A stretch of 64,000 nt of DNA from Bacillus bingmayongensis (GTDB taxonomy: Bacteria > Bacillota > Bacilli > Bacillales > Bacillaceae_G), in assembly GCF_000299035.1 (NCBI RefSeq), contig NZ_JH921518.1, positions 966,439 through 1,030,438 of the forward strand, read 5' to 3'. The notes beneath the pieces were generated by a model. That model was not told the origin of the DNA. It did no database searches and saw only the letters and a list, made by a program, of their open reading frames with translations. Position 1 is the first letter of the stretch; the number at the start of each line of letters is the position of its first letter. Positions 1-64,000 of the stretch are shown piece after piece. Made by a program: the position numbers and the translations under genes.

Positions 1-278
1 AAAAAGAAGATGATAAGCGAAATACGTATATTGAAATTACACCAAAAGGGGAAGAATTGCTGCTGCAATTAATGGAGGAGTATGACCCTGAAAATAATTC
101 TGTCTTTAATGGCGCTCTTGCTCTTCGCAATTTTTATGGTAAGTTCCCAGAAAATATCGAATTAATCGCGATTTTAAGAAATATTTATGGACAAGATTTT
201 ATCGATATTTTTGAGAAATCACTAGAAAATATTGAGGAAAATTTTACGGAACACGATCAAAAATTAGTTAAAAAATAA
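1..278 (+). CDS. hpr: HTH-type regulator Hpr/ScoC, C-terminal part (5' end outside window)
   Basis: Transition-state regulator of the MarR family that represses protease and other post-exponential genes. The reading frame is open from the window edge (first full codon at base 3), so only about the last 91 residues are present. They hold the end of the winged helix ([15 protein letters not shown], the wing beta-strand signature) and the C-terminal region with [19 protein letters not shown] and [17 protein letters not shown], which match what I remember of B. subtilis ScoC closely. The next gene, yhaI, is convergent and is also a neighbour of scoC in B. subtilis. The TTG at 57 is not the start; the real start lies upstream of the window. 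Confidence 0.88.
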
Positions 279-284
279 TACCGA

Positions 285-620
285 TTATCTTTTCGCTGTT
301 ATGCGTAAAAATTCTTGCATAATTGGCTGAAATAAACCTTGTTTATGTAGCGCTTCTGCAGTCTCGTTTACTTCGAGCTGATGTGGAAGCGCTTTTTCAA
401 ATTGCTCCAAAAGAGCATCAAACAAAAGTAAGCCTTCTTGCTTTTCTACTATGTATTGTTTGTTCAACTGTTCACATAAAGCTAATATACGTTCTATATC
501 TTTTTTTCGAGCTTTTTTCTTTATAATTAAAGAATAAAATGGACACTTATCTTCGTCGATCATTTGAAAAAGTAATTCTACATAATATTCCGCTTGCTCT
601 AGTCGTTTTACAACGTCCAT
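285..620 (-). CDS. yhaI: YhaI family protein (DUF1878)
   Basis: Small soluble helical protein of about 111 residues, of unknown function, of the YhaI/DUF1878 family. It lies tail to tail with hpr, 6 bases apart, as in related bacilli. I prefer the ATG at 620 (MDVVKRLEQAEYYV) because GAGGGAG precedes it closely; an in-frame GTG at 632 would overlap that ribosome binding site. The sequence is rich in Lys, Glu and Leu, with a conserved-looking DEDKCPFYSLIIKK segment. No catalytic motif is visible. Family assignment rests on recalled similarity and neighbourhood. Confidence 0.75.
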   Translation of the reverse strand: MDVVKRLEQAEYYVELLFQMIDEDKCPFYSLIIKKKARKKDIERILALCEQLNKQYIVEKQEGLLLFDALLEQFEKALPHQLEVNETAEALHKQGLFQPIMQEFLRITAKR

Positions 621-739
621 TTTCTCCCTCACTTTCTAACGCAATGTCTTCTATTTCTGAATTTTATAACACGAACAAAATATCGTATGATACAATATAT
701 AAAAGTATATGTATTTTGGCCAAAAGGAGGTATCTCCTC

Positions 740-934
740 GTGACTCTTATAGAAATTGTTTTTGTCACATTTGCACTTATTGTTCTATTCTACACGAATT
801 TCTTGACTCATACACTGTGTGAGCGGAAACAACTATCCGAGAGACGCCAAACGAGCGCTTTTCGAGTCATTAATGTATGTATTACGATTCTATTAATTTC
901 TAGTTATATAGAAATTATATTTCATGGAAAGTGA
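740..934 (+). CDS. Small two-helix membrane protein
   Basis: A 64-residue ORF starting at GTG 740, nine bases after a strong AAAGGAGG. It has an N-terminal hydrophobic helix (about residues 4-24), a charged middle (CERKQLSERRQTSAF) and a second hydrophobic helix (about 43-60), so it is probably an inner-membrane protein with two spans. A longer in-frame extension to 539 is antisense to yhaI and lacks a ribosome binding site, so I reject it. A strong terminator overlaps the stop codon. Function unknown; nothing in the sequence suggests a substrate. Confidence 0.6.
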   Translation: MTLIEIVFVTFALIVLFYTNFLTHTLCERKQLSERRQTSAFRVINVCITILLISSYIEIIFHGK

Positions 935-962
935 GGAAGGGAAGCCCCTTCCTCACTTTTTT
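930..962 (+). terminator. Rho-independent terminator
   Basis: A 10-bp stem (GTGAGGAAGG / CCTTCCTCAC) followed by six T. It overlaps the stop of the small membrane protein and ends that transcript. Confidence 0.85.
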
Positions 963-965
963 CCT

Positions 966-1040
966 CTATAAACAAATTATACCTATTATAACTAATAAAA
1001 TAAACAGTACAAGCAATAAAATAATAAGTGATGAATTCAT
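966..1040 (-). CDS. Tiny hydrophobic protein, YjcZ-like
   Basis: A 24-codon ORF (ATG at 1040, TAG at 966-968). The core LVLFILLVIIGI resembles the C-terminal transmembrane segment of the YjcZ family of small sporulation proteins (typically ending ..VVLFILLVIIG..), but the Gly/Tyr-rich front part of that family is missing. A purine-rich GGAGAAGGGATG lies about 17 bases upstream, which is further than ideal. It is a single transmembrane helix with almost no soluble part. The call is tentative: it could be a micropeptide or chance. Confidence 0.35.
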   Translation of the reverse strand: MNSSLIILLLVLFILLVIIGIICL

Positions 1041-1439
1041 TCGCCCATCTCATCCCTTCTCCTCTTTTCTATCATAAATACAGATTGAAAGACCGATATA
1101 AAACTATTCCTTTTAGGTGGAAGAGAAAATCCGCTCATGGATAGAAGCGGTCAGTACCCTTTTTAGCCTCATGCCATGCGAAAACAGAAGGAAAAAATGA
1201 GAGGAAGTCTCCTTCTATTCTTCATAGCAGCAATTTAAATGTTGAAAAATCAAATTGGATATATATATATGCACATTCGCCTACTATGGTACTCTCTCTT
1301 TAATCTGACATTCTTTATAACCAAATGGACAATTTTTCTTTATCAATAGGAAAAGACGTCGAAATATGATATATTAAATTTTGTACATATTGCTTATACT
1401 AAAGAATAAAATTACCTTCAGCTGAATTTTATCCTCAGC

Positions 1440-1565
1440 CTCGGTAAGCCCTGTTAAGCAGGCTTTTCACTTTATAAGAGAAGCGAAACCAGTGAGACTT
1501 AATCGGGCTTTTATGAGCAATCATAACCTCAAATGAGGCGATTGTTCATTTGTGCGGGATAAATT
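1440..1565 (-). repeat. Divergent bcr1-like repeat with replaced hairpin
   Basis: The stretch upstream of prsA keeps the bcr1 landmarks TTAATCGGGCTTTTA and GCGGGATAAA in the orientation of the copy at 31.4 kb. The hairpin between them is a different sequence (ATGAGCAATC.. pairing with ..CGATTGTTCAT) instead of the usual CCCCACCT/AGGTGGGG stem. A terminator-like AAGCC..GGCTT hairpin sits at 1446-1466. The rest of 1041-1596 holds no gene that I can support; the prsA promoter must lie here but I cannot place it. Confidence 0.45.
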
Positions 1566-1596
1566 AAAAATACATAATAGTAGGAGTGTTTATTGA

Positions 1597-2442
1597 ATGA
1601 AGAAAGCTATGCTTGCCTTAGCAGCAACAAGTTTGATTGCCTTATCAGCATGTGGATCAGCTGATAAAATTGTTACATCTAAAGCTGGTGACATTACAAA
1701 AGAAGACCTTTATACACAAATGAAAGACAAAGCTGGTAAGCAAATTTTACGTGGCATGGTACTTGAGAAAGTACTTGTCAAGAATTATAAAGTCGAGGAT
1801 AAAGAAGTTGACAAAAAATTCGATGAATACAAAAAGCAACTTGGCGATCAATTTGATGCAGCTCTAAAACAACAAGGCTATACAGAGAAATCATTTAAAG
1901 AGGGCATTCGTGCTGAATTAGCAATGACAAAAGCTATTGAAAGCAGTATCACTGACAAAGAATTAAAAGAAAATTATAAACCTGAAATTAAAGCAAGCCA
2001 CATCCTTGTAAAAGATGAAGAAACTGCGAAAAAAGTAAAAGAAGAACTTGGACAAGGTAAATCTTTTGAAGAGTTAGCAAAACAATACTCTGAAGACCCA
2101 GGTTCAAAAGAAAAAGGCGGAGATCTTGGATACTTCGGACCTGGTAAAATGGTAAAAGAATTCACAGATGCTGCATACAAATTGAAAAAAGATGAAGTAA
2201 GTGAACCTGTGAAATCAGAATTTGGTTACCATATCATTAAAGTAACTGATATTAAAGAACAAAAACCATTTGAAGAAGAAAAGGCAAACATCAAGAAAGA
2301 GCTAGTTGAGAAGAAACTACAAGATCCTCAACTCATGGCTGAGCTTCAAGAAAAAGAAATTAAAAAAGCTGACGTGAAAATTGAAGATAAAGACTTAAAA
2401 GATATCTTTGAAACTCCAAAAGCAGAAAATGCGACAAAATAA
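1597..2442 (+). CDS. prsA: PrsA foldase lipoprotein (parvulin PPIase)
   Basis: Membrane-anchored extracytoplasmic folding factor for secreted proteins. Residues 1-20 are a lipoprotein signal peptide ending in the lipobox LSAC, so Cys20 would be lipidated. The PpiC-type peptidyl-prolyl isomerase domain covers about residues 132-222 ([37 protein letters not shown]). Flanking Lys/Glu-rich helices form the chaperone domain. At 281 residues it has the usual PrsA length. GTAGGAGTG precedes the ATG. It stands alone with its own terminator at 2451. B. cereus-group genomes carry several prsA paralogues and I cannot say which one this is. Confidence 0.93.
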
Positions 2443-2450
2443 TTCATATA

Positions 2451-2486
2451 AAATAAGCTGTCAGGTCTTTCCTGACAGCTTATTTT
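2451..2486 (+). terminator. prsA terminator
   Basis: A stem AAATAAGCTGTCAGG / CCTGACAGCTTATTTT just after the prsA stop; the stem is A/T-flanked and may work in both directions. Confidence 0.85.
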
Positions 2487-2552
2487 AGTTTCTTACAAAG
2501 GCATCATGTACTTTCTATGCACGAAGATATCCTTTGAATATTTTACAAGCTG

Positions 2553-2594
2553 AAAAAGCGCCTAAAGGTTCTCTCTTCCCTTTAGGCGCTTTTT
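2553..2594 (-). terminator. glpD terminator
   Basis: A perfect 16-bp stem AAAAAGCGCCTAAAGG / CCTTTAGGCGCTTTTT directly downstream of glpD on the minus strand. Confidence 0.88.
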
Positions 2595-2607
2595 ACTGTT
2601 GATTTGT

Positions 2608-4290
2608 TTATGCTAATGCTGCTGCTTGCTCCTGCTGATCTACAGGTACTACAGCGTCCTGTAATGCTTTCTCTAATTCAGCTGTGTATTTCATTTGTTC
2701 TTCATTACTCCAGCCTAATTTCGCTGCCATATACGCAATTACGTTTTCTTTCCAATCGTATACCCAGTGAATGTTGAAGAATACAGCCCCTCTGCGGCGT
2801 ACGAAGAAGTCAACAGGTTTTGCTGTCATTTCATAGTCCATTGCGTATACAAGCGGTACAAGCACGTCTAATGGCATGTTATATTCTTTTGCATCTGCTT
2901 TTAGCCCTTTTGCTAAGTTAAAGAGAATATCAACGTTTGAACCATAGAATTTCGCAAACTCTTCTGCTTGCTGCGTCGTTAAACCATATTTCGTTCCCTC
3001 TTGTGCTTTTTTCGCAACGAATGTTGGGAATTGTTTTGATCCACTTACATGACCGCCTGAAATTGGCATATGTTTCGTTTCACTTTTCGGATACGCACTA
3101 TGCCCTTCTTTTTGTAATAGAGACGTTACATAATCTACTACCATTTCTGCCATTTTACGATAACCTGTTAATTTCCCACCAGCAATTGTAATTAAACCAG
3201 ATTCAGACGTCCAAATTTCATCTTTACGAGAAATTTCAGATGCACTCTTTCCTTCTTCATAAATTAATGGACGTACACCAGCCCAGCTTGATTCAATATC
3301 TTTTTCTGTAATCTTCACAGTTGGGAACATATAGTTGATCGCATTAATGATGTAAGTGCGATCTTCTGTTGTCATTTGTGGTACTGCCGCATCTTTATCA
3401 TAGAACGTATCTGTTGTACCTACATATGTTTTCCCTCCGCGCGGAATCGCAAAGACCATACGGCCATCTGGTGTATCAAAATAGATTGCTTGCCCAAGTG
3501 GGAAACGTTTTTGATCAATTACTAAGTGAACACCTTTTGATAATTGTAGTACTTTCCCTTTTTTCGAGTTATCTTTTTCACGAAGTGTATCTACCCAAGG
3601 TCCAGCTGCATTTACAATTTTCTTACCGTATACTTCATATACTTCTCCATCTAATAAATCAATAACGCGTACACCGCATACTTTTCCATCTTTATATAAG
3701 AAACCGTCTACTTTTGCATAGTTAACTGCTTTTGCGCCGTGTTCGATTGCTTCTTTCATAACTTCGATTGTTAAACGAGCATCATCTGTACGATACTCTA
3801 CGTAGTAACCGCCGCCTTTTAATCCTTCTTGCTTCACAAGCGGTTCTTTTTTCATTGTTTCTTCACGATTAAACATCTTTCTGCGTTCGCTTCGTTTTAC
3901 CCCTGCTAGGAAGTCGTATACACGAAGACCAATTGATGTACTGAATGAACCAAATGTACCACCTTTATGGAATGGAAGTAACATCCACTCTGGTGTTGTT
4001 ACATGGGGACCGTTCTCATATACGATTGCACGCTCTTTCCCAACCTCTGCTACCATCTTCACTTCAAGTTGTTTTAAATAACGTAAACCACCGTGTACAA
4101 GCTTCGTTGAACGACTTGATGTACCTGCTGCAAAGTCTTGCATTTCAAACACAATTGTTGATAAACCACGTGTTGCCCCATCTAATGCAATACCAGAACC
4201 AGTAATACCTCCACCAATTACGATCACATCTAACTCTTGTTTATTTACTCCGTTTAATACGTCTTTACGTTGTTTACTTGAAAATTTCAT
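2608..4290 (-). CDS. glpD: Aerobic glycerol-3-phosphate dehydrogenase
   Basis: FAD-dependent enzyme oxidising sn-glycerol 3-phosphate to dihydroxyacetone phosphate and feeding electrons to the quinone pool at the membrane. The N-terminal dinucleotide-binding motif [18 protein letters not shown] is at about residues 22-39, followed by [15 protein letters not shown], typical of GlpD. I start at ATG 4290 (MKFSSKQRK), preceded by AAAGGGAGGAATTACC, which gives 560 residues. Upstream in-frame codons read through the leader hairpin and are not credible. It follows glpK with a 130-bp leader holding a GlpP-type antiterminator hairpin, so it can be controlled separately from glpFK. Confidence 0.95.
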
Positions 4291-4317
4291 GGTAATTCCT
4301 CCCTTTGATACGAAAAA

Positions 4318-4370
4318 AGAGACCACAAACATCACTATAGAAATCGCTTCTATAGCGTGTTGTGGTCTCT
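4318..4370 (-). promoter_or_regulatory. glpD leader terminator/antiterminator (GlpP target)
   Basis: On the minus strand AGAGACCACAA pairs with TTGTGGTCTCT and is followed by a run of T, between glpK and the glpD ribosome binding site. In B. subtilis GlpP binds such a leader when glycerol 3-phosphate is present and allows read-through. The same AGA(C/T)CCACA stem base recurs in the glpF leader. Confidence 0.75.
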
Positions 4371-4422
4371 CCATATCTCCTACCGAATTATTAACTTATC
4401 ATCATTATAACACTGTTTATGA

Positions 4423-6748
<2,326 letters not shown>

Positions 6749-6767
6749 AAAATCCCTCCACAATCAG

Positions 6768-6781
6768 TTTAAACGCTTTCA
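6768..6781 (-). promoter_or_regulatory. Possible cre box in the glpF leader
   Basis: On the minus strand TGAAAGCGTTTAAA matches 13 of 14 positions of the CcpA consensus TGWAANCGNTNWCA. It lies 20 bases upstream of the glpF start, where bound CcpA could block elongation. Confidence 0.45.
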
Positions 6782-6829
6782 ATGTGATAGAGATAAAATG
6801 AATGGCCATTCGTTTTTTTCAAAAGAAAA

Positions 6830-6886
6830 AGACCCACAGCTAGCACGTTTCTATATAACAATATAGAAACAATGAAATGTGGATCT
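6830..6886 (-). promoter_or_regulatory. glpF leader terminator/antiterminator (GlpP target)
   Basis: On the minus strand AGATCCACA pairs with TGTGGGTCT and is followed by TTTTTC; an inner stem TTTCTATAT / ATATAGAAA lies inside. The architecture is the same as in the glpD leader hairpin and fits GlpP-controlled antitermination of glpFK. Confidence 0.7.
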
Positions 6887-6922
6887 CTACTTTTCTCCGT
6901 CACGTTTATTAACTTGTCTATA

Positions 6923-6951
6923 ATGTTAACCTCAAATGAAAGCGGTGTCAA
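6923..6951 (-). promoter_or_regulatory. glpFK promoter with overlapping perfect cre site
   Basis: On the minus strand TTGACA (-35) is followed after 17 bp by TAACAT (-10). Plus-strand bases 6937-6950, TGAAAGCGGTGTCA, fit the CcpA consensus TGWAANCGNTNWCA at every position and overlap the -35 box. This implies direct carbon catabolite repression on top of GlpP control. Confidence 0.68.
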
Positions 6952-6972
6952 CAGAATTTTTTCACATTTTCG

Positions 6973-7533
6973 TCACTTTTTTTGGTAATGTTTCCAGAGT
7001 TCTTTTTTCGATGTTGTAATCGCTGTCGCACCAGCTGCTAACGCTCTTTCTACATCCTCAACTGTACGAATAAAACCACCTGCTAAAATCGGTACGCCCG
7101 TCCGTTCCTTCACTTCGGCAATCACACCTGTTAAAGCGCCTGGAAGCACTTCAATATAATCAGGTTTTGTCTTCTCTAAAAGATTACAACTTTTCTCCAT
7201 CGCACTAGAATCAATTAAAAAGATACGTTGAATTGCAACAACACCCTTTTGCTTCGCCTTCATAATGACACTTGCCTTTGTTGACAATAACCCGTATGGC
7301 TTAAACTCTTGGCATAAAAACTCTGTCGCATGACCATCACTTTGCAAACCATGAATAAGATCAACATGTAAGAACACTTTTTTACAATGCTGCTTCGCAA
7401 GTGCGACCACACTCTTCAATTGACCGATATGAATATCTAAAATAACGATATACTCATAAGAACTATGTAGTAACTTTTCTAAGTCTTTTATTTGCCGAAC
7501 AGCTGGCAAAATCTTTTGTTCATGAAATTCCAT
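6973..7533 (-). CDS. glpP: Glycerol operon antiterminator GlpP
   Basis: RNA-binding antiterminator that responds to glycerol 3-phosphate and opens glpF and glpD leaders. The 186-residue protein has the GlpP/DUF561-like TIM-barrel pattern: FLHVDLIHGLQSDGHATEFL, IQRIFLIDSSAMEK, DYIEVLPGAL and GVPILAGGFIRT. It sits directly upstream of glpF in the same direction, as in B. subtilis. The two leader hairpins at 6830 and 4318 are its likely targets. Confidence 0.92.
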   Translation of the reverse strand: MEFHEQKILPAVRQIKDLEKLLHSSYEYIVILDIHIGQLKSVVALAKQHCKKVFLHVDLIHGLQSDGHATEFLCQEFKPYGLLSTKASVIMKAKQKGVVAIQRIFLIDSSAMEKSCNLLEKTKPDYIEVLPGALTGVIAEVKERTGVPILAGGFIRTVEDVERALAAGATAITTSKKELWKHYQKK

Positions 7534-7702
7534 TCAAAAAGTCCCCTTCTTTACGTCATCCTACCCTTTATAGTACACAATTTAGGCAAAAAGAACAGCT
7601 AGTAGGAGAAATTTTTAGCTCTCTTCATCGACGCACCTTGTCGAACGGTCAATATCCTATGTCAAAACGCCGATATATATATATGATTTCCGCCGGTATA
7701 AA

Positions 7703-7728
7703 AAACTGCCCCCACTTCAGGGGTAGCT
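7703..7728 (-). terminator. Terminator after the XRE regulator
   Basis: On the minus strand CTACCCC..GGGGGCAG is followed by TTTTTTA, adjacent to the stop at 7730. Confidence 0.75.
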
Positions 7729-7729
7729 T

Positions 7730-8179
7730 TTATTGATATATTTTTTTCAACTTATCAGATCCCGCACCGCCTATAACCATAAGTAGTAACGGTAAAAAAT
7801 TCATTACATACGGTGCACCTTCTAAAATTGTTATATTTGTTCCAGCAAACTTATTTAGCATAAATATAATGAGTTTTGATATTAACAAAAATAACCCCAA
7901 CATAAATACACTATCAAAAATCATTTTCCATTTTGGATGCGCTAACTGTTTACTATCTTGAATTACTTTTTGTTTCAATTCATCATCACTCCTCAATAAC
8001 TCATCAATCGTAATGCCAAATAGATCACTTAAATGAGTGATTATTTCAATACTTGGATAGTTCTTTCCAGTCTCCCATTTTGAAACAGACTGACGACTTA
8101 CATGAATTTTTTCAGCCAAATCATTTTGCGACCAATTTCTTTTTTCTCTTTCTTCTTTTAAACGTTCACTAAAAATCAT
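7730..8179 (-). CDS. XRE-family regulator with C-terminal membrane segments
   Basis: The N-terminal helix-turn-helix (about residues 5-58, LAEKIHVSRQSVSKWETGKNYPSIE) is of the Cro/CI type. A linker is followed by two hydrophobic helices (FDSVFMLGLFLLISKLIIFML and VMNFLPLLLMVIGGAG), so the repressor is probably tethered to the membrane. I start at ATG 8179 (MIFSERLKEEREKRNW), where family similarity begins; GAGAGGTGATG lies a little far upstream, and the hydrophobic in-frame extension to 8260 looks like non-coding sequence. The target and signal are unknown. Confidence 0.75.
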   Translation of the reverse strand: MIFSERLKEEREKRNWSQNDLAEKIHVSRQSVSKWETGKNYPSIEIITHLSDLFGITIDELLRSDDELKQKVIQDSKQLAHPKWKMIFDSVFMLGLFLLISKLIIFMLNKFAGTNITILEGAPYVMNFLPLLLMVIGGAGSDKLKKIYQ

Positions 8180-8427
8180 AATGAGTTCATCACCTCTCTC
8201 TATTTCTAGTATGAGTAAAGGAATGATGAAGAGTAAAGATAGTTGTAGTTGCATGAGCACGCAACTTATACGTTACACCGTAAAATAGCGCCATTTCGCA
8301 CCATATATCATGTGGTTTTAAAACGCAACGTATACTTTCCTTTTATACAAATATTCCATAATCAATATTTCCTATAAAATAAAAAAGAAGAGAAATAAAA
8401 TACATTTCTCTTCTCAAAGGGTTTCTA

Positions 8428-8628
8428 TTAAAGCAACACAGAATCCTTATCACTTTCTTGATTACGTCTCTCACGCTCTTCTTCTAAACGCTTCATATAT
8501 ACTTCGCCTTCTTTTTCAATAAACTCATTATCTATCTCTTGCTCTTGTTTAGAAGTGTATAACACCATATAACCGCTCACGACAATACCAATAATAACGA
8601 GATACACCCACCATGGTAAAGTTTCCAA
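8428..8628 (-). CDS. yhaL: Sporulation protein YhaL
   Basis: A 66-residue protein starting at TTG 8628 (xETLPWWVYLVIIGIV), ten bases after AAGGAAGG; the upstream extension to 8670 lacks a ribosome binding site. One N-terminal transmembrane helix (about residues 5-25) is followed by a charged tail, FIEKEGEVYMKRLEEERERR, which matches my memory of B. subtilis YhaL, a small protein linked to sporulation. In B. subtilis it lies next to prsA; here the glycerol genes lie between them. Molecular function is unknown. Confidence 0.75.
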   Translation of the reverse strand: METLPWWVYLVIIGIVVSGYMVLYTSKQEQEIDNEFIEKEGEVYMKRLEEERERRNQESDKDSVLL

Positions 8629-8730
8629 TTGATTTCCTTCCTTTCCTAAGACAAGCCTTGTTAGTTTCACTGTATGAGAGGAAGGACAAGATTATGACTC
8701 TTTTCCATACATTCTTTTTCTCATCATAAA

Positions 8731-8755
8731 AGCAGTACCCATTCAGAGTACTGCT
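8731..8755 (-). terminator. Terminator of the inhA-type gene
   Basis: A stem AGCAGTAC / GTACTGCT; on the minus strand it is followed by TTTTAT, just downstream of the metalloprotease gene. Confidence 0.8.
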
Positions 8756-8772
8756 CTTAGTTTTATCTTATT

Positions 8773-11160
8773 CTATCGATGAATCCAAACTGCACCTGCC
8801 GAATTGTCTTCAGCTTGTCCTACTACTTCGAACTTTAATCCTAGTTTCGGCAACTTACGTCCTGCATCTGGAATGATGCTGTTGATATACTGCTTAGAAT
8901 CATCAAATTTCGCAACCCCTGGTAACCCTTTATAATCAAAGATACCGCGCGTTGGTGAATCTACTTTCCATGCTGGCGTTTGATCAAATGAGAACGCAGC
9001 ATCTGCAATTTGGTAACGCGTACTGCTCTTCACAGTTGGTTGTCCGTTTAATGTCCCTACGATTGCCTCTGGATGAGAATCTACTACGCCCAAGAATCCT
9101 TCACCCGGATGAACTCCTACCCAATTATCTGTAAAGCTTTGATCCGCATACCATACAACCATTCCTGTATTAAATACTGGGCCACGTGCATTTTTTAACG
9201 CCATGTCAGAACCAGCATAATTTCTCCACTCTAAATAGTAGTTATGTTTTTTCTGTTCAAATCCGTTAGATACAGTAAATCCTTTTAACGTCATTGCTGA
9301 TTGTCCTTCTGCATCATCAGAAAAAGCAACTTTACCATCTACAGTTAAAACTGCATTGTCTAAAGCAAACCCTTTGTAAGCTACTGCAATATCTGTTACA
9401 TATTCAAACTGTAGTTTTACTTTCTTCCCTTTGAATTGACTTAAATCATACGACTTATCAACCCACTTACCATCTGTTGTATCCATACCGCCTTTTACAT
9501 CTTTTTCGCCAATTCTATCAATGCGCACTTTCGTTCCATCTTCTGTAACCGCATTTACTTCAAGGAAATCATACTTCGCTTCAAGTTCATAAAATGCTTT
9601 ATAATCAAACTTAGCACTCTCAGCTTTCGTTAAATCAAACACTGGTGTCTCAAGTGTTGTATGCATGTCATTCCCTTTTGTACTGTAATAAAACTTCTTA
9701 CCAAATGCCACTTCAATATTTTTAATATCTTTGTCCGGCAAGTTAACGCGAACAATTCCTGGTCGTTTTGACTTTGTCACACTTTGGTCGATATATGTTG
9801 CTGCCCCAATACCTTTGCGAAGCTTATCATAATCTACCTCTAAAATATTCGCCCAGTTTCCACCCATATTCTTTTGGAAAAACTCTTTATTTTGTGGTGA
9901 GAAACTCGTTGGCTCTGTTCCTGCAATTTTTCCTGCCCAGCTACCACCGCTCATAAGAGACCATGATTCAACTGGTTCACCTTGCCCTGTATACTTTGTA
10001 TCATACTCATCTGGTAAACCTAAATCATGACCATATTCATGGGCAAACACACCAACCGCTCCGTCTTCAGGCTCGATTGTATAATCGTATGCAGCCATCT
10101 TTCCGCCCCAATTCGAAACAGAGGATTCTGTTCCATCAATCGCATATGGTTTTGATCCAAGTTTTGAACGATGGGACCAAATCGCATCATCTTTCAATTT
10201 ACCGCCGCCAGCTTCTTGACCCACGCCAGCATGTACAACCATTAAATGATCAATAATGCCATCTGGCTCATTTTTATTTCCATCCCCATCTTGATCGTAC
10301 TGATCAAATTGGTCAAAATCAGCTAAGTTTATCCCTTTTGCTACTGCTGCTTTTAATGCTTCCTTCACAAAATCACGCGGTCCTAAAGGTCCTTTATTAT
10401 CATGACCAGTTCCCGCATCCGCACCGTAATCAGAAGCTTTCCCTGGAACAGTCAACCATTCCGTTACAGTTCCATCAACTGTATAGCTACCACCTGATTG
10501 CTCTTCATAATATTGCTTAAATGTATTAATTTTTGATCCATCAAATAGTGTAAATGGTTCATCACCAAATAACATTTTTTGATAATGCTCACGATTAAAG
10601 TCATTAGAATACATATATCCTGGCGCTTGATCAACATTATTATGTTTAAAATCACTAAATTCTACGAGTAAAACAAGCACTTTATCTTTTCGAACAGCTC
10701 CATTGTACTCTTCTTGCTTCGCTGGTGTAGTAGGTACTTTCCCATTTAATTTCCTAGTATTCAATCCTGAATCTTGTCCAGCTACTTGTCCTACTGCCGG
10801 TTGCTGTGCTTGTTCATTTTCCTTCATTTTCGCATCTTTTACTTTTTTCATAAAATCAGAAGCGTCTTGCGTAAGACTATCTTCTGTAATAATTTCTTTC
10901 CCAGGGTTTTCCCCTTTCTTTTTCTCAACATACTTTTCAACAGCCTTTGATGTCTCAGCTTGTGATGCAGATTTATCAATGACTCCCCGTTGTTTTAGCG
11001 CTTCTGCCAAACGCTCCTCCGGTATTAAATGCTCATCGATCGGTAGAGATGATGATGGCGCCCCCGCATATGCTGCATGATTTCCAAATGCAAAAGTACT
11101 ACTTAATACTGCCGCTGTTGCTAATACTGATAAAGATTTTAATTTTCCATTCTTTTCCAA
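8773..11160 (-). CDS. inhA: InhA-type secreted zinc metalloprotease (immune inhibitor A, M6)
   Basis: Secreted M6-family protease; relatives degrade host antimicrobial peptides and matrix. Of 795 residues, 1-32 form a signal peptide (ending NHAAYAGAP). A propeptide starts with [18 protein letters not shown]. The catalytic domain begins near [19 protein letters not shown] and carries the zinc motif [14 protein letters not shown]. The C-terminal MAM-like beta region and the final [19 protein letters not shown] are intact. This resembles InhA1 throughout but is not identical; the group has up to three paralogues (InhA1-3) and I cannot tell which this is. AGGGAGGAAATTC precedes the ATG. It is monocistronic. 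Confidence 0.9.
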
Positions 11161-11237
11161 AGAATTTCCTCCCTATGTTTGCGAATTATCAGTTTTTTTG
11201 TCGATAACAAAATATTATTCGCATTATGATGAATATT

Positions 11238-11275
11238 CAATATTTTTCAACAAATGAAATGTTGAGAAATATTTT
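11238..11275. promoter_or_regulatory. Inverted repeat upstream of inhA
   Basis: AATATTTTTCAACA and TGTTGAGAAATATT form an imperfect dyad about 80 bases upstream of the metalloprotease start. It could be an operator for a post-exponential regulator or an mRNA leader hairpin; I cannot tell which. Confidence 0.35.
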
Positions 11276-11357
11276 TTGGGCAGGGTGAAATGCACAATAT
11301 AGGAAAATCCACAAAGGATTTTTGTTTTTCATCACAACCTTTCTCTTTTTCTCATAG

Positions 11358-11392
11358 AAAAAGATCCTGCCATGATGGCAGAATCTTTTTTT
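11358..11392. terminator. Bidirectional terminator
   Basis: AAAAAGATCCTGCC / GGCAGAATCTTTTTTT, between the inhA upstream region and the end of the GntR gene; on the minus strand it would end the lhgO-gntR transcript. Confidence 0.8.
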
Positions 11393-11436
11393 AACACGCT
11401 TCTTAGTTATGAAAAGTTGAGTTATAAAACAAATGA

Positions 11437-12144
11437 TTATGAAATTGATTCGTTTAAAAATAAATTGAATTTCTTTTCTACATTTTTTAGATGAATTAGA
11501 GATTGTACTTTTGCAAGCTCTGGTTCTTCTGCTTCAATAGCTAGAAAAATATTTTCATGTTCTTTATAAACAATCTCTCTTTTTCTTTCCAACCCTACGT
11601 TTTGCTTGAGGGTAATCTCTAATGCCTTATTGTAAAGAGAAGATAAATTTTCCAGCATAAGAACCATCACTGAATTATGTGTAGCCTGTATAATAGTTCG
11701 ATGAAATTCAAAATCAGCTTCTCTACCTGTCTTGTCCTTAAAAGTAAAATCGTGTTCCATCCACTTTAACACTTCTCGAATCCGCTCTAATTCATCAGGA
11801 GTTCGCCTACATGCAGCAAGGTAAGCTGCCTCTGGTTCTAAGATTTTTCGCATTTCAAATAAATGTCGAATACTCTCTTCATCTGCTTTTTGAATATGAA
11901 AATGTTGACTTAAAGAGGTTGGAATTACTTCTTCTACATAGCTCCCTCCACCTTGCTGAGATGAAATAAGGCCCATAGCTCGTAAAACACTTAAAGCCTC
12001 CCGAATCGGCATTCGGCTAACACCGAATAATTCAGCTAATTCCATCTCTGTAGGTAGTTTTGAACCTGGTGAAAACTTTCCGTTCTCAATCATCACTAGC
12101 AACTCACGAGATATTTTTTGTGAGATTTTCTCTTTTTGTGTCAA
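11437..12144 (-). CDS. GntR-family regulator (FadR/LldR subfamily), L-2-hydroxyglutarate locus
   Basis: The N-terminal winged helix (LPTEMELAELFGVSRMPIR, followed by EALSVLRAMGLI) plus an FCD ligand-binding domain (EADFEFHRTIIQATHN) mark a FadR-subfamily repressor of organic-acid catabolism. I start at TTG 12144, eight bases after GGAAG; an in-frame TTG at 12165 is possible but has a poorer site. It overlaps the end of lhgO, so the two are translationally coupled. Three TNGTNNNACNA palindromes in the lhgO/transporter divergent region fit this subfamily's operator and are its probable targets. The ligand is probably L-2-hydroxyglutarate or a related dicarboxylate (inference). Confidence 0.85.
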   Translation of the reverse strand: MTQKEKISQKISRELLVMIENGKFSPGSKLPTEMELAELFGVSRMPIREALSVLRAMGLISSQQGGGSYVEEVIPTSLSQHFHIQKADEESIRHLFEMRKILEPEAAYLAACRRTPDELERIREVLKWMEHDFTFKDKTGREADFEFHRTIIQATHNSVMVLMLENLSSLYNKALEITLKQNVGLERKREIVYKEHENIFLAIEAEEPELAKVQSLIHLKNVEKKFNLFLNESIS

Positions 12145-12148
12145 TTTT

Positions 12149-13378
12149 TTATCTTCCTTTTTCAATATATTTAGGATAATTATTTAAATATGGCGGCTGC
12201 GGAACTTGTTCACTGACAGCTCGGCCAATAGAAATCGAAGCAGTTGCCGCAGGCGAAGGTGCATTTAATACATGAATGGAACGTTGATTAGAATCAATTA
12301 AAAAATCATCAACCATGCTTCCATCTTGCATAAGCGCTTGCGCTCTCACACCTGCATGCGTTGGTACAATATCACGCTCAGTTAATTCCGGGATAAGTCG
12401 CTGCAAACTACGTAAAAACGCTTGTTTACTAAAAGAACGAATGATCTCATTCATACCTTCCTTCATATTTGGCATCGCCATTTTCCAAAAACCTGAGTAC
12501 GTCATCACTTCAAAAAAGTCTTTTAGATTAAAATCGGTTTTCTTATAACCTTCTCGTTTAAAGCTAAGCACTGCATTAGGCCCTGCGTGAACCTCACCAT
12601 TAATCATACGCGTAAAATGAACGCCAAGGAACGGAAAATCCGGGTTCGGCACCGGATAAATAAGGTGTTTAACAAGCTGTCGTTTCTCTGGTACCAATTC
12701 ATAATACTCCCCTCGAAATGGTACAATTTTTGCTTTCGTGCGTAATCCACTCATTTCAGCAACTCGGTCACTATGTAATCCAGCACAATTAATAAGAAAA
12801 TGAGATTGAAATGTACCTTGATTGGTCTCAACTGTAATACCGTCACTTCTCTCGTCTATTTTTTCTACTTTCGTCGCAAGGTGCACATCTCCTCCTCTTT
12901 CTTGAATAAGACGGGCAAACGTTTGAGAAACCTCTTTGTAATTAACAATTCCACAACTTGAAACACGTATTGCACCAAGTCCACTTACATGTGGTTCAAT
13001 TTCTTTCAGTTCTTCAACCCCAATTTTCTCCACATTTAATTCATTTTGTAAACCACGCTTATACAAATTATCCATAAATGGAAGTTCTTTCGAATCTGTT
13101 GCAACGATCACCTTACCGCACATCTCATAAGAAATCCCATGTTTCTTACAAAAAGAAATCATAGCTTCATTTCCTTCACGTGCAAACTTAGCTTTAAAAC
13201 TACCAGGTTTATAATAAATACCAGAATGAATCACTCCGCTATTATGTCCTGTTTGATGATGGGCAAGTGTATGTTCTTTCTCAATAATAGCGATTTTTGC
13301 ATGTGGATAACACTCAGTAAGTGCGTAACCAGTAGACAAACCTACAATTCCCCCGCCAATAATTATATAATCATACAT
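12149..13378 (-). CDS. lhgO: L-2-hydroxyglutarate oxidase
   Basis: FAD-dependent oxidase/dehydrogenase converting L-2-hydroxyglutarate to 2-oxoglutarate. The 409-residue protein starts MYDYIIIGGGIVGLSTGYAL with the Rossmann FAD motif. It has HHQTGHNSGVIHSGIYY and HLIYPVPNPDFPFLGVHFT, hallmarks of the LhgO/L2HGDH family, and ends with a C-terminal GRAVSEQV. GAGGGGAG precedes the ATG. The gntR gene follows in the operon and a dicarboxylate symporter is divergent, so the locus looks like an uptake-plus-oxidation module. A partial cre-like box lies upstream at 13443. Confidence 0.9.
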   Translation of the reverse strand: MYDYIIIGGGIVGLSTGYALTECYPHAKIAIIEKEHTLAHHQTGHNSGVIHSGIYYKPGSFKAKFAREGNEAMISFCKKHGISYEMCGKVIVATDSKELPFMDNLYKRGLQNELNVEKIGVEELKEIEPHVSGLGAIRVSSCGIVNYKEVSQTFARLIQERGGDVHLATKVEKIDERSDGITVETNQGTFQSHFLINCAGLHSDRVAEMSGLRTKAKIVPFRGEYYELVPEKRQLVKHLIYPVPNPDFPFLGVHFTRMINGEVHAGPNAVLSFKREGYKKTDFNLKDFFEVMTYSGFWKMAMPNMKEGMNEIIRSFSKQAFLRSLQRLIPELTERDIVPTHAGVRAQALMQDGSMVDDFLIDSNQRSIHVLNAPSPAATASISIGRAVSEQVPQPPYLNNYPKYIEKGR

Positions 13379-13399
13379 TGTTTTTATCTCCCCTCGAAC

Positions 13400-13410
13400 T
13401 TGTAATACAA
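13400..13410. promoter_or_regulatory. GntR operator 1
   Basis: TTGTAATACAA fits the FadR-subfamily consensus TNGTNNNACNA and lies 22 bp upstream of lhgO. It is part of a 14-base stretch repeated exactly in inverse orientation at 13536-13549. Confidence 0.65.
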
Positions 13411-13442
13411 ATCAAATAAAAAACAAAAAAGTGTAGACAAAA

Positions 13443-13456
13443 TGAAAGCGTTTTTG
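13443..13456 (+). promoter_or_regulatory. Possible cre-like box
   Basis: TGAAAGCGTTTTTG matches the first twelve positions of the CcpA consensus but not the final CA. It lies in the lhgO/symporter divergent region. Confidence 0.35.
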
Positions 13457-13536
13457 TATGCTAAATCCAATTAGTTTTTCGAATTATCTAAAATTTTATA
13501 CTTTAACATCTAGAAAATCAAGAAAATACGGCATAT

Positions 13537-13547
13537 TTGTATTACAA
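13537..13547. promoter_or_regulatory. GntR operator 2
   Basis: TTGTATTACAA, a perfect palindrome around one base, fits TNGTNNNACNA and lies upstream of the symporter gene. Confidence 0.68.
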
Positions 13548-13559
13548 GAACGAAAATAG

Positions 13560-13570
13560 TTGTGTTACAA
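13560..13570. promoter_or_regulatory. GntR operator 3
   Basis: TTGTGTTACAA again fits TNGTNNNACNA. It starts 23 bp after operator 2, about two helical turns, so two repressor dimers could bind the same DNA face. Confidence 0.62.
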
Positions 13571-13608
13571 ATTGTAGCTCAATCGTACATTCACAAAGGA
13601 GGAACAAA

Positions 13609-14874
13609 ATGAAAAAGTTCGGATTACCTCTCCAAATTTTAACTGGTCTTTTTTTAGGTATTATCGTTGGTGCTATTTTCTATAAAAATCCTGAAGTTGA
13701 AACGTATTTAAAACCACTAGGTGATATCTTTTTACACTTAATTAAAATGGTTGTTGTTCCTATTGTTATTTCTAGTATTGTTGTAGGGGTAGCTGGATTA
13801 GGTAATGCTAAGAAACTTGGAACACTTGGTTTTAAGACTATACTCTATTTTGAAATCGTTACAACTTTAGCTATTGTTCTCGGAATACTGATTGCAAACG
13901 TCTTTCAACCTGGAACAGGAGTTAATTTAAGTGAGCTTACAAAAGGTGATATTTCAAGTTATGTACAAACTGAACAGGAAATTGAAAAAGGTGGACATTT
14001 AGACTTTATCGTGAATATCGTTCCAACTAATATTTTTGAATCCATGGCAAATGGACAATTATTGTCTATTATCTTCTTTTCCGTTCTTTTCGGATTGGGA
14101 GTCGCAGCTATCGGTGAAAAGGGACAACCAATCTTACAATTCTTTACAAGCGTTTCACATGCAATGTTTTACGTAGTAGGTCTTATCATGAAAGTAGCTC
14201 CATTTGGAGTATTTGGACTAATAGGTGTAACTGTTTCTAAATTCGGTCTCAATTCTCTTATCCCCTTAGGAAAATTAATTCTTGTTACTTACGGTGCCAT
14301 GTTCTTCTTCGTTGTAGTATGCTTAGGTTCAATAGCAAAACTATTTAAAGTTGATTTTATTAAAATGTTAAAACTTCTTAAGGACGAATTAATTCTAGTA
14401 TTCTCTACTGCTACCTCTGAAACTGTTCTTCCAAAATTAATGGAGAAACTGGAAAGATTCGGATGCCCAAAATCCATTGTTTCTTTCGTTATCCCAATCG
14501 GATACTCATTTAATCTAGACGGCTCTACTTTATATCAAGCAATTGCTGCAATATTTATTTCTCAACTCTATGGAATTGATATGTCCTTGACTGAACAAAT
14601 TACATTGGTTTTAATTCTTATGTTAACTTCTAAAGGAATTGCTGGAGTAGCTGGTGCATCTTTTGTTGTACTTTTAGCTACTTTAGGATCTGCCGGTCTT
14701 CCACTTGAAGGTTTGGCATTTATCGCAGGGGTGGATTTTCTATTAAACATGGGCCGTGCCACTGTTAATGTAGTAGGCAATGCGCTGGCTGCGGTAGTAA
14801 TAACGAAATCGGAGAACCAATTTGACTACAAAAAAAATCAACACTTAGTATTAACAAACAAAGAAGTTATCTAG
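13609..14874 (+). CDS. Dicarboxylate/amino-acid:cation symporter (DAACS, GltP/DctA type)
   Basis: Secondary transporter of the SLC1/DAACS family with eight helices and two re-entrant loops; relatives take up glutamate, aspartate or C4-dicarboxylates with protons or sodium. Visible hallmarks are the serine-rich loop region FSTATSETVLPKL, IPIGYSFNLDGSTLYQ and GRATVNVVGNALAAVV. I start at ATG 13609 (MKKFGLPLQILTGLF), seven bases after AAAGGAGG, giving 421 residues. Divergence from lhgO-gntR and the shared operators suggest that it imports L-2-hydroxyglutarate, 2-oxoglutarate or glutamate. Substrate is inferred from context. Confidence 0.88.
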   Translation: MKKFGLPLQILTGLFLGIIVGAIFYKNPEVETYLKPLGDIFLHLIKMVVVPIVISSIVVGVAGLGNAKKLGTLGFKTILYFEIVTTLAIVLGILIANVFQPGTGVNLSELTKGDISSYVQTEQEIEKGGHLDFIVNIVPTNIFESMANGQLLSIIFFSVLFGLGVAAIGEKGQPILQFFTSVSHAMFYVVGLIMKVAPFGVFGLIGVTVSKFGLNSLIPLGKLILVTYGAMFFFVVVCLGSIAKLFKVDFIKMLKLLKDELILVFSTATSETVLPKLMEKLERFGCPKSIVSFVIPIGYSFNLDGSTLYQAIAAIFISQLYGIDMSLTEQITLVLILMLTSKGIAGVAGASFVVLLATLGSAGLPLEGLAFIAGVDFLLNMGRATVNVVGNALAAVVITKSENQFDYKKNQHLVLTNKEVI

Positions 14875-14894
14875 TGCAATTGATTTATAATAAA

Positions 14895-14939
14895 AAATGT
14901 GTTCGAAAGTTAGCTAAATCACTACTCTCGAACACATTT
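14895..14939. terminator. Bidirectional terminator
   Basis: AAATGTGTTCGA and TCGAACACATTT form a stem between the convergent symporter and hydrolase genes. Confidence 0.7.
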
Positions 14940-15010
14940 ATTGTTAATTATGAGCGCAAAAAACATTCTGTATATTCACCTTGTTTTATGCGACTTAAAC
15001 TTATTTTTTC

Positions 15011-15889
15011 TTATTTAGAAAACGGGTGTTGTTCAAAAAACTCTTTAACATACCCCATAAACTCTTCCGGTTCTTGACGAAACGGAGCATGATACCCTTT
15101 TTCAATAATATGGAATGTACTGTTTTTAAATAGTTGATGATATGTTTCACCATTTTTCCATGAAACGCTTTTATCATTTCTGCCCCAAATGATTAAGGTT
15201 GGCACCTTGATTTCATTCGCATCCATCGCAATGCGGCGCTCTCTCATTTTCGTCAGTTCACTATAATGTTCTTTATCATCTCGTCTATTTTTCACTTCAT
15301 TTTCACGATATTCCTTAACTGCAGATACCGTACTTAAATCTGTTGATACATTAGGAGTTGTGAAGCTTTCTTTTTGTTGGAAGGATTCGATCCCTGTCGC
15401 ATCTGTCAAAACAAGATGTGTAACCACCCCAGGATATAAATATGTTAAATTAAGAGACATCTCTCCCCCCATTGAATGACCGAGTACCGCAAACTTATCA
15501 TAACCTAACTTTTTCATTAACTTATAATATAAATTTACTTGGTTCGGAAAGGAATACTCAAAATCCACCGGCTTAGAAGAACGGCCAAACCCTAAAATAT
15601 CAACCGCAATGATCGTATGATCTTTCGCTAATTCTGGATAAATATCACGAAATCCATTAGAAGAACCACCAAAGCCATGCAGCATAAGTAACGGCGGCTT
15701 CCCTTCACCAATTTGTTTAAAATATATCGTTTGTCCATCTATTTCTACCATTTTTTCTTCTGTATTTAGTTTTGTTACCACTGTATCCTTTACTTCTTCT
15801 ACCTTTGCTGTTGGTTTTTCGACAATATTAAAAATTACTAATAATAGAAGCGCAATGCCACTAATAATATAGAACTTTAATCGTTTCAA
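15011..15889 (-). CDS. Membrane-anchored alpha/beta hydrolase
   Basis: A 292-residue alpha/beta-hydrolase with an N-terminal transmembrane anchor (residues 5-21, YIISGIALLLLVIFNIV), so the catalytic domain probably faces outside. The nucleophile elbow is GHSMGGEM (Ser), the acid is in IIWGRNDKSV, and the His is in EKGYHAPFRQEP; oxyanion region LMLHGFGGSSNGF. This is a complete triad. Substrate unknown; esterase or lipase-like activity is likely. It is monocistronic, and a strong palindrome lies about 90 bases upstream of its start. Confidence 0.8.
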   Translation of the reverse strand: MKRLKFYIISGIALLLLVIFNIVEKPTAKVEEVKDTVVTKLNTEEKMVEIDGQTIYFKQIGEGKPPLLMLHGFGGSSNGFRDIYPELAKDHTIIAVDILGFGRSSKPVDFEYSFPNQVNLYYKLMKKLGYDKFAVLGHSMGGEMSLNLTYLYPGVVTHLVLTDATGIESFQQKESFTTPNVSTDLSTVSAVKEYRENEVKNRRDDKEHYSELTKMRERRIAMDANEIKVPTLIIWGRNDKSVSWKNGETYHQLFKNSTFHIIEKGYHAPFRQEPEEFMGYVKEFFEQHPFSK

Positions 15890-15974
15890 GTTGATTGTCT
15901 CCTTTCCGCTACTTTAAATCATGCAAAAATACACTTAAAATAAGCTTTCACTTTTTGTAAGTATTTTATAGCTA

Positions 15975-16005
15975 TATAGTTGTAACTTAATTAGTTACAA
16001 CTATA
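15975..16005. promoter_or_regulatory. 31-bp perfect palindrome upstream of the hydrolase
   Basis: TATAGTTGTAACT and AGTTACAACTATA are perfect 13-bp arms around TAATT. A half-like TATAGTTACAA lies at 16098-16108. This looks like a repressor operator (TetR/MarR size) controlling the leftward hydrolase gene. No cognate regulator is adjacent. Confidence 0.5.
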
Positions 16006-16217
16006 ATAAAAAAACACGCTTTCTCTCTAAATAAGAATGCATTGGAATACTTCTTATATTTGATTACTTTCATACTATTTAACTCACTTGTAATCATTAT
16101 AGTTACAAACAAAAAGTAAGTCAATTCTTTTTAGAGAAATTTATCTTCCTTTTAATCTATTAAAATTGGAAGCTTAAAATAATTTTATCGAACATCATTC
16201 AGTCGTCTTATAATAAA

Positions 16218-16334
16218 TAGGGAAGCAAAAAGAAAGTAAAAAAGATGAATCTTTACTTGGGAAATTTAAACATGATGTCGAGGATGCTTATGAGGACTAT
16301 GATAAAATCATAACTGCTTATCCAATGTATTAAA
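16218..16334 (+). pseudogene. C-terminal remnant of a lost ORF (possible toxin tail)
   Basis: An in-frame stretch of about 38 codons, without start and cut off by an upstream stop, ends LGKFKHDVEDAYEDYDKIIT and a few more residues. It reads like authentic coding sequence (charged, no rare pattern) and lies directly before a row of immunity-like genes, the usual place of a polymorphic toxin's C-terminus. I do not recognise the family; toxin identity is an inference from context only. Confidence 0.35.
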
Positions 16335-16353
16335 GAATGTGAGGTACCAAAAT

Positions 16354-16695
16354 ATGAAATATAAATATACCATAATAAAAAACAAAGACCTAGATTCTTT
16401 AAAAATAGAATTGCCAAAAGAACTAGAAATTGTCGCAACATTTTTAGAAAATGATATACAATGCATTCCAATTAATTGGTGGTTACAACAAATTGAGGAA
16501 GTATTAGATAACTTAAAAGAACATAATGAATTTAAAGGTACATTATACGCAGTTCAAGTAAAAAAAGATGACACCATAATAGCTGATCTATTTTCTATCC
16601 ATGATCCTAATATATGTAAAATTGAAACAATCGAATTAAGAAAATTAATTGAAGCTTGGGGAAAAGCACAAAAATCTTATAGAGATAACAACTAA
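16354..16695 (+). CDS. Unknown protein of the immunity-like island
   Basis: A 113-residue acidic/mixed soluble protein. I start at ATG 16354 (MKYKYTIIKNKDLDSLKI) because GAGGTACC lies eight bases upstream; an ATG 15 bases earlier overlaps this site. Features are ENDIQCIPINWWLQQIEEVL and a C-terminal ELRKLIEAWGKAQKSY helix. No signal peptide or membrane segment. It follows the coding remnant at 16218-16334 and precedes SUKH-type genes, which is the setting of an immunity protein. I do not recognise its family. Confidence 0.55.
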   Translation: MKYKYTIIKNKDLDSLKIELPKELEIVATFLENDIQCIPINWWLQQIEEVLDNLKEHNEFKGTLYAVQVKKDDTIIADLFSIHDPNICKIETIELRKLIEAWGKAQKSYRDNN

Positions 16696-16834
16696 TAGAA
16701 GGCCAGCTTTCTAAACTATATTATACATATAGCTCCCCTATCCTCTCATCTAACATACGCTACTCCCTCAACTCAATGGCCTTATACTGGATAGTTTTGT
16801 TTATCCATTAAAAAATAAAGATAGAGGTGTTAAC

Positions 16835-17263
16835 ATGATTTTAGATTCACTTTCAAGTATAGAAAAAATAAAAAATAAAAGAGGAAAGTCCATACTACAG
16901 TCTGCCAGTGATGAATCAATTCAAAGCATTAAAAATTGGATATCCAGCAATGTACAAAAGAATCTATGGGTAAATGAATATGAAAACTTTTTAAAGATTG
17001 CTAATGGGTTAAACTTTAATGGGTTATTTATCTATAACGCTGATTCTAATGATAATAATGGATTTATCTCAGCAAATGAAGTATGGAGAGAAACTGAGTG
17101 GAACAGTAACTATTTGTTTTTTGGGGATTCAAGTATAGCTTGGTTTTGTTTTGATGTTGATAGTCATCTTTTTTTAGAATTAGATAAACCAAGTGGCGAT
17201 ATAATGGCGGAATATTATAGTTTTAATAAAATGATTGAACAAGCAATAAAGGATGTATTATAA
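16835..17263 (+). CDS. SUKH (SMI1/KNR4-like) family protein, YrhA type
   Basis: A 142-residue protein of the SUKH superfamily, which commonly serves as immunity proteins against contact-dependent toxins. Signature pieces are YENFLKIANGLNFNGLFIY, YLFFGDSSIAWFCFD and LELDKPSGDIMAEY. The same three blocks recur in order in the gene at 17749, so the two are paralogues. AGAGGTGTTAAC precedes the ATG. It is soluble, with no secretion signal. Neighbours are all short, same-strand ORFs with independent ribosome binding sites. Which toxin it would neutralise is unknown. Confidence 0.75.
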   Translation: MILDSLSSIEKIKNKRGKSILQSASDESIQSIKNWISSNVQKNLWVNEYENFLKIANGLNFNGLFIYNADSNDNNGFISANEVWRETEWNSNYLFFGDSSIAWFCFDVDSHLFLELDKPSGDIMAEYYSFNKMIEQAIKDVL

Positions 17264-17399
17264 ATGCATAATTGAAACTTCTGAGTTAAGAGCATTAATC
17301 TTAATATGGTAAGCGGACAATCATCTCTGCTTTCCCATTAGAATACAATTTTTTTAGCATAAAGGAGTACATAAAATTCACGGATAAGTAGGTGTTCAT

Positions 17400-17687
17400 G
17401 TGAAACTATACTTTAAGGATATTGAATTAGGTAAAATTACAGAAGTATCCGCAGATACACCGTGGATGTATGGGACAATTCACTTAAATGAAAATAGTAA
17501 GCCATTTCATGAATATTTTCTTGGGATGGTTGATGAAGACAATGAATTTGATTTTGAAGTCGCAGATCCAGAATTTTTAGCGGAAAGTAATTGGTCTATT
17601 TTAGATGAAAATGAAGGCAAATATTTAGGGATCGATATACCGGCTATTTACATAGAAGATACAACAATCGCATGGCGTTGGAGATAA
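17400..17687 (+). CDS. Small unknown acidic protein in the immunity-like island
   Basis: A 95-residue, strongly acidic soluble protein starting at GTG 17400 (MKLYFKDIELGKITEVSADT), seven bases after AGTAGGTG. The mostly beta-like sequence contains TPWMYGTIHLNE, DEDNEFDFEVADPEF and a C-terminal IYIEDTTIAWRWR. Acidic stand-alone proteins are common as toxin antidotes, and the gene is flanked by two SUKH paralogues. I do not recognise its family, and no catalytic motif is visible. Confidence 0.6.
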   Translation: MKLYFKDIELGKITEVSADTPWMYGTIHLNENSKPFHEYFLGMVDEDNEFDFEVADPEFLAESNWSILDENEGKYLGIDIPAIYIEDTTIAWRWR

Positions 17688-17748
17688 ATTGCCTCATACT
17701 GAAAGATACAATCTATCCTAAAGAGGATTAGAGAAAGAGGTTTTTTAT

Positions 17749-18201
17749 ATGTGGAAAAATCTGATTTTAGAAATTGAAAATATACTGAAAAGCGTTGGTT
17801 ATGAGCTGAATACACCAGCAACAGATACTGAAATTCAGAGATTAAGAGAAGATGTGAAAGAGAAATTTAATGTTGATCTACCGAGTGAATACGAAGAGTT
17901 TCTTCAAACTGTAAATGGTTTAGATTTTGGTGGACTGGTACTTTATGGAGTCGATCCTTCTTTACTAGAAACAGAAAGGGACGAACCAATTTGTGGACTT
18001 ATAGACACGAATGAAATCTGGTATGAAAATGAATTTCAAAAAGAATATCTTTTCCTTGGAGATTCAAATATTGCTTGGTTTTGCAAAAATTTATCTGACG
18101 GTACTTACTTGGAACTTGATAAACCATCAGGCACATTGATGAAAACATATAGTGATTTTAATACGATGCTTGAGGAAGCATTAAAAATATGCCTTATTTG
18201 A
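17749..18201 (+). CDS. SUKH (SMI1/KNR4-like) family protein, YrhA type
   Basis: A 150-residue SUKH-superfamily protein. It has an N-terminal helical region (TDTEIQRLREDVKEKFNVDL), then LPSEYEEFLQTVNGLDFGGL, YLFLGDSNIAWFCKN and LELDKPSGTLMKTY. The last blocks match the neighbour at 16835 almost residue for residue, indicating duplication and divergence. AGAAAGAGG lies upstream of the ATG. Probable immunity protein; the partner toxin is not in the window. Confidence 0.78.
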   Translation: MWKNLILEIENILKSVGYELNTPATDTEIQRLREDVKEKFNVDLPSEYEEFLQTVNGLDFGGLVLYGVDPSLLETERDEPICGLIDTNEIWYENEFQKEYLFLGDSNIAWFCKNLSDGTYLELDKPSGTLMKTYSDFNTMLEEALKICLI

Positions 18202-18265
18202 AAGTAAAGCGTAATTTAATTCTAAAGATAAAACAGTCTCTCTCATAACGGAGGTAGCAAAAGTT

Positions 18266-18724
18266 ATGTTTATTTTTTTGAAAAAGTACATTGTAGCTAA
18301 TGAAAGTGTTAAATCGAATCAAATGTCTATTTTTTATCCTTTACCAAAAGAAGAGATAGCGGAAGCAGAGGAATTATTGAAAATGCCTTTCCCGAAAGAA
18401 TTAAAACATTTTTATGAGAAAATTGGTTATGGATTTTTAGAAGCATCAGATAGGTTCTTTTTTAATCGATTTATGGATCCGCTTTCAGTCGCGGATTTTC
18501 GTTTAAGACAAGATATTTATGAATATGACCCAAACATAGATGGTGTAGACGATGAAGAATCATTAGCATTCTTTGAAGTAACGGAATTGAGTTTTTTAAC
18601 AATTAAATTTAAACAAGAAAATGAATTAGACCAATGCCCTATATATTATGGTGAAACAAAGATAGCAGATTCTTTAGAAGAATTTTTAATTAAAATGGTT
18701 GAACAGCCTGACTATTATATTTAA
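18266..18724 (+). CDS. SUKH-like family protein
   Basis: A 152-residue soluble acidic protein with the SUKH start pattern EEIAEAEELLKMPFPKELKH and FYEKIGYGFLE, followed by a C-terminal TKIADSLEEFLIKMVEQPDY. It differs from the two YrhA-type neighbours and is closer to the SMI1/KNR4 YobK branch. GGAGGTAGC precedes the ATG by about 11 bases. It is the last gene of the island; a terminator follows at 18827. Role as immunity protein is inferred. Confidence 0.72.
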   Translation: MFIFLKKYIVANESVKSNQMSIFYPLPKEEIAEAEELLKMPFPKELKHFYEKIGYGFLEASDRFFFNRFMDPLSVADFRLRQDIYEYDPNIDGVDDEESLAFFEVTELSFLTIKFKQENELDQCPIYYGETKIADSLEEFLIKMVEQPDYYI

Positions 18725-18826
18725 TAGATATCAAATTTCTTTTTATCCAGTTTGTTCACCTTTTAAAGAACTACTTTCTAGCTTACGTGATTTTGAAGGC
18801 GAAGACGAAAAATAAAGAAGAAAAAT

Positions 18827-18871
18827 AAAAGAAGAACGCCTATCAGTGAGGGTAAACGTTCTTCTTTTTTT
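18827..18871. terminator. Terminator at the end of the immunity-like island / after phr
   Basis: AAAAGAAGAACG and CGTTCTTCTTTTTTT form a stem with flanking A and T runs, so it can serve both the rightward island and the leftward rap-phr genes. Confidence 0.82.
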
Positions 18872-18884
18872 GCTGTAAATTCAC

Positions 18885-19145
18885 TTAAATTTCTTGCGGT
18901 GCTGGATAGTCTCCATAAAGATTAGAAGGTGCTCCGCCGCCATCTCCTTTATTGTAAGCTGGTGCAGGTGTATCTCCTCCATTATAAGCAGGCGCTCCGC
19001 CATCTCCAATATTAACATAGTCAGGTCTTGCAGGTGCTGGTAAATCCGCCTCTCCTGCCTGTTGTGATTCTATAAAAGAATTTAACCCTAAAGAAACAAT
19101 CCCTGTAAAAGCTAGTCCTACTACCGCTAATTTGAATTTCCCCAT
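18885..19145 (-). CDS. Phr-type secreted pro-peptide with internal repeats
   Basis: An 86-residue pre-protein starting inside the rap stop codon (TAATG overlap), the usual rap-phr arrangement. Residues 3-25 are a hydrophobic export signal (FKLAVVGLAFTGIVSLGLNSF). The secreted part is rich in Gly, Ala, Pro and Asp and contains near-repeats GDGGAPAYNGGD, GDTPAPAYNKGD and GDGGGAPSNLYGD. Typical Phr precursors are 40-50 residues and end in a 5-7-residue signal. Here the repeats could release several copies or variants. Which peptide is active cannot be read from the sequence. Confidence 0.72.
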   Translation of the reverse strand: MGKFKLAVVGLAFTGIVSLGLNSFIESQQAGEADLPAPARPDYVNIGDGGAPAYNGGDTPAPAYNKGDGGGAPSNLYGDYPAPQEI

Positions 19146-20239
19146 TATTTTAACGCCCCTTTTTCTAATATTTTCTTATTGATCTCATGACTCATATAAA
19201 AATACTCACTTGCCTTCTGATATACTTCATCATGATGAAATTGAATTGCTAGCTTTGCAGCATATTCTTGAATGCATTCCCATAAACCTTCTTCCTCAAA
19301 GTACGCTATCCCTTCTTGAAAGTCTTTTTCTAATTCTGAAGCAGAAACTTTTTGATTTAAAAGTTTTAGCATCTTAAAACGATGTTGATATTCAATGTTA
19401 TTTACTTCCTCACAGATTTTTTCACCTCTTGCAATAAGCTCTGCTGCAATCTTGTTTTCTCCTAATTCACTTCGCTCTCTCGCTTCTACAAAGATTGCTT
19501 TAAAATGCTTAGGAATTTTTTGAGATACTTCCGAAACATAACGAATTGCTAAACTTGGCATATTTTGTTTTGCATACATCAGACCCAAGTTATATCTAAT
19601 TCTTAAGGAGAATATCTCTTCATTTTGTTTGTTTAAAATATTGATTGCAGATGTATAATAAACTTCTGCTTGTTCATATTGCTTTAGATATAAATAAGAT
19701 GAAGCCAAAGCATTATCACATAACGCAATACCAATCTCATAACCTAAATGTTTAGAATATACCTCTTTTGCTTTTTCAGTATATTGTATACATTGCACAG
19801 CTTCTCCTACGTGATAATAAAATGATGCTAATCTATAATTAAATTCCGCTTGTTCTATCTCATCAGGGACATACTGCAATAGCCTTTGAGCCTTTTCATA
19901 GTATTCTCTTGCTTCATTATAATTCGTTGTTAATGTAGCATGTATTGCCTTAAAAAAGTGGTAGTAATAAGAAAGAATTTTCTCAGAAGGTTTGTTATAT
20001 GATTCAATAACATCAAAACTATTTTTTGTAATACTTAAACTATCAGTTAACACTGTATATCTAAAATCTAGTAAGGCGTAATATAACAATAAATTTTGAT
20101 CTTCTTCGACCTTAGCAATCTTCCCATCAATTTCTTCTTTTAAGCTTGTCGCTTTTTCTACATGTTGTTGCAACATTGACTGATACCAAGCGTCTAATGA
20201 ATGTTTAATTTGTTCTTTCGTTACTACATGTATACTCAT
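19145..20239 (-). CDS. Rap-family response-regulator phosphatase (TPR protein)
   Basis: Cytoplasmic Rap protein. Relatives dephosphorylate Spo0F or block response regulators such as ComA, and are switched off by the re-imported Phr peptide. The 364-residue length is typical. The N-terminal three-helix region (HSLDAWYQSMLQQHVEKA) is followed by tetratricopeptide-like repeats (YEKAQRLLQYVPDEIEQAEF, NALASSYLYLKQYEQAEVYY, RYNLGLMYAKQNMPSLAIRY). ATG 20239 follows AAGGAGGAATCGTT. The phr gene overlaps its stop. The target pathway, sporulation or another, is not determinable here. Confidence 0.88.
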   Translation of the reverse strand: MSIHVVTKEQIKHSLDAWYQSMLQQHVEKATSLKEEIDGKIAKVEEDQNLLLYYALLDFRYTVLTDSLSITKNSFDVIESYNKPSEKILSYYYHFFKAIHATLTTNYNEAREYYEKAQRLLQYVPDEIEQAEFNYRLASFYYHVGEAVQCIQYTEKAKEVYSKHLGYEIGIALCDNALASSYLYLKQYEQAEVYYTSAINILNKQNEEIFSLRIRYNLGLMYAKQNMPSLAIRYVSEVSQKIPKHFKAIFVEARERSELGENKIAAELIARGEKICEEVNNIEYQHRFKMLKLLNQKVSASELEKDFQEGIAYFEEEGLWECIQEYAAKLAIQFHHDEVYQKASEYFYMSHEINKKILEKGALK

Positions 20240-20444
20240 AACGATTCCTCCTTATTTCTACCTTTAATATTCTGAATAGTAATACAATTACACAAATTGT
20301 ATATCAAACCCCTCTTTTACGTTAATTGAAAAATAATTATCAGAATATTATTATGTTTAGACACAATTAAAAACCACCTCACAAGAGATGGCTTTCATAC
20401 CGCCTTCACAAAAACTGCATCAACCCTCAGTTTTGAAAATAACA

Positions 20445-20475
20445 AAGGCAAGTGATTTTAAACCACTTGCCTCAT
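20445..20475 (-). terminator. yhaM terminator
   Basis: GGCAAGTG / CACTTGCC with TTTGTTATTTTC following on the minus strand, 10 bases after the yhaM stop. Confidence 0.78.
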
Positions 20476-20484
20476 AAGATTTAT

Positions 20485-21447
<963 letters not shown>

Positions 21448-21470
21448 TTAAGTACTTTTAGTATAGCACA

Positions 21471-24398
21471 CTACACCTTATTTTCTTTATGCTCACGTGT
21501 TAATTTTATAATCTGTTTTTCCGCAAAGAATGATAATAGATGAGCATGACATGTAAAGAAAATCACTTGTCTATCCTTCGCAATTTCTTTTATTAACTGG
21601 ATTGTTCGTTCTGTTCTTAGTGCATCAAAATGCACAAAGCTGTCATCAATAATAAATGGATAATCATGTTCAAACGTCCGTGCTAGCGCAAACCTTAGTG
21701 ATAAATACAACTGCTCCGCTGTCGCCTGACTGAGCTCATGACTGTAAAAACGAATACCATCACTTCGTTCTACGATAAACGGCTCCGTTTCTGATGGTGA
21801 AAATATTTTACTATACTTTCCGCCTGTTAAGTATACAAAATACTCCTCGGCCTTTTGTAAAATGCGCGGCAGCTGTACTTCATGATAGTATTGCTTCGTT
21901 TTTGTTAACACCGTTTTTGCTGCTGCATATGCAGCCCATTTCTTCACTTGCTCACGTACTTGTGATTTTTTCATTTCCCATTCATGTAATAAATCACCGT
22001 ACGTACTGCCTGCTTCTAAGTTCGCAATCTCCACGCGGTGCTCCGCAATGCGCTCGGTCAATTTCTTCTCTTCTGAAAGGAAGTCTTGTATATGGAGCAC
22101 TTCTTGATTTAGGTTTTCTTCATATCCTTCCACTTGATAGTGTTCCACTAATGATAAGCTTGTTAAACGCTTTTCTAACATATCAATCTGTGGTGATAGC
22201 CGTTCTACTTGCTTCTCTGCCTCTTCACGTTTTTCCGCCCTCTTGCCCGCTTCTAAAAACGTTTCTTCATCAGTAGCTGCTGCCATGTTCCAGAGCGCAT
22301 CTCTTTCTAATGTGAGTTGCTCCACTTGATGCTGTAATAGTTCTCGTTCTTCTTTCCAATCAGCAAGTTTTCCTAAAAGCTGCTCCTCCTTTTGTCTTTT
22401 TTCTTTTTCCTTTTGAATACGATCACTAATCATATGAAGATGATCAAAATCTGTATTTTCCATAACGTTCTCTAGTTTATGTTCAAACTGCGAAATCATT
22501 TCATATAATATTCCTTTTCGCTCCATTTGTTTTCCTATTTCGCGATATAACTGCTGCATCTTTTCAATGCGTTCAAATGCCGGCAATACATGTGCATATG
22601 TATAAAAACTTGGGAAAGAATAACGCTCTTTATATGTATCTACTTGCTCTCCCGCATGAAACGTATCTCGTTCCCATTCTTCATATGCAGAAACACTTTT
22701 ATCATATGTTCTTTCAATTTGTTGTAACTTATAAGATTCTCGCTCAAATAATTTACGGATTTCTTCATCTTTCTCTAATTGATACCGAATGGACAGTGCC
22801 TCTTCATTTTGCCTTCCGCCCGCACTTTGCTGCAGCGAGAGCAGTTCTTCTTGTAAGCTATCTGAAGAAGTATCTTTATACAAAACAAGCGCAAGTACAA
22901 TTAGGACAAAGACGATAACACTTGTAAATAGCAACGCACGGTTATCTAAAAATACACTTGTCAGCAAAATCACTGTATTAATAGCTAACAAAAGAAAACA
23001 AATTGTCTGCCAGCGCTTTTTCTTTTCTTGCGCGGCTTTTGTTCTTTCTTCATATTTACGCTTAATTCGTTCTGCACCAGTACCTATAAAAACTGTATCT
23101 TGAAACGATTTTTCCTTTTCTACTAACGCCTGCCGCTCTTCATCCGATAACATTTGCTTTCGAATGTGCCTTATATTTTCTTCCTGTTCTTCTAGTTGCT
23201 CTTGAGCTACTTTAAACCGCTCATCCAGCTGCTCTTTCCGCTTATCTAATTCTCTCGTCTTTTGCACAGTTTGCGTTATCATTTCTTTTGCGGCAAGGCT
23301 TGTATCAAATGAAAGTACACTTTCCTTTTCAAAGGTGGTACCAATTTGTTGCTCGAGTTCTTCTATCTCTTCTTTCATATTTCCAATGCTTACTGTAATA
23401 TCACGCAATTCTTGGCGTGCATTTTCATATGACATATGCTGCATACGAAGTTCTTCTACATAGCTCTCTTTCTGCAAGAGCTCTTCTTGTACTTCCACCC
23501 CATCCACTTCTGATTGTACCATTTCCATCCTTTTCTGAATGGAATCCAATTGCACCCCGAGCGGCTCTAGTCTTGCTTTTATCGTTTCATAACGTTCTAC
23601 TCCTCGAACAGGAAACTGAGCCCCATGCTCTGCCAATACTTTTTCATATGCACGCTTTTCAATCACAAGAGGTTGTAATGCGGCCAATACTTCATAGTCT
23701 TGCTTACGTTTCTCTGCCATCTCTTTTTCATTCCGAATATGAGCAAGGCGCCCTTCACTTTCTTTTAACTGCCCCATTAGCTTTTCATACGTACCAATCT
23801 TCCCTTGCCACGCCCCAAGCTTTTCCTGGAGCTTCTTTATTTCTTGAAGTGACGCATTGATTTCTGGCTTACGACCGTTCGGTTTAAAACGTTGATCCAT
23901 TTCTTTTTCTAACTTTTTATCTAGCTGAAGCAATGCATCACTTCCAACTGCACTTGCTGAAAACAAATAATTCCCGATTTCCGCTTCACCAATATGATGA
24001 ATATTTTGCAAACCATGCATATCAAAAGAAAATACGGAGTCAAACAGGTTTTCATTCATCCCGCTCAGTAAGTCGTGCAATACCTCTTCACTGCCCGTTT
24101 TTCCATCTTCAAAATAAACCGTTACTTCCCCGGCAGCTGTTTTCGGCAGGCGCTCAATTTTGAGACGACCATATTTCTCCGTCATAACAGTCATCGTCCC
24201 GCCATATTTCCCGCCTTCTTTCGGTTCATAACGCCGCTGTCCCCTTGTTGGAAAACCGAATAAAATACTCTTCATAAATGAACGAATCGTTGATTTTCCG
24301 GCTTCATTTTCACCGTACAGCACCATCAGCATCGAAAGGTCCATTTCCACATTTTCTAATTTCCCATAACCGTAAATATGGAGTTTCTCAATTCTCAT
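21471..24398 (-). CDS. yhaN: SbcC/Rad50-like AAA ATPase YhaN with internal membrane hairpin
   Basis: A 975-residue SMC-like ATPase, probably the partner of the YhaO nuclease in DNA repair. The Walker A is LYGENEAGKSTIRSFM (residues about 28-43), the signature region is YSHELSQATAEQLYLSL, and the Walker B is FIIDDSFVHFD near the C-terminus. Long coiled coils fill the middle. Instead of a zinc hook, the mid region holds two hydrophobic helices (ICFLLLAINTVILLTSVFL and ALLFTSVIVFVLIVLALVLY), which would anchor the coiled-coil apex in the membrane. It overlaps yhaO by four bases (ATGA), so the pair is translationally coupled. Confidence 0.88.
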   Translation of the reverse strand: MRIEKLHIYGYGKLENVEMDLSMLMVLYGENEAGKSTIRSFMKSILFGFPTRGQRRYEPKEGGKYGGTMTVMTEKYGRLKIERLPKTAAGEVTVYFEDGKTGSEEVLHDLLSGMNENLFDSVFSFDMHGLQNIHHIGEAEIGNYLFSASAVGSDALLQLDKKLEKEMDQRFKPNGRKPEINASLQEIKKLQEKLGAWQGKIGTYEKLMGQLKESEGRLAHIRNEKEMAEKRKQDYEVLAALQPLVIEKRAYEKVLAEHGAQFPVRGVERYETIKARLEPLGVQLDSIQKRMEMVQSEVDGVEVQEELLQKESYVEELRMQHMSYENARQELRDITVSIGNMKEEIEELEQQIGTTFEKESVLSFDTSLAAKEMITQTVQKTRELDKRKEQLDERFKVAQEQLEEQEENIRHIRKQMLSDEERQALVEKEKSFQDTVFIGTGAERIKRKYEERTKAAQEKKKRWQTICFLLLAINTVILLTSVFLDNRALLFTSVIVFVLIVLALVLYKDTSSDSLQEELLSLQQSAGGRQNEEALSIRYQLEKDEEIRKLFERESYKLQQIERTYDKSVSAYEEWERDTFHAGEQVDTYKERYSFPSFYTYAHVLPAFERIEKMQQLYREIGKQMERKGILYEMISQFEHKLENVMENTDFDHLHMISDRIQKEKEKRQKEEQLLGKLADWKEERELLQHQVEQLTLERDALWNMAAATDEETFLEAGKRAEKREEAEKQVERLSPQIDMLEKRLTSLSLVEHYQVEGYEENLNQEVLHIQDFLSEEKKLTERIAEHRVEIANLEAGSTYGDLLHEWEMKKSQVREQVKKWAAYAAAKTVLTKTKQYYHEVQLPRILQKAEEYFVYLTGGKYSKIFSPSETEPFIVERSDGIRFYSHELSQATAEQLYLSLRFALARTFEHDYPFIIDDSFVHFDALRTERTIQLIKEIAKDRQVIFFTCHAHLLSFFAEKQIIKLTREHKENKV

Positions 24399-25636
24399 TT
24401 TTTATCCCTCTCTTGCTGGAATAATTGCTCTAATATAATATTTTCCGCTTCCTTTTGAATATCTGCTTTTTCCTCTTCTGAAAAAGACTCAATTACATTA
24501 CGCGCAACCGGAGATGTCCAAATCGTTCGCAGCACCGCATCCATATTCGTAAATGACTCTAGCTCTTGCAGTACACTACCAACAAAATGATTCTCCTCTT
24601 TTAACCTTTCAATTTCCGCAAACGAAACCGTCTCATTCTTCCACTTCATCACATACACAAAATCTCTTCGTTCTTCTCCCACTGCTAAAATATGAAAAAT
24701 CTCTTCCACTCGTTTTTCATCACGTAAATAAGGAGACAATGGCCCTTGTCCGGTAAACACAACTGTCAAAAGAGTGCCTTCCTCTTCCTTACGCCATTCA
24801 TTCAGCACTTCCGTACAAGCTGTCATAAGATCATCAACTGTTTGCAGTTCATCAATACTAATCTCCATCTCTCCCCAAACAACATCTGCCGTACTGAAAA
24901 AGGAACAATTCGTTCCTCGCTCTGTTATCTCAACAAGATACGCTCCCTTTTCACCTGTTTCCTTCCGGTGACGCCCTTGTATATTACCTGGATAAATGAT
25001 ATACGGCTCCTCTGCTAAAATCTCTCGCTTATGTATATGACCAAGAGCCCAGTAATCAAATCTTTTTTCTTTTAACTCACGAATTTGAAACGGCGCATAA
25101 CGATTATGTTCCGCATCGCCTTCCACACTCCCGTGCAGCATCCCAATATGAAAAGGCGCATCGCTCATTTTTTCATACTGCGCCGTCATATTATCCGTTA
25201 CTGCTTGCTGCAAGTAACTAAATCCATAAATAGAGGCAAGCAGTTCACCATCTTTATAAAACGACTTTTCTTCTACATATGGCTCTATAAACACATGGAC
25301 ATTCTCAGGAAACTCAATTGCCGCCCAGCTTCCGCCTAAATGATCATGGTTCCCATGAATAATATAAACAGGAATCTCATACTGCGAAAGGCGCTTCATC
25401 TGCTCTCTCACAAACACTTGGGCCCTGAGACTTCTCGTTTCCGCATCATATAAATCTCCTGCTAATAATACAAAATCAACGCGCTCTTGAATTGCTTTAT
25501 CGATAATACGCTCAAACGACTGAAACGTACTTTGCTTCATTCTTTCCCAAACAGATGACGGCACATTCATTTCCATTCCCTTAAACGGACTATCCAAATG
25601 TAAATCTGCCGCATGTATAAACTTCACTTGTTTCAC
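24395..25636 (-). CDS. yhaO: SbcD/Mre11-like metallophosphoesterase YhaO
   Basis: A predicted DNA exonuclease/phosphodiesterase of 413 residues. The metal-binding motifs are in order: AADLHLDSPF, LLAGDLYDAE, YIIHGNHDHLGG, GMLHGSV and WALGHIHKREIL. A C-terminal capping domain follows. It is the first gene of yhaONM and its stop overlaps the yhaN start, as in sbcDC-type pairs. The promoter must lie in 25637-25700, where a bcr1 tail fragment sits about 35 bases upstream of the start. Confidence 0.9.
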   Translation of the reverse strand: MKQVKFIHAADLHLDSPFKGMEMNVPSSVWERMKQSTFQSFERIIDKAIQERVDFVLLAGDLYDAETRSLRAQVFVREQMKRLSQYEIPVYIIHGNHDHLGGSWAAIEFPENVHVFIEPYVEEKSFYKDGELLASIYGFSYLQQAVTDNMTAQYEKMSDAPFHIGMLHGSVEGDAEHNRYAPFQIRELKEKRFDYWALGHIHKREILAEEPYIIYPGNIQGRHRKETGEKGAYLVEITERGTNCSFFSTADVVWGEMEISIDELQTVDDLMTACTEVLNEWRKEEEGTLLTVVFTGQGPLSPYLRDEKRVEEIFHILAVGEERRDFVYVMKWKNETVSFAEIERLKEENHFVGSVLQELESFTNMDAVLRTIWTSPVARNVIESFSEEEKADIQKEAENIILEQLFQQERDKK

Positions 25637-25663
25637 AAATAAACGATCCTTTCTTTATCCTAT

Positions 25664-25814
25664 AAAAGTTTCACTCTACCCCGCATTAACGGGCAATAAC
25701 CCCCACCAAAAATTAAGCAAAGGCTTAGAAGCTAGGTGGGAGAAACAGCCCGTAAAAGCCTGATTGGTTCAACTAATGGTCAGTAAAAAAACACTGACCA
25801 AAGTTTCACTTTAT
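25664..25814 (+). repeat. bcr1 repeat, preceded by a second bcr1 tail
   Basis: Main copy about 25676-25814: CCCCGCATTAACGGGCA..., the CCCCCACC..GGTGGG stem, CAGCCCGTAAAAGCCTGATT, the CAGT..ACTG stem and the terminal AAAGTTTCACTTTAT. Directly before it, ATAAAAGTTTCACTCTA (25664-25680) resembles the bcr1 tail, as if one copy had landed on the end of another. The repeat lies between the divergent yhaO and yhzD genes. Confidence 0.8.
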
Positions 25815-25910
25815 TTTAACATGCTATGTCATATATTTCTTTGCATATTCTATCGTTTTATGACAAAATAGTTATAAGATTCTGATTTTAATCTTTGGAG
25901 GGGAATTTTC

Positions 25911-26096
25911 ATGGGAGTATACGTTCTAACAGTCTTTGAAAAAGATGGTTCAAAAGCATTAGACGAATCATTCGAGGCGACAACAGAAGCAGAAGCGAAA
26001 TCAAAAGGAGAATCCATTTTACGAGAAAAAGGATTGTATGAGAAAACACATCGCTGCACATCTTCAGCAGGGAAGCTCATTTTATTCCAGCGCTAA
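25911..26096 (+). CDS. YhzD family small protein
   Basis: A 61-residue soluble protein, MGVYVLTVFEKDGSKALDES, with a KGLYEKTHRCTSSAGKLILF end, which I recognise as the YhzD-like family of bacilli. CTTTGGAGGGGAATTTTC gives a strong ribosome binding site. It has a short beta-alpha-beta pattern with no catalytic motif. It sits next to yhaO. Function unknown. Confidence 0.68.
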   Translation: MGVYVLTVFEKDGSKALDESFEATTEAEAKSKGESILREKGLYEKTHRCTSSAGKLILFQR

Positions 26097-26122
26097 AAAA
26101 AGAAGCGTCATCCGCTTCTTTT

Positions 26123-26482
26123 TCATTCTATATCTTCATCACACCACGTAAATACCACATCTAGAATCCGATTACCAATACGCACGCGCCTGTTCCACTC
26201 TCCAGTTTGAATTTGGCGCGTTAGCTCTTGTTTCATCTTTTCCGTCCAATCGTGAATGGTTCCATTCCCGTCGTACGGATACACGCTAGGAAACTCTTCC
26301 TGCAGAAGACTAAGGCTCTCTGCATCCAAATGAAAATGGAAATAGTAGTTCGCCGTAAGCGATGGCTCTTGCAATTGTAAAAACGGATCGTCAATTTGCT
26401 TTCTATTTCGGTAAAAAGTAAATATATTCACCTTTCCGCTCGTAATTTGGTCAATTTGAATTTCGTGCTTCTCTATAATCAC
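26123..26482 (-). CDS. Unknown 119-residue protein
   Basis: A soluble acidic protein (MIIEKHEIQIDQITSGKVNI at the start, RRVRIGNRILDVVFTWCDED at the end) with no membrane segment or catalytic motif that I recognise. The middle HFHLDAESLSLLQEEFPSVY suggests a helix-loop region. It converges with the YhzD-type gene across a short AAAGAAGCGTCATCCGCTTC hairpin (26098-26122). It is probably a conserved Bacillus hypothetical; I cannot name a family. Confidence 0.55.
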   Translation of the reverse strand: MIIEKHEIQIDQITSGKVNIFTFYRNRKQIDDPFLQLQEPSLTANYYFHFHLDAESLSLLQEEFPSVYPYDGNGTIHDWTEKMKQELTRQIQTGEWNRRVRIGNRILDVVFTWCDEDIE

Positions 26483-26639
26483 GTTCGCCCACCTCGTTAT
26501 ATACTATTTATAGTATATATGTCTTTTGCGCCGAAGTTAACCATTTTCACACGAAATTCATTTCCTTCAACCATTTCCCGTACCTCCAAGTAACAATCAG
26601 AACAAATAAACTACACCAAAAATGAAGGGGAGCGATTAC

Positions 26640-26780
26640 ATGTATTTCGGTAGCAAAGGTTGGTACGTAAAAGAATTAAAAAAATTAGGTATCCGTTCTT
26701 ATGAAGGTAGAAAACTAGAATCATATCGTACGCATGTGTTGGCTAGTTTACTTGAGAGAGTTCAGAGAGAGTCGGCTTAA
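26640..26780 (+). CDS. DUF2639 / YflJ-like small protein
   Basis: A 46-residue protein beginning MYFGSKGWYVKELKKLGIR and continuing GRKLESYRTHVLASLLE, the signature of the DUF2639 (YflJ) family of Bacillus micro-proteins. GAAGGGGAGCGATTAC lies upstream of the ATG, and a strong terminator follows at 26787, so this is an independent small transcript. Basic N-terminal half, helical C-terminal half. Function unknown. Confidence 0.8.
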   Translation: MYFGSKGWYVKELKKLGIRSYEGRKLESYRTHVLASLLERVQRESA

Positions 26781-26786
26781 TACAGG

Positions 26787-26820
26787 AAAGAAGCAACGTT
26801 TGTTTACGTTGCTTCTTTTT
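26787..26820 (+). terminator. Terminator of the DUF2639 gene
   Basis: AAAGAAGCAACGT / ACGTTGCTTCTTTTT, seven bases after the stop. Confidence 0.88.
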
Positions 26821-26863
26821 ATTTTACATTTCATCTACTACATACCAAATATGACTTTCGTAG

Positions 26864-27382
26864 TTAATGAACATGAATCATTATGCTCTCTTGATAAAAA
26901 CCATCCAATATCACTTGGGCTTTTATGATAGAATGATCTTTCAAATGATTACGTGTATGTATACAAAATTCCCCATTCTTATCAACCCTTTCGCTCCCAA
27001 TCAGCAGATTGTCACCTGTTAGTACAATTGTTGAATGAGGTTTTGCATGACCTGTTACACACGTATCACTACGTGTCACGGAATCTACCATTATTTTTGT
27101 ATCAATATAATCAACAGATTGAATACGCTTCTTTTCTGTTCCCTCTTCCATTCCCTGAAATGCTTGATTCCTATCAGCTTTTTCAGGACTAAAACTCAAA
27201 TTTTTTCGCCAACTAAACCTGTACAATGCGGCAATAACACTATTAGATGGAAGCATTCGTGTTATTCTTTCCTCCACTTCTCCAAACATTTTTGATTCAT
27301 TCAAACCAGTAACATATCCCTGATATAATGAAATGAATTTATAGCTATACACTCTATGAGTAAATAAAAAGAAAATACCCAT
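26864..27382 (-). CDS. Unknown protein with C-terminal Ig-like (adhesion-type) domain
   Basis: A 172-residue protein with an N-terminal hydrophobic stretch (residues 1-22), a linker, and a C-terminal beta-rich region (ITGHAKPHSTIVLT-like pattern: VTGHAKPHSTIVLTGDNLLI, SERVDKNGEFCIHT, KAQVILDGFYQESIM). This resembles the bacterial Ig-like repeats (Big_6) of surface proteins, each ending in a small beta-sandwich. The N-terminal part is not a clean signal peptide, so the gene may be a shortened version of a longer surface protein. It lies 16 bases after the CcdC-like gene, same strand. Confidence 0.5.
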   Translation of the reverse strand: MGIFFLFTHRVYSYKFISLYQGYVTGLNESKMFGEVEERITRMLPSNSVIAALYRFSWRKNLSFSPEKADRNQAFQGMEEGTEKKRIQSVDYIDTKIMVDSVTRSDTCVTGHAKPHSTIVLTGDNLLIGSERVDKNGEFCIHTRNHLKDHSIIKAQVILDGFYQESIMIHVH

Positions 27383-27398
27383 TGATTACTTTCATATA

Positions 27399-27839
27399 TT
27401 ATTGCTTGCTAGATACCTTACTAAAAATGTATACAATACAACTTTTTACTCCAGATGCAATAACAACGCTAACCAAAAGTAGCCATGTTACATTCACTAA
27501 AGATGGAATCTCTCCTTCAAATACATCCATAATAAGTATTTGACCGATTATTAAAATGATCCAAGAGATTACATACTGTCTCCTACTTTTGATATATACC
27601 ATTTCATCCTCATAATAGACTGCCATTATACTTCCTTGCCAAACGCCAATACCAAAAGCAAAGAGTGTCATCGCCAGCAGCTCAGCTTGTAAATCCCAGG
27701 TCATAGGATGCGGCATTGTGTATATGATTATCCCTGCAACAATTAGGAAAATGAAAATATCCATCCATTTCATTTTTCGAGGCTTAATTTGACTCCAAAC
27801 AAAGAAAATCACTGTAGAAATGAAAAACAAAGTTATCAT
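27399..27839 (-). CDS. CcdC-like membrane protein (DUF1453)
   Basis: A 146-residue polytopic membrane protein with four or five hydrophobic helices (MITLFFISTVIFFVW, MDIFIFLIVAGIIIYT, LLAMTLFAFGIGVWQGSIMA, VISWIILIIGQILIM, VTWLLLVSVVIASGVKS). The pattern QIKPRKMKW after helix 1 and GVWQGSIMAVYYEDEMVYIK, followed by SRRQYVISWIILI, fits the CcdC/DUF1453 family. Despite the family name, no cytochrome c genes are nearby. Role unknown. Confidence 0.65.
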   Translation of the reverse strand: MITLFFISTVIFFVWSQIKPRKMKWMDIFIFLIVAGIIIYTMPHPMTWDLQAELLAMTLFAFGIGVWQGSIMAVYYEDEMVYIKSRRQYVISWIILIIGQILIMDVFEGEIPSLVNVTWLLLVSVVIASGVKSCIVYIFSKVSSKQ

Positions 27840-27989
27840 TATAATGATTCTATTTCCTTTCTCTATTAGATGATTCTGTATATCTAATAAGATTGAATTG
27901 TTTCAATCTTTCTTGACTCTTACTTTTAAAATAAAAATGATAAAACATGTAACTTTCCGATACTTTCTGAGCATAGCATAAAGAAGAAA

Positions 27990-28030
27990 TAAAAAAACCG
28001 TACAAAAGGGCAAGCCTACAATGTACGATT
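27990..28030 (-). terminator. Terminator of the two-component system
   Basis: On the minus strand CGTACA..TGTACG is followed by GTTTTTTTATT, about 25 bases after the response-regulator stop. Confidence 0.7.
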
Positions 28031-28051
28031 GGGCATATATAATATATTGTT

Positions 28052-28696
28052 CTAAAGATAGATTAACTTCTTTTCAATAGATACAGCTACCGCTTCTGAT
28101 CGTGAATTAACGCCTAGTTTATTATATATATTAGTTAAATACGCTTTTACTGTTCGTTCTGCTACCCCCATATCAAATGCAATTTCTTTGTTCTTATATC
28201 CCCGTGCAATCGCTTTTAGAACAAAAAGTTCTTTTTCTGTCAAATTAGGCTTTTCAAAAGTATTCTTATTTACCTGTTTTCTTTTATAATTAACTATCTT
28301 TGCCATAACATCTGATTGTAATAAAGTCTCGCCCCTAATAGCCGCTTCCAATGTTCGAAACAAATTGTCACGGCCAGTATCTTTTAATAAGTATCCTTTT
28401 GCTCCTAATTCAATTCCCTTTATCATTAATTCGTCTTCATTATATGTAGTCAATATAATAATTGGAATATTAATCTGTTGTTTCTTTAAATGTTCAATTG
28501 TATCTAAACCATTCATTTTGGGCATATTTAAGTCCATTAAAATAATATCTGGTTTCTTTTCCTCGATTAAACAAAGAGCTTCTTCTCCATTTTCAGCCTC
28601 ACCTATTATTTGAAATGAATCACTCGTTTCCATTATTAATTTTAGACCTTCTCTTACAACGAAATGATCATCAACAATTAATACATTATACTTCAT
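28052..28696 (-). CDS. LuxR/NarL-family response regulator
   Basis: A 214-residue DNA-binding response regulator. The receiver domain (about 1-120) has the acidic pocket LIVDDHFVVREG, the phospho-acceptor Asp in PDIILMDLNMPKMNG and the conserved Lys in GYLLKDTGRD. The LuxR-type helix-turn-helix is at about 145-210 (LTEKELFVLKAIARGYKNKE, GVAERTVKAYLTNIYNKLGV). It overlaps the kinase gene by 11 bases, so the pair is coupled. The target genes are not evident. Confidence 0.9.
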   Translation of the reverse strand: MKYNVLIVDDHFVVREGLKLIMETSDSFQIIGEAENGEEALCLIEEKKPDIILMDLNMPKMNGLDTIEHLKKQQINIPIIILTTYNEDELMIKGIELGAKGYLLKDTGRDNLFRTLEAAIRGETLLQSDVMAKIVNYKRKQVNKNTFEKPNLTEKELFVLKAIARGYKNKEIAFDMGVAERTVKAYLTNIYNKLGVNSRSEAVAVSIEKKLIYL

Positions 28697-29903
28697 GTCT
28701 ATCTCCTTCTTTATTTATCGGTACTTGAATGTAAATTTTCGTTCCCTTCATCTTTTCACTTACTATCTGTATTCTCCCCTCAATTAGGCGAACACGTTCA
28801 TTTAAGCCAATTAAACCATAGTGTCCAGGATTCTTCCCGATATACCCAGTATCAAAACCAATTCCATTATCTTCAATTTTGATTGTTAACATCTCAAAAT
28901 CATCCATATAATCAACTTTTATATTTACATCCGTTGCCTGTGAGTGCTTCGCAATATTCGTTAAACATTCACTTATTAAATATAAACAATGTTCCTTTAC
29001 TAAGCTTGAAATATGAGGGGGACTTTGAATATGAAATCTGACATGTATAGATGTAGCCTCAGAAAAGCGTTGAATTTCATCCTCTACCGCTTTATTAAAT
29101 GAATTAGTCATATAACGCAAATCATCAATAACCAATCTTGCATCATGTAAAGTTTTTCTCGCTCTTACCATCGTTTGTTGAATAATTTCTTGAGATCGCT
29201 TAGTATTCCCCTTTTGCATATGGGCATCTATTGCTTCCAATTGCATAATTAAACTCGCTAGACCTTGCGCTAATGTATCATGTAAATCCCTTGCCATTCG
29301 CTGCCTCTCATTAGCTAATGTTAATTCTTCCACCCTTATATATGCAGATTCTAACTCTTGAATATATCTCTGTATGCGATTACGCGCATCAAATTGCTGC
29401 TTATTAATATAGGCAAAAGGAACAATAATTGCTAGTACTAACAAGAACATAGAGATAAGAATAGATAATTTATTTACACCATAATTGACACTAATGGCAA
29501 CACAAAATATTGCATACATAAAAGTAAAGACTGCAATTACTTTGAATATCTTATTATACACATATAAACTTTGCGCAATTAAAATAGGAGCTAAACCAAC
29601 AAAAACCGCTATCGAAGCATGTGGTACAATAAATGCAGCGAAAAACACAATAAAGAGTTGAATAAAAAAGAAGTAAAGCAATTGACTCTTCTTTAATAAA
29701 CTAGCATACCAATGAAAAATAGTATGTATAACAATTACGATTGTAAAGAACAAGCTATCAATAGAAAAAAAGTTGTCACGCAATTCTAAAAGCATCGAAG
29801 CTATATACACGAGTGTTATCCATAAAACGATAAATCTTCTCGGAATAAACACCGCTTCTAATAAATTTGTATTTAAATCTATATTTGTATTTAATTTCTT
29901 CAT
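28686..29903 (-). CDS. Sensor histidine kinase (NarX/DesK/LiaS-like, HisKA_3)
   Basis: A 405-residue membrane kinase. The N-terminal half has about six hydrophobic helices (residues 25-165) and no large extracellular domain, typical of intramembrane sensors such as DesK. The HisKA_3 box RQRMARDLHDTLAQGLASL holds the phospho-His. The ATPase domain has ECLTNIAKHSQATDV, IKIEDNGIGFD and HYGLIGLNERV. It is the first gene of the kinase-regulator operon. The stimulus is probably membrane state or a hydrophobic compound (inference). Confidence 0.88.
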   Translation of the reverse strand: MKKLNTNIDLNTNLLEAVFIPRRFIVLWITLVYIASMLLELRDNFFSIDSLFFTIVIVIHTIFHWYASLLKKSQLLYFFFIQLFIVFFAAFIVPHASIAVFVGLAPILIAQSLYVYNKIFKVIAVFTFMYAIFCVAISVNYGVNKLSILISMFLLVLAIIVPFAYINKQQFDARNRIQRYIQELESAYIRVEELTLANERQRMARDLHDTLAQGLASLIMQLEAIDAHMQKGNTKRSQEIIQQTMVRARKTLHDARLVIDDLRYMTNSFNKAVEDEIQRFSEATSIHVRFHIQSPPHISSLVKEHCLYLISECLTNIAKHSQATDVNIKVDYMDDFEMLTIKIEDNGIGFDTGYIGKNPGHYGLIGLNERVRLIEGRIQIVSEKMKGTKIYIQVPINKEGDRHEV

Positions 29904-29973
29904 TTTCCACCTCCACCATTAGATTATACTATAAATCAATCTTATAACATCCTACACGGCAGCATTCTTAAAG

Positions 29974-30171
29974 GTGAAACAAATTAACAGCTATATCGAT
30001 TCAGTGTTTCAGAATCAAGATGCTTTTTTAGAGGAAGTCATTTCGTCCATCCAAGAAAACGGAATGCCTTCTATTTCAGTATCTCCCTCCTCTGGAAAAC
30101 TTCTAACGATGCTTGTATCCATTTCAGGGGCTAAAAATGTTCTAGAAATAAGGGATAATAAAGTTGTTTAA
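29974..30171 (+). pseudogene. Truncated O-methyltransferase, N-terminal fragment
   Basis: A 65-codon ORF from GTG 29974 carries MKQINSYIDSVFQNQDAFLE and SVSPSSGKLLTMLVSISGAK, followed by NVLEI, the start of a family-3 (SAM-dependent, catechol-type) O-methyltransferase just up to the first SAM strand. It then breaks off with an unrelated RDNKVV and a stop, where the glycine-rich SAM loop should follow. The full family is about 215 residues. No further methyltransferase sequence follows before 30215, so the gene was deleted from the middle. Confidence 0.7.
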
Positions 30172-30214
30172 GTCTAAGAAATTATTCAATACTCTCGCTC
30201 GATTGCTTAAAAAG

Positions 30215-30250
30215 AAAAAGCCGTAGCTATACAAATGCTTACGACTTTTT
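30215..30250. terminator. Terminator after the MerR gene
   Basis: AAAAAGCCGTAGC / GCTTACGACTTTTT with flanking A and T runs, 18 bases after the MerR-family stop. Confidence 0.78.
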
Positions 30251-30267
30251 CTATAATAAAGATGAAT

Positions 30268-31002
30268 TTAACTGTGTGACATAGCTTTCTTAATGTAGTT
30301 AGAAAGCTGTTTATCAATCTTATCTATCCCCAATTTCTCTCCTATTTTAGGATTCTCTTTATAATAACGTTCAGCTGCTTTGGATATCTCAGGATCTCTA
30401 AAAGTCAGCTTATTGAGGAGTTCATTCCATCGCTTTGCCAATTGCGTTACGTCTCGTTTTTCAGGTGGTGTTCCTTTCTCATATTCCACTTGTATCTTTG
30501 CAGTTATTTCGGCCCATTCACTTACATATTGTTTTCTTTCCTCTAGCCCCATTTGTTTGAACATCTTCTCCTGTTGCTCTTGGGTAAAATATTTATCTTT
30601 ACTCATATTAATCACCTCAATCAAATTTATAAATTGTTCTGCGCTTACTTCTTGTTGACTATTCAGCAACTCATATATTCTTTCCAACCGACTACATAAT
30701 TGTTCTTGTATTCGAATGTGCTCTTTTATACTTTCTAACTGTACTTTTATAACTTCGACCGGATTCAAATTTGGATTTTCCATCATCTCTTTCATTTCAC
30801 CCAAAGCAAAACCTAACTGTTTAAGTGACATAATTTGTTGTAGCTTGGCGATATCTGTTTCATTGTAAATCCTATGTCCCTTATCAGAAGACTGCGAAGG
30901 AGAAAACAATCCAATTTTGTCATAATGGTGGAGCATCCGTACCGTAAGTCCGGTTTGCTTAGCTAATTCTCCAACTTTCCAAGTTTTTTTATTCAGAATC
31001 AA
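30268..31002 (-). CDS. MerR-family activator with TipAS-like ligand domain
   Basis: The N-terminal MerR helix-turn-helix (TWKVGELAKQTGLTVRMLHH, YDKIGLFSPS) is followed by a dimer coiled coil and a C-terminal TipAS-like domain (YFTQEQQEKMFKQMGLEERK, about residues 130-240), which in relatives binds peptide antibiotics. Start codon is uncertain: TTG 31002 lies only two bases after GAGGGG, while an in-frame CTG six bases on has better spacing. A textbook MerR promoter with a 19-bp spacer lies just upstream, so it is probably autoregulated. The MFS exporter at 31614 could be a partner, but it has no such promoter that I can see. Confidence 0.85.
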   Translation of the reverse strand: MILNKKTWKVGELAKQTGLTVRMLHHYDKIGLFSPSQSSDKGHRIYNETDIAKLQQIMSLKQLGFALGEMKEMMENPNLNPVEVIKVQLESIKEHIRIQEQLCSRLERIYELLNSQQEVSAEQFINLIEVINMSKDKYFTQEQQEKMFKQMGLEERKQYVSEWAEITAKIQVEYEKGTPPEKRDVTQLAKRWNELLNKLTFRDPEISKAAERYYKENPKIGEKLGIDKIDKQLSNYIKKAMSHS

Positions 31003-31040
31003 CCCCTCATTTCGTACGAATTATTTTTGCCGGCAACACT

Positions 31041-31071
31041 ACTATACAACCTGACATCGTGTTAGGTTCAA
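31041..31071 (-). promoter_or_regulatory. MerR-type promoter (19-bp spacer) of the merR gene
   Basis: On the minus strand TTGAAC is followed by a 19-bp spacer containing ACCTAACACGATGTCAGGT (a MerR dyad) and then TATAGT. The overlong spacer is the hallmark of MerR-activated promoters and points to positive autoregulation. Confidence 0.78.
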
Positions 31072-31264
31072 GTACTCCTTTAAAACTTTTTTGCCTTTTA
31101 TATTAATTACAATTTTCATAACAAAGATGCCTTCTTATTTAAAAATCACGCCTGAATTTGGAACTATTGGCTAATGGTGTTTCTATAAAGTTTGATCAAA
31201 ACTCACTTAGCATTCTTTGATTAAAGGGATAAAACATCGTGACTCTATTTCAAGTCCAAAAATG

Positions 31265-31304
31265 GAAAAAGTCGATACCCTCGTAGTTGAGAATATCGAC
31301 TTTC
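31265..31304. terminator. Orphan hairpin
   Basis: AAAGTCGATA / TATCGACTTT stem in the merR-MFS gap, flanked by A and T runs. It has no adjacent gene; it may be left from a deleted one. Confidence 0.5.
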
Positions 31305-31360
31305 ATTTTCAAATTACTTTATTTTTCGTAGTACTTTAGACATTCTGATTAACATTCTTT

Positions 31361-31517
31361 ATAAAGTGAAAATTCCATCAATGGGGGTTTTCTTCATCCC
31401 CTACTGATGGTTAGTTGAACCAATCGGGCTTTTACGGACAGTTATCCCCCGCCTATCTTTCTCGTTTCTTTCTGAATCTTGAGGTGGGGGTCTTACTGCC
31501 CGTTAATGCGGGATAAA
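31361..31517 (-). repeat. bcr1 repeat (minus orientation)
   Basis: From ATAAAGTGAAAATTCCATCA to CCCGTTAATGCGGGATAAA. It has the two bcr1 hairpins (CCATCAATGGGGG / CCCCTACTGATGG and the CCCCC..GGTGGGGG stem) and the conserved AATCGGGCTTTTACGG. TTTAT/ATAAA is present at both ends, as known for bcr1. The rest of 31072-31360 holds no gene that I can support. Confidence 0.88.
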
Positions 31518-31518
31518 A

Positions 31519-31554
31519 AACCTCATTTTTCAGTGGCATCACTAAAAAATGAGG
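31519..31554 (-). terminator. MFS gene terminator abutting bcr1
   Basis: On the minus strand CCTCATTTTTT..AAAAATGAGG is followed by TTTTTTATCCCG. The T run merges with the bcr1 end. Confidence 0.7.
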
Positions 31555-31613
31555 ATCTAATTATTCAACAATATATGATAAATCTATTAACTTATCGAAT
31601 GAAAACCTTACTT

Positions 31614-33044
31614 TCAAGACTCCGTATCAGCTTCTGGAGCAATTGCCTTTTTGATAAATAGCGCAATAACGAAAGCAATACAACATAGGAATAAGGCAAA
31701 CCAGTAGGCATGGTGTACACCGACTGTCATGGCTTCATTCATTAACTGTTCTGTTACTGGAGTTGATTGTTTTTCAATATGACTTTGAGTACTTTGGGTC
31801 ATAATACTTACAAAGATAGAGACTCCAAGTGCTCCTGCAATTGGTTGCAAAGTATTTGCAATAGCTGTGCCGTGTGGATATAGATGCTTCGGTAATTCAT
31901 TTAATCCATTTGTTTGAGCTGGCATCATAATTGCTGAAATAGATAGCATCAATATGATATATACCATTATGAAAGACCATATCGGTATTGAAGGAGTGAT
32001 ATTACTAAAGAATATCATGACCCCAACCAACATAATTGTACCAGGAATTATTAATTTTCTAGGACCATATTTATCAAATAAAGTACCCATTACTGGTGAC
32101 ATCAAGCCGTTTAATAACGCACCCGGCAATAACAATAATCCAGCTACCTTTGCGGTGTATCCGAGAGGTCCTTGTAAATACATTGGCATTACAATTTCAG
32201 ATGCAAACATCGCCATAATAACAATAACAAAAAGACTGACGCCTCTTGTATAACTTTTATATTTGAATACACGAACATCCAATAGTGGTTGCTCTAATTT
32301 CAACTGGCGTAGAACAAATAGGACTAAGCTAATGATGCTAATCATGATAATAGAAATGCTTGTTATTGATAAGAAACCTCTTGCATGTTCTCCAGCACTA
32401 CTAAAACCATAAATCATTCCACCAATACCAATAGTTGAGAGAATAATCGATATAATATCTATCTTAGGACGTGTAACCTCTCCGACATTTTGTAAATATT
32501 TTAACGCAAATACAATTGAAAATAACACGAAAGGTATAACAAATAAGAATAACCATCGCCAACCGAATAAATCAACAATTACCCCCGATATAGTAGGCCC
32601 CAGTGCAGGTGCAAACATGATAACCAAACCAAAGGTCCCCATAATTTTCCCACGCACTTCAGGAGGATAAAGTAAGAGCAAAGCATTCATAATAACAGGG
32701 ATTAACACCCCTGTACCAATAGCTTGTACCATACGACCGATTAACAACATTGGAAAATTCACTGCACAAGCAGCAATCATTGTTCCAATTAAAAAAATAG
32801 TCATAACACCTATAAACAATTGTCTTGTAGTGAACCATTGAATTAATGATGCGGAAATTGGCATTAAAACACCCATAACAAGCATAAACCCAGTTGCCAG
32901 CCACTGAACAGTTGGAGCATCAACGTTGAATATAGTCATTAACTTAGTTAAAGCAATATTCAATAAGGTTTCGTTTAATATTACGAAAAATGCACCAATG
33001 ATGAAAGTTATTAATATTACTCTAGAATTAATCTTCTTTTCCAT
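31614..33044 (-). CDS. DHA2-family MFS multidrug exporter (EmrB/QacA type)
   Basis: A 476-residue, 14-helix drug:proton antiporter. Motif C-like LGPTISGVIVDLFGWRWLF and the N-terminal NETLLNIALTKLM (motif D1) mark the DHA2 family; GRMVQAIGTGVLIPV is also typical. TCGGAGGGACTTT precedes the ATG. It stands alone between repeat-rich spacers with its own terminator. Substrate unknown. It lies between a TipAS-like MerR gene and a secondary-metabolite cluster 3 kb away, so a role in export of that product is possible but unsupported. Confidence 0.88.
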   Translation of the reverse strand: MEKKINSRVILITFIIGAFFVILNETLLNIALTKLMTIFNVDAPTVQWLATGFMLVMGVLMPISASLIQWFTTRQLFIGVMTIFLIGTMIAACAVNFPMLLIGRMVQAIGTGVLIPVIMNALLLLYPPEVRGKIMGTFGLVIMFAPALGPTISGVIVDLFGWRWLFLFVIPFVLFSIVFALKYLQNVGEVTRPKIDIISIILSTIGIGGMIYGFSSAGEHARGFLSITSISIIMISIISLVLFVLRQLKLEQPLLDVRVFKYKSYTRGVSLFVIVIMAMFASEIVMPMYLQGPLGYTAKVAGLLLLPGALLNGLMSPVMGTLFDKYGPRKLIIPGTIMLVGVMIFFSNITPSIPIWSFIMVYIILMLSISAIMMPAQTNGLNELPKHLYPHGTAIANTLQPIAGALGVSIFVSIMTQSTQSHIEKQSTPVTEQLMNEAMTVGVHHAYWFALFLCCIAFVIALFIKKAIAPEADTES

Positions 33045-33337
33045 AAAGTCCCTCCGATATTTCCACCATAAACAAATATAATGAGAGGTAATCCATTATT
33101 TAAAGTGCCTTCTGAAATAGTCTCATTTGCCACGGCTTGTTTATTTTGCAGATAATATATCTTTCTAATTCCTTATAAAACGCAAAAATATTTTACATCA
33201 TTCCTTATTTAATTTATCCCAACTCCTTCTCTTAGTTCTTCAAATAATTTGGGCAAGACATAACCTTAATTATCAATCCATCACGTTCTCTGCACTTTTT
33301 ATTTTTTTACCACCATACCGCTTCCCTTCAAATTAGA

Positions 33338-33363
33338 AAATCACAGGTAATCTGCCTGTGATT
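33338..33363. other. Hairpin
   Basis: AATCACAGG / CCTGTGATT with a short loop, in the spacer upstream of the MFS gene. No T run. Bases 33064-33337 hold no gene that I can support. Confidence 0.4.
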
Positions 33364-33453
33364 CAGAGTAAAGGGGAATAAACCCATCCTTATGCAATTA
33401 AAAGGAAGCCAAAATAGCCGTCACAAAATTAACCTGCTTTTACTGATTGAACT

Positions 33454-33860
33454 ACCCACACCTACCTCCAAACGAGCTTGAGGTGGGGGATTCTCCTGTT
33501 TCTGCCAAGGCAAAAACAGTTCCTCTCGTTCAACAAAGAGGATACAACGATATAGAGTTCGGTAGTGTCTTTATGTGAGACAATCCATTCTATCTTCCAA
33601 CGACAGGAAAACAAAACAGGTACAGCTACTTTTTCTTATATCGAGGGCAGAACACTTTGTCATGCATCTTACGGTTCCAACGTTTTTCCTGAACAATCGT
33701 TTGAAATGCAAATCGCTTCGCCCGATTACATGTTTCGATTGTCTATGTGACTGCATCTACCATCTCATGGGGGAAATCTGTCTTATAGATCCGTTTCGAA
33801 AAATACGCTTTCTTCACCTGTCTTTACCTCATTTTATTTGATAAGATTATTATACACTAA
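33454..33860 (-). mobile_element. IS200/IS605-family relic (tnpB start plus right end)
   Basis: Read on the minus strand, a tnpB N-terminus with in-frame stops is followed directly by a structured right end: CTGTTTTTG..CAAACAG-like and CCTCT..AGAGG hairpins, then the subterminal stem CCCCCACCTCAAG pairing with the region GGAGGTAGGTGTGGG. The whole middle and end of tnpB are gone, so this is a collapsed, non-autonomous copy. Confidence 0.7.
33571..33817 (-). pseudogene. tnpB (IS605 OrfB) N-terminal fragment, degraded
   Basis: From GTG 33817, after GAGGTAAAGACAG, the frame reads MKKAYFSKRIYKTDFPHEMV, then DAVT and a TAG stop at 33743-33745. It continues in the same frame as TIETCNRAKRFAFQTIVQEK and RWNRKMHDK before a further stop. 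This is the start of an IS605-type TnpB (RNA-guided nuclease family). No catalytic RuvC part remains, so it is non-functional. Confidence 0.72.
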
Positions 33861-33950
33861 AACAAACATATGTTCTATAAAAAAAGAGACGTTTTCTTTA
33901 AAAAGAAAAAAACATCTTAAATAGATGCTTTTATGTTAAAAGTAGACCAA

Positions 33951-33988
33951 AATAAAGAGTGTCCTACTGCCTGTTAATGTGGGATAAA
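33951..33988 (-). repeat. Internally deleted bcr1 fragment
   Basis: ATAAAGAGTGTCCTACTGCC and CTGTTAATGTGGGATAAA join the two ends of a minus-oriented bcr1 with most of the middle missing. The flanking GAGTGTC (33957-33963) can pair with GACACTC (34017-34023). Confidence 0.6.
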
Positions 33989-34146
33989 GTTTATTTGCTT
34001 TAAATCAAAAAGAAAAGACACTCTCATGAGTGCCTTCTCTCCGACTTGATAACCACTTTAATTTTAATAATATGTATGGACTCCCATCCACTTACTATTT
34101 TACCATATTTATCTCCTTGCAATGTTGAGAAAGTTAAAAGAAGCCG

Positions 34147-34187
34147 AAAAATCCCCTTAAAGTATATCTACTCTAAAGGGATTTTTA
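34147..34187. terminator. Terminator beside bcr1
   Basis: AAAAATCCCCTT..AAAGGGATTTTT stem, directly left of the bcr1 copy at 34190. On the minus strand it would be the original ybjQ terminator, now displaced 150 bases by the repeat. Confidence 0.65.
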
Positions 34188-34189
34188 TT

Positions 34190-34346
34190 TTATCCCGCAT
34201 TAACGGGCAGTAAGACCCCCACCTCAAGATTCAAAGAGAAACGAGGAAGATAGGTGGGGGATCAACTGCCCGTAAAAGCCCGATTGGTTCAACTAATAAT
34301 CAGTGGGGGATGAAGAAACCCCCCACTGATTAAAGTTTCACTTTAT
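34190..34346 (+). repeat. bcr1 repeat (plus orientation), near-consensus
   Basis: TATCCCGCATTAACGGGCAG, stem CCCCCACCTCAAG..ATAGGTGGGGG, CTGCCCGTAAAAGCCCGATT, stem AATCAGTGGGGG..CCCCCACTGATT, then AAAGTTTCACTTTAT. TTTAT is present at both ends (34188-34192 and 34342-34346). The right TTTAT contains the stop codon of ybjQ. Confidence 0.92.
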
Positions 34347-34654
34347 ATACGTACAGCAGTACCACTTACCGCAACCATTAACATACCATCGCGAACAACC
34401 TCGTAGTCTACATCAACGCCAACAATAGCGTTTGCTCCTTTTTGCTGTGCAAGTTGTTTCATTTCTTCCATTGCAATATCACGTGCTTCTTTTAATTTAC
34501 TTTCATATGCACCAGCACGGCCACCTACAACGTCACGAACAGAAGCAAATAAATCACGAACAATATTTGCACCCATAATCGCTTCACCATTTACAATATC
34601 AACGTACTCAATAATTTCTTTTCCTTGAATTCCAGATGTTGTTGTTACAATCAT
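34343..34654 (-). CDS. ybjQ: YbjQ-family (DUF74, UPF0145) protein
   Basis: A 103-residue protein starting at ATG 34654 ([20 protein letters not shown]), eleven bases after AGGAGAG; the extension to 34684 is not needed. [38 protein letters not shown] and [15 protein letters not shown] mark the UPF0145/YbjQ family, a pentameric fold of unknown function sometimes called heavy-metal-binding. The final codons VRI and the TAA fall at the edge of a bcr1 repeat, whose TTTAT supplies the stop. Confidence 0.9.
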
Positions 34655-34785
34655 TACTGACACTCTCCTCTTATGTATGAACATTTCTTATGGCTTTATT
34701 ATTACATTAAAAAAGAAAATAAACTATCTTATAACCTTACAGAAATGTGACAATTTTGTAAGGATTAATATATATCATTTTCCTA

Positions 34786-35586
34786 TTAAACACTCGCTCT
34801 ATCTTTTCGAATCTCAATTGTACGTAAACTATAAAGGAACAACGCTATTCCTAACATTTTTTCATTCTTAGATGCATTGGAACCGAATGCAATAGTAGGC
34901 ACATTAAGGCCCATAAACCTTTCGCTCCATTCTATCGGCATGTACCCTTGCTTACCGATTGCTAGTGTACGTCCGTCTATTGTACGGAGCGTACTTTGGA
35001 TAAAATCAAACTCCACTTCAACATCGGACAACTTCGTTTCTTTATTCGTCATTAAAGAACCACGTATCGCACCAAACCCTTGTATCATCTTTTCTTTAAA
35101 CATACCAATTTGGTTATAATTTGAATCATAGATTACCCAATCATACCTGTCCGCTTCCGTATGAAAATAAGCAAGAATTTCCCCGCTACTCGTTTCTAAT
35201 CCATACACATCTCTATTCCCTAAAAAAGGGATCACTGAAAATAGAATGTTAGATGAAATGATCTTTGTTCCAGCAACATATCCCCCATCAGGATGGTATA
35301 AACCAAATTGTGCATTCCGTTTCGGTAATTTTAATACGACGAACGTATCAACATCCCAAAACGTTACATTACTTTTCACCGAATTCTTCTCGATCGTATT
35401 TCCTTTTCGCAGTTGCCAAAATCCAATTCCGAGGAAAACAGAAGAAACAATCAAAATAAAGATAACCTGTCCCCAATCCACCATTCCCCACGTTCCATAT
35501 ACACACCATAGTACATATAGAAAAATAACTGTTCCGATTAGAAGTTTAAATCTTCCTTTCCGTTTATAATAATCAAATAATTCCAT
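34786..35586 (-). CDS. Membrane protein with two N-terminal helices and a beta-rich domain
   Basis: A 266-residue protein. Two hydrophobic helices (residues 15-31 LLIGTVIFLYVLWCVYG and 39-57 VIFILIVSSVFLGIGFW) are followed by a cytoplasmic beta-rich domain with repeated strand patterns (FGLYHPDGGYVAGTKIISSN, WVIYDSNYNQIGMFKEKM, STLRTIDGRTLAIGKQGYM). The layout resembles tubby/LURP/scramblase-like domains. This is a guess from the pattern of strands. AAGGGGTAGAGATGCAGAA precedes the ATG at a long spacing. Function unknown. Confidence 0.6.
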   Translation of the reverse strand: MELFDYYKRKGRFKLLIGTVIFLYVLWCVYGTWGMVDWGQVIFILIVSSVFLGIGFWQLRKGNTIEKNSVKSNVTFWDVDTFVVLKLPKRNAQFGLYHPDGGYVAGTKIISSNILFSVIPFLGNRDVYGLETSSGEILAYFHTEADRYDWVIYDSNYNQIGMFKEKMIQGFGAIRGSLMTNKETKLSDVEVEFDFIQSTLRTIDGRTLAIGKQGYMPIEWSERFMGLNVPTIAFGSNASKNEKMLGIALFLYSLRTIEIRKDRASV

Positions 35587-35660
35587 TTCTGCATCTCTAC
35601 CCCTTATTTGTATGTCTCAACTATTAATGTATCAAAAATAGATTAAATTCCCTAGAAAAA

Positions 35661-35692
35661 ATGGCTTCGATGCAATATCGAAGCCATCTTTT
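35661..35692 (-). terminator. Terminator after a small membrane peptide gene
   Basis: On the minus strand ATGGCTTCGAT / ATCGAAGCCAT is followed by TTTTTTC, seven bases after the stop of the 44-codon ORF. Confidence 0.75.
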
Positions 35693-35698
35693 AAGATT

Positions 35699-35833
35699 TT
35701 AACTAACATGTATTTTATAAAGTTTATTCGCCTTAAATCCAAAGAAAAGAAATAAGATAATCGCCGCTGGAATGAATAGCCAGGCGATACTCCTCATAAG
35801 TGCAAACGGAGTTTCAAATAAAAAAGAAGCCAT
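35699..35833 (-). CDS. Possible small single-helix membrane protein
   Basis: A 44-codon ORF from ATG 35833. It has a hydrophobic core, RSIAWLFIPAAIILFLFFGF, and a basic tail (KANKLYKIHVS), as expected for a small membrane protein with the C-terminus inside. A strong minus-strand terminator directly after its stop suggests a real transcript. Against it, GGGAGGAG lies about 20 bases upstream, and a hairpin with T run (AGAAGC..GCTTCTTTTTT) overlaps the start, which could itself be a terminator. Confidence 0.4.
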   Translation of the reverse strand: MASFLFETPFALMRSIAWLFIPAAIILFLFFGFKANKLYKIHVS

Positions 35834-36091
35834 ACCTTATTGATATAGCTTCTCTCCTCCCGAACATATCATTAAAATATGTTAAACTACATTCATTTTT
35901 GATATTTCATCTTATTTCTTTTATATATACTACAAAATGCCAGATAACTTAATATAACAAATCTCAAATATCTACTATTGGCATAAAATTATTCCTTCAA
36001 ATAATGCTACACTCTAAGAGAATTGTTAAACTTTTTTCAAATATCATTAAAACTCCAAGTCATGAAATTTCTTTCCTAAAGTCAATTAAAG

Positions 36092-36118
36092 AAAAAAAAG
36101 AGAGCCTTAGCTCTTTTC
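36092..36118 (-). terminator. Terminator of the biosynthetic operon
   Basis: On the minus strand AGAGC-TAAG-GCTCT is followed by CTTTTTTTTC, about 105 bases after the accA stop. It marks the 3' end of the 19-kb operon. The remainder of 35834-36224 has no supported gene. Confidence 0.78.
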
Positions 36119-36224
36119 CTTCCAACAAATTATTTTATAAATATAAGGGGAAGTCTCATCTCTATCTACATGAATACGACATTGAACTGATAATGTTGAG
36201 GTGCTCTCCCCTAGACTCAATCCT

Positions 36225-37220
36225 TTACAAGGCATTTACTATACGTATTTCATCATGAATAGCTTCTGGAGTAGAAAACTCTCCGATTTGTTTATATTTT
36301 TGATAGCGTTGTTTTAGTAACTCTTCTTTCCCTAACCACATTAGTTCATTTAAGGATTCCTTTACAACTTTTTTAATTTCCCCTGCCTGTGCTTTGACAT
36401 TATGATGGGCGCCTCCATTTACTTCTGGAATCAGTGTATCAATAACGCCTAATTCCTTTAAATCATGTGCCGTAACTTTCATTGTTTCAGCTGCTTGCTG
36501 TGCTTTTGAAGCATCTTTCCAAAGAAGTGCTGCCGCACCTTCCGGAGAAATTACCGAATATGTTGAGTTTTCAAGCATGTGAAGATGGTTACATACCCCA
36601 ATTCCTAATGCTCCTCCACTACCACCTTCTCCAATTACCACACTAATCACTGGTACTGTTAAAGCTGCCATTTCAAAAAGGTTATTTGCAATAGCTTGGC
36701 TTTGCCCTCTCTCTTCAGCAGCTTTACCTGGATAAGCTCCCTTTGTATCAATGAAGGTGATAATAGGGCGTTGGAATTTTTCAGCTTGCTTCATAAGTCT
36801 AAGCGCTTTTCTATAGCCTTCTGGATGAGGCATACCAAAGTTTCGATATATATTTTCTTTTGTACCTTTTCCACGTTGATGTCCAATAACAGTTACTGGC
36901 ATACCTTCAAATCTTGCAATACCACCAACCATAGCTGGATCATCTCCATATGAACGATCCCCATGTAATTCTAAGAAATCTGTGCATATTTCTTGAATAT
37001 AATCAAGAGTAGTTGGCCGATTAGGATGTCGTGAAATTTGCACTCGGTCCCAAGGCTTCATTTGTTGATAGGCCTCTTTCTGTAGTACACGTAACTTGTT
37101 ATCTAATTTCTCTAACTCTTCAGATAAATCAAACCCTGTCGTTTCCATATACGTTCTCAAACTTACGATCTTTTCTTTTAACTCTACAATTGGAAGCTCA
37201 AAATCCAAATAATTTTTCAT
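36225..37220 (-). CDS. accA: Acetyl-CoA carboxylase carboxyltransferase alpha subunit
   Basis: Transfers the carboxyl group from carboxybiotin to acetyl-CoA with AccD, making malonyl-CoA. The 331 residues match Acc[79 protein letters not shown] and [13 protein letters not shown], the oxyanion region. It overlaps accD by four bases. It is the last gene of the biosynthetic operon; a housekeeping acc set presumably exists elsewhere, so this one is dedicated to the pathway (inference). Confidence 0.93.
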
Positions 37221-38074
37221 TGTATTCTTCCCCCTGAATGAAGACTTAAAACAGTCGCTAATGTACTACGTATTTGATCCCTTGGTAAAATTTTATCTAA
37301 TTGACCATGTTTTAATAAAAATTCAGCCGTTTGGAATTCATCTGGTAATTTTTCACGGATTGTTTGTTCAATAATTCTTCTTCCAGCAAAACCAATTAAA
37401 GCGCCCGGCTCTGCGAAATTATAATCACCTAGAGAAGCAAAACTAGCAGATACGCCTCCAGTAGTTGGGGATGTCATAACTGAAATGAACAGATTCCCAG
37501 ATAAATCTAACATTTTAGCGGCAGAACTTGTTTTTGCCATTTGCATTAAACTTAGAATTCCTTCTTGCATCCTAGCTCCTCCACTAGCCGTAAAGATAAT
37601 AAAAGGATGTCCCTTTTCTAAAGCAAATTCTATCGCTCTTGTAATTTTTTCTCCTACTACAGATCCCATACTGCCCATTCGGAACCTAGTGTCCATAACT
37701 GCTAGAGTTACTCTATGTCCCTGAATCGTTCCCTCCCCTGTTACTATCGCTTCTTTAAGATCTGTTTTCTTTTGATCAGATTCTAACTTTTTTTCATACC
37801 CAGGAAAACCAAGGGGATTATTTGAAGTCATGCGCCCATCGTATTCCACAAAACTATCTTGATCCAATAAAGATTCAATTCTTTCTAAAGCACTCATCGG
37901 AAAATAATGATTACACTCTACACAGACCTTTAGATTTTTACGCAAATCTTTGCTATATATGATTTTTTTACACTTTGGACATTTAACTACTATTCCATCT
38001 GGAACATCAGACATTAATTGCACAGCTGATACTGTCGAATCTTTCTTTTTTCTTGGAATTAATTCTTTAATCAC
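37217..38074 (-). CDS. accD: Acetyl-CoA carboxylase carboxyltransferase beta subunit
   Basis: AccA partner. The N-terminal zinc ribbon [20 protein letters not shown] continues to a fourth Cys (VECNHYF), giving C-x2-C-x15-C-x2-C. The carboxyltransferase core has [20 protein letters not shown] and [16 protein letters not shown] start at GTG 38074 ([16 protein letters not shown]), nine bases after GGGAGGA; the in-frame ATG at 38089 overlaps this ribosome binding site. About 285 residues, normal for AccD. It is coupled to accA by overlap. Confidence 0.93.
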
Positions 38075-38146
38075 AACTCTTCCTCCCATTTATTAGCTAA
38101 CAAACACTTAAGAATTCATTCGATTCAAACGAAAAATTTGCATCCA

Positions 38147-38500
38147 TTATACTCTTGTAAGATGAGTAGTTTTAAATCCAGCTTGTGTGTACTTCAATCC
38201 ATATCCGATAGTTCGATCCATTGCTATATGAGCTGTCCAAACAATTCCTAATGCTAAAATCCAATCTTGGTTTGTATACAATCCAATTGCAAATACAGAA
38301 ATAGATATTACGTACGTATGAAAAAAGTTATAAACACTTGCACCTATTTTTTCATTTATCGCATATCCAAGCATACCAATATCAGGTACAAGTATTAATG
38401 CTAAAAATAACCACCAACTAAACTCATAATAACTATATAAATAGATAGTTGTAACCAGGGTAATTAATCCTTCTGTTTGTAGCACTACTTTATTATTCAT
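38147..38500 (-). CDS. DUF4260 membrane protein, copy 1
   Basis: A 117-residue protein with four hydrophobic helices and the family pattern LVPDIGMLGYAINEKIGASV, YNFFHTYVISI, GIVWTAHIAMDRTIGYGLKY. DUF4260 proteins are of unknown function. It is embedded between accD and accC in the biosynthetic operon, and a close paralogue lies just outside the other end of the locus at 58532. The His and Asp residues inside helices (FHTY, WTAHIAMDR) could make an intramembrane active site (speculative). Confidence 0.8.
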   Translation of the reverse strand: MNNKVVLQTEGLITLVTTIYLYSYYEFSWWLFLALILVPDIGMLGYAINEKIGASVYNFFHTYVISISVFAIGLYTNQDWILALGIVWTAHIAMDRTIGYGLKYTQAGFKTTHLTRV

Positions 38501-38557
38501 GTTTTATCTCCTCCATAATGAAAATGATTGATAAACCATTCTTTGTCATTCTATTTT

Positions 38558-39925
38558 TTAAACACTTTGTAGCTCTTTCGTTTTCAGATCATGTAATTCT
38601 AAAAATTTGGTATTAAATTCACCAGAAATAAATGTTTTATTATTTAACAGATTTAAATGAAAAGGAATGGTCGTTTTAATACCAGCAACATGAAATTCAC
38701 GAAGCGCTCTTTCCATTCGCTGAATTGCTTCTTCTCTCGTTTCTCCATGAACAATCACTTTAGCTACCATAGAGTCATAATAAGGAGGTATACTATAACC
38801 TGCATACACAGCTGAATCAATACGTACTCCAAATCCTCCAGGAGGGAGGTATTCATGAACAGTTCCAGGTGATGGTATGAAATTCTTTTCTGGGTTTTCT
38901 GCATTGATGCGACACTCTATCGCCCAGCCATTAAACTTCACATCGTCTTGTTGATATCTTAGTTTTCCTCCAGAGGCTACCCGAATTTGCTCCTTAATTA
39001 TGTCAATACCTGTAACCATTTCTGTAACTGGATGTTCAACTTGAATTCTTGTATTCATTTCCATAAAATAAAATTTATTCTCTTTTAAATCATAGATAAA
39101 TTCGATTGTACCCGCCCCTGAATAATTAACAACTTGAGCTGCCTTTACAGCTAACTTCGCCATCTTTTCTCTGGCTTCCATCGTGATACCAGGCGACGGT
39201 GTTTCCTCTACTAACTTTTGAAGCCTTCTTTGAATTGTACAGTCTCTTTCTCCCAAGTGAATGACATTGCCATAACTATCTGCTAAAATCTGAATTTCAA
39301 TATGACGAAAATCTGTAATATATTTCTCTAAATATACATTAGGATCCCCAAACGCCGCTTTCGCTTCTTGCTGAGTAAGACGAATCCCATCAACTAATTC
39401 TTTACTGTTTTGAGCAACTCGGATACCTTTCCCTCCACCACCAGCAGTCGCTTTAATAATAACTGGGTATCCGATTTCTTCCGCTATCCTAATTCCTTCT
39501 TCAACACTTTTAATAATTCCATCTGATCCTTGAGTAACGGGTACACCAGCTTCTATCATTGTTTTTCTTGCGATATCCTTTGTTCCCATTTTCCTAATCG
39601 TCTCAGGAGTTGGCCCAACAAATATAAGGTTGCATTCCTTACAAATTTCAGCGAAATCAGCGTTTTCCGCTAGAAATCCGTATCCTGGATGAATCGCATC
39701 GCATTGTGTTAACTTTGCTACAGAAATAATATTGACTGTATTCAAGTAACTTTCTTTTGCAAGCGCTGGACCAATACAATGAGCTTCATCTGCTAGGTGG
39801 ACATGAAGGGCATCTCTATCAGCCTTAGAGTACACTGCCACTGTTTTAATTCCCAATTCTCTTGCGGAACGAATAATTCGAACTGCTATTTCACCACGAT
39901 TCGCAATTAATAGCTTCTTAATCAA
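38558..39925 (-). CDS. accC: Biotin carboxylase
   Basis: ATP-dependent carboxylation of the biotin on AccB. The 455 residues contain the N-terminal [38 protein letters not shown]-grasp glycine loop [53 protein letters not shown] and [20 protein letters not shown]. All catalytic residues expected for AccC are visible. It is 12 bases after accB in the operon. It is a normal single-domain AccC, not a fused carboxylase. Confidence 0.95.
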
Positions 39926-39937
39926 TTACAATCACCC

Positions 39938-40423
39938 CTACTTTTTCCTTACCAGAAACATTGGTTGATCATATTCTACAAGCTCTCCGTTGCCAACCAA
40001 TATCTCTACAATTTCCCCTTGTACTTCTGATTCAATTTCATTAAATAATTTCATAGCTTCTACAACACAAACAATCGTTTCTTTATCTATTTTTTGTCCT
40101 ACTTTGACATACGGATCTGCTCCTGGTGAAGGAGAGCTATAGAAGGTTCCTACCATGGGAGAGGTAATTTCATATAAATCTTCTTTCACATATGTTTCTT
40201 CTACTGGTTTCAATTCTTCCACTTGATTCGTGCAAGCAACTTCTGTTACCAGATTTTCTACTGGAAAAGATTCAACTTTCTTCTTTTCCGTTTCAACATA
40301 CTGCGTATTTTTTTTCCTATTTCTTTTTAAGCGTAACTTTACGTCTTCTGTCTGATACTCCAATTCATCAATAGAAGATTGATGAAGCGCATCTATTAAC
40401 TTTTGAATTTCTGTAATCTCCAT
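39938..40423 (-). CDS. accB: Biotin carboxyl carrier protein
   Basis: A 161-residue BCCP: an N-terminal dimerisation segment (MEITEIQKLIDALHQSSIDE), a Lys/Glu/Val-rich linker, then the biotinyl domain from ITSPMVGTFYSSPSPGADPY. The biotin Lys lies in VEAMKLFNEI (the usual motif is EAMKM; Leu replaces the second Met, which is common in bacilli). The conserved thumb SPSPGADPYVKVG is present. GAGGGAGAAAAAAG is the ribosome binding site. It precedes accC, as in housekeeping accBC pairs. Confidence 0.93.
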   Translation of the reverse strand: MEITEIQKLIDALHQSSIDELEYQTEDVKLRLKRNRKKNTQYVETEKKKVESFPVENLVTEVACTNQVEELKPVEETYVKEDLYEITSPMVGTFYSSPSPGADPYVKVGQKIDKETIVCVVEAMKLFNEIESEVQGEIVEILVGNGELVEYDQPMFLVRKK

Positions 40424-40609
40424 TCTTTTTTCTCCCTCTTAATCAGTTGGTAATATGTATTCAAATGAGAAAATCTGAATCTTTGCTCTCTAGCTAACAG
40501 AAAATATTCATATAACATAAACTGCATATACAGCTATAAATAAGGTATTTCCACTTCTTGATTCAATAGGCCATCCACTTCTCAAAAAGATGGAACTACC
40601 CTACTTATA

Positions 40610-40993
40610 TTATTTTTCCGTTAATACTACAACAGACGAAGCTGTAGTTTGCGTATGCGTAATACTTACATATATATTTATACCGTTAGGCAAAAAACTT
40701 TTCGTCTTCTCAGATAAATAGAAAACTGGTTTCGCACTTTTATCACTTAATATCTCTCCATCATGAAAACCGAACGTTCCACAAATCCCTGTGCCAATCG
40801 CTTTAGACATGGCTTCCTTTGCACTAAATCTCCCAGATAGCCATTCCATTTTTCGCTTTTTTTGTTTTATGGAATAAAATTGTTCCTTTTCAGCTTCAGT
40901 CAGGATTTGATTAACTAGTGATTCAGGCCGTTTATCATACATTGACTCAATTCTATTTATCTCAACCGAATCTATCCCAATGCCATAGAACAT
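40610..40993 (-). CDS. acpS: Holo-ACP synthase (phosphopantetheinyl transferase)
   Basis: Adds 4'-phosphopantetheine to acyl carrier proteins. The 127 residues carry the AcpS signatures GIGIDSVEINRI and WLSGRFSAKEAMSKAIGTG (metal-binding Asp and Glu) and the C-terminal YVSITHTQTTASSVVVL. A housekeeping AcpS must exist elsewhere, so this copy probably serves the two ACPs of this operon. ACGGAGGAGGGGC precedes the ATG. A 186-bp spacer without a strong hairpin separates it from accB. Confidence 0.92.
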   Translation of the reverse strand: MFYGIGIDSVEINRIESMYDKRPESLVNQILTEAEKEQFYSIKQKKRKMEWLSGRFSAKEAMSKAIGTGICGTFGFHDGEILSDKSAKPVFYLSEKTKSFLPNGINIYVSITHTQTTASSVVVLTEK

Positions 40994-41009
40994 ACACGCC
41001 CCTCCTCCG

Positions 41010-42230
41010 TTAGTTCTCTAAAGCAATTCCATACTGTATAGGACTCATCATTTGATATTTCAACGGATGGTTATCAAGCATTTTCATTTTTATTACTCTC
41101 TCTTTACACTCCTGATCGGTTTTTGCTGCTAAACCATTTTCTTGTTCTTCTTGAAAATTTGATATAAAAGATATAATTTTCTTTCTTTTCTCTTCAAATT
41201 CTATAAATAATTCATGCTTTAACGGTTCTGCCTGTACATCTTCATTTTGTAACCCTTGTATAATGTACGGTGCTAACTCTACTGCATCTTGCATCGCGAC
41301 ATTCACACCTTGTCCTAGAACTGGAGACAACGTATGTGCAGCATCTCCAATTAAAATGAGTCCATTTCTAGACCACTTCGGTGCAAATGTAGTAAAAATT
41401 TTAAGTAATGTAGTATCATTCCAATCTTTAATATGTTCCTGCATCACCTCTTCTAATCTTGGTTCTAGCGCGATGACTTTCTCTCTAAACGCTTCGATTC
41501 CTTGTGCGTACGTCTCAGAAATCCCATTATTTTCTATATACATACCAACTCTTAAAAGATTTGGGAAAGTAGGTAAGAGAATTAAGTGATTATTTCGATC
41601 TACTTTAATAATACTTGTTTCTTTCCATTCCTCTGGCCATCCCTCTGGTTTCGGAACTTTAAACCAGAAAACAAGGTCACGATCATATTCATTTTTTTCA
41701 AATTGAAGTTTAGATAATTTTCGAACTGTGCTGAATCGTCCATCCGCTCCAACAACTAATCGACTTTTGATTTTTAGACTTTCAGATCCTCTTTTGCAAA
41801 TAATTCCATCCACTTCTCCAGCTTCATTTTCCATTAGTTCCAGGCAACTTGTATCATTCCAATATGAGAAATTTTCAAATTGATCTGCTTCTTTTAAAAT
41901 CACATTTAAAATAGTTGGCTGGGGCATATCAATTCCATACTTTTGTTCATGATTAAAATTTTTAAAATCGATACCTAAAAGTTTTTCATCTTTGTCATAC
42001 ATAAGGAGTTTTTGTACCTTCAAATATTGGTCTTTTGGAATTTTATCAAACAGGCCAAGTTGTTTTAAAAGTGATACCGATCCAGGTGCAATTGTTTCTC
42101 CTCTAAAATTCCTTTTTAGAGTAGCACTTTTTTCTATAACAAGTACGTCAATTCCAGACTTCGCCAATAAGTATCCTAACAATGCTCCTCCAGGGCCACT
42201 TCCCACAATCACAACATCTTTAGTTAACAT
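41010..42230 (-). CDS. Group A FAD-dependent monooxygenase
   Basis: A 406-residue flavoprotein with the GxGxxG motif VVIVGSGPGGALLGYLLAKSG, the NAD(P)H/FAD motif VVGADGRFSTVRKLS (DG motif) and the C-terminal FAD motif LIGDAAHTLSPVLGQGVNVA. RNFRGETIAPGS resembles the UbiH/halogenase-like superfamily, but the halogenase Lys/Trp motif WxWxIP is not visible. A tailoring hydroxylase or epoxidase is likely. It overlaps the FabZ-like gene by 11 bases, so the two are coupled. Substrate unknown; probably the ACP-bound or released product. Confidence 0.82.
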   Translation of the reverse strand: MLTKDVVIVGSGPGGALLGYLLAKSGIDVLVIEKSATLKRNFRGETIAPGSVSLLKQLGLFDKIPKDQYLKVQKLLMYDKDEKLLGIDFKNFNHEQKYGIDMPQPTILNVILKEADQFENFSYWNDTSCLELMENEAGEVDGIICKRGSESLKIKSRLVVGADGRFSTVRKLSKLQFEKNEYDRDLVFWFKVPKPEGWPEEWKETSIIKVDRNNHLILLPTFPNLLRVGMYIENNGISETYAQGIEAFREKVIALEPRLEEVMQEHIKDWNDTTLLKIFTTFAPKWSRNGLILIGDAAHTLSPVLGQGVNVAMQDAVELAPYIIQGLQNEDVQAEPLKHELFIEFEEKRKKIISFISNFQEEQENGLAAKTDQECKERVIKMKMLDNHPLKYQMMSPIQYGIALEN

Positions 42231-42732
42231 TTTTTGTCTCCCCCTTACTTGGTAGATAAAATACTAATTCACCCTTTGCAACTCTTCCATTGCTGTCAGC
42301 AAAACTGATAAGTGCACTTGCTGTATAATAGTTTCCTGTATTTTGTGTAAGTCTCACTCGAATTTTAAGAGAATCACCTGGTTTCGCTTTGTTATAGAAA
42401 GTAAAGTTATTCGTCTTTACTAAGTAACCCTCTTGCTTAGCATCAGAGTCTTCATCAAACTTAAATTTATTTTGTTTATACGTAGTAAGAATTAGACTTG
42501 CTTGCGCTGCCATTTCCACCATTAATACCCCTGGGAGTATAGGGTTCTTTGGAAAATGGCCTTTAAAATACGGTTCATTATGGGCCAAATGTTTTAAACA
42601 AATAATTTCCTCATCACTCACTGTTACAATTTTGTCTACGAAAATGAACGGAGCTTCTTGAAGTAATACTTCATTTGGATTAACCATCCACTCTTCTACA
42701 TCTACTTTTACTCTTACTTTTACAGATGACAT
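42220..42732 (-). CDS. FabZ-like 3-hydroxyacyl-ACP dehydratase
   Basis: A 170-residue hot-dog-fold dehydratase. The active-site helix region FKGHFPKNPILPGVLMVEMA has the catalytic His (GHFP) and the helix Glu (VEMAAQ). It is larger than housekeeping FabZ (about 144) owing to an N-terminal extension (MSSVKVRVKVDVEEWMVNPN) that replaces the usual short lead. CTAAGGAGGGTGACTGC is a strong ribosome binding site. With FabG and the ketosynthase it supplies keto reduction plus dehydration; no enoyl reductase is encoded, pointing to unsaturated or polyene chains (inference). Confidence 0.85.
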   Translation of the reverse strand: MSSVKVRVKVDVEEWMVNPNEVLLQEAPFIFVDKIVTVSDEEIICLKHLAHNEPYFKGHFPKNPILPGVLMVEMAAQASLILTTYKQNKFKFDEDSDAKQEGYLVKTNNFTFYNKAKPGDSLKIRVRLTQNTGNYYTASALISFADSNGRVAKGELVFYLPSKGETKNVN

Positions 42733-42747
42733 ATGCAGTCACCCTCC

Positions 42748-43530
42748 TTAGATCATAGAATGATTTAATATAGTTTTTAAACGGTTTACGACTTCATCAC
42801 TTTTAAAGCTATTTTGCAGGGCTTCATTTTCCATACAAAGTTGATCTTCTAAAGTATTTTGTAGTGAATGTTTCAATAACATCTTTGTACGCTGTATTGC
42901 CGAAAAGTCTTGTGAGTGTATTTTTTTACAAAATTCTTCTATATGACTCTTCATTTCTTTTGTAGAAGGAAATACTTCGTTAAATAATCCCCAATCTTTT
43001 ACCTCTGCTGCTGTAAATAAATCACCAGATAGGATAATAGAATATGTTCTCGTCATCCCAATTAAGCGAGGGAGAAAATAACTGCTACTTAAATCTGCTG
43101 TCACTCCCATATTGTGAAAATTTTCAATAAACTTAGCTCGTTCTACCGCAAGACGATAATCACATCCTAGAAATATATTTAGCCCTCCTCCGTAGGCATA
43201 TCCATTGAATCCTACAATAGTCACCTTTGGAGAGTAATAGATTTCTTTTATGACTTCATTCAAAATATCTAGCATGTTTTGCAATTCAGCGTGATTTTTT
43301 GTTTCGCCTATTTCGAGTAACCCAGGTAGTGATGGACCGCTAGAAAAGAAACTACGATGCTGGCTCAAAAATACAATGGTCTTAATATCTGGATTTTGAT
43401 TTGCATACTTGATTTCTTCTAGCAACTCTGTAGCAAATGTAAAGTCTAAACTATTTTTTGTTTCTTTAGAATCCAAATAGATATAAGCTGTTGCTGCATG
43501 ATCATTACATATCGTTTTTACACATTTCAT
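42748..43530 (-). CDS. Crotonase-fold enoyl-CoA hydratase/isomerase
   Basis: A 260-residue crotonase. The oxyanion-hole segments are FSSGPSLPGLLEIGE and GYAYGGGLNIFLGCDYRLA; the helix FHNMGVTADLSSSYFLPRLIG resembles dienoyl-CoA/enoyl isomerases rather than hydratases with a Glu pair (no obvious catalytic Glu at the first site). I start at ATG 43530 (MKCVKTICNDHAATAYI), preceded by GGAGAAAGAAG; a GTG 18 bases earlier overlaps it. A double-bond isomerase or hydratase acting on the chain is likely. Confidence 0.82.
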   Translation of the reverse strand: MKCVKTICNDHAATAYIYLDSKETKNSLDFTFATELLEEIKYANQNPDIKTIVFLSQHRSFFSSGPSLPGLLEIGETKNHAELQNMLDILNEVIKEIYYSPKVTIVGFNGYAYGGGLNIFLGCDYRLAVERAKFIENFHNMGVTADLSSSYFLPRLIGMTRTYSIILSGDLFTAAEVKDWGLFNEVFPSTKEMKSHIEEFCKKIHSQDFSAIQRTKMLLKHSLQNTLEDQLCMENEALQNSFKSDEVVNRLKTILNHSMI

Positions 43531-43540
43531 CTTCTTTCTC

Positions 43541-45037
43541 CTAAACACCGACTTTTGTTTTTGTTAGCTTTTCAAGTAGTTTATAACTTGATAGTAATAC
43601 CGAAACCACTCCACCACCTGCATCTGTCCACTGACCAGATAAATACAACCCTTCAATTGGTGTTTCATGTTGAGGCCTAGAAGTTAGTTGATTCATGTTC
43701 TGTTCCCAGCCATATATAGCTCCACCTGTGTTATTCGTATACCTCTCCATTGTTTTTGGAGTCCCAGATTCCACGAAATCTATATGCCCCGATAAATTAG
43801 GGATAACGGTTTCAGCCATACGAATCAATTTTTCCTGATATTGCTCCTTCACTTCTTTCCAATCCCTTCCTATATCATAAGGAACCAGTGTAGTAATAAC
43901 AGAAGCATGTTTTCCTTCAGGAGCTAGTGAGCTATCGACTAAAGTTGGGGTAGTGATGGCAAGACCGCTTAATCCATCCACTCCTAGTTCTTTCAAGTTT
44001 TTATGTTTATTAAAGAATTCATCATAGTTATAACCAGTAAATAAAAATGTTTCATGTGCCAGATTTAAATCTTCTAGTGGATAATCTACTCCCATAAAGA
44101 CTTCAAAAGCTGAAATGGAGTGTGTAAGACGGGAGATACGTTTTTTATATCGAGCTGTGAAAAATTCTTCTCCAACTAACTCGTGCATCATTTTGGTAAG
44201 ATCACCATTACATACTACAATTGGTGCTTCTACATACTCTCCAGTAGATAAGTGAATCCCTTTTACTTTCTTATTTTCTACCTCAATCTTTTTCACTTCA
44301 TTGTTCAAACAAACTTCTCCACCTAATTCTTGAACACGCCCCACAAAAGCATCTGCTAGCTTTTGAAAACTTCCCTTTAGATAATAAATATCTTCTTGGA
44401 AATAACTCATAATCGCGTAAGCAAAAAACATTGCACTTCCTTTTGTAGGAGGAGTTCCATAGTAAACCCATAAGGCTGAAAAAGCATAAATAGCTTTTGG
44501 ATCTTTTAAAAATGAAGCTACCATATCATGAAAAGTCATCGTTCTATACTTCATAATTGTTTCATTAGCTAACATTTTCATTGGATCTCTTGATTTTAGA
44601 AGTTCCATCGTTGCCACATACAACTTTTCCATTTCCTTAACTAAGTTTTCAATATTCTTCTTTTCGTGAGGAAAAATATTGCTATATGTTTCTATTAATC
44701 CCATCGTTTGACGAGGAACTGTAAAATTCTGATCAGGATAGAAAACAGAATACACTTCGTCCAGTCGTTCAAATTCTAATTGATCGTTCAGTCCTGCCTT
44801 TTTTAACAATTCATACAGCAGGCCATCATCTTTCGCTCCAGCTACAATTCGTACAGCTGAATCAAATGTATATTTCTTTCTACGGAATGAGTGAGCATAT
44901 CCGCCCGCTCTATAATGACGCTCCACAACTAATACGGAATATCCTTCTTGAGCCAAATAGACCGCTGCACCTAATCCACCCATTCCAGCGCCTACTACAA
45001 TAACATCGTATTTATCCTTTTTAGGACGCCTAGCCAT
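43541..45037 (-). CDS. FAD-dependent oxidoreductase, phytoene-desaturase/carotene-isomerase-like
   Basis: A 498-residue flavin amine-oxidase-fold protein. The N-terminus is VIVVGAGMGGLGAAVYLAQE with VVERHYRAGGYAHSFRRKKY, typical of CrtI/CrtISO; the C-terminal FAD motif is GLYLSGQWTDAGGGVVSVLL. No phytoene synthase or other carotenoid gene is nearby, so it is not a carotenoid pathway enzyme here. Desaturation or double-bond isomerisation of the polyketide is a reasonable guess. It is tightly packed between the crotonase and the acyltransferase. Confidence 0.85.
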   Translation of the reverse strand: MARRPKKDKYDVIVVGAGMGGLGAAVYLAQEGYSVLVVERHYRAGGYAHSFRRKKYTFDSAVRIVAGAKDDGLLYELLKKAGLNDQLEFERLDEVYSVFYPDQNFTVPRQTMGLIETYSNIFPHEKKNIENLVKEMEKLYVATMELLKSRDPMKMLANETIMKYRTMTFHDMVASFLKDPKAIYAFSALWVYYGTPPTKGSAMFFAYAIMSYFQEDIYYLKGSFQKLADAFVGRVQELGGEVCLNNEVKKIEVENKKVKGIHLSTGEYVEAPIVVCNGDLTKMMHELVGEEFFTARYKKRISRLTHSISAFEVFMGVDYPLEDLNLAHETFLFTGYNYDEFFNKHKNLKELGVDGLSGLAITTPTLVDSSLAPEGKHASVITTLVPYDIGRDWKEVKEQYQEKLIRMAETVIPNLSGHIDFVESGTPKTMERYTNNTGGAIYGWEQNMNQLTSRPQHETPIEGLYLSGQWTDAGGGVVSVLLSSYKLLEKLTKTKVGV

Positions 45038-45038
45038 A

Positions 45039-45803
45039 TTAATCCCCCCATTTCTCCAATTGTTCTTTTATTTCTGCCAAGATGTCGGCTGCTAACGCTC
45101 CGTCTATAGCCCTATGATCAAATGTCAAACATACTGGTAGAATAGGACGGATTTCAATGCTACTATCTATTACTTTTGCTTTTTCTTCAATCGCCCCGAT
45201 CCCAAAGCACAGGGTAGCCGAAGTGATTGGATAAAAGTGTTTGATAGGTCTATGCCCAAGAGAAGTAACGGTAAATGTTCCTTGAATATTATGCCTTTTC
45301 TTTAAATTACCAACGTTCATTTTGTATAGAATATTTCCTAACCAAGTAGGTAAAGAATGAAGCATTTTAATAGGTTTAAAATCTTCTATTTCTTGAAATT
45401 CAGTGTTTTTATAGTACTCTATATCATGTTGAATCTCTTCTAGAGGCTTTGAATCACTGTTAAACACTTTCCCCGTTAAAACAACTCTTTCCTTATTAAT
45501 TGTTTTATCGAGAGTAAACTTTGCAATAATTTCATTGTAAACGGCCATTTTAGGCGAAAGTGCTTCTTTGACTGATACATTTGCTTGCGGGTATTTCTTT
45601 AATACCTTTGAAATACCTTTGATAATAAAAGCAATGTAACTAATTTTGGTTTGCGTGCTCGCGTAGATATAGTCTCTGGACTTTTGAAGATTAGACACAT
45701 CGACATCTACACTAAGATAAACAGGACTAAATTCTTTCGCATGATCTAAAAAATGATATGTGTGTTTCCTTTGGCTAGGATAATTCAGAATCTCACTGCT
45801 CAT
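45039..45803 (-). CDS. 2-oxoacid dehydrogenase E2-like acyltransferase (Agg4 type)
   Basis: A 254-residue stand-alone catalytic domain of the dihydrolipoyl acyltransferase superfamily, without lipoyl or E1/E3-binding domains. The catalytic TFDHRAIDGA (HisxxxAsp) is intact near the C-terminus; FTVTSLGHRPIKHFYPITS matches the usual GTFTISN.G region. Stand-alone E2-like acyltransferases of this kind (Agg4, QmnD3-like) acetylate the primary alcohol of a tetronate before elimination. I start at ATG 45803 after GAGGAGAC, overlapping the ACP gene end. Its position after KAS III, FkbH and ACP is the agg1-2-3-4 order. Confidence 0.82.
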   Translation of the reverse strand: MSSEILNYPSQRKHTYHFLDHAKEFSPVYLSVDVDVSNLQKSRDYIYASTQTKISYIAFIIKGISKVLKKYPQANVSVKEALSPKMAVYNEIIAKFTLDKTINKERVVLTGKVFNSDSKPLEEIQHDIEYYKNTEFQEIEDFKPIKMLHSLPTWLGNILYKMNVGNLKKRHNIQGTFTVTSLGHRPIKHFYPITSATLCFGIGAIEEKAKVIDSSIEIRPILPVCLTFDHRAIDGALAADILAEIKEQLEKWGD

Positions 45804-46032
45804 TTTTTGTCTCCTCAATTAATTCCTGCAATTCTCCAATTGTTTGTACTTTAGCATATCGCTCCATGCTTAAACGAAGGTTAAATTCGTCCTCAACATG
45901 AGTTAGTATACGTAAGCTGTTTACAGAGTCCCATCCTTCATAATCAGATAACTCTTTATTAAAAACAATTTCTTCTTCTTCCACTTCTAAAATATCTGCA
46001 AGTAATTCCGTTAGCGTACTTGTTAAAGTCAT
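45793..46032 (-). CDS. Glyceryl-ACP-type acyl carrier protein (Agg3 type)
   Basis: A 79-residue ACP with the phosphopantetheine site GWDSVNSLRIL (Ser36). The start is ATG 46032, preceded by AAAGGGGAGGTAG; the longer frame to 46068 reads through that site. It overlaps both neighbours: the FkbH gene ends at 46029 and the acyltransferase begins at 45803. Such ACPs next to FkbH carry the glyceryl unit made from 1,3-bisphosphoglycerate. It differs clearly from the other ACP (50564), which has GLGLDSVEALD. Confidence 0.88.
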   Translation of the reverse strand: MTLTSTLTELLADILEVEEEEIVFNKELSDYEGWDSVNSLRILTHVEDEFNLRLSMERYAKVQTIGELQELIEETKNEQ

Positions 46033-47918
46033 TGTACTACCTCCCCTTTTGTAGATAATTGAATCCATGGCACTTCTTTTAACTGCATTTCATCCAAGTT
46101 ATAATCAAACACTACCTTTTCATTTTGTTCACTTAATACGTTAAACCCGTGATTGGTATAAAGATCTTTTACAATGTGATTCTTTTTAGAAGGAATGTAA
46201 TTTCCAATTACTACATGTACTCCTTCGTTTTTTGCTTGTTTTAACACATGATTTAATACTACCGTTTCGATTCCTCTTGAGAAGACACGACAACTCATAA
46301 TAAAATTCGAAATATTCCAAACTTTTTCATCGTTTTTAATGATTTCTTCTACGAACACCACACCAACAATACCATTATCACCAAACTTATCAGATGATCT
46401 AAACCCAAAAACGTGATGCCCCGGAGTGTCGCCCATAGACTTGACTTCATTTTCCTGTAGTCGCTCAGTAGTCATATTAAATTGATTCGTTCTTTGTGTG
46501 AGCTGAGCTAAACGTGGAATGGTAAAGTTGTTTGGCTCAATAATTTCAACTTTAATATCTAGAGCCTCTAGATATTCTTCTATCGAATGAGACGTTTTCT
46601 TTAAGGTTTCTCTTTGCACAATTTGCTGATACTTTTCTTTTCGAGAATAATCTTCCTTTGTAAGAGAGATTGTATTAAACCACCCCTTATTTAATAGCTC
46701 TGAAATGTAATAAGATGGTTCTTTAGGCATATTCGGTACTTCTACATCAGGAAGATATGTTTTTACCATTTCTCGCTCAAATGGATTGTCATCAATGAAA
46801 ACTAAACTATTCATACCAATATTTAAATCATTAACGATTTCTTTAATATTCTCATGTTTAGGTTCCCAGTTAGAACACACCTTTACAAAGTCTTCCTCTT
46901 TTAAAACGGAATGCGGATGAGTATGGAACACTTCTTTTGCATTAGACCACTCATTTTTACTATTAATAGTTAATAGAACGCCTTGGTTTCCTAAAATTTG
47001 TATCGCCTTTTGGAATTCGTGATAGATATTACCTGGCTTTTCATCTGGACCTAAGTCGATTCCATGTACGCCAGCATCCCCAATAATTCCGCCCCAAAGA
47101 GTATTATCCAAATCTAGAACTAAGCACTTTTTCTGCAGCCCCAAAATTGAGCGATGTATTTTATGGATTTCTTCAGCAATCGCATGTAACAATTCTTGCG
47201 AAAAGCTCATTGATCCATAATAACGCATTTTATTATCCGTTACAGCTACTCCTAAATCTTGATAGAAAAGATCAATATCTAAGACAATCAATTGTTCATA
47301 GTGATCCATTAAGGATAATAAATGGCTATTTAAGTTCCTCCATAATTTACTTAGCTTCGCTTTTGTTTTATAGTCAATGACACTATGATGGGAAAGGCCT
47401 AATAATGGAATTGTATTTAATATGAATAATCCACCATTTAACTGTGTAAAGTTTTTAATTAAGTTCTCTAATTCATTTAATTTAAGCATGACAGTCGCTT
47501 CAATCTGTTCAATCGTGGAACTTAAACTGATTTCATTAAAAATACATCCTTCGTCAAGTAAACACACCGTCACATTAGGTTCTGATTTATAAAGTTCACT
47601 ATCTTTATTCATCAGTTCATATACATACTGATTATAAGGACTTACATAATTGTCTAAGAAGATAGAATCTTTAAAGGAAGCAAATCTTAAATAACTAATC
47701 AGGTCATCAGCAGTGAAGTTACTTACCAGCCCTACCTTTAACTTATGAAAGTCTGGGACCTGTTCCTTATCCAATTTCCTTAGTAAGAATCCGATTTTTT
47801 CCTTTGTTAATACAGCTTCTACATCTTGAAGGTCATGCAATATATTTGAAAATGTTTCTTGACTTGCGGGACTTTTGATAGACTCTTTTACTAATTTAAT
47901 TAACTCTTTATCATTCAT
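46029..47918 (-). CDS. FkbH-like glyceryl-ACP synthase (HAD-IIIC/GNAT-like)
   Basis: A 629-residue protein of the FkbH family, which dephosphorylates 1,3-bisphosphoglycerate and loads D-glycerate onto an ACP. The HAD motif CLVLDLDNTLWGGIIGDAGV (DxDxT), LTINSKNEWSNAKEVFH, SLVFIDDNPFEREMVKTYLP and the C-terminal FGDNGIVGVVFVEEIIKN / ISNFIMSCRVFSRGIETVVL blocks are all family hallmarks. An N-terminal region of about 250 residues (SGNH-like) is present, as in the long form. Start ATG 47918 follows AAAGGTGG. It links the pathway to glycolytic intermediates. Confidence 0.92.
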   Translation of the reverse strand: MNDKELIKLVKESIKSPASQETFSNILHDLQDVEAVLTKEKIGFLLRKLDKEQVPDFHKLKVGLVSNFTADDLISYLRFASFKDSIFLDNYVSPYNQYVYELMNKDSELYKSEPNVTVCLLDEGCIFNEISLSSTIEQIEATVMLKLNELENLIKNFTQLNGGLFILNTIPLLGLSHHSVIDYKTKAKLSKLWRNLNSHLLSLMDHYEQLIVLDIDLFYQDLGVAVTDNKMRYYGSMSFSQELLHAIAEEIHKIHRSILGLQKKCLVLDLDNTLWGGIIGDAGVHGIDLGPDEKPGNIYHEFQKAIQILGNQGVLLTINSKNEWSNAKEVFHTHPHSVLKEEDFVKVCSNWEPKHENIKEIVNDLNIGMNSLVFIDDNPFEREMVKTYLPDVEVPNMPKEPSYYISELLNKGWFNTISLTKEDYSRKEKYQQIVQRETLKKTSHSIEEYLEALDIKVEIIEPNNFTIPRLAQLTQRTNQFNMTTERLQENEVKSMGDTPGHHVFGFRSSDKFGDNGIVGVVFVEEIIKNDEKVWNISNFIMSCRVFSRGIETVVLNHVLKQAKNEGVHVVIGNYIPSKKNHIVKDLYTNHGFNVLSEQNEKVVFDYNLDEMQLKEVPWIQLSTKGEVVQ

Positions 47919-47930
47919 AGGGACCACCTT

Positions 47931-48980
47931 TTATACGTATTGTAAAACAAATCCTGTTTTTATCCATTTCGATGATTCTATTGCTACTCCAACTACTTTT
48001 TCACTCAATTTTATTTTTCCACTTAACTTTGCTAGCTGAACATAAGGTAAGGCATTTCCGTTATTTCCAGTTTCTTTTACACAATTCGTAGTTTTATCAA
48101 AATCCAATTCCGCATACTCTATAATTCTCTTAGTCATATTCCAACCTAATTGCGGAGGGAGGAAGTGATCTACTTCATCTTTTTCCCATTTGTTTTCTTC
48201 CAGTAATGTACTGAACATTTCCTTTGTTAAGGTAGGAACGTGTTCTTCAATGGCTTTATAATCTTCTTGAGCTGATGGATATTTCTTAGCAATTTGCCTT
48301 GCCGTCATTCCTTGCACATCAGAAGGAATATTCCCAATCCAATTCATTACCTGTGCAGGCTTACGATTCAACCCTTCGAATTTATTTGAAATTTGTAAGA
48401 ACTTAAAACCAGGTGCTTTTGTATTTTTACTCAGAATAGCTGCACCTGCACCATCTCCAAATAATACATAATTAATCAATTCTGAAGAACGCAGCTTTTT
48501 GAAATCTCTATTTAAATCCATATATTTGTTACATACATCTCCACCAACTACTAATGCATGTTTATAATCATTTGCTTTTAAAAACTGTTGTGCGACATCT
48601 AGTCCCTGTAACGCTCCTGAACACCCTGCTTGAATTTGATAGGTAGGGATTCCTTGCAAACCAAGTCTGTCAGCTAAAAGATTTACTGTCGCAGGCATTA
48701 AATGATCTGGAGTAGCTGTGGATAGTATAATAAGGTCAATTTCTTCTAAGGAGTGTAATGGGGATTTCTGAAAAGCATCCAAAGCAGCTTTTTCACATAG
48801 ATCAATTAAATCATAATCTATTTTTTTCTCTTCAAAGTTAATTGCATAATATCTAGATTCATTTCCAATAACATTTTCAATCCACTCAGCTCTTACACTC
48901 AATGTATCTTCCATGTCTTTATTTGTAATTGGCGTACCAGGTAAAAATGTTCCTAAACTAACAATTTTAATTTCATCCAC
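47931..48980 (-). CDS. KAS III (FabH)-like ketosynthase, Agg1 type, atypical His site
   Basis: A 349-residue thiolase-fold protein with the acyl Cys in QIQAGCSGALQGL (Cys120) and the Asn region ETGNNGNALPYVQLAK (about 306). Where FabH has the catalytic PHQ, this one has DHFLPPQLGW: Pro276 takes the place of His. FabH-like proteins of tetronate clusters join the glyceryl-ACP to the beta-ketoacyl chain instead of priming fatty acids; loss of the decarboxylation His would fit a non-decarboxylative condensation (inference). It is 12 bases before fkbH. Confidence 0.86.
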   Translation of the reverse strand: MDEIKIVSLGTFLPGTPITNKDMEDTLSVRAEWIENVIGNESRYYAINFEEKKIDYDLIDLCEKAALDAFQKSPLHSLEEIDLIILSTATPDHLMPATVNLLADRLGLQGIPTYQIQAGCSGALQGLDVAQQFLKANDYKHALVVGGDVCNKYMDLNRDFKKLRSSELINYVLFGDGAGAAILSKNTKAPGFKFLQISNKFEGLNRKPAQVMNWIGNIPSDVQGMTARQIAKKYPSAQEDYKAIEEHVPTLTKEMFSTLLEENKWEKDEVDHFLPPQLGWNMTKRIIEYAELDFDKTTNCVKETGNNGNALPYVQLAKLSGKIKLSEKVVGVAIESSKWIKTGFVLQYV

Positions 48981-48994
48981 CTTAGATTTCCTCC

Positions 48995-49738
48995 TTAAAT
49001 GACTGTCTCAATACCTGCACCAATATGAATGTTTTCTCCACCCATTGTTGGAACGGATGGCTCAACGAGCATATTCAAAGCAGGAACTAATTCTTGTAAT
49101 TTTAATAACCTTGGGCGTAGTGCAAATATCTCTAACTTCTTCTTTAATTCTTTTTTCGTTGCAGAATCAAAGTCGTTATCATAATATCCAAATGTCATGG
49201 CATTTACATTCAATTTGAATGCTGCTAACTCATGTGACATACATTTCATAAGAGAAATCTTTCCGTGATTTAGCATCGGAGAACTTGGGTAATATTCCGG
49301 ATATAATACATCGAAAATAAGTGGGAAGATTACCTTTCCTTCCTTCGCTTTAATCATTTGAGACGTGACAACTCGGCTAAACAAGTAGATTTTTTCAAAC
49401 ATTTCCTCAATCATTTTTTCTAAACCAATCGGATCTTTCTTAAAGTAACTTGTTTCATCAAGCATTTCATTTCCGTGAATTAAGGTATCGATTCTACCAA
49501 AGCGGCCAGCAATTTCTTCTACCTCTTTCTCTAAAGATTCAAAACAGATATGAGTATTACAGATAAGCATGTACTTTTCAAAGTTCATTCCTGTTTCTTC
49601 CAAGTGCTTTTTATACTTATTTTTCGCTTCTTCATTTTGAAAGTAAAAGATTACATTATAACCACGTTGTAAATAAAACTCCCCAATGAATTGATTAAAA
49701 GATTGTTCACAGTTTGTAATGAGTAAATTTTTCTCCAA
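48995..49738 (-). CDS. Degenerate SDR-fold protein (probably non-catalytic)
   Basis: A 247-residue Rossmann-fold protein of the short-chain dehydrogenase family, but the cofactor motif TGxxxGxG is replaced by LLITNCEQSFNQFIGE and the YxxxK site reads SPMLNHGKISLM, with no Tyr. NNAG is replaced by IHGNEML. It has the same length as the intact FabG next to it (49751), so a duplicated and decayed or repurposed partner subunit is likely, like the inactive KR-like partners of some type II systems. AGGAGGAAATC-type site (AAGGAGGAAATCTAAGG lies on the other side, in the KAS III gene leader). Confidence 0.72.
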   Translation of the reverse strand: MEKNLLITNCEQSFNQFIGEFYLQRGYNVIFYFQNEEAKNKYKKHLEETGMNFEKYMLICNTHICFESLEKEVEEIAGRFGRIDTLIHGNEMLDETSYFKKDPIGLEKMIEEMFEKIYLFSRVVTSQMIKAKEGKVIFPLIFDVLYPEYYPSSPMLNHGKISLMKCMSHELAAFKLNVNAMTFGYYDNDFDSATKKELKKKLEIFALRPRLLKLQELVPALNMLVEPSVPTMGGENIHIGAGIETVI

Positions 49739-49750
49739 CTGACTACCCTC

Positions 49751-50494
49751 CTATCTCAAAAATCCACCGTCTATTTTAAATACTGTACTAGTAAAATATG
49801 AATTCTCATCATCTGCCAAAAACATAACAGCATTTGCGATTTGTTCAGTTTGGCCTAATGCCTTTGTATTCGTATGATATAAAAAGTTACTTAGCTTATT
49901 ATCTGGCACATGCTGAATCATTTCTGTTTCAATCATCCCAGGAGCTACAGCATTAACCCTTATGCCATGCGTACTGTACAGTCTTGATAACATGCGTGTA
50001 AATCCTATAATAGCTCCTTTTGAGCATCCATAATTTGTTTGCGCTTCTCTTCCATTTACAGCACTTACTGAAACCATGTTAATGATGTTCCCACTTTTTT
50101 GTTTCACCATATACGGAATAACTTCATTACAGAAATGATATGTACCACCGAAATTTGTTTGGAAAACATCATTCCAATTAACTTCCTCGGTTTGAAATAT
50201 AAAATTATCTCGATTGATCCCTGCATTATTGACTAACACATCAATTTTCCCATGGTTATTCATAATGTCTTGGATCGTTTGGTGTACAAAATTTCTATCA
50301 TTTACTTCTCCTTTATAGAAATAAATTTCCTGCCCATATTTATTTAACTCATCTTGTATCTGATTGGCAGCCTTTTCACTTCGTGCATAAATCCCAACTA
50401 CTTTTGCACCGCTTTTTGCTAATTGGACTGCAATTTCTTTACCTATCCCTCTGGTCGCTCCTGTTACAATAACAACCTTATCTTTTAGAGTCAT
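49751..50494 (-). CDS. FabG-like 3-ketoacyl-ACP reductase
   Basis: A 247-residue classical SDR with every hallmark intact: VVIVTGATRGIGKEIAVQLA, DVLVNNAGINRDNF, MVSVSAVNGREAQTNYGCSK (Ser and YxxxK) and RVNAVAPGMIETEM. It uses NADPH by family rule (TGATRG with a following basic residue further on). It is 12 bases before the degenerate SDR gene and 70 after the ACP gene. It should reduce the beta-keto chain on the main ACP. Confidence 0.92.
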   Translation of the reverse strand: MTLKDKVVIVTGATRGIGKEIAVQLAKSGAKVVGIYARSEKAANQIQDELNKYGQEIYFYKGEVNDRNFVHQTIQDIMNNHGKIDVLVNNAGINRDNFIFQTEEVNWNDVFQTNFGGTYHFCNEVIPYMVKQKSGNIINMVSVSAVNGREAQTNYGCSKGAIIGFTRMLSRLYSTHGIRVNAVAPGMIETEMIQHVPDNKLSNFLYHTNTKALGQTEQIANAVMFLADDENSYFTSTVFKIDGGFLR

Positions 50495-50563
50495 TCTTCT
50501 TCCTCTCCCATGTTAAAGAATAACCTGTGAAGTTTACTGTTGCAGACTTCACAGGTCGAAAGT

Positions 50564-50845
50564 TTATACCGTCTGCAATAAACGCTCACTAATATAAGCT
50601 GCTAATGTTTCTACCGAACTAAATGTCTCACGTATTTTATCTTCAGGAAGACCCTGCATTTTAATTTGAAACTCTTCCTCAACTCCTGAAATCACATCTA
50701 ATGCTTCTACAGAATCTAATCCTAATCCATCTCCAAATAAAGCTTCATTATCACCGATTTCTTCTGCCGTAATATCTTCAAGCTCTAATCTCTCTACTAA
50801 GATTTTTTCCTTAATAATGTTTTTGATTTCTTGAATATTTTTCAT
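50564..50845 (-). CDS. Acyl carrier protein (chain-carrying)
   Basis: A 93-residue ACP with the phosphopantetheine attachment GDGLGLDSVEALDVI (Ser45), strongly acidic helix II (EALDVISGVEEEF), typical of type II PKS/FAS. GGAGGCAATTCAA lies before the ATG. It is separated from the ketosynthase by an AT-rich gap of about 85 bases that may allow separate translation levels. It probably carries the growing chain, with the ACP at 45793 carrying the glyceryl unit. Confidence 0.9.
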   Translation of the reverse strand: MKNIQEIKNIIKEKILVERLELEDITAEEIGDNEALFGDGLGLDSVEALDVISGVEEEFQIKMQGLPEDKIRETFSSVETLAAYISERLLQTV

Positions 50846-50929
50846 TTGAATTGCCTCCTAAATTTTTTTAAATTTATTTTTTAATTTTTTTTACTAAATT
50901 TATATCACTCTATCAAAGGTAATACATGC

Positions 50930-53224
50930 TTATTTAACTTTGCTTACTACAACAGCGGCATTATTACCATTTAAAGAGGTACTCACAATTAGACCCTTTG
51001 AAAACTTTGTAACATCTTGATTAAAATATTGATTCACAGCTTCTACATCCTTGATTGTTTCACCAAATAGTTCAGCTGCCACATATAAATGATTCAATGA
51101 ACTAGTAGACTCTAAATATCCTTTTGAATTAAAGCAGTGCTTTAATACATGATCCGCAACGTTTAATTCATTAAATAAATTTTCATAGATATCTATGTCC
51201 CTAGATAAACCATTTGAATTGTAGAAAATAAAATCAATTTCTCCGATAGGAACAGCTGAGTTTTCTAAGGCACTATCAATTGCCTTTTTCAAACTAACTG
51301 CATCACTTCCAAAGGTTAAGCCAGTCCCTATAATTTCTGCATAGGCTGCTTTTCCATCTAAATCATTAGATAGTACAAGACAACTACTTCCTTCAGCTAT
51401 TGGATATACACTTTCATTCAATCCAAGTGACTTATCTATTTCAGCCGATAAATCAGACAACTCATCACCTGATCCAATGAGACATTTTGAATGACCATTA
51501 TCCTTTATGAATTCATAGCCATATACAGCCCCAAAGAGACCATCATTCCCACCTGTACTAATGGAACTACTGAATCCGCGAATATTAAATTTCTTAGCAA
51601 CTTTTCCTGCTACTGAATTTAAAACCATGTCAGGAAAATAAATGCTACTAGCATATTCTAGACCTTTTTTCAGAATAGATTGAAAATACTTTTCAGAACT
51701 TTGCAAACTACCTCTAGCTGTTCCATAAATAAAAGCAGTATCTTCATTTTCTAAAGGTGTTTGTATCTCTGCATCTTTAAAGGCTTGATCAGCAGCAGCA
51801 ATACTATATTGCGCCAATGAATTCATCCTTCTTTCATATAAATCTTTATTATATTCTTTAAGACTAAAATCTAATTTAGCCGGAATATCTTCTTCTGAAA
51901 TCAATTTTTCTATAAGACTAGTTTGTTTTTCGGCAGATATTGTATTGCAATTCCCTAAGCCAGTAACATAGACTCTATTATCTGTATCAACTGATGATAC
52001 CGCTTGTCCATTCTCGGTATAGTCTTTCCAATTTCTTGATACAATAGATGCATTATGTCCACCAAAAGCGGAGTTGTTACACAAGAAATAAGTCGTCTTT
52101 TGCTTTTTCATCTCATTGGTGATCAGATTCGCATTTTCGCACCCTTCTCGCTTTTCTTGAAAGTTAATTGTAGCTGGCAATAAATCTTCCTGCATTAACA
52201 ATATGGACGTAGTATATTCTATAGATGCTGCAGCTCCTAAATTATGTCCGAAATAAGCCTTACTTGAACTAATCGGAATTTCTTTAAATTTCTCAACTCC
52301 AAAAACTCTTTCCAATCCAGATAATTCTGCGGTATCATTGGCTTTTGTGCCTGTTCCATGCGTATTAATATATTCGATTTGACTAGGTTGCAAAGAAGCT
52401 TGTTTTAATGCACGGATAACAGCATTTTTAATCCCTTCTCCTTCTGGATGCGGGGCTGTTTCATGATATGCATCACTACTAAGTCCATATCCACACACTT
52501 CTGCATAGATTTTTGCATTTCTCGCTAATGCATGATCTAGTGTTTCTAATACTACAAAAGCTGCTCCTTCTCCTAAACTAAGTCCATATGAAGTATTGTA
52601 TGGAGAACACGGAACTGAATTTAATGCACGTAGCGCATTAAAACCAGCATAAACCGATGAGGACATAGAATCTGATCCCCCTGCAATCATTACATCTGCA
52701 TAACCCTTCTGAACCATTTCAAAACCAAAACCAATCGCATTTCCACTAGCAGCACAAGCCGTATTGATTGTTACTACAGGCCCGCCTAAATCGAAATATT
52801 GGGCAACATGGTCTGCTTGATTAAAAAATGGGTATTTTTTCGTTTGTCCTGGATCTAACGACTCGATTGTTCCTTGCTCTTCTAATGAGTTCACACCTCC
52901 GTTACAAGTTCCTAAAGCTAGACCAACCCTATTAGAAGAAGTTTGATTCATCACCATACTTTCATGTAAAGCTTCTTTTATGGAAATGACCGCATACTGC
53001 ACACAAGGATCATACTTTTCGATCTCTTCTGGATTAAAATAATCCGCTGCATTATAATTTTTCACTTCAGCACCTATTTGACTAATAAACTTCTCTGTAT
53101 CAAACTTTCTGAGTGTATCAACCCCTGTTTGTCCTTTTTTCATTTGGTCAATTACTTCTTGTTTATTATGTCCTAAGGATGAAAGTATTCCGATACCTGT
53201 TACTACAACTCTATTCCGCGCCAA
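50930..53224 (-). CDS. Fused ketosynthase / chain-length-factor-like protein
   Basis: A 764-residue protein with two KAS II-like domains in one chain. Domain 1 (about 1-398) is a complete FabF-type ketosynthase: Cys157 in TINTACAASGNAI, His289 in INTHGTGTKAND, His327 in SKAYFGHNLGAA. Domain 2 (about 416-764, starting RVYVTGLGNCNTIS) has lost all of them: the Cys position is Gly559 in SISTGGNDGLFG and the last His region reads SKGYLESTSSL. This is the KS-alpha/KS-beta (CLF) arrangement of type II PKS, but fused. The start is TTG 53224 after GGGAGGGATAAGGT. Confidence 0.9.
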   Translation of the reverse strand: MARNRVVVTGIGILSSLGHNKQEVIDQMKKGQTGVDTLRKFDTEKFISQIGAEVKNYNAADYFNPEEIEKYDPCVQYAVISIKEALHESMVMNQTSSNRVGLALGTCNGGVNSLEEQGTIESLDPGQTKKYPFFNQADHVAQYFDLGGPVVTINTACAASGNAIGFGFEMVQKGYADVMIAGGSDSMSSSVYAGFNALRALNSVPCSPYNTSYGLSLGEGAAFVVLETLDHALARNAKIYAEVCGYGLSSDAYHETAPHPEGEGIKNAVIRALKQASLQPSQIEYINTHGTGTKANDTAELSGLERVFGVEKFKEIPISSSKAYFGHNLGAAASIEYTTSILLMQEDLLPATINFQEKREGCENANLITNEMKKQKTTYFLCNNSAFGGHNASIVSRNWKDYTENGQAVSSVDTDNRVYVTGLGNCNTISAEKQTSLIEKLISEEDIPAKLDFSLKEYNKDLYERRMNSLAQYSIAAADQAFKDAEIQTPLENEDTAFIYGTARGSLQSSEKYFQSILKKGLEYASSIYFPDMVLNSVAGKVAKKFNIRGFSSSISTGGNDGLFGAVYGYEFIKDNGHSKCLIGSGDELSDLSAEIDKSLGLNESVYPIAEGSSCLVLSNDLDGKAAYAEIIGTGLTFGSDAVSLKKAIDSALENSAVPIGEIDFIFYNSNGLSRDIDIYENLFNELNVADHVLKHCFNSKGYLESTSSLNHLYVAAELFGETIKDVEAVNQYFNQDVTKFSKGLIVSTSLNGNNAAVVVSKVK

Positions 53225-53237
53225 ACCTTATCCCTCC

Positions 53238-54284
53238 CTAAATATGATTCTCCAATTGAATGGCATATTGATTATTTTGGTATTGCTGCATAATTCTCGC
53301 TGGGATTAATTGTTGAATTTGTCCCATGTAATTTGGTGAACCATGAACATCATCAAATGTAATAAGATCTAAATTACTGATATGCTGCTTAATAAACGCC
53401 AATTCTGTAATTGGAATAATTTCATCCTTTAAACTGAACACATAAGTTATAGGAATTTTCAATCTATTAAGAGCGTTTACATCTATACTAAAATTCACAA
53501 GTTCCTTTCTTAACTCATCTTCTGTCAATTCACATACATGACTTAATGTCTTTCTAGTAACAGAAGGAATATCATGCCAGTTTTGATCAGCCAAATGGTA
53601 GAATTCATATAAAGGAGCACCTACTGTTACAATTCCTTTTATTCTACTATCTTGCAAAGCACATTGTATTCCTAATTGTCCCCCAAAGCTCATACCGACA
53701 TAATATGTATGATTAACATCCACCTCATTTTGAAAATGATCTAATATTTCTTGGAGCATCCTATACGAATCTGCTCTAAAAGGTATTGTATTTTCTCCTA
53801 CTTTAGGAAATTCCGTAACAATAACTGAAAACCCTAACTTAGGCCCTACCTCCAAAAACTTATACCATTGTTCTTTAATGGAAACGATACCGCCCATTAC
53901 GATTAACAAAGGCTTTGCTTTATCAAGGTTTGAGGTATATACTTTACATTTTCTACTTTCCAGCTGTAACCATTCCTGTTTAATATCCGTTTGAGATACA
54001 TAGGTGTTAAAGTTTTCTAGTAAACTATCATATACTTTCTTTTGAGTTTCATTACTAACATACGGGAACCGAGCGAAGTTAAAACACTGTATCGCTTCTA
54101 ACTTATCTTGGCTTAAAACTCTATTTCCTTCTTGTAACCATTCATACTCCCATGATCCTTTTGTTTCAGTATTATAAGAAGAAATACGACTCAGTACTTC
54201 AAGCGGAAACGTATACTGTAAATTTTGGGATTTAATATGCAACTCTACAAATTGTTTTAATTCTTCGAGATATTGTTTGCTCAT
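53238..54284 (-). CDS. Alpha/beta hydrolase (Agg5/FrsA-like)
   Basis: A 348-residue alpha/beta-hydrolase with a long N-terminal helical domain (about 150 residues) before the catalytic core. The nucleophile elbow is YVGMSFGGQLGIQ (Ser), the acid is in FSLKDEIIP, and the His is in DDVHGSPNYMG. Hydrolases of this shape (Agg5) eliminate acetate from the acetylated tetronate to give the exocyclic double bond; the E2-like acyltransferase encoded at 45039 would make the substrate. TAGGAGGTCAC precedes the ATG. Alternatives: a thioesterase or esterase. Confidence 0.78.
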   Translation of the reverse strand: MSKQYLEELKQFVELHIKSQNLQYTFPLEVLSRISSYNTETKGSWEYEWLQEGNRVLSQDKLEAIQCFNFARFPYVSNETQKKVYDSLLENFNTYVSQTDIKQEWLQLESRKCKVYTSNLDKAKPLLIVMGGIVSIKEQWYKFLEVGPKLGFSVIVTEFPKVGENTIPFRADSYRMLQEILDHFQNEVDVNHTYYVGMSFGGQLGIQCALQDSRIKGIVTVGAPLYEFYHLADQNWHDIPSVTRKTLSHVCELTEDELRKELVNFSIDVNALNRLKIPITYVFSLKDEIIPITELAFIKQHISNLDLITFDDVHGSPNYMGQIQQLIPARIMQQYQNNQYAIQLENHI

Positions 54285-54303
54285 GTGACCTCCTACTTTT
54301 CAT

Positions 54304-55020
54304 CTAAGTGTGTACCAATTGATATTTTTCAAGTTGTGAGCAAATTTGTTTAGCCAAAAACTCCTGTTGCTCATTGATAAAGAAGTGACCACCATCCACC
54401 GTTATAACCTGCACTTCCTTACTTGTTAACTCTGACCACTTATCCCATTCATTGTTAGTAAGAGGGTCCTCTGTTCCATTAATTATTGTGATTGGAGTAT
54501 CTAACCTTTCACCTGCTTTCTGGTACCTATAGGAACCTATCATATGTAAGTCTGCTTTAATAATAGGAAGATAGATTTTAGCAAAGTACGGATTCTCTAT
54601 TACATCAATGGGAGTTCCTCCTAATGCTTTAATCCTTTTTATTACTTCAGCATTACTCTTACTTACATCTACTAGTGAATCATTTTCATATTGATAAGGA
54701 AGTCGAGTTCCTGTTAAAAACACATGTTTTAACGAAAACCCTTGTCTTTCTAGTAGGTGTGCAAGTTCAAAACTTAATAAACTCCCCATACTATGGCCAA
54801 ACAAGGAAAACTCTTCGTGTTTATCACTCAAGTGCTGCTTAATTATAGAAATTAAATCTTGGCAGCCTTTCTCAAAATCGTATATCAATTCTTTTAACAA
54901 GCGTTTTCCGCGACCTGGAAGTTCTAATGGAATAACTTCCAATTGATTATTTAACAATTTTGCCAATGACTGAAACACCTTAGCTGATCCACCAGCGTAA
55001 TGGATGCAAAATAATTTCAT
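54304..55020 (-). CDS. Type II thioesterase
   Basis: A 238-residue GrsT-type external thioesterase that clears stalled or mis-loaded acyl groups from carrier proteins. It starts MKLFCIHYAGGSAKVFQSLA at ATG 55020, preceded by GAAGGAAGG; in-frame codons up to 55107 are not typical of the family. The catalytic Ser lies in LFGHSMGSLLSFEL, the Asp in INGTEDPLT and the His in VDGGHFFINE. It is the first enzyme gene of the operon, 336 bases after the small peptide ORF, and overlaps no neighbour. Confidence 0.9.
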   Translation of the reverse strand: MKLFCIHYAGGSAKVFQSLAKLLNNQLEVIPLELPGRGKRLLKELIYDFEKGCQDLISIIKQHLSDKHEEFSLFGHSMGSLLSFELAHLLERQGFSLKHVFLTGTRLPYQYENDSLVDVSKSNAEVIKRIKALGGTPIDVIENPYFAKIYLPIIKADLHMIGSYRYQKAGERLDTPITIINGTEDPLTNNEWDKWSELTSKEVQVITVDGGHFFINEQQEFLAKQICSQLEKYQLVHT

Positions 55021-55356
55021 ACATTTCCTTCCTTCAATTTCATTTTGCATAAGTCTTTCTACATGTATCTTGCTGTATGCAAAGTGCTGAACTATATCAT
55101 TTATCACTTATGCAATTCTTAGTTTCTTCCATTTTTAGTAGCTTCAATTCTATGAATCAATATATGAAAAGGATTTTTTCCTAATGTTTGTACTTGCTTT
55201 CGCCTTCTTTCTATAAGTTAATGTTTTATCTTTAAGTTCGAGTAGCACAACATTTTTAACATTTAGATTAGAGAGAGTTTATAAGCTCTTCGAAGTCTTA
55301 AAGATTTTTGATCCTCTACTGATATTCTTTTTTTATTTTTGCTAACACAGTCGTTT
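55021..55356 (-). other. Leader between peptide ORF and thioesterase gene
   Basis: AT-rich, no further ORF that I can support. AAGTTAATGTTTTA (about 55216) and CAACATTTTTAACA (about 55252) resemble degenerate halves of the operator motif found at 55527-55865. A weak AGGAAAAAATCCTTTT hairpin could attenuate read-through into the operon. Confidence 0.35.
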
Positions 55357-55449
55357 TTACACTAATGGCCAAACAGGATCTGTAACCATAACTACCATCA
55401 CTACCACAGCTAAAATTGATTGTAACTTTCCAATTGTTTTAAATGTCAT
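55357..55449 (-). CDS. Candidate quorum-sensing peptide precursor (30 aa)
   Basis: A 30-codon ORF from ATG 55449 to TAA. GGGAGAG lies eight bases upstream and a TATAAT -10 box about 25 bases upstream, so it is the first ORF of the leftward transcript. The N-terminus is short and basic (MTFKTIGKLQS), then a hydrophobic stretch (ILAVVVMVVMV), then a short polar-hydrophobic tail TDPVWPLV. This is the layout of exported pro-pheromones such as PapR or cCF10-type precursors; the tail would be the signal. It faces an NprR/PlcR-like regulator gene. Alternatively it is a leader peptide or small membrane protein. Confidence 0.6.
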   Translation of the reverse strand: MTFKTIGKLQSILAVVVMVVMVTDPVWPLV

Positions 55450-55473
55450 TTTAATCTCTCCCTTTAATTTTTC

Positions 55474-55479
55474 ATTATA
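55474..55479 (-). promoter_or_regulatory. -10 box of the biosynthetic operon
   Basis: Minus-strand TATAAT with no good -35 (AAAGTG at the 17-bp position), as expected of an activator-dependent promoter. The nearest operator unit begins 47 bp upstream. Confidence 0.6.
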
Positions 55480-55526
55480 TTTTTTAATGCTTTATACACT
55501 TTCATCATATGGTAAGAAAATCCTTC

Positions 55527-55865
55527 AGTAGACATTTTTAAACAAAATCACTTTTTTTGTTTTTTGTTAAGTTAATGTTAACTCGTGTGAGTTCATCATA
55601 ACTTCTTTTGAATTTTCAGTCAACATCTTTTTAACTTTTTTATTTTTCATTAATTTGTTAAGTGAATGTTAACTTGTGTGAGTTCATCATATCCTCTTTT
55701 GAATTTTCAGTCAACATTTTTTTAACAAATTTTAATTATTTTATTTTTGTTAAGTGAATGTTAAGTGATGTAAACGAATATAACCCGCTCCGCTCAAGCA
55801 TTATCTTCCAGTTAACATCTTTAAACAAAAAAAACTTTTTGTTTTTTTGTTAAACAAATGTTACT
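55527..55865. promoter_or_regulatory. Operator array: four inverted-repeat units between divergent promoters
   Basis: Eight copies of a 20-21-bp element, TTTGTTAA-N3-AATGTTAACT, alternate in orientation: minus at 55527, 55618, 55709, 55810 and plus at 55563, 55654, 55746, 55846. Each minus/plus pair is offset by 36-37 bp, giving four 56-58-bp inverted repeats at 91-, 91- and 101-bp intervals. Within each element TGTTAA recurs at 11 bp, one helical turn. The spacers at 55584-55617 and 55675-55708 are near-identical (3 differences in 34). The array lies between the two TATAAT boxes and is the obvious target for the adjacent regulator. Confidence 0.85.
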
Positions 55866-55888
55866 ATTACATTAAGAAAAGCATAACT

Positions 55889-55894
55889 TATAAT
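55889..55894 (+). promoter_or_regulatory. -10 box of the RRNPP regulator gene
   Basis: TATAAT about 24 bp right of the last operator element, with a weak -35 (TTACAT at 55867, 16-bp spacer). It implies a 5' leader of about 130 bases and autoregulation through the array. Confidence 0.5.
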
Positions 55895-56029
55895 TATCTC
55901 TATGTTTTAGATAGATATTAAACCTTGTTTTTCTACTTACCGAAGTATCCAGAAAACTCATAAATATACTCTTTGATCCTTAATTTTAAAATCATATCTT
56001 ATAGTTAGAAGAAGCGAGGTCGTGTAGCT

Positions 56030-57298
56030 ATGATAGGTGAACAAATTAAATCTTTAAGAAAGAAGGCTAAATTAACACAACAAGATTTAGCAGAAGGAAT
56101 TATTACAAGAAGTTATTTAAGTCAAATTGAACAAGGATCTGTACAGCCCACATATGAAGTTCTAGAAAAATTCGCAAAAAAACTCAACTGTACCCTAGAT
56201 GATATACTTTTAAAGCCTGTAGATAAAAAAATCGGCACGCTAGAATTAGGTAGACAATTGAAACTTGCTGAAAACTATGTAACAACTTCCCAATTTGAAC
56301 AAGTAAAAAAAATCATTGATAAATTAGAAAGAACTATTCAAAATATGGATGTTTCTAATTTGGAATATGGTATTTTCAATTGGATTAGAGGTAAGTATTG
56401 CGAATACGATAAGGATTACGAAAAGGCAAGATCCTTCTATGAGGTAAGTATTCAACATTTTGAAGGCGAGAACCAAAATTTGTGGCTGCTGAAAAGTTTA
56501 GATAGGCTCGGATACACCTTTATACGGTTAGGAAGTTTACAACTGGCTCTGCAAACATTAAGAAGAGCATATAAGATTTCTATATATGAACAAATTCAAG
56601 ACATAAACAAAATTTCCTTGCTTCTAAGCCTTTCCATAGTCCATGGACAAATGGAGGAATATCATTCCGCTATCCATTTTTTAGATGAAGCAATTGAATT
56701 AAATCAGCTCATGAACACTTTCTATATACAGGGAAAAATACATATGGCACTTGGTGTGTGCTATATGGAATTAAAGGATCACACAAAATCTGAAAGCGAA
56801 TTTTTAAAATCCTTGAACTTCTGTAAATTATCAAACGAGAAAGCTGAAGAAGCTAGTGTTCACACAAATTTAGGGATACTATACGTAAGAAATAACGAGA
56901 CAAAAAAGGGAATTGAATATTTATTAAAGGCTCTGGATTCCTCTATTCACTTAAACCAGCCATCCAAAAGCATTAATAATATTAAATTAGAACTAGCCAC
57001 AGCATTTTTCGAAGAGAAGCAATTAGAAGAAACAGAAAAATACTGTAATGATGTTTTATATTCTGAAGACCGCTTTATGTTCATGGATCAAATCTATGAA
57101 TTATTAGGGGACATGTGTTGTCATAAACAAGAGTATTCAAAGGCAATTAATAGTTATAGTGAGGCATTAGCAAGTTATGAAAAGAAAAATAAAACAAAGA
57201 AAGTAAATACAGTCTTAAAAAAGATAGGCGATACTTACTTCTATATGAATGACCCTAAATTAGCCTTAGAAAGCTATCAAAAAATAGAGTTTTATTAA
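56030..57298 (+). CDS. RRNPP-type regulator (NprR/PlcR-like HTH + TPR)
   Basis: A 422-residue regulator, the same size as NprR. The N-terminal XRE helix-turn-helix covers residues 5-60 (LRKKAKLTQQDLAEGIITRS, YLSQIEQGSVQPTYEVLEKF). Tetratricopeptide repeats fill residues 100-420 (for example LLKSLDRLGYTFIRLGSLQL, HMALGVCYMELKDHTKSE, EEASVHTNLGILYVRNNETK), the groove that binds signal peptides in this superfamily. AGCGAGGTCG precedes the ATG. It is divergent from the biosynthetic operon and its candidate peptide, across a symmetric operator array. Most likely the pathway-specific activator. Confidence 0.88.
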   Translation: MIGEQIKSLRKKAKLTQQDLAEGIITRSYLSQIEQGSVQPTYEVLEKFAKKLNCTLDDILLKPVDKKIGTLELGRQLKLAENYVTTSQFEQVKKIIDKLERTIQNMDVSNLEYGIFNWIRGKYCEYDKDYEKARSFYEVSIQHFEGENQNLWLLKSLDRLGYTFIRLGSLQLALQTLRRAYKISIYEQIQDINKISLLLSLSIVHGQMEEYHSAIHFLDEAIELNQLMNTFYIQGKIHMALGVCYMELKDHTKSESEFLKSLNFCKLSNEKAEEASVHTNLGILYVRNNETKKGIEYLLKALDSSIHLNQPSKSINNIKLELATAFFEEKQLEETEKYCNDVLYSEDRFMFMDQIYELLGDMCCHKQEYSKAINSYSEALASYEKKNKTKKVNTVLKKIGDTYFYMNDPKLALESYQKIEFY

Positions 57299-57431
57299 TC
57301 TGTAATACACTCTATCAGCGCTGTTCACTTTTATTACTTCAATATATTACAACCTTGGATCAATCTATAAAAATAGAAAGAACTATTTAACAATACAGGA
57401 AGCCCATTACAACTTAGATACTTAAAACCAG

Positions 57432-57461
57432 AATGCTTCTCTTTCAACACAGAGAAGCATT
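57432..57461 (+). terminator. Terminator of the regulator gene
   Basis: AATGCTTCTCT / AGAGAAGCATT followed by TTTTTTT. No peptide ORF is present between the regulator stop and this hairpin. Confidence 0.85.
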
Positions 57462-57525
57462 TTTTTCATATGAAAAATACTTCAACAAGAGGACATCTTA
57501 AAACAAATATTAAGGAGGGATTGTT

Positions 57526-58353
57526 ATAGAAGTCTATGCTTTGAGTGGACCAAGTGGTACTGGAAAAAGTACAGTTGCACTCACCTTTTCATATAAACAT
57601 CATATACCCGCTATTATCGATGACGGCCTATTAATTGTGAACGGAAAAAAAGTAGCTGGATTCTCTGCCAAATACGAAAAAAATTCTTTTACCGCCGTAA
57701 AAAGAGCGATTTTTCATTTTAATGATCATGCACAGGAAGTGAGAACCGCCTTAAGAAAACTGAATGTTCATAAACTTTTAATTATCGGAACTTCCGATAA
57801 AATGGTAGATTTCATTGCGTTGAGACTCGGGATTCCCTCAATTAATCACTACATCCATATCGATGAAATCAGAACCTTAACACAAATCAAAATGGCACAA
57901 TATGTACGTAAAACAGAAGGAAAGCATGTTATTCCTATACCGCATAATCAGATTGATCAAAACTTCTTCCGAAAAATAATTAAACAAGGAATCAAAATTT
58001 TATCACCAAACAACGAAGTCATGGGAGAAACAACAGTAGTTACACCACACTTCCATCCAGACTCTATTCACATCTCAAGCAAAACATTAGAACAGATCAT
58101 CAAAAGACAATGTGAATCTGTAACGGAAGTCATTAGATGTAAAAAAATTATCATTAATATGTTAACGCTCCCCACTGTAAAAATCACTGTCGAGCTATCT
58201 TATCCTAATAAACACAGCATTAAATCCATTTCCGAAACTGTTCAACATCGGATTAATCAAGGTTTTCAACAACATCTACAGCTAGATTTAGACTCTATTG
58301 ATATCTATGTCACTAAGCTAAGAAACCTAAATAAGAAAAAAAGTTTTTTTTGA
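57526..58353 (+). CDS. P-loop protein with Asp23-like C-terminus; non-canonical start
   Basis: A protein of about 275 residues. It begins EVYALSGPSGTGKSTVALTF with a Walker A in the first 20 residues; the middle part resembles a small kinase-like fold (KLLIIGTSDKMVDFIALRLG). The C-terminal 75 residues (IIINMLTLPTVKITVELSYP, IDIYVTKL) resemble the Asp23/Gls24 fold. AAGGAGG (57512-57518) is correctly spaced for an ATA at 57526, while the first ordinary start (TTG 57541) is 22 bases away and would truncate the first strand of the P-loop domain. So initiation is from ATA/ATT or the start has mutated. Function unknown. Confidence 0.6.
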   Translation: MEVYALSGPSGTGKSTVALTFSYKHHIPAIIDDGLLIVNGKKVAGFSAKYEKNSFTAVKRAIFHFNDHAQEVRTALRKLNVHKLLIIGTSDKMVDFIALRLGIPSINHYIHIDEIRTLTQIKMAQYVRKTEGKHVIPIPHNQIDQNFFRKIIKQGIKILSPNNEVMGETTVVTPHFHPDSIHISSKTLEQIIKRQCESVTEVIRCKKIIINMLTLPTVKITVELSYPNKHSIKSISETVQHRINQGFQQHLQLDLDSIDIYVTKLRNLNKKKSFF

Positions 58354-58366
58354 AACGCTTTATTCC

Positions 58367-58411
58367 ATGTAGAATGAAGGAAAGATAATGAAGCTTTCCT
58401 TCATTCTACAT
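58367..58411. other. Perfect 18-bp inverted repeat
   Basis: ATGTAGAATGAAGGAAAG and CTTTCCTTCATTCTACAT with a 9-base loop, just after the P-loop gene. No T run follows, so it may be an mRNA-stabilising hairpin or weak terminator. Confidence 0.6.
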
Positions 58412-58458
58412 ACACAGCCACACATTTATTTTGAAATTCGAAAACAAATATATAAGCT

Positions 58459-58510
58459 ATTCATCAAAAAATGAGGTGTATGTAAAAATACACCTCATTT
58501 TTTGATGAAT
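58459..58510. terminator. Bidirectional terminator
   Basis: A perfect 23-bp stem (ATTCATCAAAAAATGAGGTG.. / ..CACCTCATTTTTTGATGAAT) between the P-loop gene and the convergent DUF4260 gene. Confidence 0.88.
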
Positions 58511-58531
58511 GTTATTTATTCCTACTATATC

Positions 58532-58879
58532 TTATAACTTATGAATATGAGTATCTTTGAACCCTGTCTTATATTTCAGGCCATACCCTAACAAACGATC
58601 CATTCCAATATGTGCTGTCCAAATCAGACCGACCATCAAGATCACATCGTACTTAAAAAAGATACCGATCAAAATAAGTAATATCGATACTATGTAAGTA
58701 TGGAACAGATTATAAATCTGCGCACCAATATGATTATTAATAAGGTACGCTAGCATTGAAATATCCGGTACAAAAAGCAGCAAGAGAAATAGCAACCAGC
58801 TAAACTCATTTAATGCGTAAATATAAATAGCCGCTATTAAAACAATAAATCCTTCCAAATGTATGATTGTTTTCTCCAT
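58532..58879 (-). CDS. DUF4260 membrane protein, copy 2
   Basis: A 115-residue paralogue of the operon protein at 38147. They share the end of helix 2 (FVPDISMLAYLINNHIGAQI), YNLFHTYIVSILLI and GLIWTAHIGMDRLLGYGLKY. Four hydrophobic helices. GAGGAGGGGGAAAC is the ribosome binding site. It is monocistronic and lies just outside the regulator end of the biosynthetic locus, so the two DUF4260 genes flank most of it. Function unknown. Confidence 0.82.
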   Translation of the reverse strand: MEKTIIHLEGFIVLIAAIYIYALNEFSWLLFLLLLFVPDISMLAYLINNHIGAQIYNLFHTYIVSILLILIGIFFKYDVILMVGLIWTAHIGMDRLLGYGLKYKTGFKDTHIHKL

Positions 58880-59094
58880 GTTTCCCCCTCCTCTTTAACC
58901 ATTCGTTAATTCAGTACGTACATGGATGAATGTTTCATATATTTGTTGTCAAACATCTTAAATTTCTTCTTCCTTATATTAAAAATATTAGGCTAACCCC
59001 CTTTAAATGTAAATAATTAGTTTTCTTAAATCACCAATATATGTTATAATTATGAATTTTCTGTTAACAAAATTCCTCAAATCATACAAGAAAA

Positions 59095-59136
59095 ACCCTA
59101 TAGAATAGACTTTTTTCATTGTCTATTCTATAGGGT
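59095..59136 (-). terminator. Terminator of the dihydroxyacetone kinase gene
   Basis: A perfect 16-bp stem ACCCTATAGAATAGAC / GTCTATTCTATAGGGT; on the minus strand TTTTTC follows. The rest of 58880-59180 holds nothing that I can support. Confidence 0.85.
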
Positions 59137-59180
59137 ACATTCCTTCAAGCTATCTAGCATTTAGAAATACCGTACGACTA

Positions 59181-60932
59181 TTATTTTAGGCTGAGAGAGA
59201 GTTCTGTAAAGATAACTCCTAAAGCACAGGCACCAGCATCCGGATACCCTAAGCTTCTTTCGCCAACCGTACCAGCGCGACCCATTCGAGCTACGATTTC
59301 TTTTGTATATTCTGCTCCTTTAACGGCTGCCGCTGCCCCTTTTTCAAAAGCAGTCTTAAAGTCTGTACCAGTTGCAGCACTTTCTGACCAAGAATTTACA
59401 CAAGGTACAAGTGCATCTACAAGCGTTTTATCGCCTACTTCTGCTCCTCTTCCGAAAGATCGCTCACCGATGGACTGTATTCCTTTAAGTGAAGCCTCCA
59501 GCATTTCAGCAAATTCTCCGACTGTTAATTCCATTTTCCCTTCTACAGCCTTACCTGCAGCTCGGAAAGCTCCGCCCCAAATTGGACCAGAAGCTCCACC
59601 GCAATGCTCCATAATCACCATAGAACACGCATCTAGGAATGTTCCTATATTTAAACGCTCTTGATCCAAAATCGAGCGCCATTCTCTCTTTAATTGCTTG
59701 AATCCCTTAGCAACGCTCATGCCAAAATCACCATCACCTGCATGCGTATCCAATTCGCAGAATGGTACTTCGTTCTTAATAATAACTTCGCTCATTTTAT
59801 CTACAAGATAAATCATATTATTTAATGTGATTACCTCATTCTTGATGATTGCATGTTCCTCCGCTGTTTCCGTCTCAAAGAAAACAGGCTTGTCTTCCCC
59901 TTGTTCTTCAATATCAACGTATTCTACGCTCTCAATTGGTCCACCTACCTTAAACGCAGGTGTATTACACTCTTTAGATAATAAGGTTTTCAGCTCATCG
60001 TCCAGTTTCATTACAGTTAGAGAAATTCCAGCCATATCAATACTCGTCATGTAATTACCGACAAACGTTCTATTGATTCGTATATTTCTTTTACTTAACT
60101 CTCTAGTAACTGCATTGTTAAACAGATACAGTTCTTGAAGCGGTGTACCGCCGAAGCCGTTTACTAGAACAGCAATTTCAGCATCCTCATCTAGTCCTAA
60201 ATCTTTCACAAGGTCATTTGTCATGCGTAAGGCTAATTCGTCTGCAGTCGCAATTTTTTCCCGTTTTCTGCCTGGCTCTCCATGAATACCGACGCCATAT
60301 TCCATCTCATCTTCACCCAATTTGAAAGTAGGTGATCCACTAGCGGGAACTGTACAGGAAGTTAGCGCTAGACCAATTGTTCGAACGTTTGCCGCTGCTT
60401 TTTCCGCTACAGCTTTGACCTGCATTAAATCCATACCTTCTTCTGCTGCCGCACCAGCAATTTTATGCACTAAAATAACTCCTGCAACACCGCGGCGTCC
60501 TACTGTATAAAGACTATCTTCTACTGCAATATCATCATCTACGCGGACATATTCTACTTGAATTCCGTCTTCAGTAGCTAAGTGAGCTCCATTTTTAAAA
60601 TTCATGATATCTCCACTGTAATTTTTAATAATAAGCAGCGTACCTTTTTTGCTAGCTGTTGCTTTAATTGCCTGGTATACCTGGATTTGTGAAGGAGAAG
60701 CAAACACATCTCCACATACCGCCGCATCCAGCATTCCTTTCCCTACTAACCCCGCGTGTGCCGGTTCATGTCCACTACCGCCGCCACTAATTAAAGTAAC
60801 CTTATTTTCATTCATTTCTTTTTTCTTAATTACCTTATACTTCTTTAACAACTCAAGTTCCGGATGAGCCATAACCATTCCATTGCACATCTCCATAACA
60901 AGGGTTTCAGGTTGATTTATAATTTTTTTCAT
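59181..60932 (-). CDS. dhaK: Dihydroxyacetone kinase, fused DhaK-DhaL (ATP-dependent type)
   Basis: Phosphorylates dihydroxyacetone to dihydroxyacetone phosphate. The N-terminal DhaK domain (about 1-335) has SGGGSGHEPAHAGLVGKGML and the substrate-binding His in GVGIHGEPGRKREK; the C-terminal DhaL domain (about 370-583) has the nucleotide/Mg site ELDTHAGDGDFGMSVAKGFK and GGASGPIWGGAFRAAG. The 583-residue fusion is the ATP-using form, not the PTS three-subunit form. GGAGGAATAATAA precedes the ATG. The divergent dhaS-dhaQ genes are its predicted activators. It complements the glycerol genes at 2.6-7.5 kb at the same metabolic node. Confidence 0.93.
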   Translation of the reverse strand: MKKIINQPETLVMEMCNGMVMAHPELELLKKYKVIKKKEMNENKVTLISGGGSGHEPAHAGLVGKGMLDAAVCGDVFASPSQIQVYQAIKATASKKGTLLIIKNYSGDIMNFKNGAHLATEDGIQVEYVRVDDDIAVEDSLYTVGRRGVAGVILVHKIAGAAAEEGMDLMQVKAVAEKAAANVRTIGLALTSCTVPASGSPTFKLGEDEMEYGVGIHGEPGRKREKIATADELALRMTNDLVKDLGLDEDAEIAVLVNGFGGTPLQELYLFNNAVTRELSKRNIRINRTFVGNYMTSIDMAGISLTVMKLDDELKTLLSKECNTPAFKVGGPIESVEYVDIEEQGEDKPVFFETETAEEHAIIKNEVITLNNMIYLVDKMSEVIIKNEVPFCELDTHAGDGDFGMSVAKGFKQLKREWRSILDQERLNIGTFLDACSMVIMEHCGGASGPIWGGAFRAAGKAVEGKMELTVGEFAEMLEASLKGIQSIGERSFGRGAEVGDKTLVDALVPCVNSWSESAATGTDFKTAFEKGAAAAVKGAEYTKEIVARMGRAGTVGERSLGYPDAGACALGVIFTELSLSLK

Positions 60933-61055
60933 TTATTATTCCTCCTCTGTAAGTTTTGTTACACTCTTCGCAAACCTATTCGTATCCACACTTTCATAAT
61001 TGGATTGATTCATAGGGGATTCCTGCCACGATACATTCCCTTCTGAATTATGATA

Positions 61056-61110
61056 TATTTGAAAGCGCATTCTTATTAACTATAGTAAAATGAAAGCGTT
61101 TTATGGTAAA
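61056..61110. promoter_or_regulatory. Two cre-like boxes
   Basis: TGAAAGCGCATTCT (near 61060) and TGAAAGCGTTTTAT (61091-61104) each match most of the CcpA consensus, between dhaK and dhaS. Catabolite repression of the dihydroxyacetone genes is likely. Confidence 0.5.
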
Positions 61111-61111
61111 C

Positions 61112-61133
61112 GGACAAAATGAACGATTTGTCT
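61112..61133. promoter_or_regulatory. DhaS operator
   Basis: GGACAAAA-N6-ATTTGTCT. The L. lactis DhaS site, as I recall it, is GGACACAT-N6-ATTTGTCC; the match in both halves and in the 6-bp spacing is close. It lies between dhaK and dhaS. Confidence 0.75.
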
Positions 61134-61196
61134 AAAGACACCCACTTCATTTATAGACTAGGATGTTAATTATTAAAAACGAATAAAGTTGTAGGG

Positions 61197-61778
61197 ATGA
61201 TTATAATGACCTCTTCTATCATTTCAAAAAAAATCATAGCGAACTCGCTAAAACAATTAATGGAAACAGAACCTTTTCATAAAATATCTGTGAGTGATAT
61301 TATGTTGAATTGTCAAATGCGCAGGCAAACCTTTTACTATCATTTTAAAGATAAATTTGAATTGTTAGGTTGGATTTATAAAGAAGAAACGAAGGAAAAT
61401 ATTATAGACTTTCTTGATTATGAAAAATGGGAAAATATTTTCGACCTATTATTCCATTACTTTTACCAAAATCAGAGGTTCTACCTAAATGCATTTAAAG
61501 TAATCGAGCAAAATTCATTTAATTATTATCTATTCGAACATACGAAAAACTTATACATCAAGATTATCGATGAGCTATTAATTGGCTGTAAATTAGCGAT
61601 TTCTGAGGTGAAAAAAGATACACTAGCCTCTTTTTATAGTCATGGCTTTGTTGGAACAATAAAAAATTGGATTGAAAATCATTGCGCTGTAGACCCATCT
61701 ATCATGTCTTCGATGATGAAAAATATGATAAACAATCAATTAGTCCTTTTACTAAAGCAATCAGCAAACAAATCATAA
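61197..61778 (+). CDS. dhaS: TetR-type activator DhaS
   Basis: A 193-residue TetR-family protein. The N-terminal HTH (KIIANSLKQLMETEPFHKIS, VSDIMLNCQMRRQTFYYHFK) fits the DhaS subfamily, which differs from most TetR proteins in being an activator. In L. lactis DhaS needs the DhaK-like co-activator DhaQ carrying dihydroxyacetone; dhaQ follows here 12 bases downstream. The gene faces dhaK, and the matching operator is in between. The start at 61197 (ATTATAATGACC..) may be the ATG nine bases further on, after TTGTAGGGATG. Confidence 0.88.
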   Translation: MIIMTSSIISKKIIANSLKQLMETEPFHKISVSDIMLNCQMRRQTFYYHFKDKFELLGWIYKEETKENIIDFLDYEKWENIFDLLFHYFYQNQRFYLNAFKVIEQNSFNYYLFEHTKNLYIKIIDELLIGCKLAISEVKKDTLASFYSHGFVGTIKNWIENHCAVDPSIMSSMMKNMINNQLVLLLKQSANKS

Positions 61779-61790
61779 GGTGGAAAAACA

Positions 61791-62789
61791 ATGAAAAAAA
61801 TTATGAATGATGTTCAAAATATTGTTCAGGATATGTTACATGGCTTTTATTTTGAACATAACGATAGAATATCTTATAACCGAGAACACAACATCATTTA
61901 CCGGAAAGACCTTGCTGAAATTGAGCAAGATGTTGTCATCATAAGCGGCGGCGGTAGCGGGCATGAACCAGCTGATGTTGGTTATGTAGGAGAAGGAATG
62001 CTGTCAGTAGCAGTCAATGGCGAAATCTTTACCCCCCCTACATCAGAACAAATATTAGCAGCAATTCGCTCTGTGCCTAAGGGCAAGAGTATCCTATTAA
62101 TCATAAAAAACTTTAAAGCTGACGTAGAAAACTTTTTAACTGCTGAATCTTTGGCAAAAGAGGAAGGAAGACTTATTGATCATGTCATTGTGAATGACGA
62201 TGTTTCTATTGAAGACGATGCTTCCTTTAACAAAAGAAGACGAGGAGTAGCTGGGACGATTTTCGTTCATAAAATACTCGGAGCAGCAGCTCTTGAAGGC
62301 TACTCATTACAGCAATTAACGGACATCGGCCATTCCGTCAGCCGTAATCTGCATACATTAGGAGTCGCGCTCTCCCCAGCGACTAACCCTGTCCAAGGCA
62401 AAGCTTCTTTTACTTTACAAGACAATGAAGTTTTCTATGGAGTCGGCATCCACGGAGAAAAAGGATACCGAAAAGAAGTATTATCTTCTTCTGAAAAATT
62501 GGCTATTGAGCTAATGAATAAACTGAAAAGTATTTACCGCTGGAAAAAAGGTGACAAGTTTGCAATCCTCATTAATGGCTTAGGTGCTACCCCATTAATG
62601 GAACAGTATATATTCGCAAATGACATTCGCCGTTTATGTGAACTTGAAGGATTAGATATTCGATTTGTAAAAGTCGGAACCCATCTAACCTCTTTAGATA
62701 TGCAAGGCACTTCATTAAGCTTACTTAAAATAGAAGATCCACTTTGGGAAAAATGGTTAAAAGCTAATGTTGAGGTGGCTAGCTGGTAG
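61791..62789 (+). CDS. dhaQ: DhaQ co-activator (DhaK paralogue)
   Basis: A 332-residue DhaK-domain protein without a DhaL part. The glycine loop ISGGGSGHEPADVGYVGEGM and the substrate His in YGVGIHGEKGYRKE are kept, so it can still bind dihydroxyacetone covalently. In L. lactis the paralogue DhaQ does this and docks to DhaS to switch on dhaKLM. Compared with the DhaK domain at 59181, the strand HNKKRRGVAGTIFVHKILGA region is shared but the rest has diverged. AAGGTGGAAAAAC precedes the ATG. Confidence 0.9.
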   Translation: MKKIMNDVQNIVQDMLHGFYFEHNDRISYNREHNIIYRKDLAEIEQDVVIISGGGSGHEPADVGYVGEGMLSVAVNGEIFTPPTSEQILAAIRSVPKGKSILLIIKNFKADVENFLTAESLAKEEGRLIDHVIVNDDVSIEDDASFNKRRRGVAGTIFVHKILGAAALEGYSLQQLTDIGHSVSRNLHTLGVALSPATNPVQGKASFTLQDNEVFYGVGIHGEKGYRKEVLSSSEKLAIELMNKLKSIYRWKKGDKFAILINGLGATPLMEQYIFANDIRRLCELEGLDIRFVKVGTHLTSLDMQGTSLSLLKIEDPLWEKWLKANVEVASW

Positions 62790-62795
62790 CCAAAA

Positions 62796-62824
62796 AGGCG
62801 GCCGACAATTCCTGTCAGCCGCCT
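62796..62824. terminator. Bidirectional terminator
   Basis: AGGCGGC / GCCGCCT outer stem with an inner CGACA..TGTC, between dhaQ and the convergent VOC gene. Confidence 0.82.
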
Positions 62825-62844
62825 AAAATGAATATTGATTTAGT

Positions 62845-63225
62845 TTATTTCTTCTCCATCACAGCAAAGTAATTCTCTTCATAGTCCGCAAAGTTAAATA
62901 CTCTACCTGAAGGCATATTTACAATTTCTCCGACTGTGATATTTTTATTTAATAAGTTGCTACGTAATTCATCGAGATTTTCCGTAAAAAACATTAAAGA
63001 AGGTGTACCAAGATTTAATCCAGGTGACATTTGAGCAACGAATTCCTTATTGTGCAGAATGATGCTTGTTTCTGCTCCCTTTGTTGGAGCAATTTCAATC
63101 CATCTCATTCCTTGACCATTATTTTCTTCAGAAACTACAGTAAATCCTACTTTTTCTGTCCAAAAGTCCACCGCTTCATCTTGGTCATTTACATACAACA
63201 TAACTTGACCGACTTTACTAATCAT
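62845..63225 (-). CDS. VOC-superfamily (glyoxalase/dioxygenase-like) protein
   Basis: A 126-residue vicinal-oxygen-chelate protein with two beta-alpha-beta-beta-beta units: KVGQVMLYVNDQDEAVDFWT, EKVGFTVVSEE and VEIVNMPSGRVFNFADYEEN-like VGEIVNMPSGRVFNFADYEE. Start ATG 63225 follows GGGAAGG; a further ATG 12 bases up overlaps that site. Metal ligands are not all evident, so it could be a binding protein (bleomycin-resistance type) or enzyme of unknown substrate. Confidence 0.78.
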   Translation of the reverse strand: MISKVGQVMLYVNDQDEAVDFWTEKVGFTVVSEENNGQGMRWIEIAPTKGAETSIILHNKEFVAQMSPGLNLGTPSLMFFTENLDELRSNLLNKNITVGEIVNMPSGRVFNFADYEENYFAVMEKK

Positions 63226-63421
63226 AGACCTTCCCACTCCCTTATATGAGTAAATATCTAACCCTTCCCATCGCCAAAGTTTCTGAAATCCAATGACAAC
63301 TTAATAGATACGCCAATAACTAAAAACTTCCTTCTAAAAAAACGGAGCAGTTTCATTTAAGTAGGAGTTTCTAAAAGAGAGATAGAATAATAACAAAAGA
63401 TTTTATAAGGGGGGAATATCA

Positions 63422-63952
63422 TTGCCAATTCCAAAAGATACTGCTAATTACACGATTCGTATAGGAAAGGTAGAAGATTCCGAAGCAACTTTAGACATAC
63501 AGAAATCCGTTGTTTCTGAAGGTCACTTTCTCATTTCGTTACCTGAAGAGTTTAAAAAAACTTCATCCGAACAAAGAGAATGGGTACAGGGCGTATTGGA
63601 AAATGAAAAAGAAACATTACTTGTAGCTGAAAAAGATGGTGAAGTTGTTGGTTGGATTGTATTTCTTACCGAAAACAAAAAACGATTGTCTCATACAGGT
63701 TCCTTTGGAATCATGATCAGTAAAAATTATAGAGGACTCGGAATTGGGAAAATGCTACTACAAGCTTTACTAGACTGGGCTGAGAAAAATCCTCTTATTG
63801 AGAAAATAAGTTTAGGAGTTTTCTCAACAAATTATAGCGCAATCTCTTTGTATAAAAAAATGGGCTTCATTGAAGAAGGTCGTAAAATAAAAGAATTTAA
63901 AATGAATGATAATGAATATGTAGATGATATTCTAATGTATAAGCTCGTTTAA
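63422..63952 (+). CDS. GNAT-family N-acetyltransferase
   Basis: A 176-residue acetyltransferase of the RimI/PhnO-like branch. The acetyl-CoA pyrophosphate loop is SKNYRGLGIGKMLLQALLDW (RGxGIG), with the later IEKISLGVFSTNYSAISLYK and KMGFIEEGR typical of the fold. It starts at TTG 63422 after AAGGGGGGAATATCA, a strong site. A substrate cannot be predicted. It is the last gene of the window and no terminator is seen before the edge. Confidence 0.87.
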   Translation: MPIPKDTANYTIRIGKVEDSEATLDIQKSVVSEGHFLISLPEEFKKTSSEQREWVQGVLENEKETLLVAEKDGEVVGWIVFLTENKKRLSHTGSFGIMISKNYRGLGIGKMLLQALLDWAEKNPLIEKISLGVFSTNYSAISLYKKMGFIEEGRKIKEFKMNDNEYVDDILMYKLV

Positions 63953-64000
63953 TGATATTTTAACCACAAGTACCACAAAAAAGCCGTTCTCCTTGAAATG

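What the first reader, a model, noticed from the sequence alone, without database searches (positions are those of the whole stretch)
36092..55449. Complete operon for a type II PKS/FAS-driven tetronate-like metabolite in a Bacillus
Seen: about 20 same-strand genes with overlaps or short gaps, one upstream promoter and a terminator at 36092. KAS III, FkbH, ACP and E2-like acyltransferase are contiguous and in the order agg1-2-3-4, with an Agg5-like hydrolase in the same operon. Known: in agglomerin/RK-682-type pathways this set makes glyceryl-ACP, condenses it to a beta-ketoacyl chain, acetylates and eliminates to form the tetronate. Inferred: here the chain comes from an iterative KS/CLF-ACP-KR-DH system rather than a modular type I PKS. 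No enoyl reductase and no malonyl transferase are encoded, so the chain is probably unsaturated and the housekeeping FabD is borrowed. I do not know of a described Bacillus locus of this kind.
Basis: partly seen in the sequence, partly recalled or inferred. Interest (0 to 1): 0.93.

Follow-up and report, generated by a model that had tools for sequence, protein, structure and literature searches.

The report
Bacillus-type tetronate cluster with fused ketosynthase
A Bacillus-like bacterium carries a 20-gene operon that very probably builds an unsaturated chain with a fatty-acid-synthase-like machine and caps it with a tetronate ring, with a probable peptide quorum-sensing pair in front of it; no cluster of this kind turned up in the papers I could search.

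Summary
Confirmed and extended. Twenty minus-strand genes (55107 to 36225) form one tight operon. All five tetronate-ring genes are present: KAS III, FkbH, ACP, E2-like acyltransferase and an AbyA5-type hydrolase (PDB AbyA5, E 1.7e-48). The KAS III falls in a supported 14-row clade with KAS III proteins of tetronate-type loci, far from FabH. The chain builder is one 764-aa fused KS-CLF with ACP, KR and FabZ; no malonyl transferase and no recognisable enoyl reductase is encoded. I found eight more such clusters: five in relatives of Pseudalkalibacillus, three in the order of Paenibacillus filicis. The latter three show no AbyA5-type gene in 60 kb each but carry a second CrtI-like oxidase, sugar and glycosyltransferase genes and, in two, a malonyl-transferase-type gene. 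Seven of the eight other clusters have a TetR gene nearby instead, one has its own HTH-TPR/peptide pair. Product, chain and quorum control are inferred. New variant of a known kind.

The parts
56030..57298 (+). RRNPP-type regulator, HTH + TPR, 422 aa, divergent from the operon
   Evidence: Pfam HTH_3 and TPR_12; 28.6% identity over 423 aligned positions to a 422-aa regulator in L049
55357..55449 (-). Pre-pheromone-like ORF of 30 aa ending TDPVWPLV, in the operon leader
   Evidence: Read; passes a secreted-peptide filter that 4 of 300 shuffles of the region pass (filter designed after seeing it)
55565..55764 (.). Three exact TTAACA-N5-TTAACA repeats (55565-55581, 55656-55672, 55748-55764); two more with 1 mismatch (55711-55727 other strand, 55848-55864); candidate operators
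   Evidence: the only exact matches in the window; 0 of 2000 shuffles of the intergenic region have three. With 2 mismatches the pattern is not enriched (27 matches, 22.0 expected), and the copies lie in longer repeats (91 nt, 85% alike)
54304..55107 (-). Type II thioesterase (true start may be the ATG near 55020)
   Evidence: Pfam Thioesterase
53238..54284 (-). AbyA5/Agg5-type alpha/beta hydrolase (acetate eliminase); presumed triad Ser199, Asp287, His314 conserved
   Evidence: PDB AbyA5 E 1.7e-48; invariant in 4 aligned sequences
50930..53224 (-). Fused KS-CLF, 764 aa: KS half with Cys157, His289, His327; CLF half without the active-site Cys
50564..50845 (-). ACP 1 (chain-building)
   Evidence: Pfam PP-binding
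49751..50494 (-). FabG-type ketoreductase
48995..49738 (-). Degenerate SDR: Gly-rich motif and catalytic Tyr missing in the seven sequences aligned
47931..48980 (-). Tetronate-type KAS III
   Evidence: PDB 5by7 268.7 bits, next 93.3; tree
46029..47927 (-). FkbH-type glyceryl transferase/phosphatase
   Evidence: NCBIfam TIGR01686 340 bits, cut-off 146.65; tree
45793..46068 (-). ACP 2 (glyceryl carrier)
   Evidence: same position in the other clusters
45039..45818 (-). E2-like acyltransferase (Agg4-type), DHRAIDG motif
   Evidence: Pfam 2-oxoacid_dh; alignment
43541..45037 (-). CrtI-like FAD oxidoreductase
   Evidence: TIGR02734 212.6 bits, under its cut-off 238.1; 60-70% identity in eight relatives
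42748..43548 (-). Enoyl-CoA hydratase/isomerase-like protein
42220..42732 (-). FabZ-type dehydratase
   Evidence: NCBIfam FabZ models below cut-off
41010..42230 (-). FAD monooxygenase (FAD_binding_3)
   Evidence: 39% match within the Methylosinus tetronate-type locus
40610..40993 (-). AcpS-type phosphopantetheinyl transferase
39938..40423 (-). accB, biotin carboxyl carrier
38558..39925 (-). accC, biotin carboxylase
38147..38500 (-). DUF4260 gene; second copy at 58532-58879
37217..38089 (-). accD
36225..37220 (-). accA
36101..36114 (-). Terminator-like hairpin with T-run

Best explanation
The operon makes a 3-acyl tetronate whose chain is built by an iterative, fatty-acid-like type II system. 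AccABCD supplies malonyl-CoA and AcpS arms the carriers. The fused KS-CLF with ACP1, the ketoreductase and FabZ makes an ACP-bound chain that should stay largely unsaturated because no enoyl reductase is recognised; the CrtI-like oxidase and the hydratase/isomerase probably add, move or isomerise double bonds (inferred). FkbH loads a glyceryl unit from 1,3-bisphosphoglycerate onto ACP2; the KAS III joins the beta-ketoacyl chain to it by C-C and C-O bond formation and releases the tetronate. The E2-like enzyme acetylates the primary hydroxyl and the AbyA5-type hydrolase eliminates acetate to leave an exocyclic methylene. The FAD monooxygenase tailors the product. A secreted peptide, read back by the HTH-TPR regulator acting at the TTAACA repeats, probably switches the operon with cell density. 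The stated confidence is for a tetronate with a type II chain; for the quorum switch I give about 0.7.
For: Five of five tetronate-ring genes. KAS III clade of 14 rows including PDB 5by7, support 99/99, with the other 12 rows of the tree outside; it keeps the clade's Pro-Pro-Gln-Leu where FabH has Pro-His-Gln. FkbH clade 100/97 with tetronate-type loci. Presumed eliminase triad invariant in window, two Pseudalkalibacillus and Methylosinus. KS-CLF to FabZ core (11 genes) in the same order in eight further clusters, with one insertion in three of them. Role of each ring gene from passages of PMC7489565. Regulator plus divergent leader peptide again in L049 and L118.
Against: No metabolite is known. 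Three clusters (order of P. filicis) show no AbyA5-type gene in 60 kb each, so ring finishing is not uniform. L049 has an FkbH of the tetronate clade without a tetronate-type KAS III, so FkbH alone does not prove a tetronate. Chain length, saturation and the roles of the CrtI-like, hydratase-like and degenerate SDR proteins are untested; a housekeeping enoyl reductase could act in trans. A regulator/peptide pair was found in only two of nine clusters, with regulators alike only in the HTH part; the other seven have a TetR gene nearby. Structure models were poor (mean pLDDT 52.3 and 55.9).
Confidence: 0.8

Rival explanations
1. The chain comes from ordinary fatty acid synthesis, as in agglomerin (recalled), and the KS-CLF set makes a separate or only modifying product; the ring chemistry is the same.
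For: Ring genes alone suffice with a fatty-acid-derived beta-ketoacyl thioester (recalled knowledge of agglomerin and RK-682).
Against: KS-CLF, ACP1, KR and degenerate SDR stand before KAS III in the same order in all nine clusters; in three a second CrtI-like gene lies between ACP1 and KR.
Confidence: 0.1
2. FkbH and ACP2 make a glyceryl or oxidised C3 unit for something other than a tetronate, for example methoxymalonyl-ACP or an acyl-glyceryl ester.
For: FkbH proteins also serve methoxymalonyl-ACP pathways (PMC7489565 passages). L049 has an FkbH of the same clade without a tetronate-type KAS III.
Against: No O-methyltransferase or further dehydrogenase of a methoxymalonate set was hit in the operon; tetronate-type KAS III, E2 and AbyA5-type enzymes are all present.
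Confidence: 0.06
3. The leader ORF is a chance reading frame and the HTH-TPR protein is an ordinary regulator without a peptide ligand.
For: 30 codons, no expression data; seven of the eight other clusters show no homologue of this regulator in the stretches searched and have a TetR gene nearby; the repeats could be left over from a local duplication.
Against: 4 of 300 shuffles yield such an ORF in the window region; similar peptides occur divergently beside 6 of 9 homologous regulators examined (L049 and 5 of L099-L106; two of the six nearly identical), with W-P or L-P-W motifs.
Confidence: 0.2

Closest known systems
Tetronate ring-forming (glycerate-utilisation) operons: agglomerin agg, RK-682 rk, abyssomicin aby, tetromadurin mad
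   Same: KAS III, FkbH, ACP, E2-like acyltransferase and acetate eliminase, five of five as in mad (passages of PMC7489565)
   Different: Chain from a fused KS-CLF type II system, in Bacillus relatives, in place of a type I PKS (mad; aby recalled) or fatty acid synthesis (agg, recalled)
Highly reducing / polyene type II PKS (ishigamide, aryl polyenes; features recalled)
   Same: KS-CLF, ACP, KR, FabZ-type dehydratase, no enoyl reductase recognised
   Different: KS and CLF in one polypeptide; release by tetronate formation; CrtI-like oxidase; degenerate SDR
PfaC of polyunsaturated fatty acid synthases
   Same: KS and CLF on one chain (PfaC KS-CLF, 6riw, is rank 18 in the fold listing of a poor model)
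   Different: PfaC is part of a type I megasynthase (recalled); here a free-standing protein with discrete ACP, KR and DH
RRNPP peptide quorum sensing (NprR, PlcR, Rgg, Rap families)
   Same: HTH + TPR receptor beside a short secreted-type peptide gene
   Different: Divergent layout with the peptide ORF inside the operon leader; peptide motif W-P / L-P-W not matched to a named subfamily here

Membership tests
Tetronate biosynthetic cluster | Tetronate-type KAS III | tested here: met
   Tree; PDB 5by7 268.7 bits against 93.3 for the next entry. The clade also holds two loci without E2 and eliminase hits (L065, L066), so it marks ring formation, not the elimination steps
Tetronate biosynthetic cluster | FkbH with a dedicated ACP next to it | tested here: met
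   TIGR01686 above cut-off, tree, ACP2 overlapping FkbH by 40 nt
Tetronate biosynthetic cluster | E2-like acyltransferase and AbyA5/Agg5-type eliminase for the exocyclic methylene | tested here: met
Tetronate biosynthetic cluster | A tetronate product | not testable with these tools
   Needs fermentation and LC-MS/NMR
Type II PKS | KS with active Cys paired with a CLF lacking it, and discrete ACP | tested here: met
   Cys157, His289, His327 invariant in three sequences and Cys157, His289 in the seven (part of that output was cut); no Cys at that place in the CLF half; CLF half best PDB hit 9s5h chain C 86.7 bits, FabF entries close behind at 82.7
Type II PKS | KS and CLF as two separate proteins | tested here: not met
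   One 764-aa ORF; one continuous match over both halves in the eight other clusters
Polyene-type (highly reducing) type II PKS | KR and DH but no enoyl reductase | tested here: inconclusive
   KR and FabZ present, no enoyl-reductase model seen above cut-off, but the degenerate SDR's role is unknown and an enzyme encoded elsewhere cannot be excluded
Modular type I PKS tetronate | Multidomain type I PKS modules | tested here: not met
   None among the 20 genes
RRNPP quorum sensing | HTH + TPR receptor | tested here: met
   Pfam; the structure model is too poor to add weight
RRNPP quorum sensing | Adjacent gene for a short secreted-type peptide | tested here: met
   (an ORF; expression unknown)
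RRNPP quorum sensing | Peptide binds the receptor and alters target transcription | not testable with these tools
   Needs bench work

The most novel reading that the evidence does not exclude
A so far undescribed family of polyenoyl tetronates of Bacillus and Paenibacillus relatives, here under peptide quorum control: a free-standing fused KS-CLF makes a polyene, the CrtI-like enzyme desaturates or isomerises it on the carrier, and the exocyclic methylene made by the AbyA5-type enzyme then reacts with the polyene in an intramolecular cycloaddition, giving a spirotetronate without any type I PKS; the Paenibacillus branch instead keeps the acetylated ring and attaches a sugar.
Probability: 0.2. 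Interest if true: 0.9.

Novelty: new variant of a known kind. Interest (0 to 1): 0.74.

Why it matters
Tetronates are antibiotics and enzyme inhibitors known mostly from actinomycetes with type I PKS (recalled). A compact operon of discrete enzymes in Bacillus relatives would make the chain-building and ring-closing steps easy to reconstitute, would join a type II PKS to tetronate release for the first time that I could find in the library searched, and may offer a natural peptide switch to turn the cluster on.

Tried and rejected
Rejected: (1) cluster on a plasmid here: no plasmid record matches the window's first 25 kb in megablast mode, the flanks carry prsA-, glpFKD- and SbcCD-like genes usual on chromosomes, and G+C is 0.33-0.36 over the operon against 0.31-0.38 in the window; this is indirect, and a relative does lie on a 355-kb plasmid. 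(2) FkbH alone as a marker: 99 of 392 sampled genomes in the order of G001 and 9 of 397 in the order of G002 have an FkbH match, only 3 and 3 of them shown to be in this cluster type. (3) The second SDR as an enoyl reductase: it has neither the Tyr-x3-Lys of KR nor the Tyr-x6-Lys of FabI (motifs recalled) in seven aligned sequences. (4) L004 (33% over the KS half) was not followed.

Led nowhere: viral contigs held no relative of the regulator; AlphaFold models of KS-CLF and regulator were of low confidence, so their fold searches add little; the regulator's list mixes Rap and NprR with unrelated TPR proteins. The genome scan used only two short patterns and found 3 loci, so it is not exhaustive. 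Rows dropped before trees: duplicate loci were skipped; four duplicates (L077, L078, L081, L084) stayed in, so its 17-row clade holds 13 different loci. KAS III matches covering under 30% of the query and FkbH matches of about 200 residues or less were left out. L049's KAS III-like row is a very long branch, flagged by the tool, and lies outside the tetronate clade; the tree was not rebuilt without it.

The peptide filter was designed after seeing the window peptide; of 10 regulator loci of this subfamily (window, L049, L099-L106) 7 passed and 3 (L100, L104, L105) did not. L118 gave no hit in that call because the stretch I cut stopped short of the peptide's stop codon; its peptide is read. 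Of two homologous regulators whose far side I annotated, one (L106/L110) faces YcaO-TfuA genes and one (L099/L107) transposase- and DnaB-like genes; L108 and L109 were not annotated.
Full report
What is there. Twenty minus-strand ORFs from 55107 down to 36225 follow each other with gaps of -40 to +84 nt, once 186 nt. In order of transcription they are: thioesterase, AbyA5-type alpha/beta hydrolase, fused KS-CLF, ACP1, FabG-type KR, degenerate SDR, KAS III, FkbH, ACP2, E2-like acyltransferase, CrtI-like FAD oxidoreductase, enoyl-CoA-hydratase-like protein, FabZ, FAD monooxygenase, AcpS, accB, accC, DUF4260, accD, accA. A terminator-like hairpin follows accA, though such hairpins are not enriched in the region over shuffles. 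No malonyl transferase was hit; the only enoyl-reductase-named Pfam hits are the general SDR model PF13561 on the two SDRs, and no NCBIfam enoyl-reductase model among the hits shown reached its cut-off. The host is not identified; gene content and relatives point to a Bacillus-like bacterium.

Ring genes. The KAS III matches PDB 5by7 with 268.7 bits and the next entry with 93.3; from memory 5by7 is AbyA1 of abyssomicin, the tool calls it only 3-oxoacyl-ACP synthase III. In a 26-row tree it lies in a clade of 14 (support 99/99, branch 2.68 changes per site): the window, six relatives, Methylosinus, four Streptomyces and one Streptantibioticus plasmid proteins, and 5by7. The other 12 rows (FabH-like and others, among them L049) lie outside. 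Two of the Streptomyces loci (L065, L066) show no E2 or eliminase, so the clade marks ring formation. The clade reads LPPQL where FabH reads PHQ. FkbH scores 340 bits on TIGR01686, cut-off 146.65, and lies in a clade (100/97) of 13 different loci, 17 rows with duplicates, with the tetronate-type loci that have an FkbH match; L049, which has no tetronate-type KAS III, also falls there. The alpha/beta hydrolase matches AbyA5 at E 1.7e-48; Ser199, Asp287, His314 are invariant in the window, two Pseudalkalibacillus and Methylosinus. The E2-like protein has the DHRAIDG motif. [quoted passage not shown] the FabH-like enzyme forms the ring and releases the chain; Agg4- and Agg5-type enzymes acetylate and eliminate) are as stated in passages of PMC7489565.

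Chain builder. The KS half has Cys157, His289 and His327 (invariant in three sequences); the C-terminal half is a ketosynthase relative by sequence profile without that Cys, best PDB match 9s5h chain C at 86.7 bits with FabF entries close behind at 82.7, while the KS half matches chain B of the same entry best (306.2 bits, next 275.0). I do not know what 9s5h is beyond its printed name. KS and CLF are on one chain in all nine clusters. The second SDR has lost the glycine motif and catalytic tyrosine in the seven sequences aligned but keeps its place in all nine: a non-catalytic partner of the KR, in analogy to KS-CLF, is my guess.

Relatives. A plasmid of Pseudalkalibacillus hwajinpoensis carries the core in the same order. 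A genome scan gave Paenibacillus filicis strain dW9 and Pseudalkalibacillus spartinae. FkbH searches found matches over 600 bits in 3 of 397 sampled genomes of the order of G002 and 3 of 392 of the order of G001, seeds included; KAS III searches at E 1e-60 found 1 of 398 in a phylum sample (the seed), 3 of 41 in the family of G119 (two new) and 1 of 25 in the genus of G001 (the seed). G338 holds the same FkbH stretch as the plasmid and is not counted again. Compared were nine clusters: window, L001, L060/L003, L046, L116, L117/L118, and in the order of P. filicis L050/L002, L047, L048. Identity to the window: CrtI-like 60-70%, KAS III 52-60%, KS-CLF 49-54%. The family is rare but spread over two orders.

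Two subtypes. The six Bacillus-side clusters all have the AbyA5-type gene; L117/L118 shows no thioesterase hit. The three clusters in the order of P. filicis show no AbyA5-type gene in 60 kb each (tblastn and profile search) but carry a second CrtI-like gene (3 of 3), RmlA- and RmlB-like genes and a glycosyltransferase (3 of 3), and a malonyl-transferase-type gene (L050 and L047, not found for L048). FAD monooxygenase homologues lie near in both subtypes, 30-55% identical to the window's. Acetyl-CoA carboxylase genes are in three of nine (window, L050, L047/L091). The product of the second subtype is likely glycosylated and its ring finished differently.

Control. The leader ORF 55449-55357 (ribosome site GGGAG) reads MTFKTIGKLQSILAVVVMVVMVTDPVWPLV. 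A divergent 422-aa HTH-TPR protein starts at 56030. Homologues of 26-32% identity occur in 8 of 199 sampled genomes; beside 5 of these 8, and in L049, a divergent short secreted-type peptide is encoded, with EVWPR, EEWPR or LPWS near the C terminus (L102 and L103 nearly identical). Shuffled versions of these regions yield a passing ORF in 2 to 8 of 300. In L118 another HTH-TPR regulator (39% over the 56-residue HTH part only) also stands divergent from a 46-aa secreted-type peptide in front of the tetronate operon. The other seven clusters have a TetR gene nearby, six of them with an MBL-fold gene, and no homologue of the window's regulator was hit there. PMC10075063 (abstract and passages) predicts 196 gene clusters under RRNPP control, so the principle is known. 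Three exact TTAACA-N5-TTAACA repeats at 91-92 nt spacing lie between peptide and regulator and nowhere else in the window; loosened to two mismatches the pattern is not enriched, and the copies sit in longer repeats that may be a duplication.

What is known. Eight searches of the open-access library listed no paper on a tetronate made by a type II PKS or in a Bacillus or Paenibacillus; long lists were capped at 15 or 20 rows. I saw listings with starts of abstracts, and passages of five papers. The catalogue of type II PKS clusters PMC10132072 names Firmicutes once among phyla with KS-CLFs, and its main text does not hold the words tetronate, fused or Bacillus. The description of strain dW9, there named Paenibacillus gyeongsangnamensis, lists a type III PKS but no such cluster in the passage seen (PMC11380503). 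Subscription papers were not searchable, so absence from print is not shown.

Verdict. As a cluster, a new variant of a known kind: tetronate ring chemistry joined to a fused KS-CLF type II system, in Bacillus and Paenibacillus relatives, here with a likely peptide switch. Shown: gene content, families, clades, synteny. Inferred: product, polyene nature, quorum control.

Noticed in passing
55357-57298: RRNPP-type regulator with divergent pre-pheromone-like peptide and TTAACA repeats in front of the operon; homologous regulators elsewhere face peptides with W-P / L-P-W motifs.
   Followed up: yes
58532-58879 and 38147-38500: Two DUF4260 copies (53% identical), one in the operon and one beyond the regulator; DUF4260 also lies beside the clusters in L001, L046 (split in two frames), L116 and L117: a candidate self-protection gene.
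   Followed up: partly
30268-33044: MerR-TipAS regulator near an EmrB/LmrB-like MFS exporter, about 3 kb left of the operon: candidate export or resistance genes.
   Followed up: no
2608-6763 and 59181-62789: Glycerol genes (glpFKD-like) and dihydroxyacetone kinase genes (DhaKL, DhaQ) lie on both sides of a cluster that should use a C3 unit; possibly coincidence.
   Followed up: no
L118 8261-16588: Next to the G1194 cluster lies a second, separate type II set (KS, CLF-like, ACP, DH, KR) with CrtI-like, FeeM-like N-acyl transferase, FemAB-like, AcpS and MFS genes.
   Followed up: partly
L049 623-13989: A different cluster with an FkbH of the tetronate clade, ACP, KAS III-like, alpha/beta hydrolase, MatE, ATP-grasp and chorismate-binding enzymes, and an HTH-TPR/peptide pair in front.
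   Followed up: partly
L110 1160-7434: A homologue of the window's regulator with an LPWS peptide faces YcaO, TfuA, ThiF and ATP-grasp genes, a peptide-modifying type of cluster.
   Followed up: partly
L063 15001-31014: Methylosinus trichosporium OB3b plasmid pOB3b3 carries KAS III, FkbH, ACP, E2, FAD monooxygenase, AbyA5-type hydrolase and type I PKS: a probable tetronate cluster in a methanotroph.
   Followed up: partly
19145-20239: A Rap-type protein (RapH_N + TPR) elsewhere in the window.
   Followed up: no
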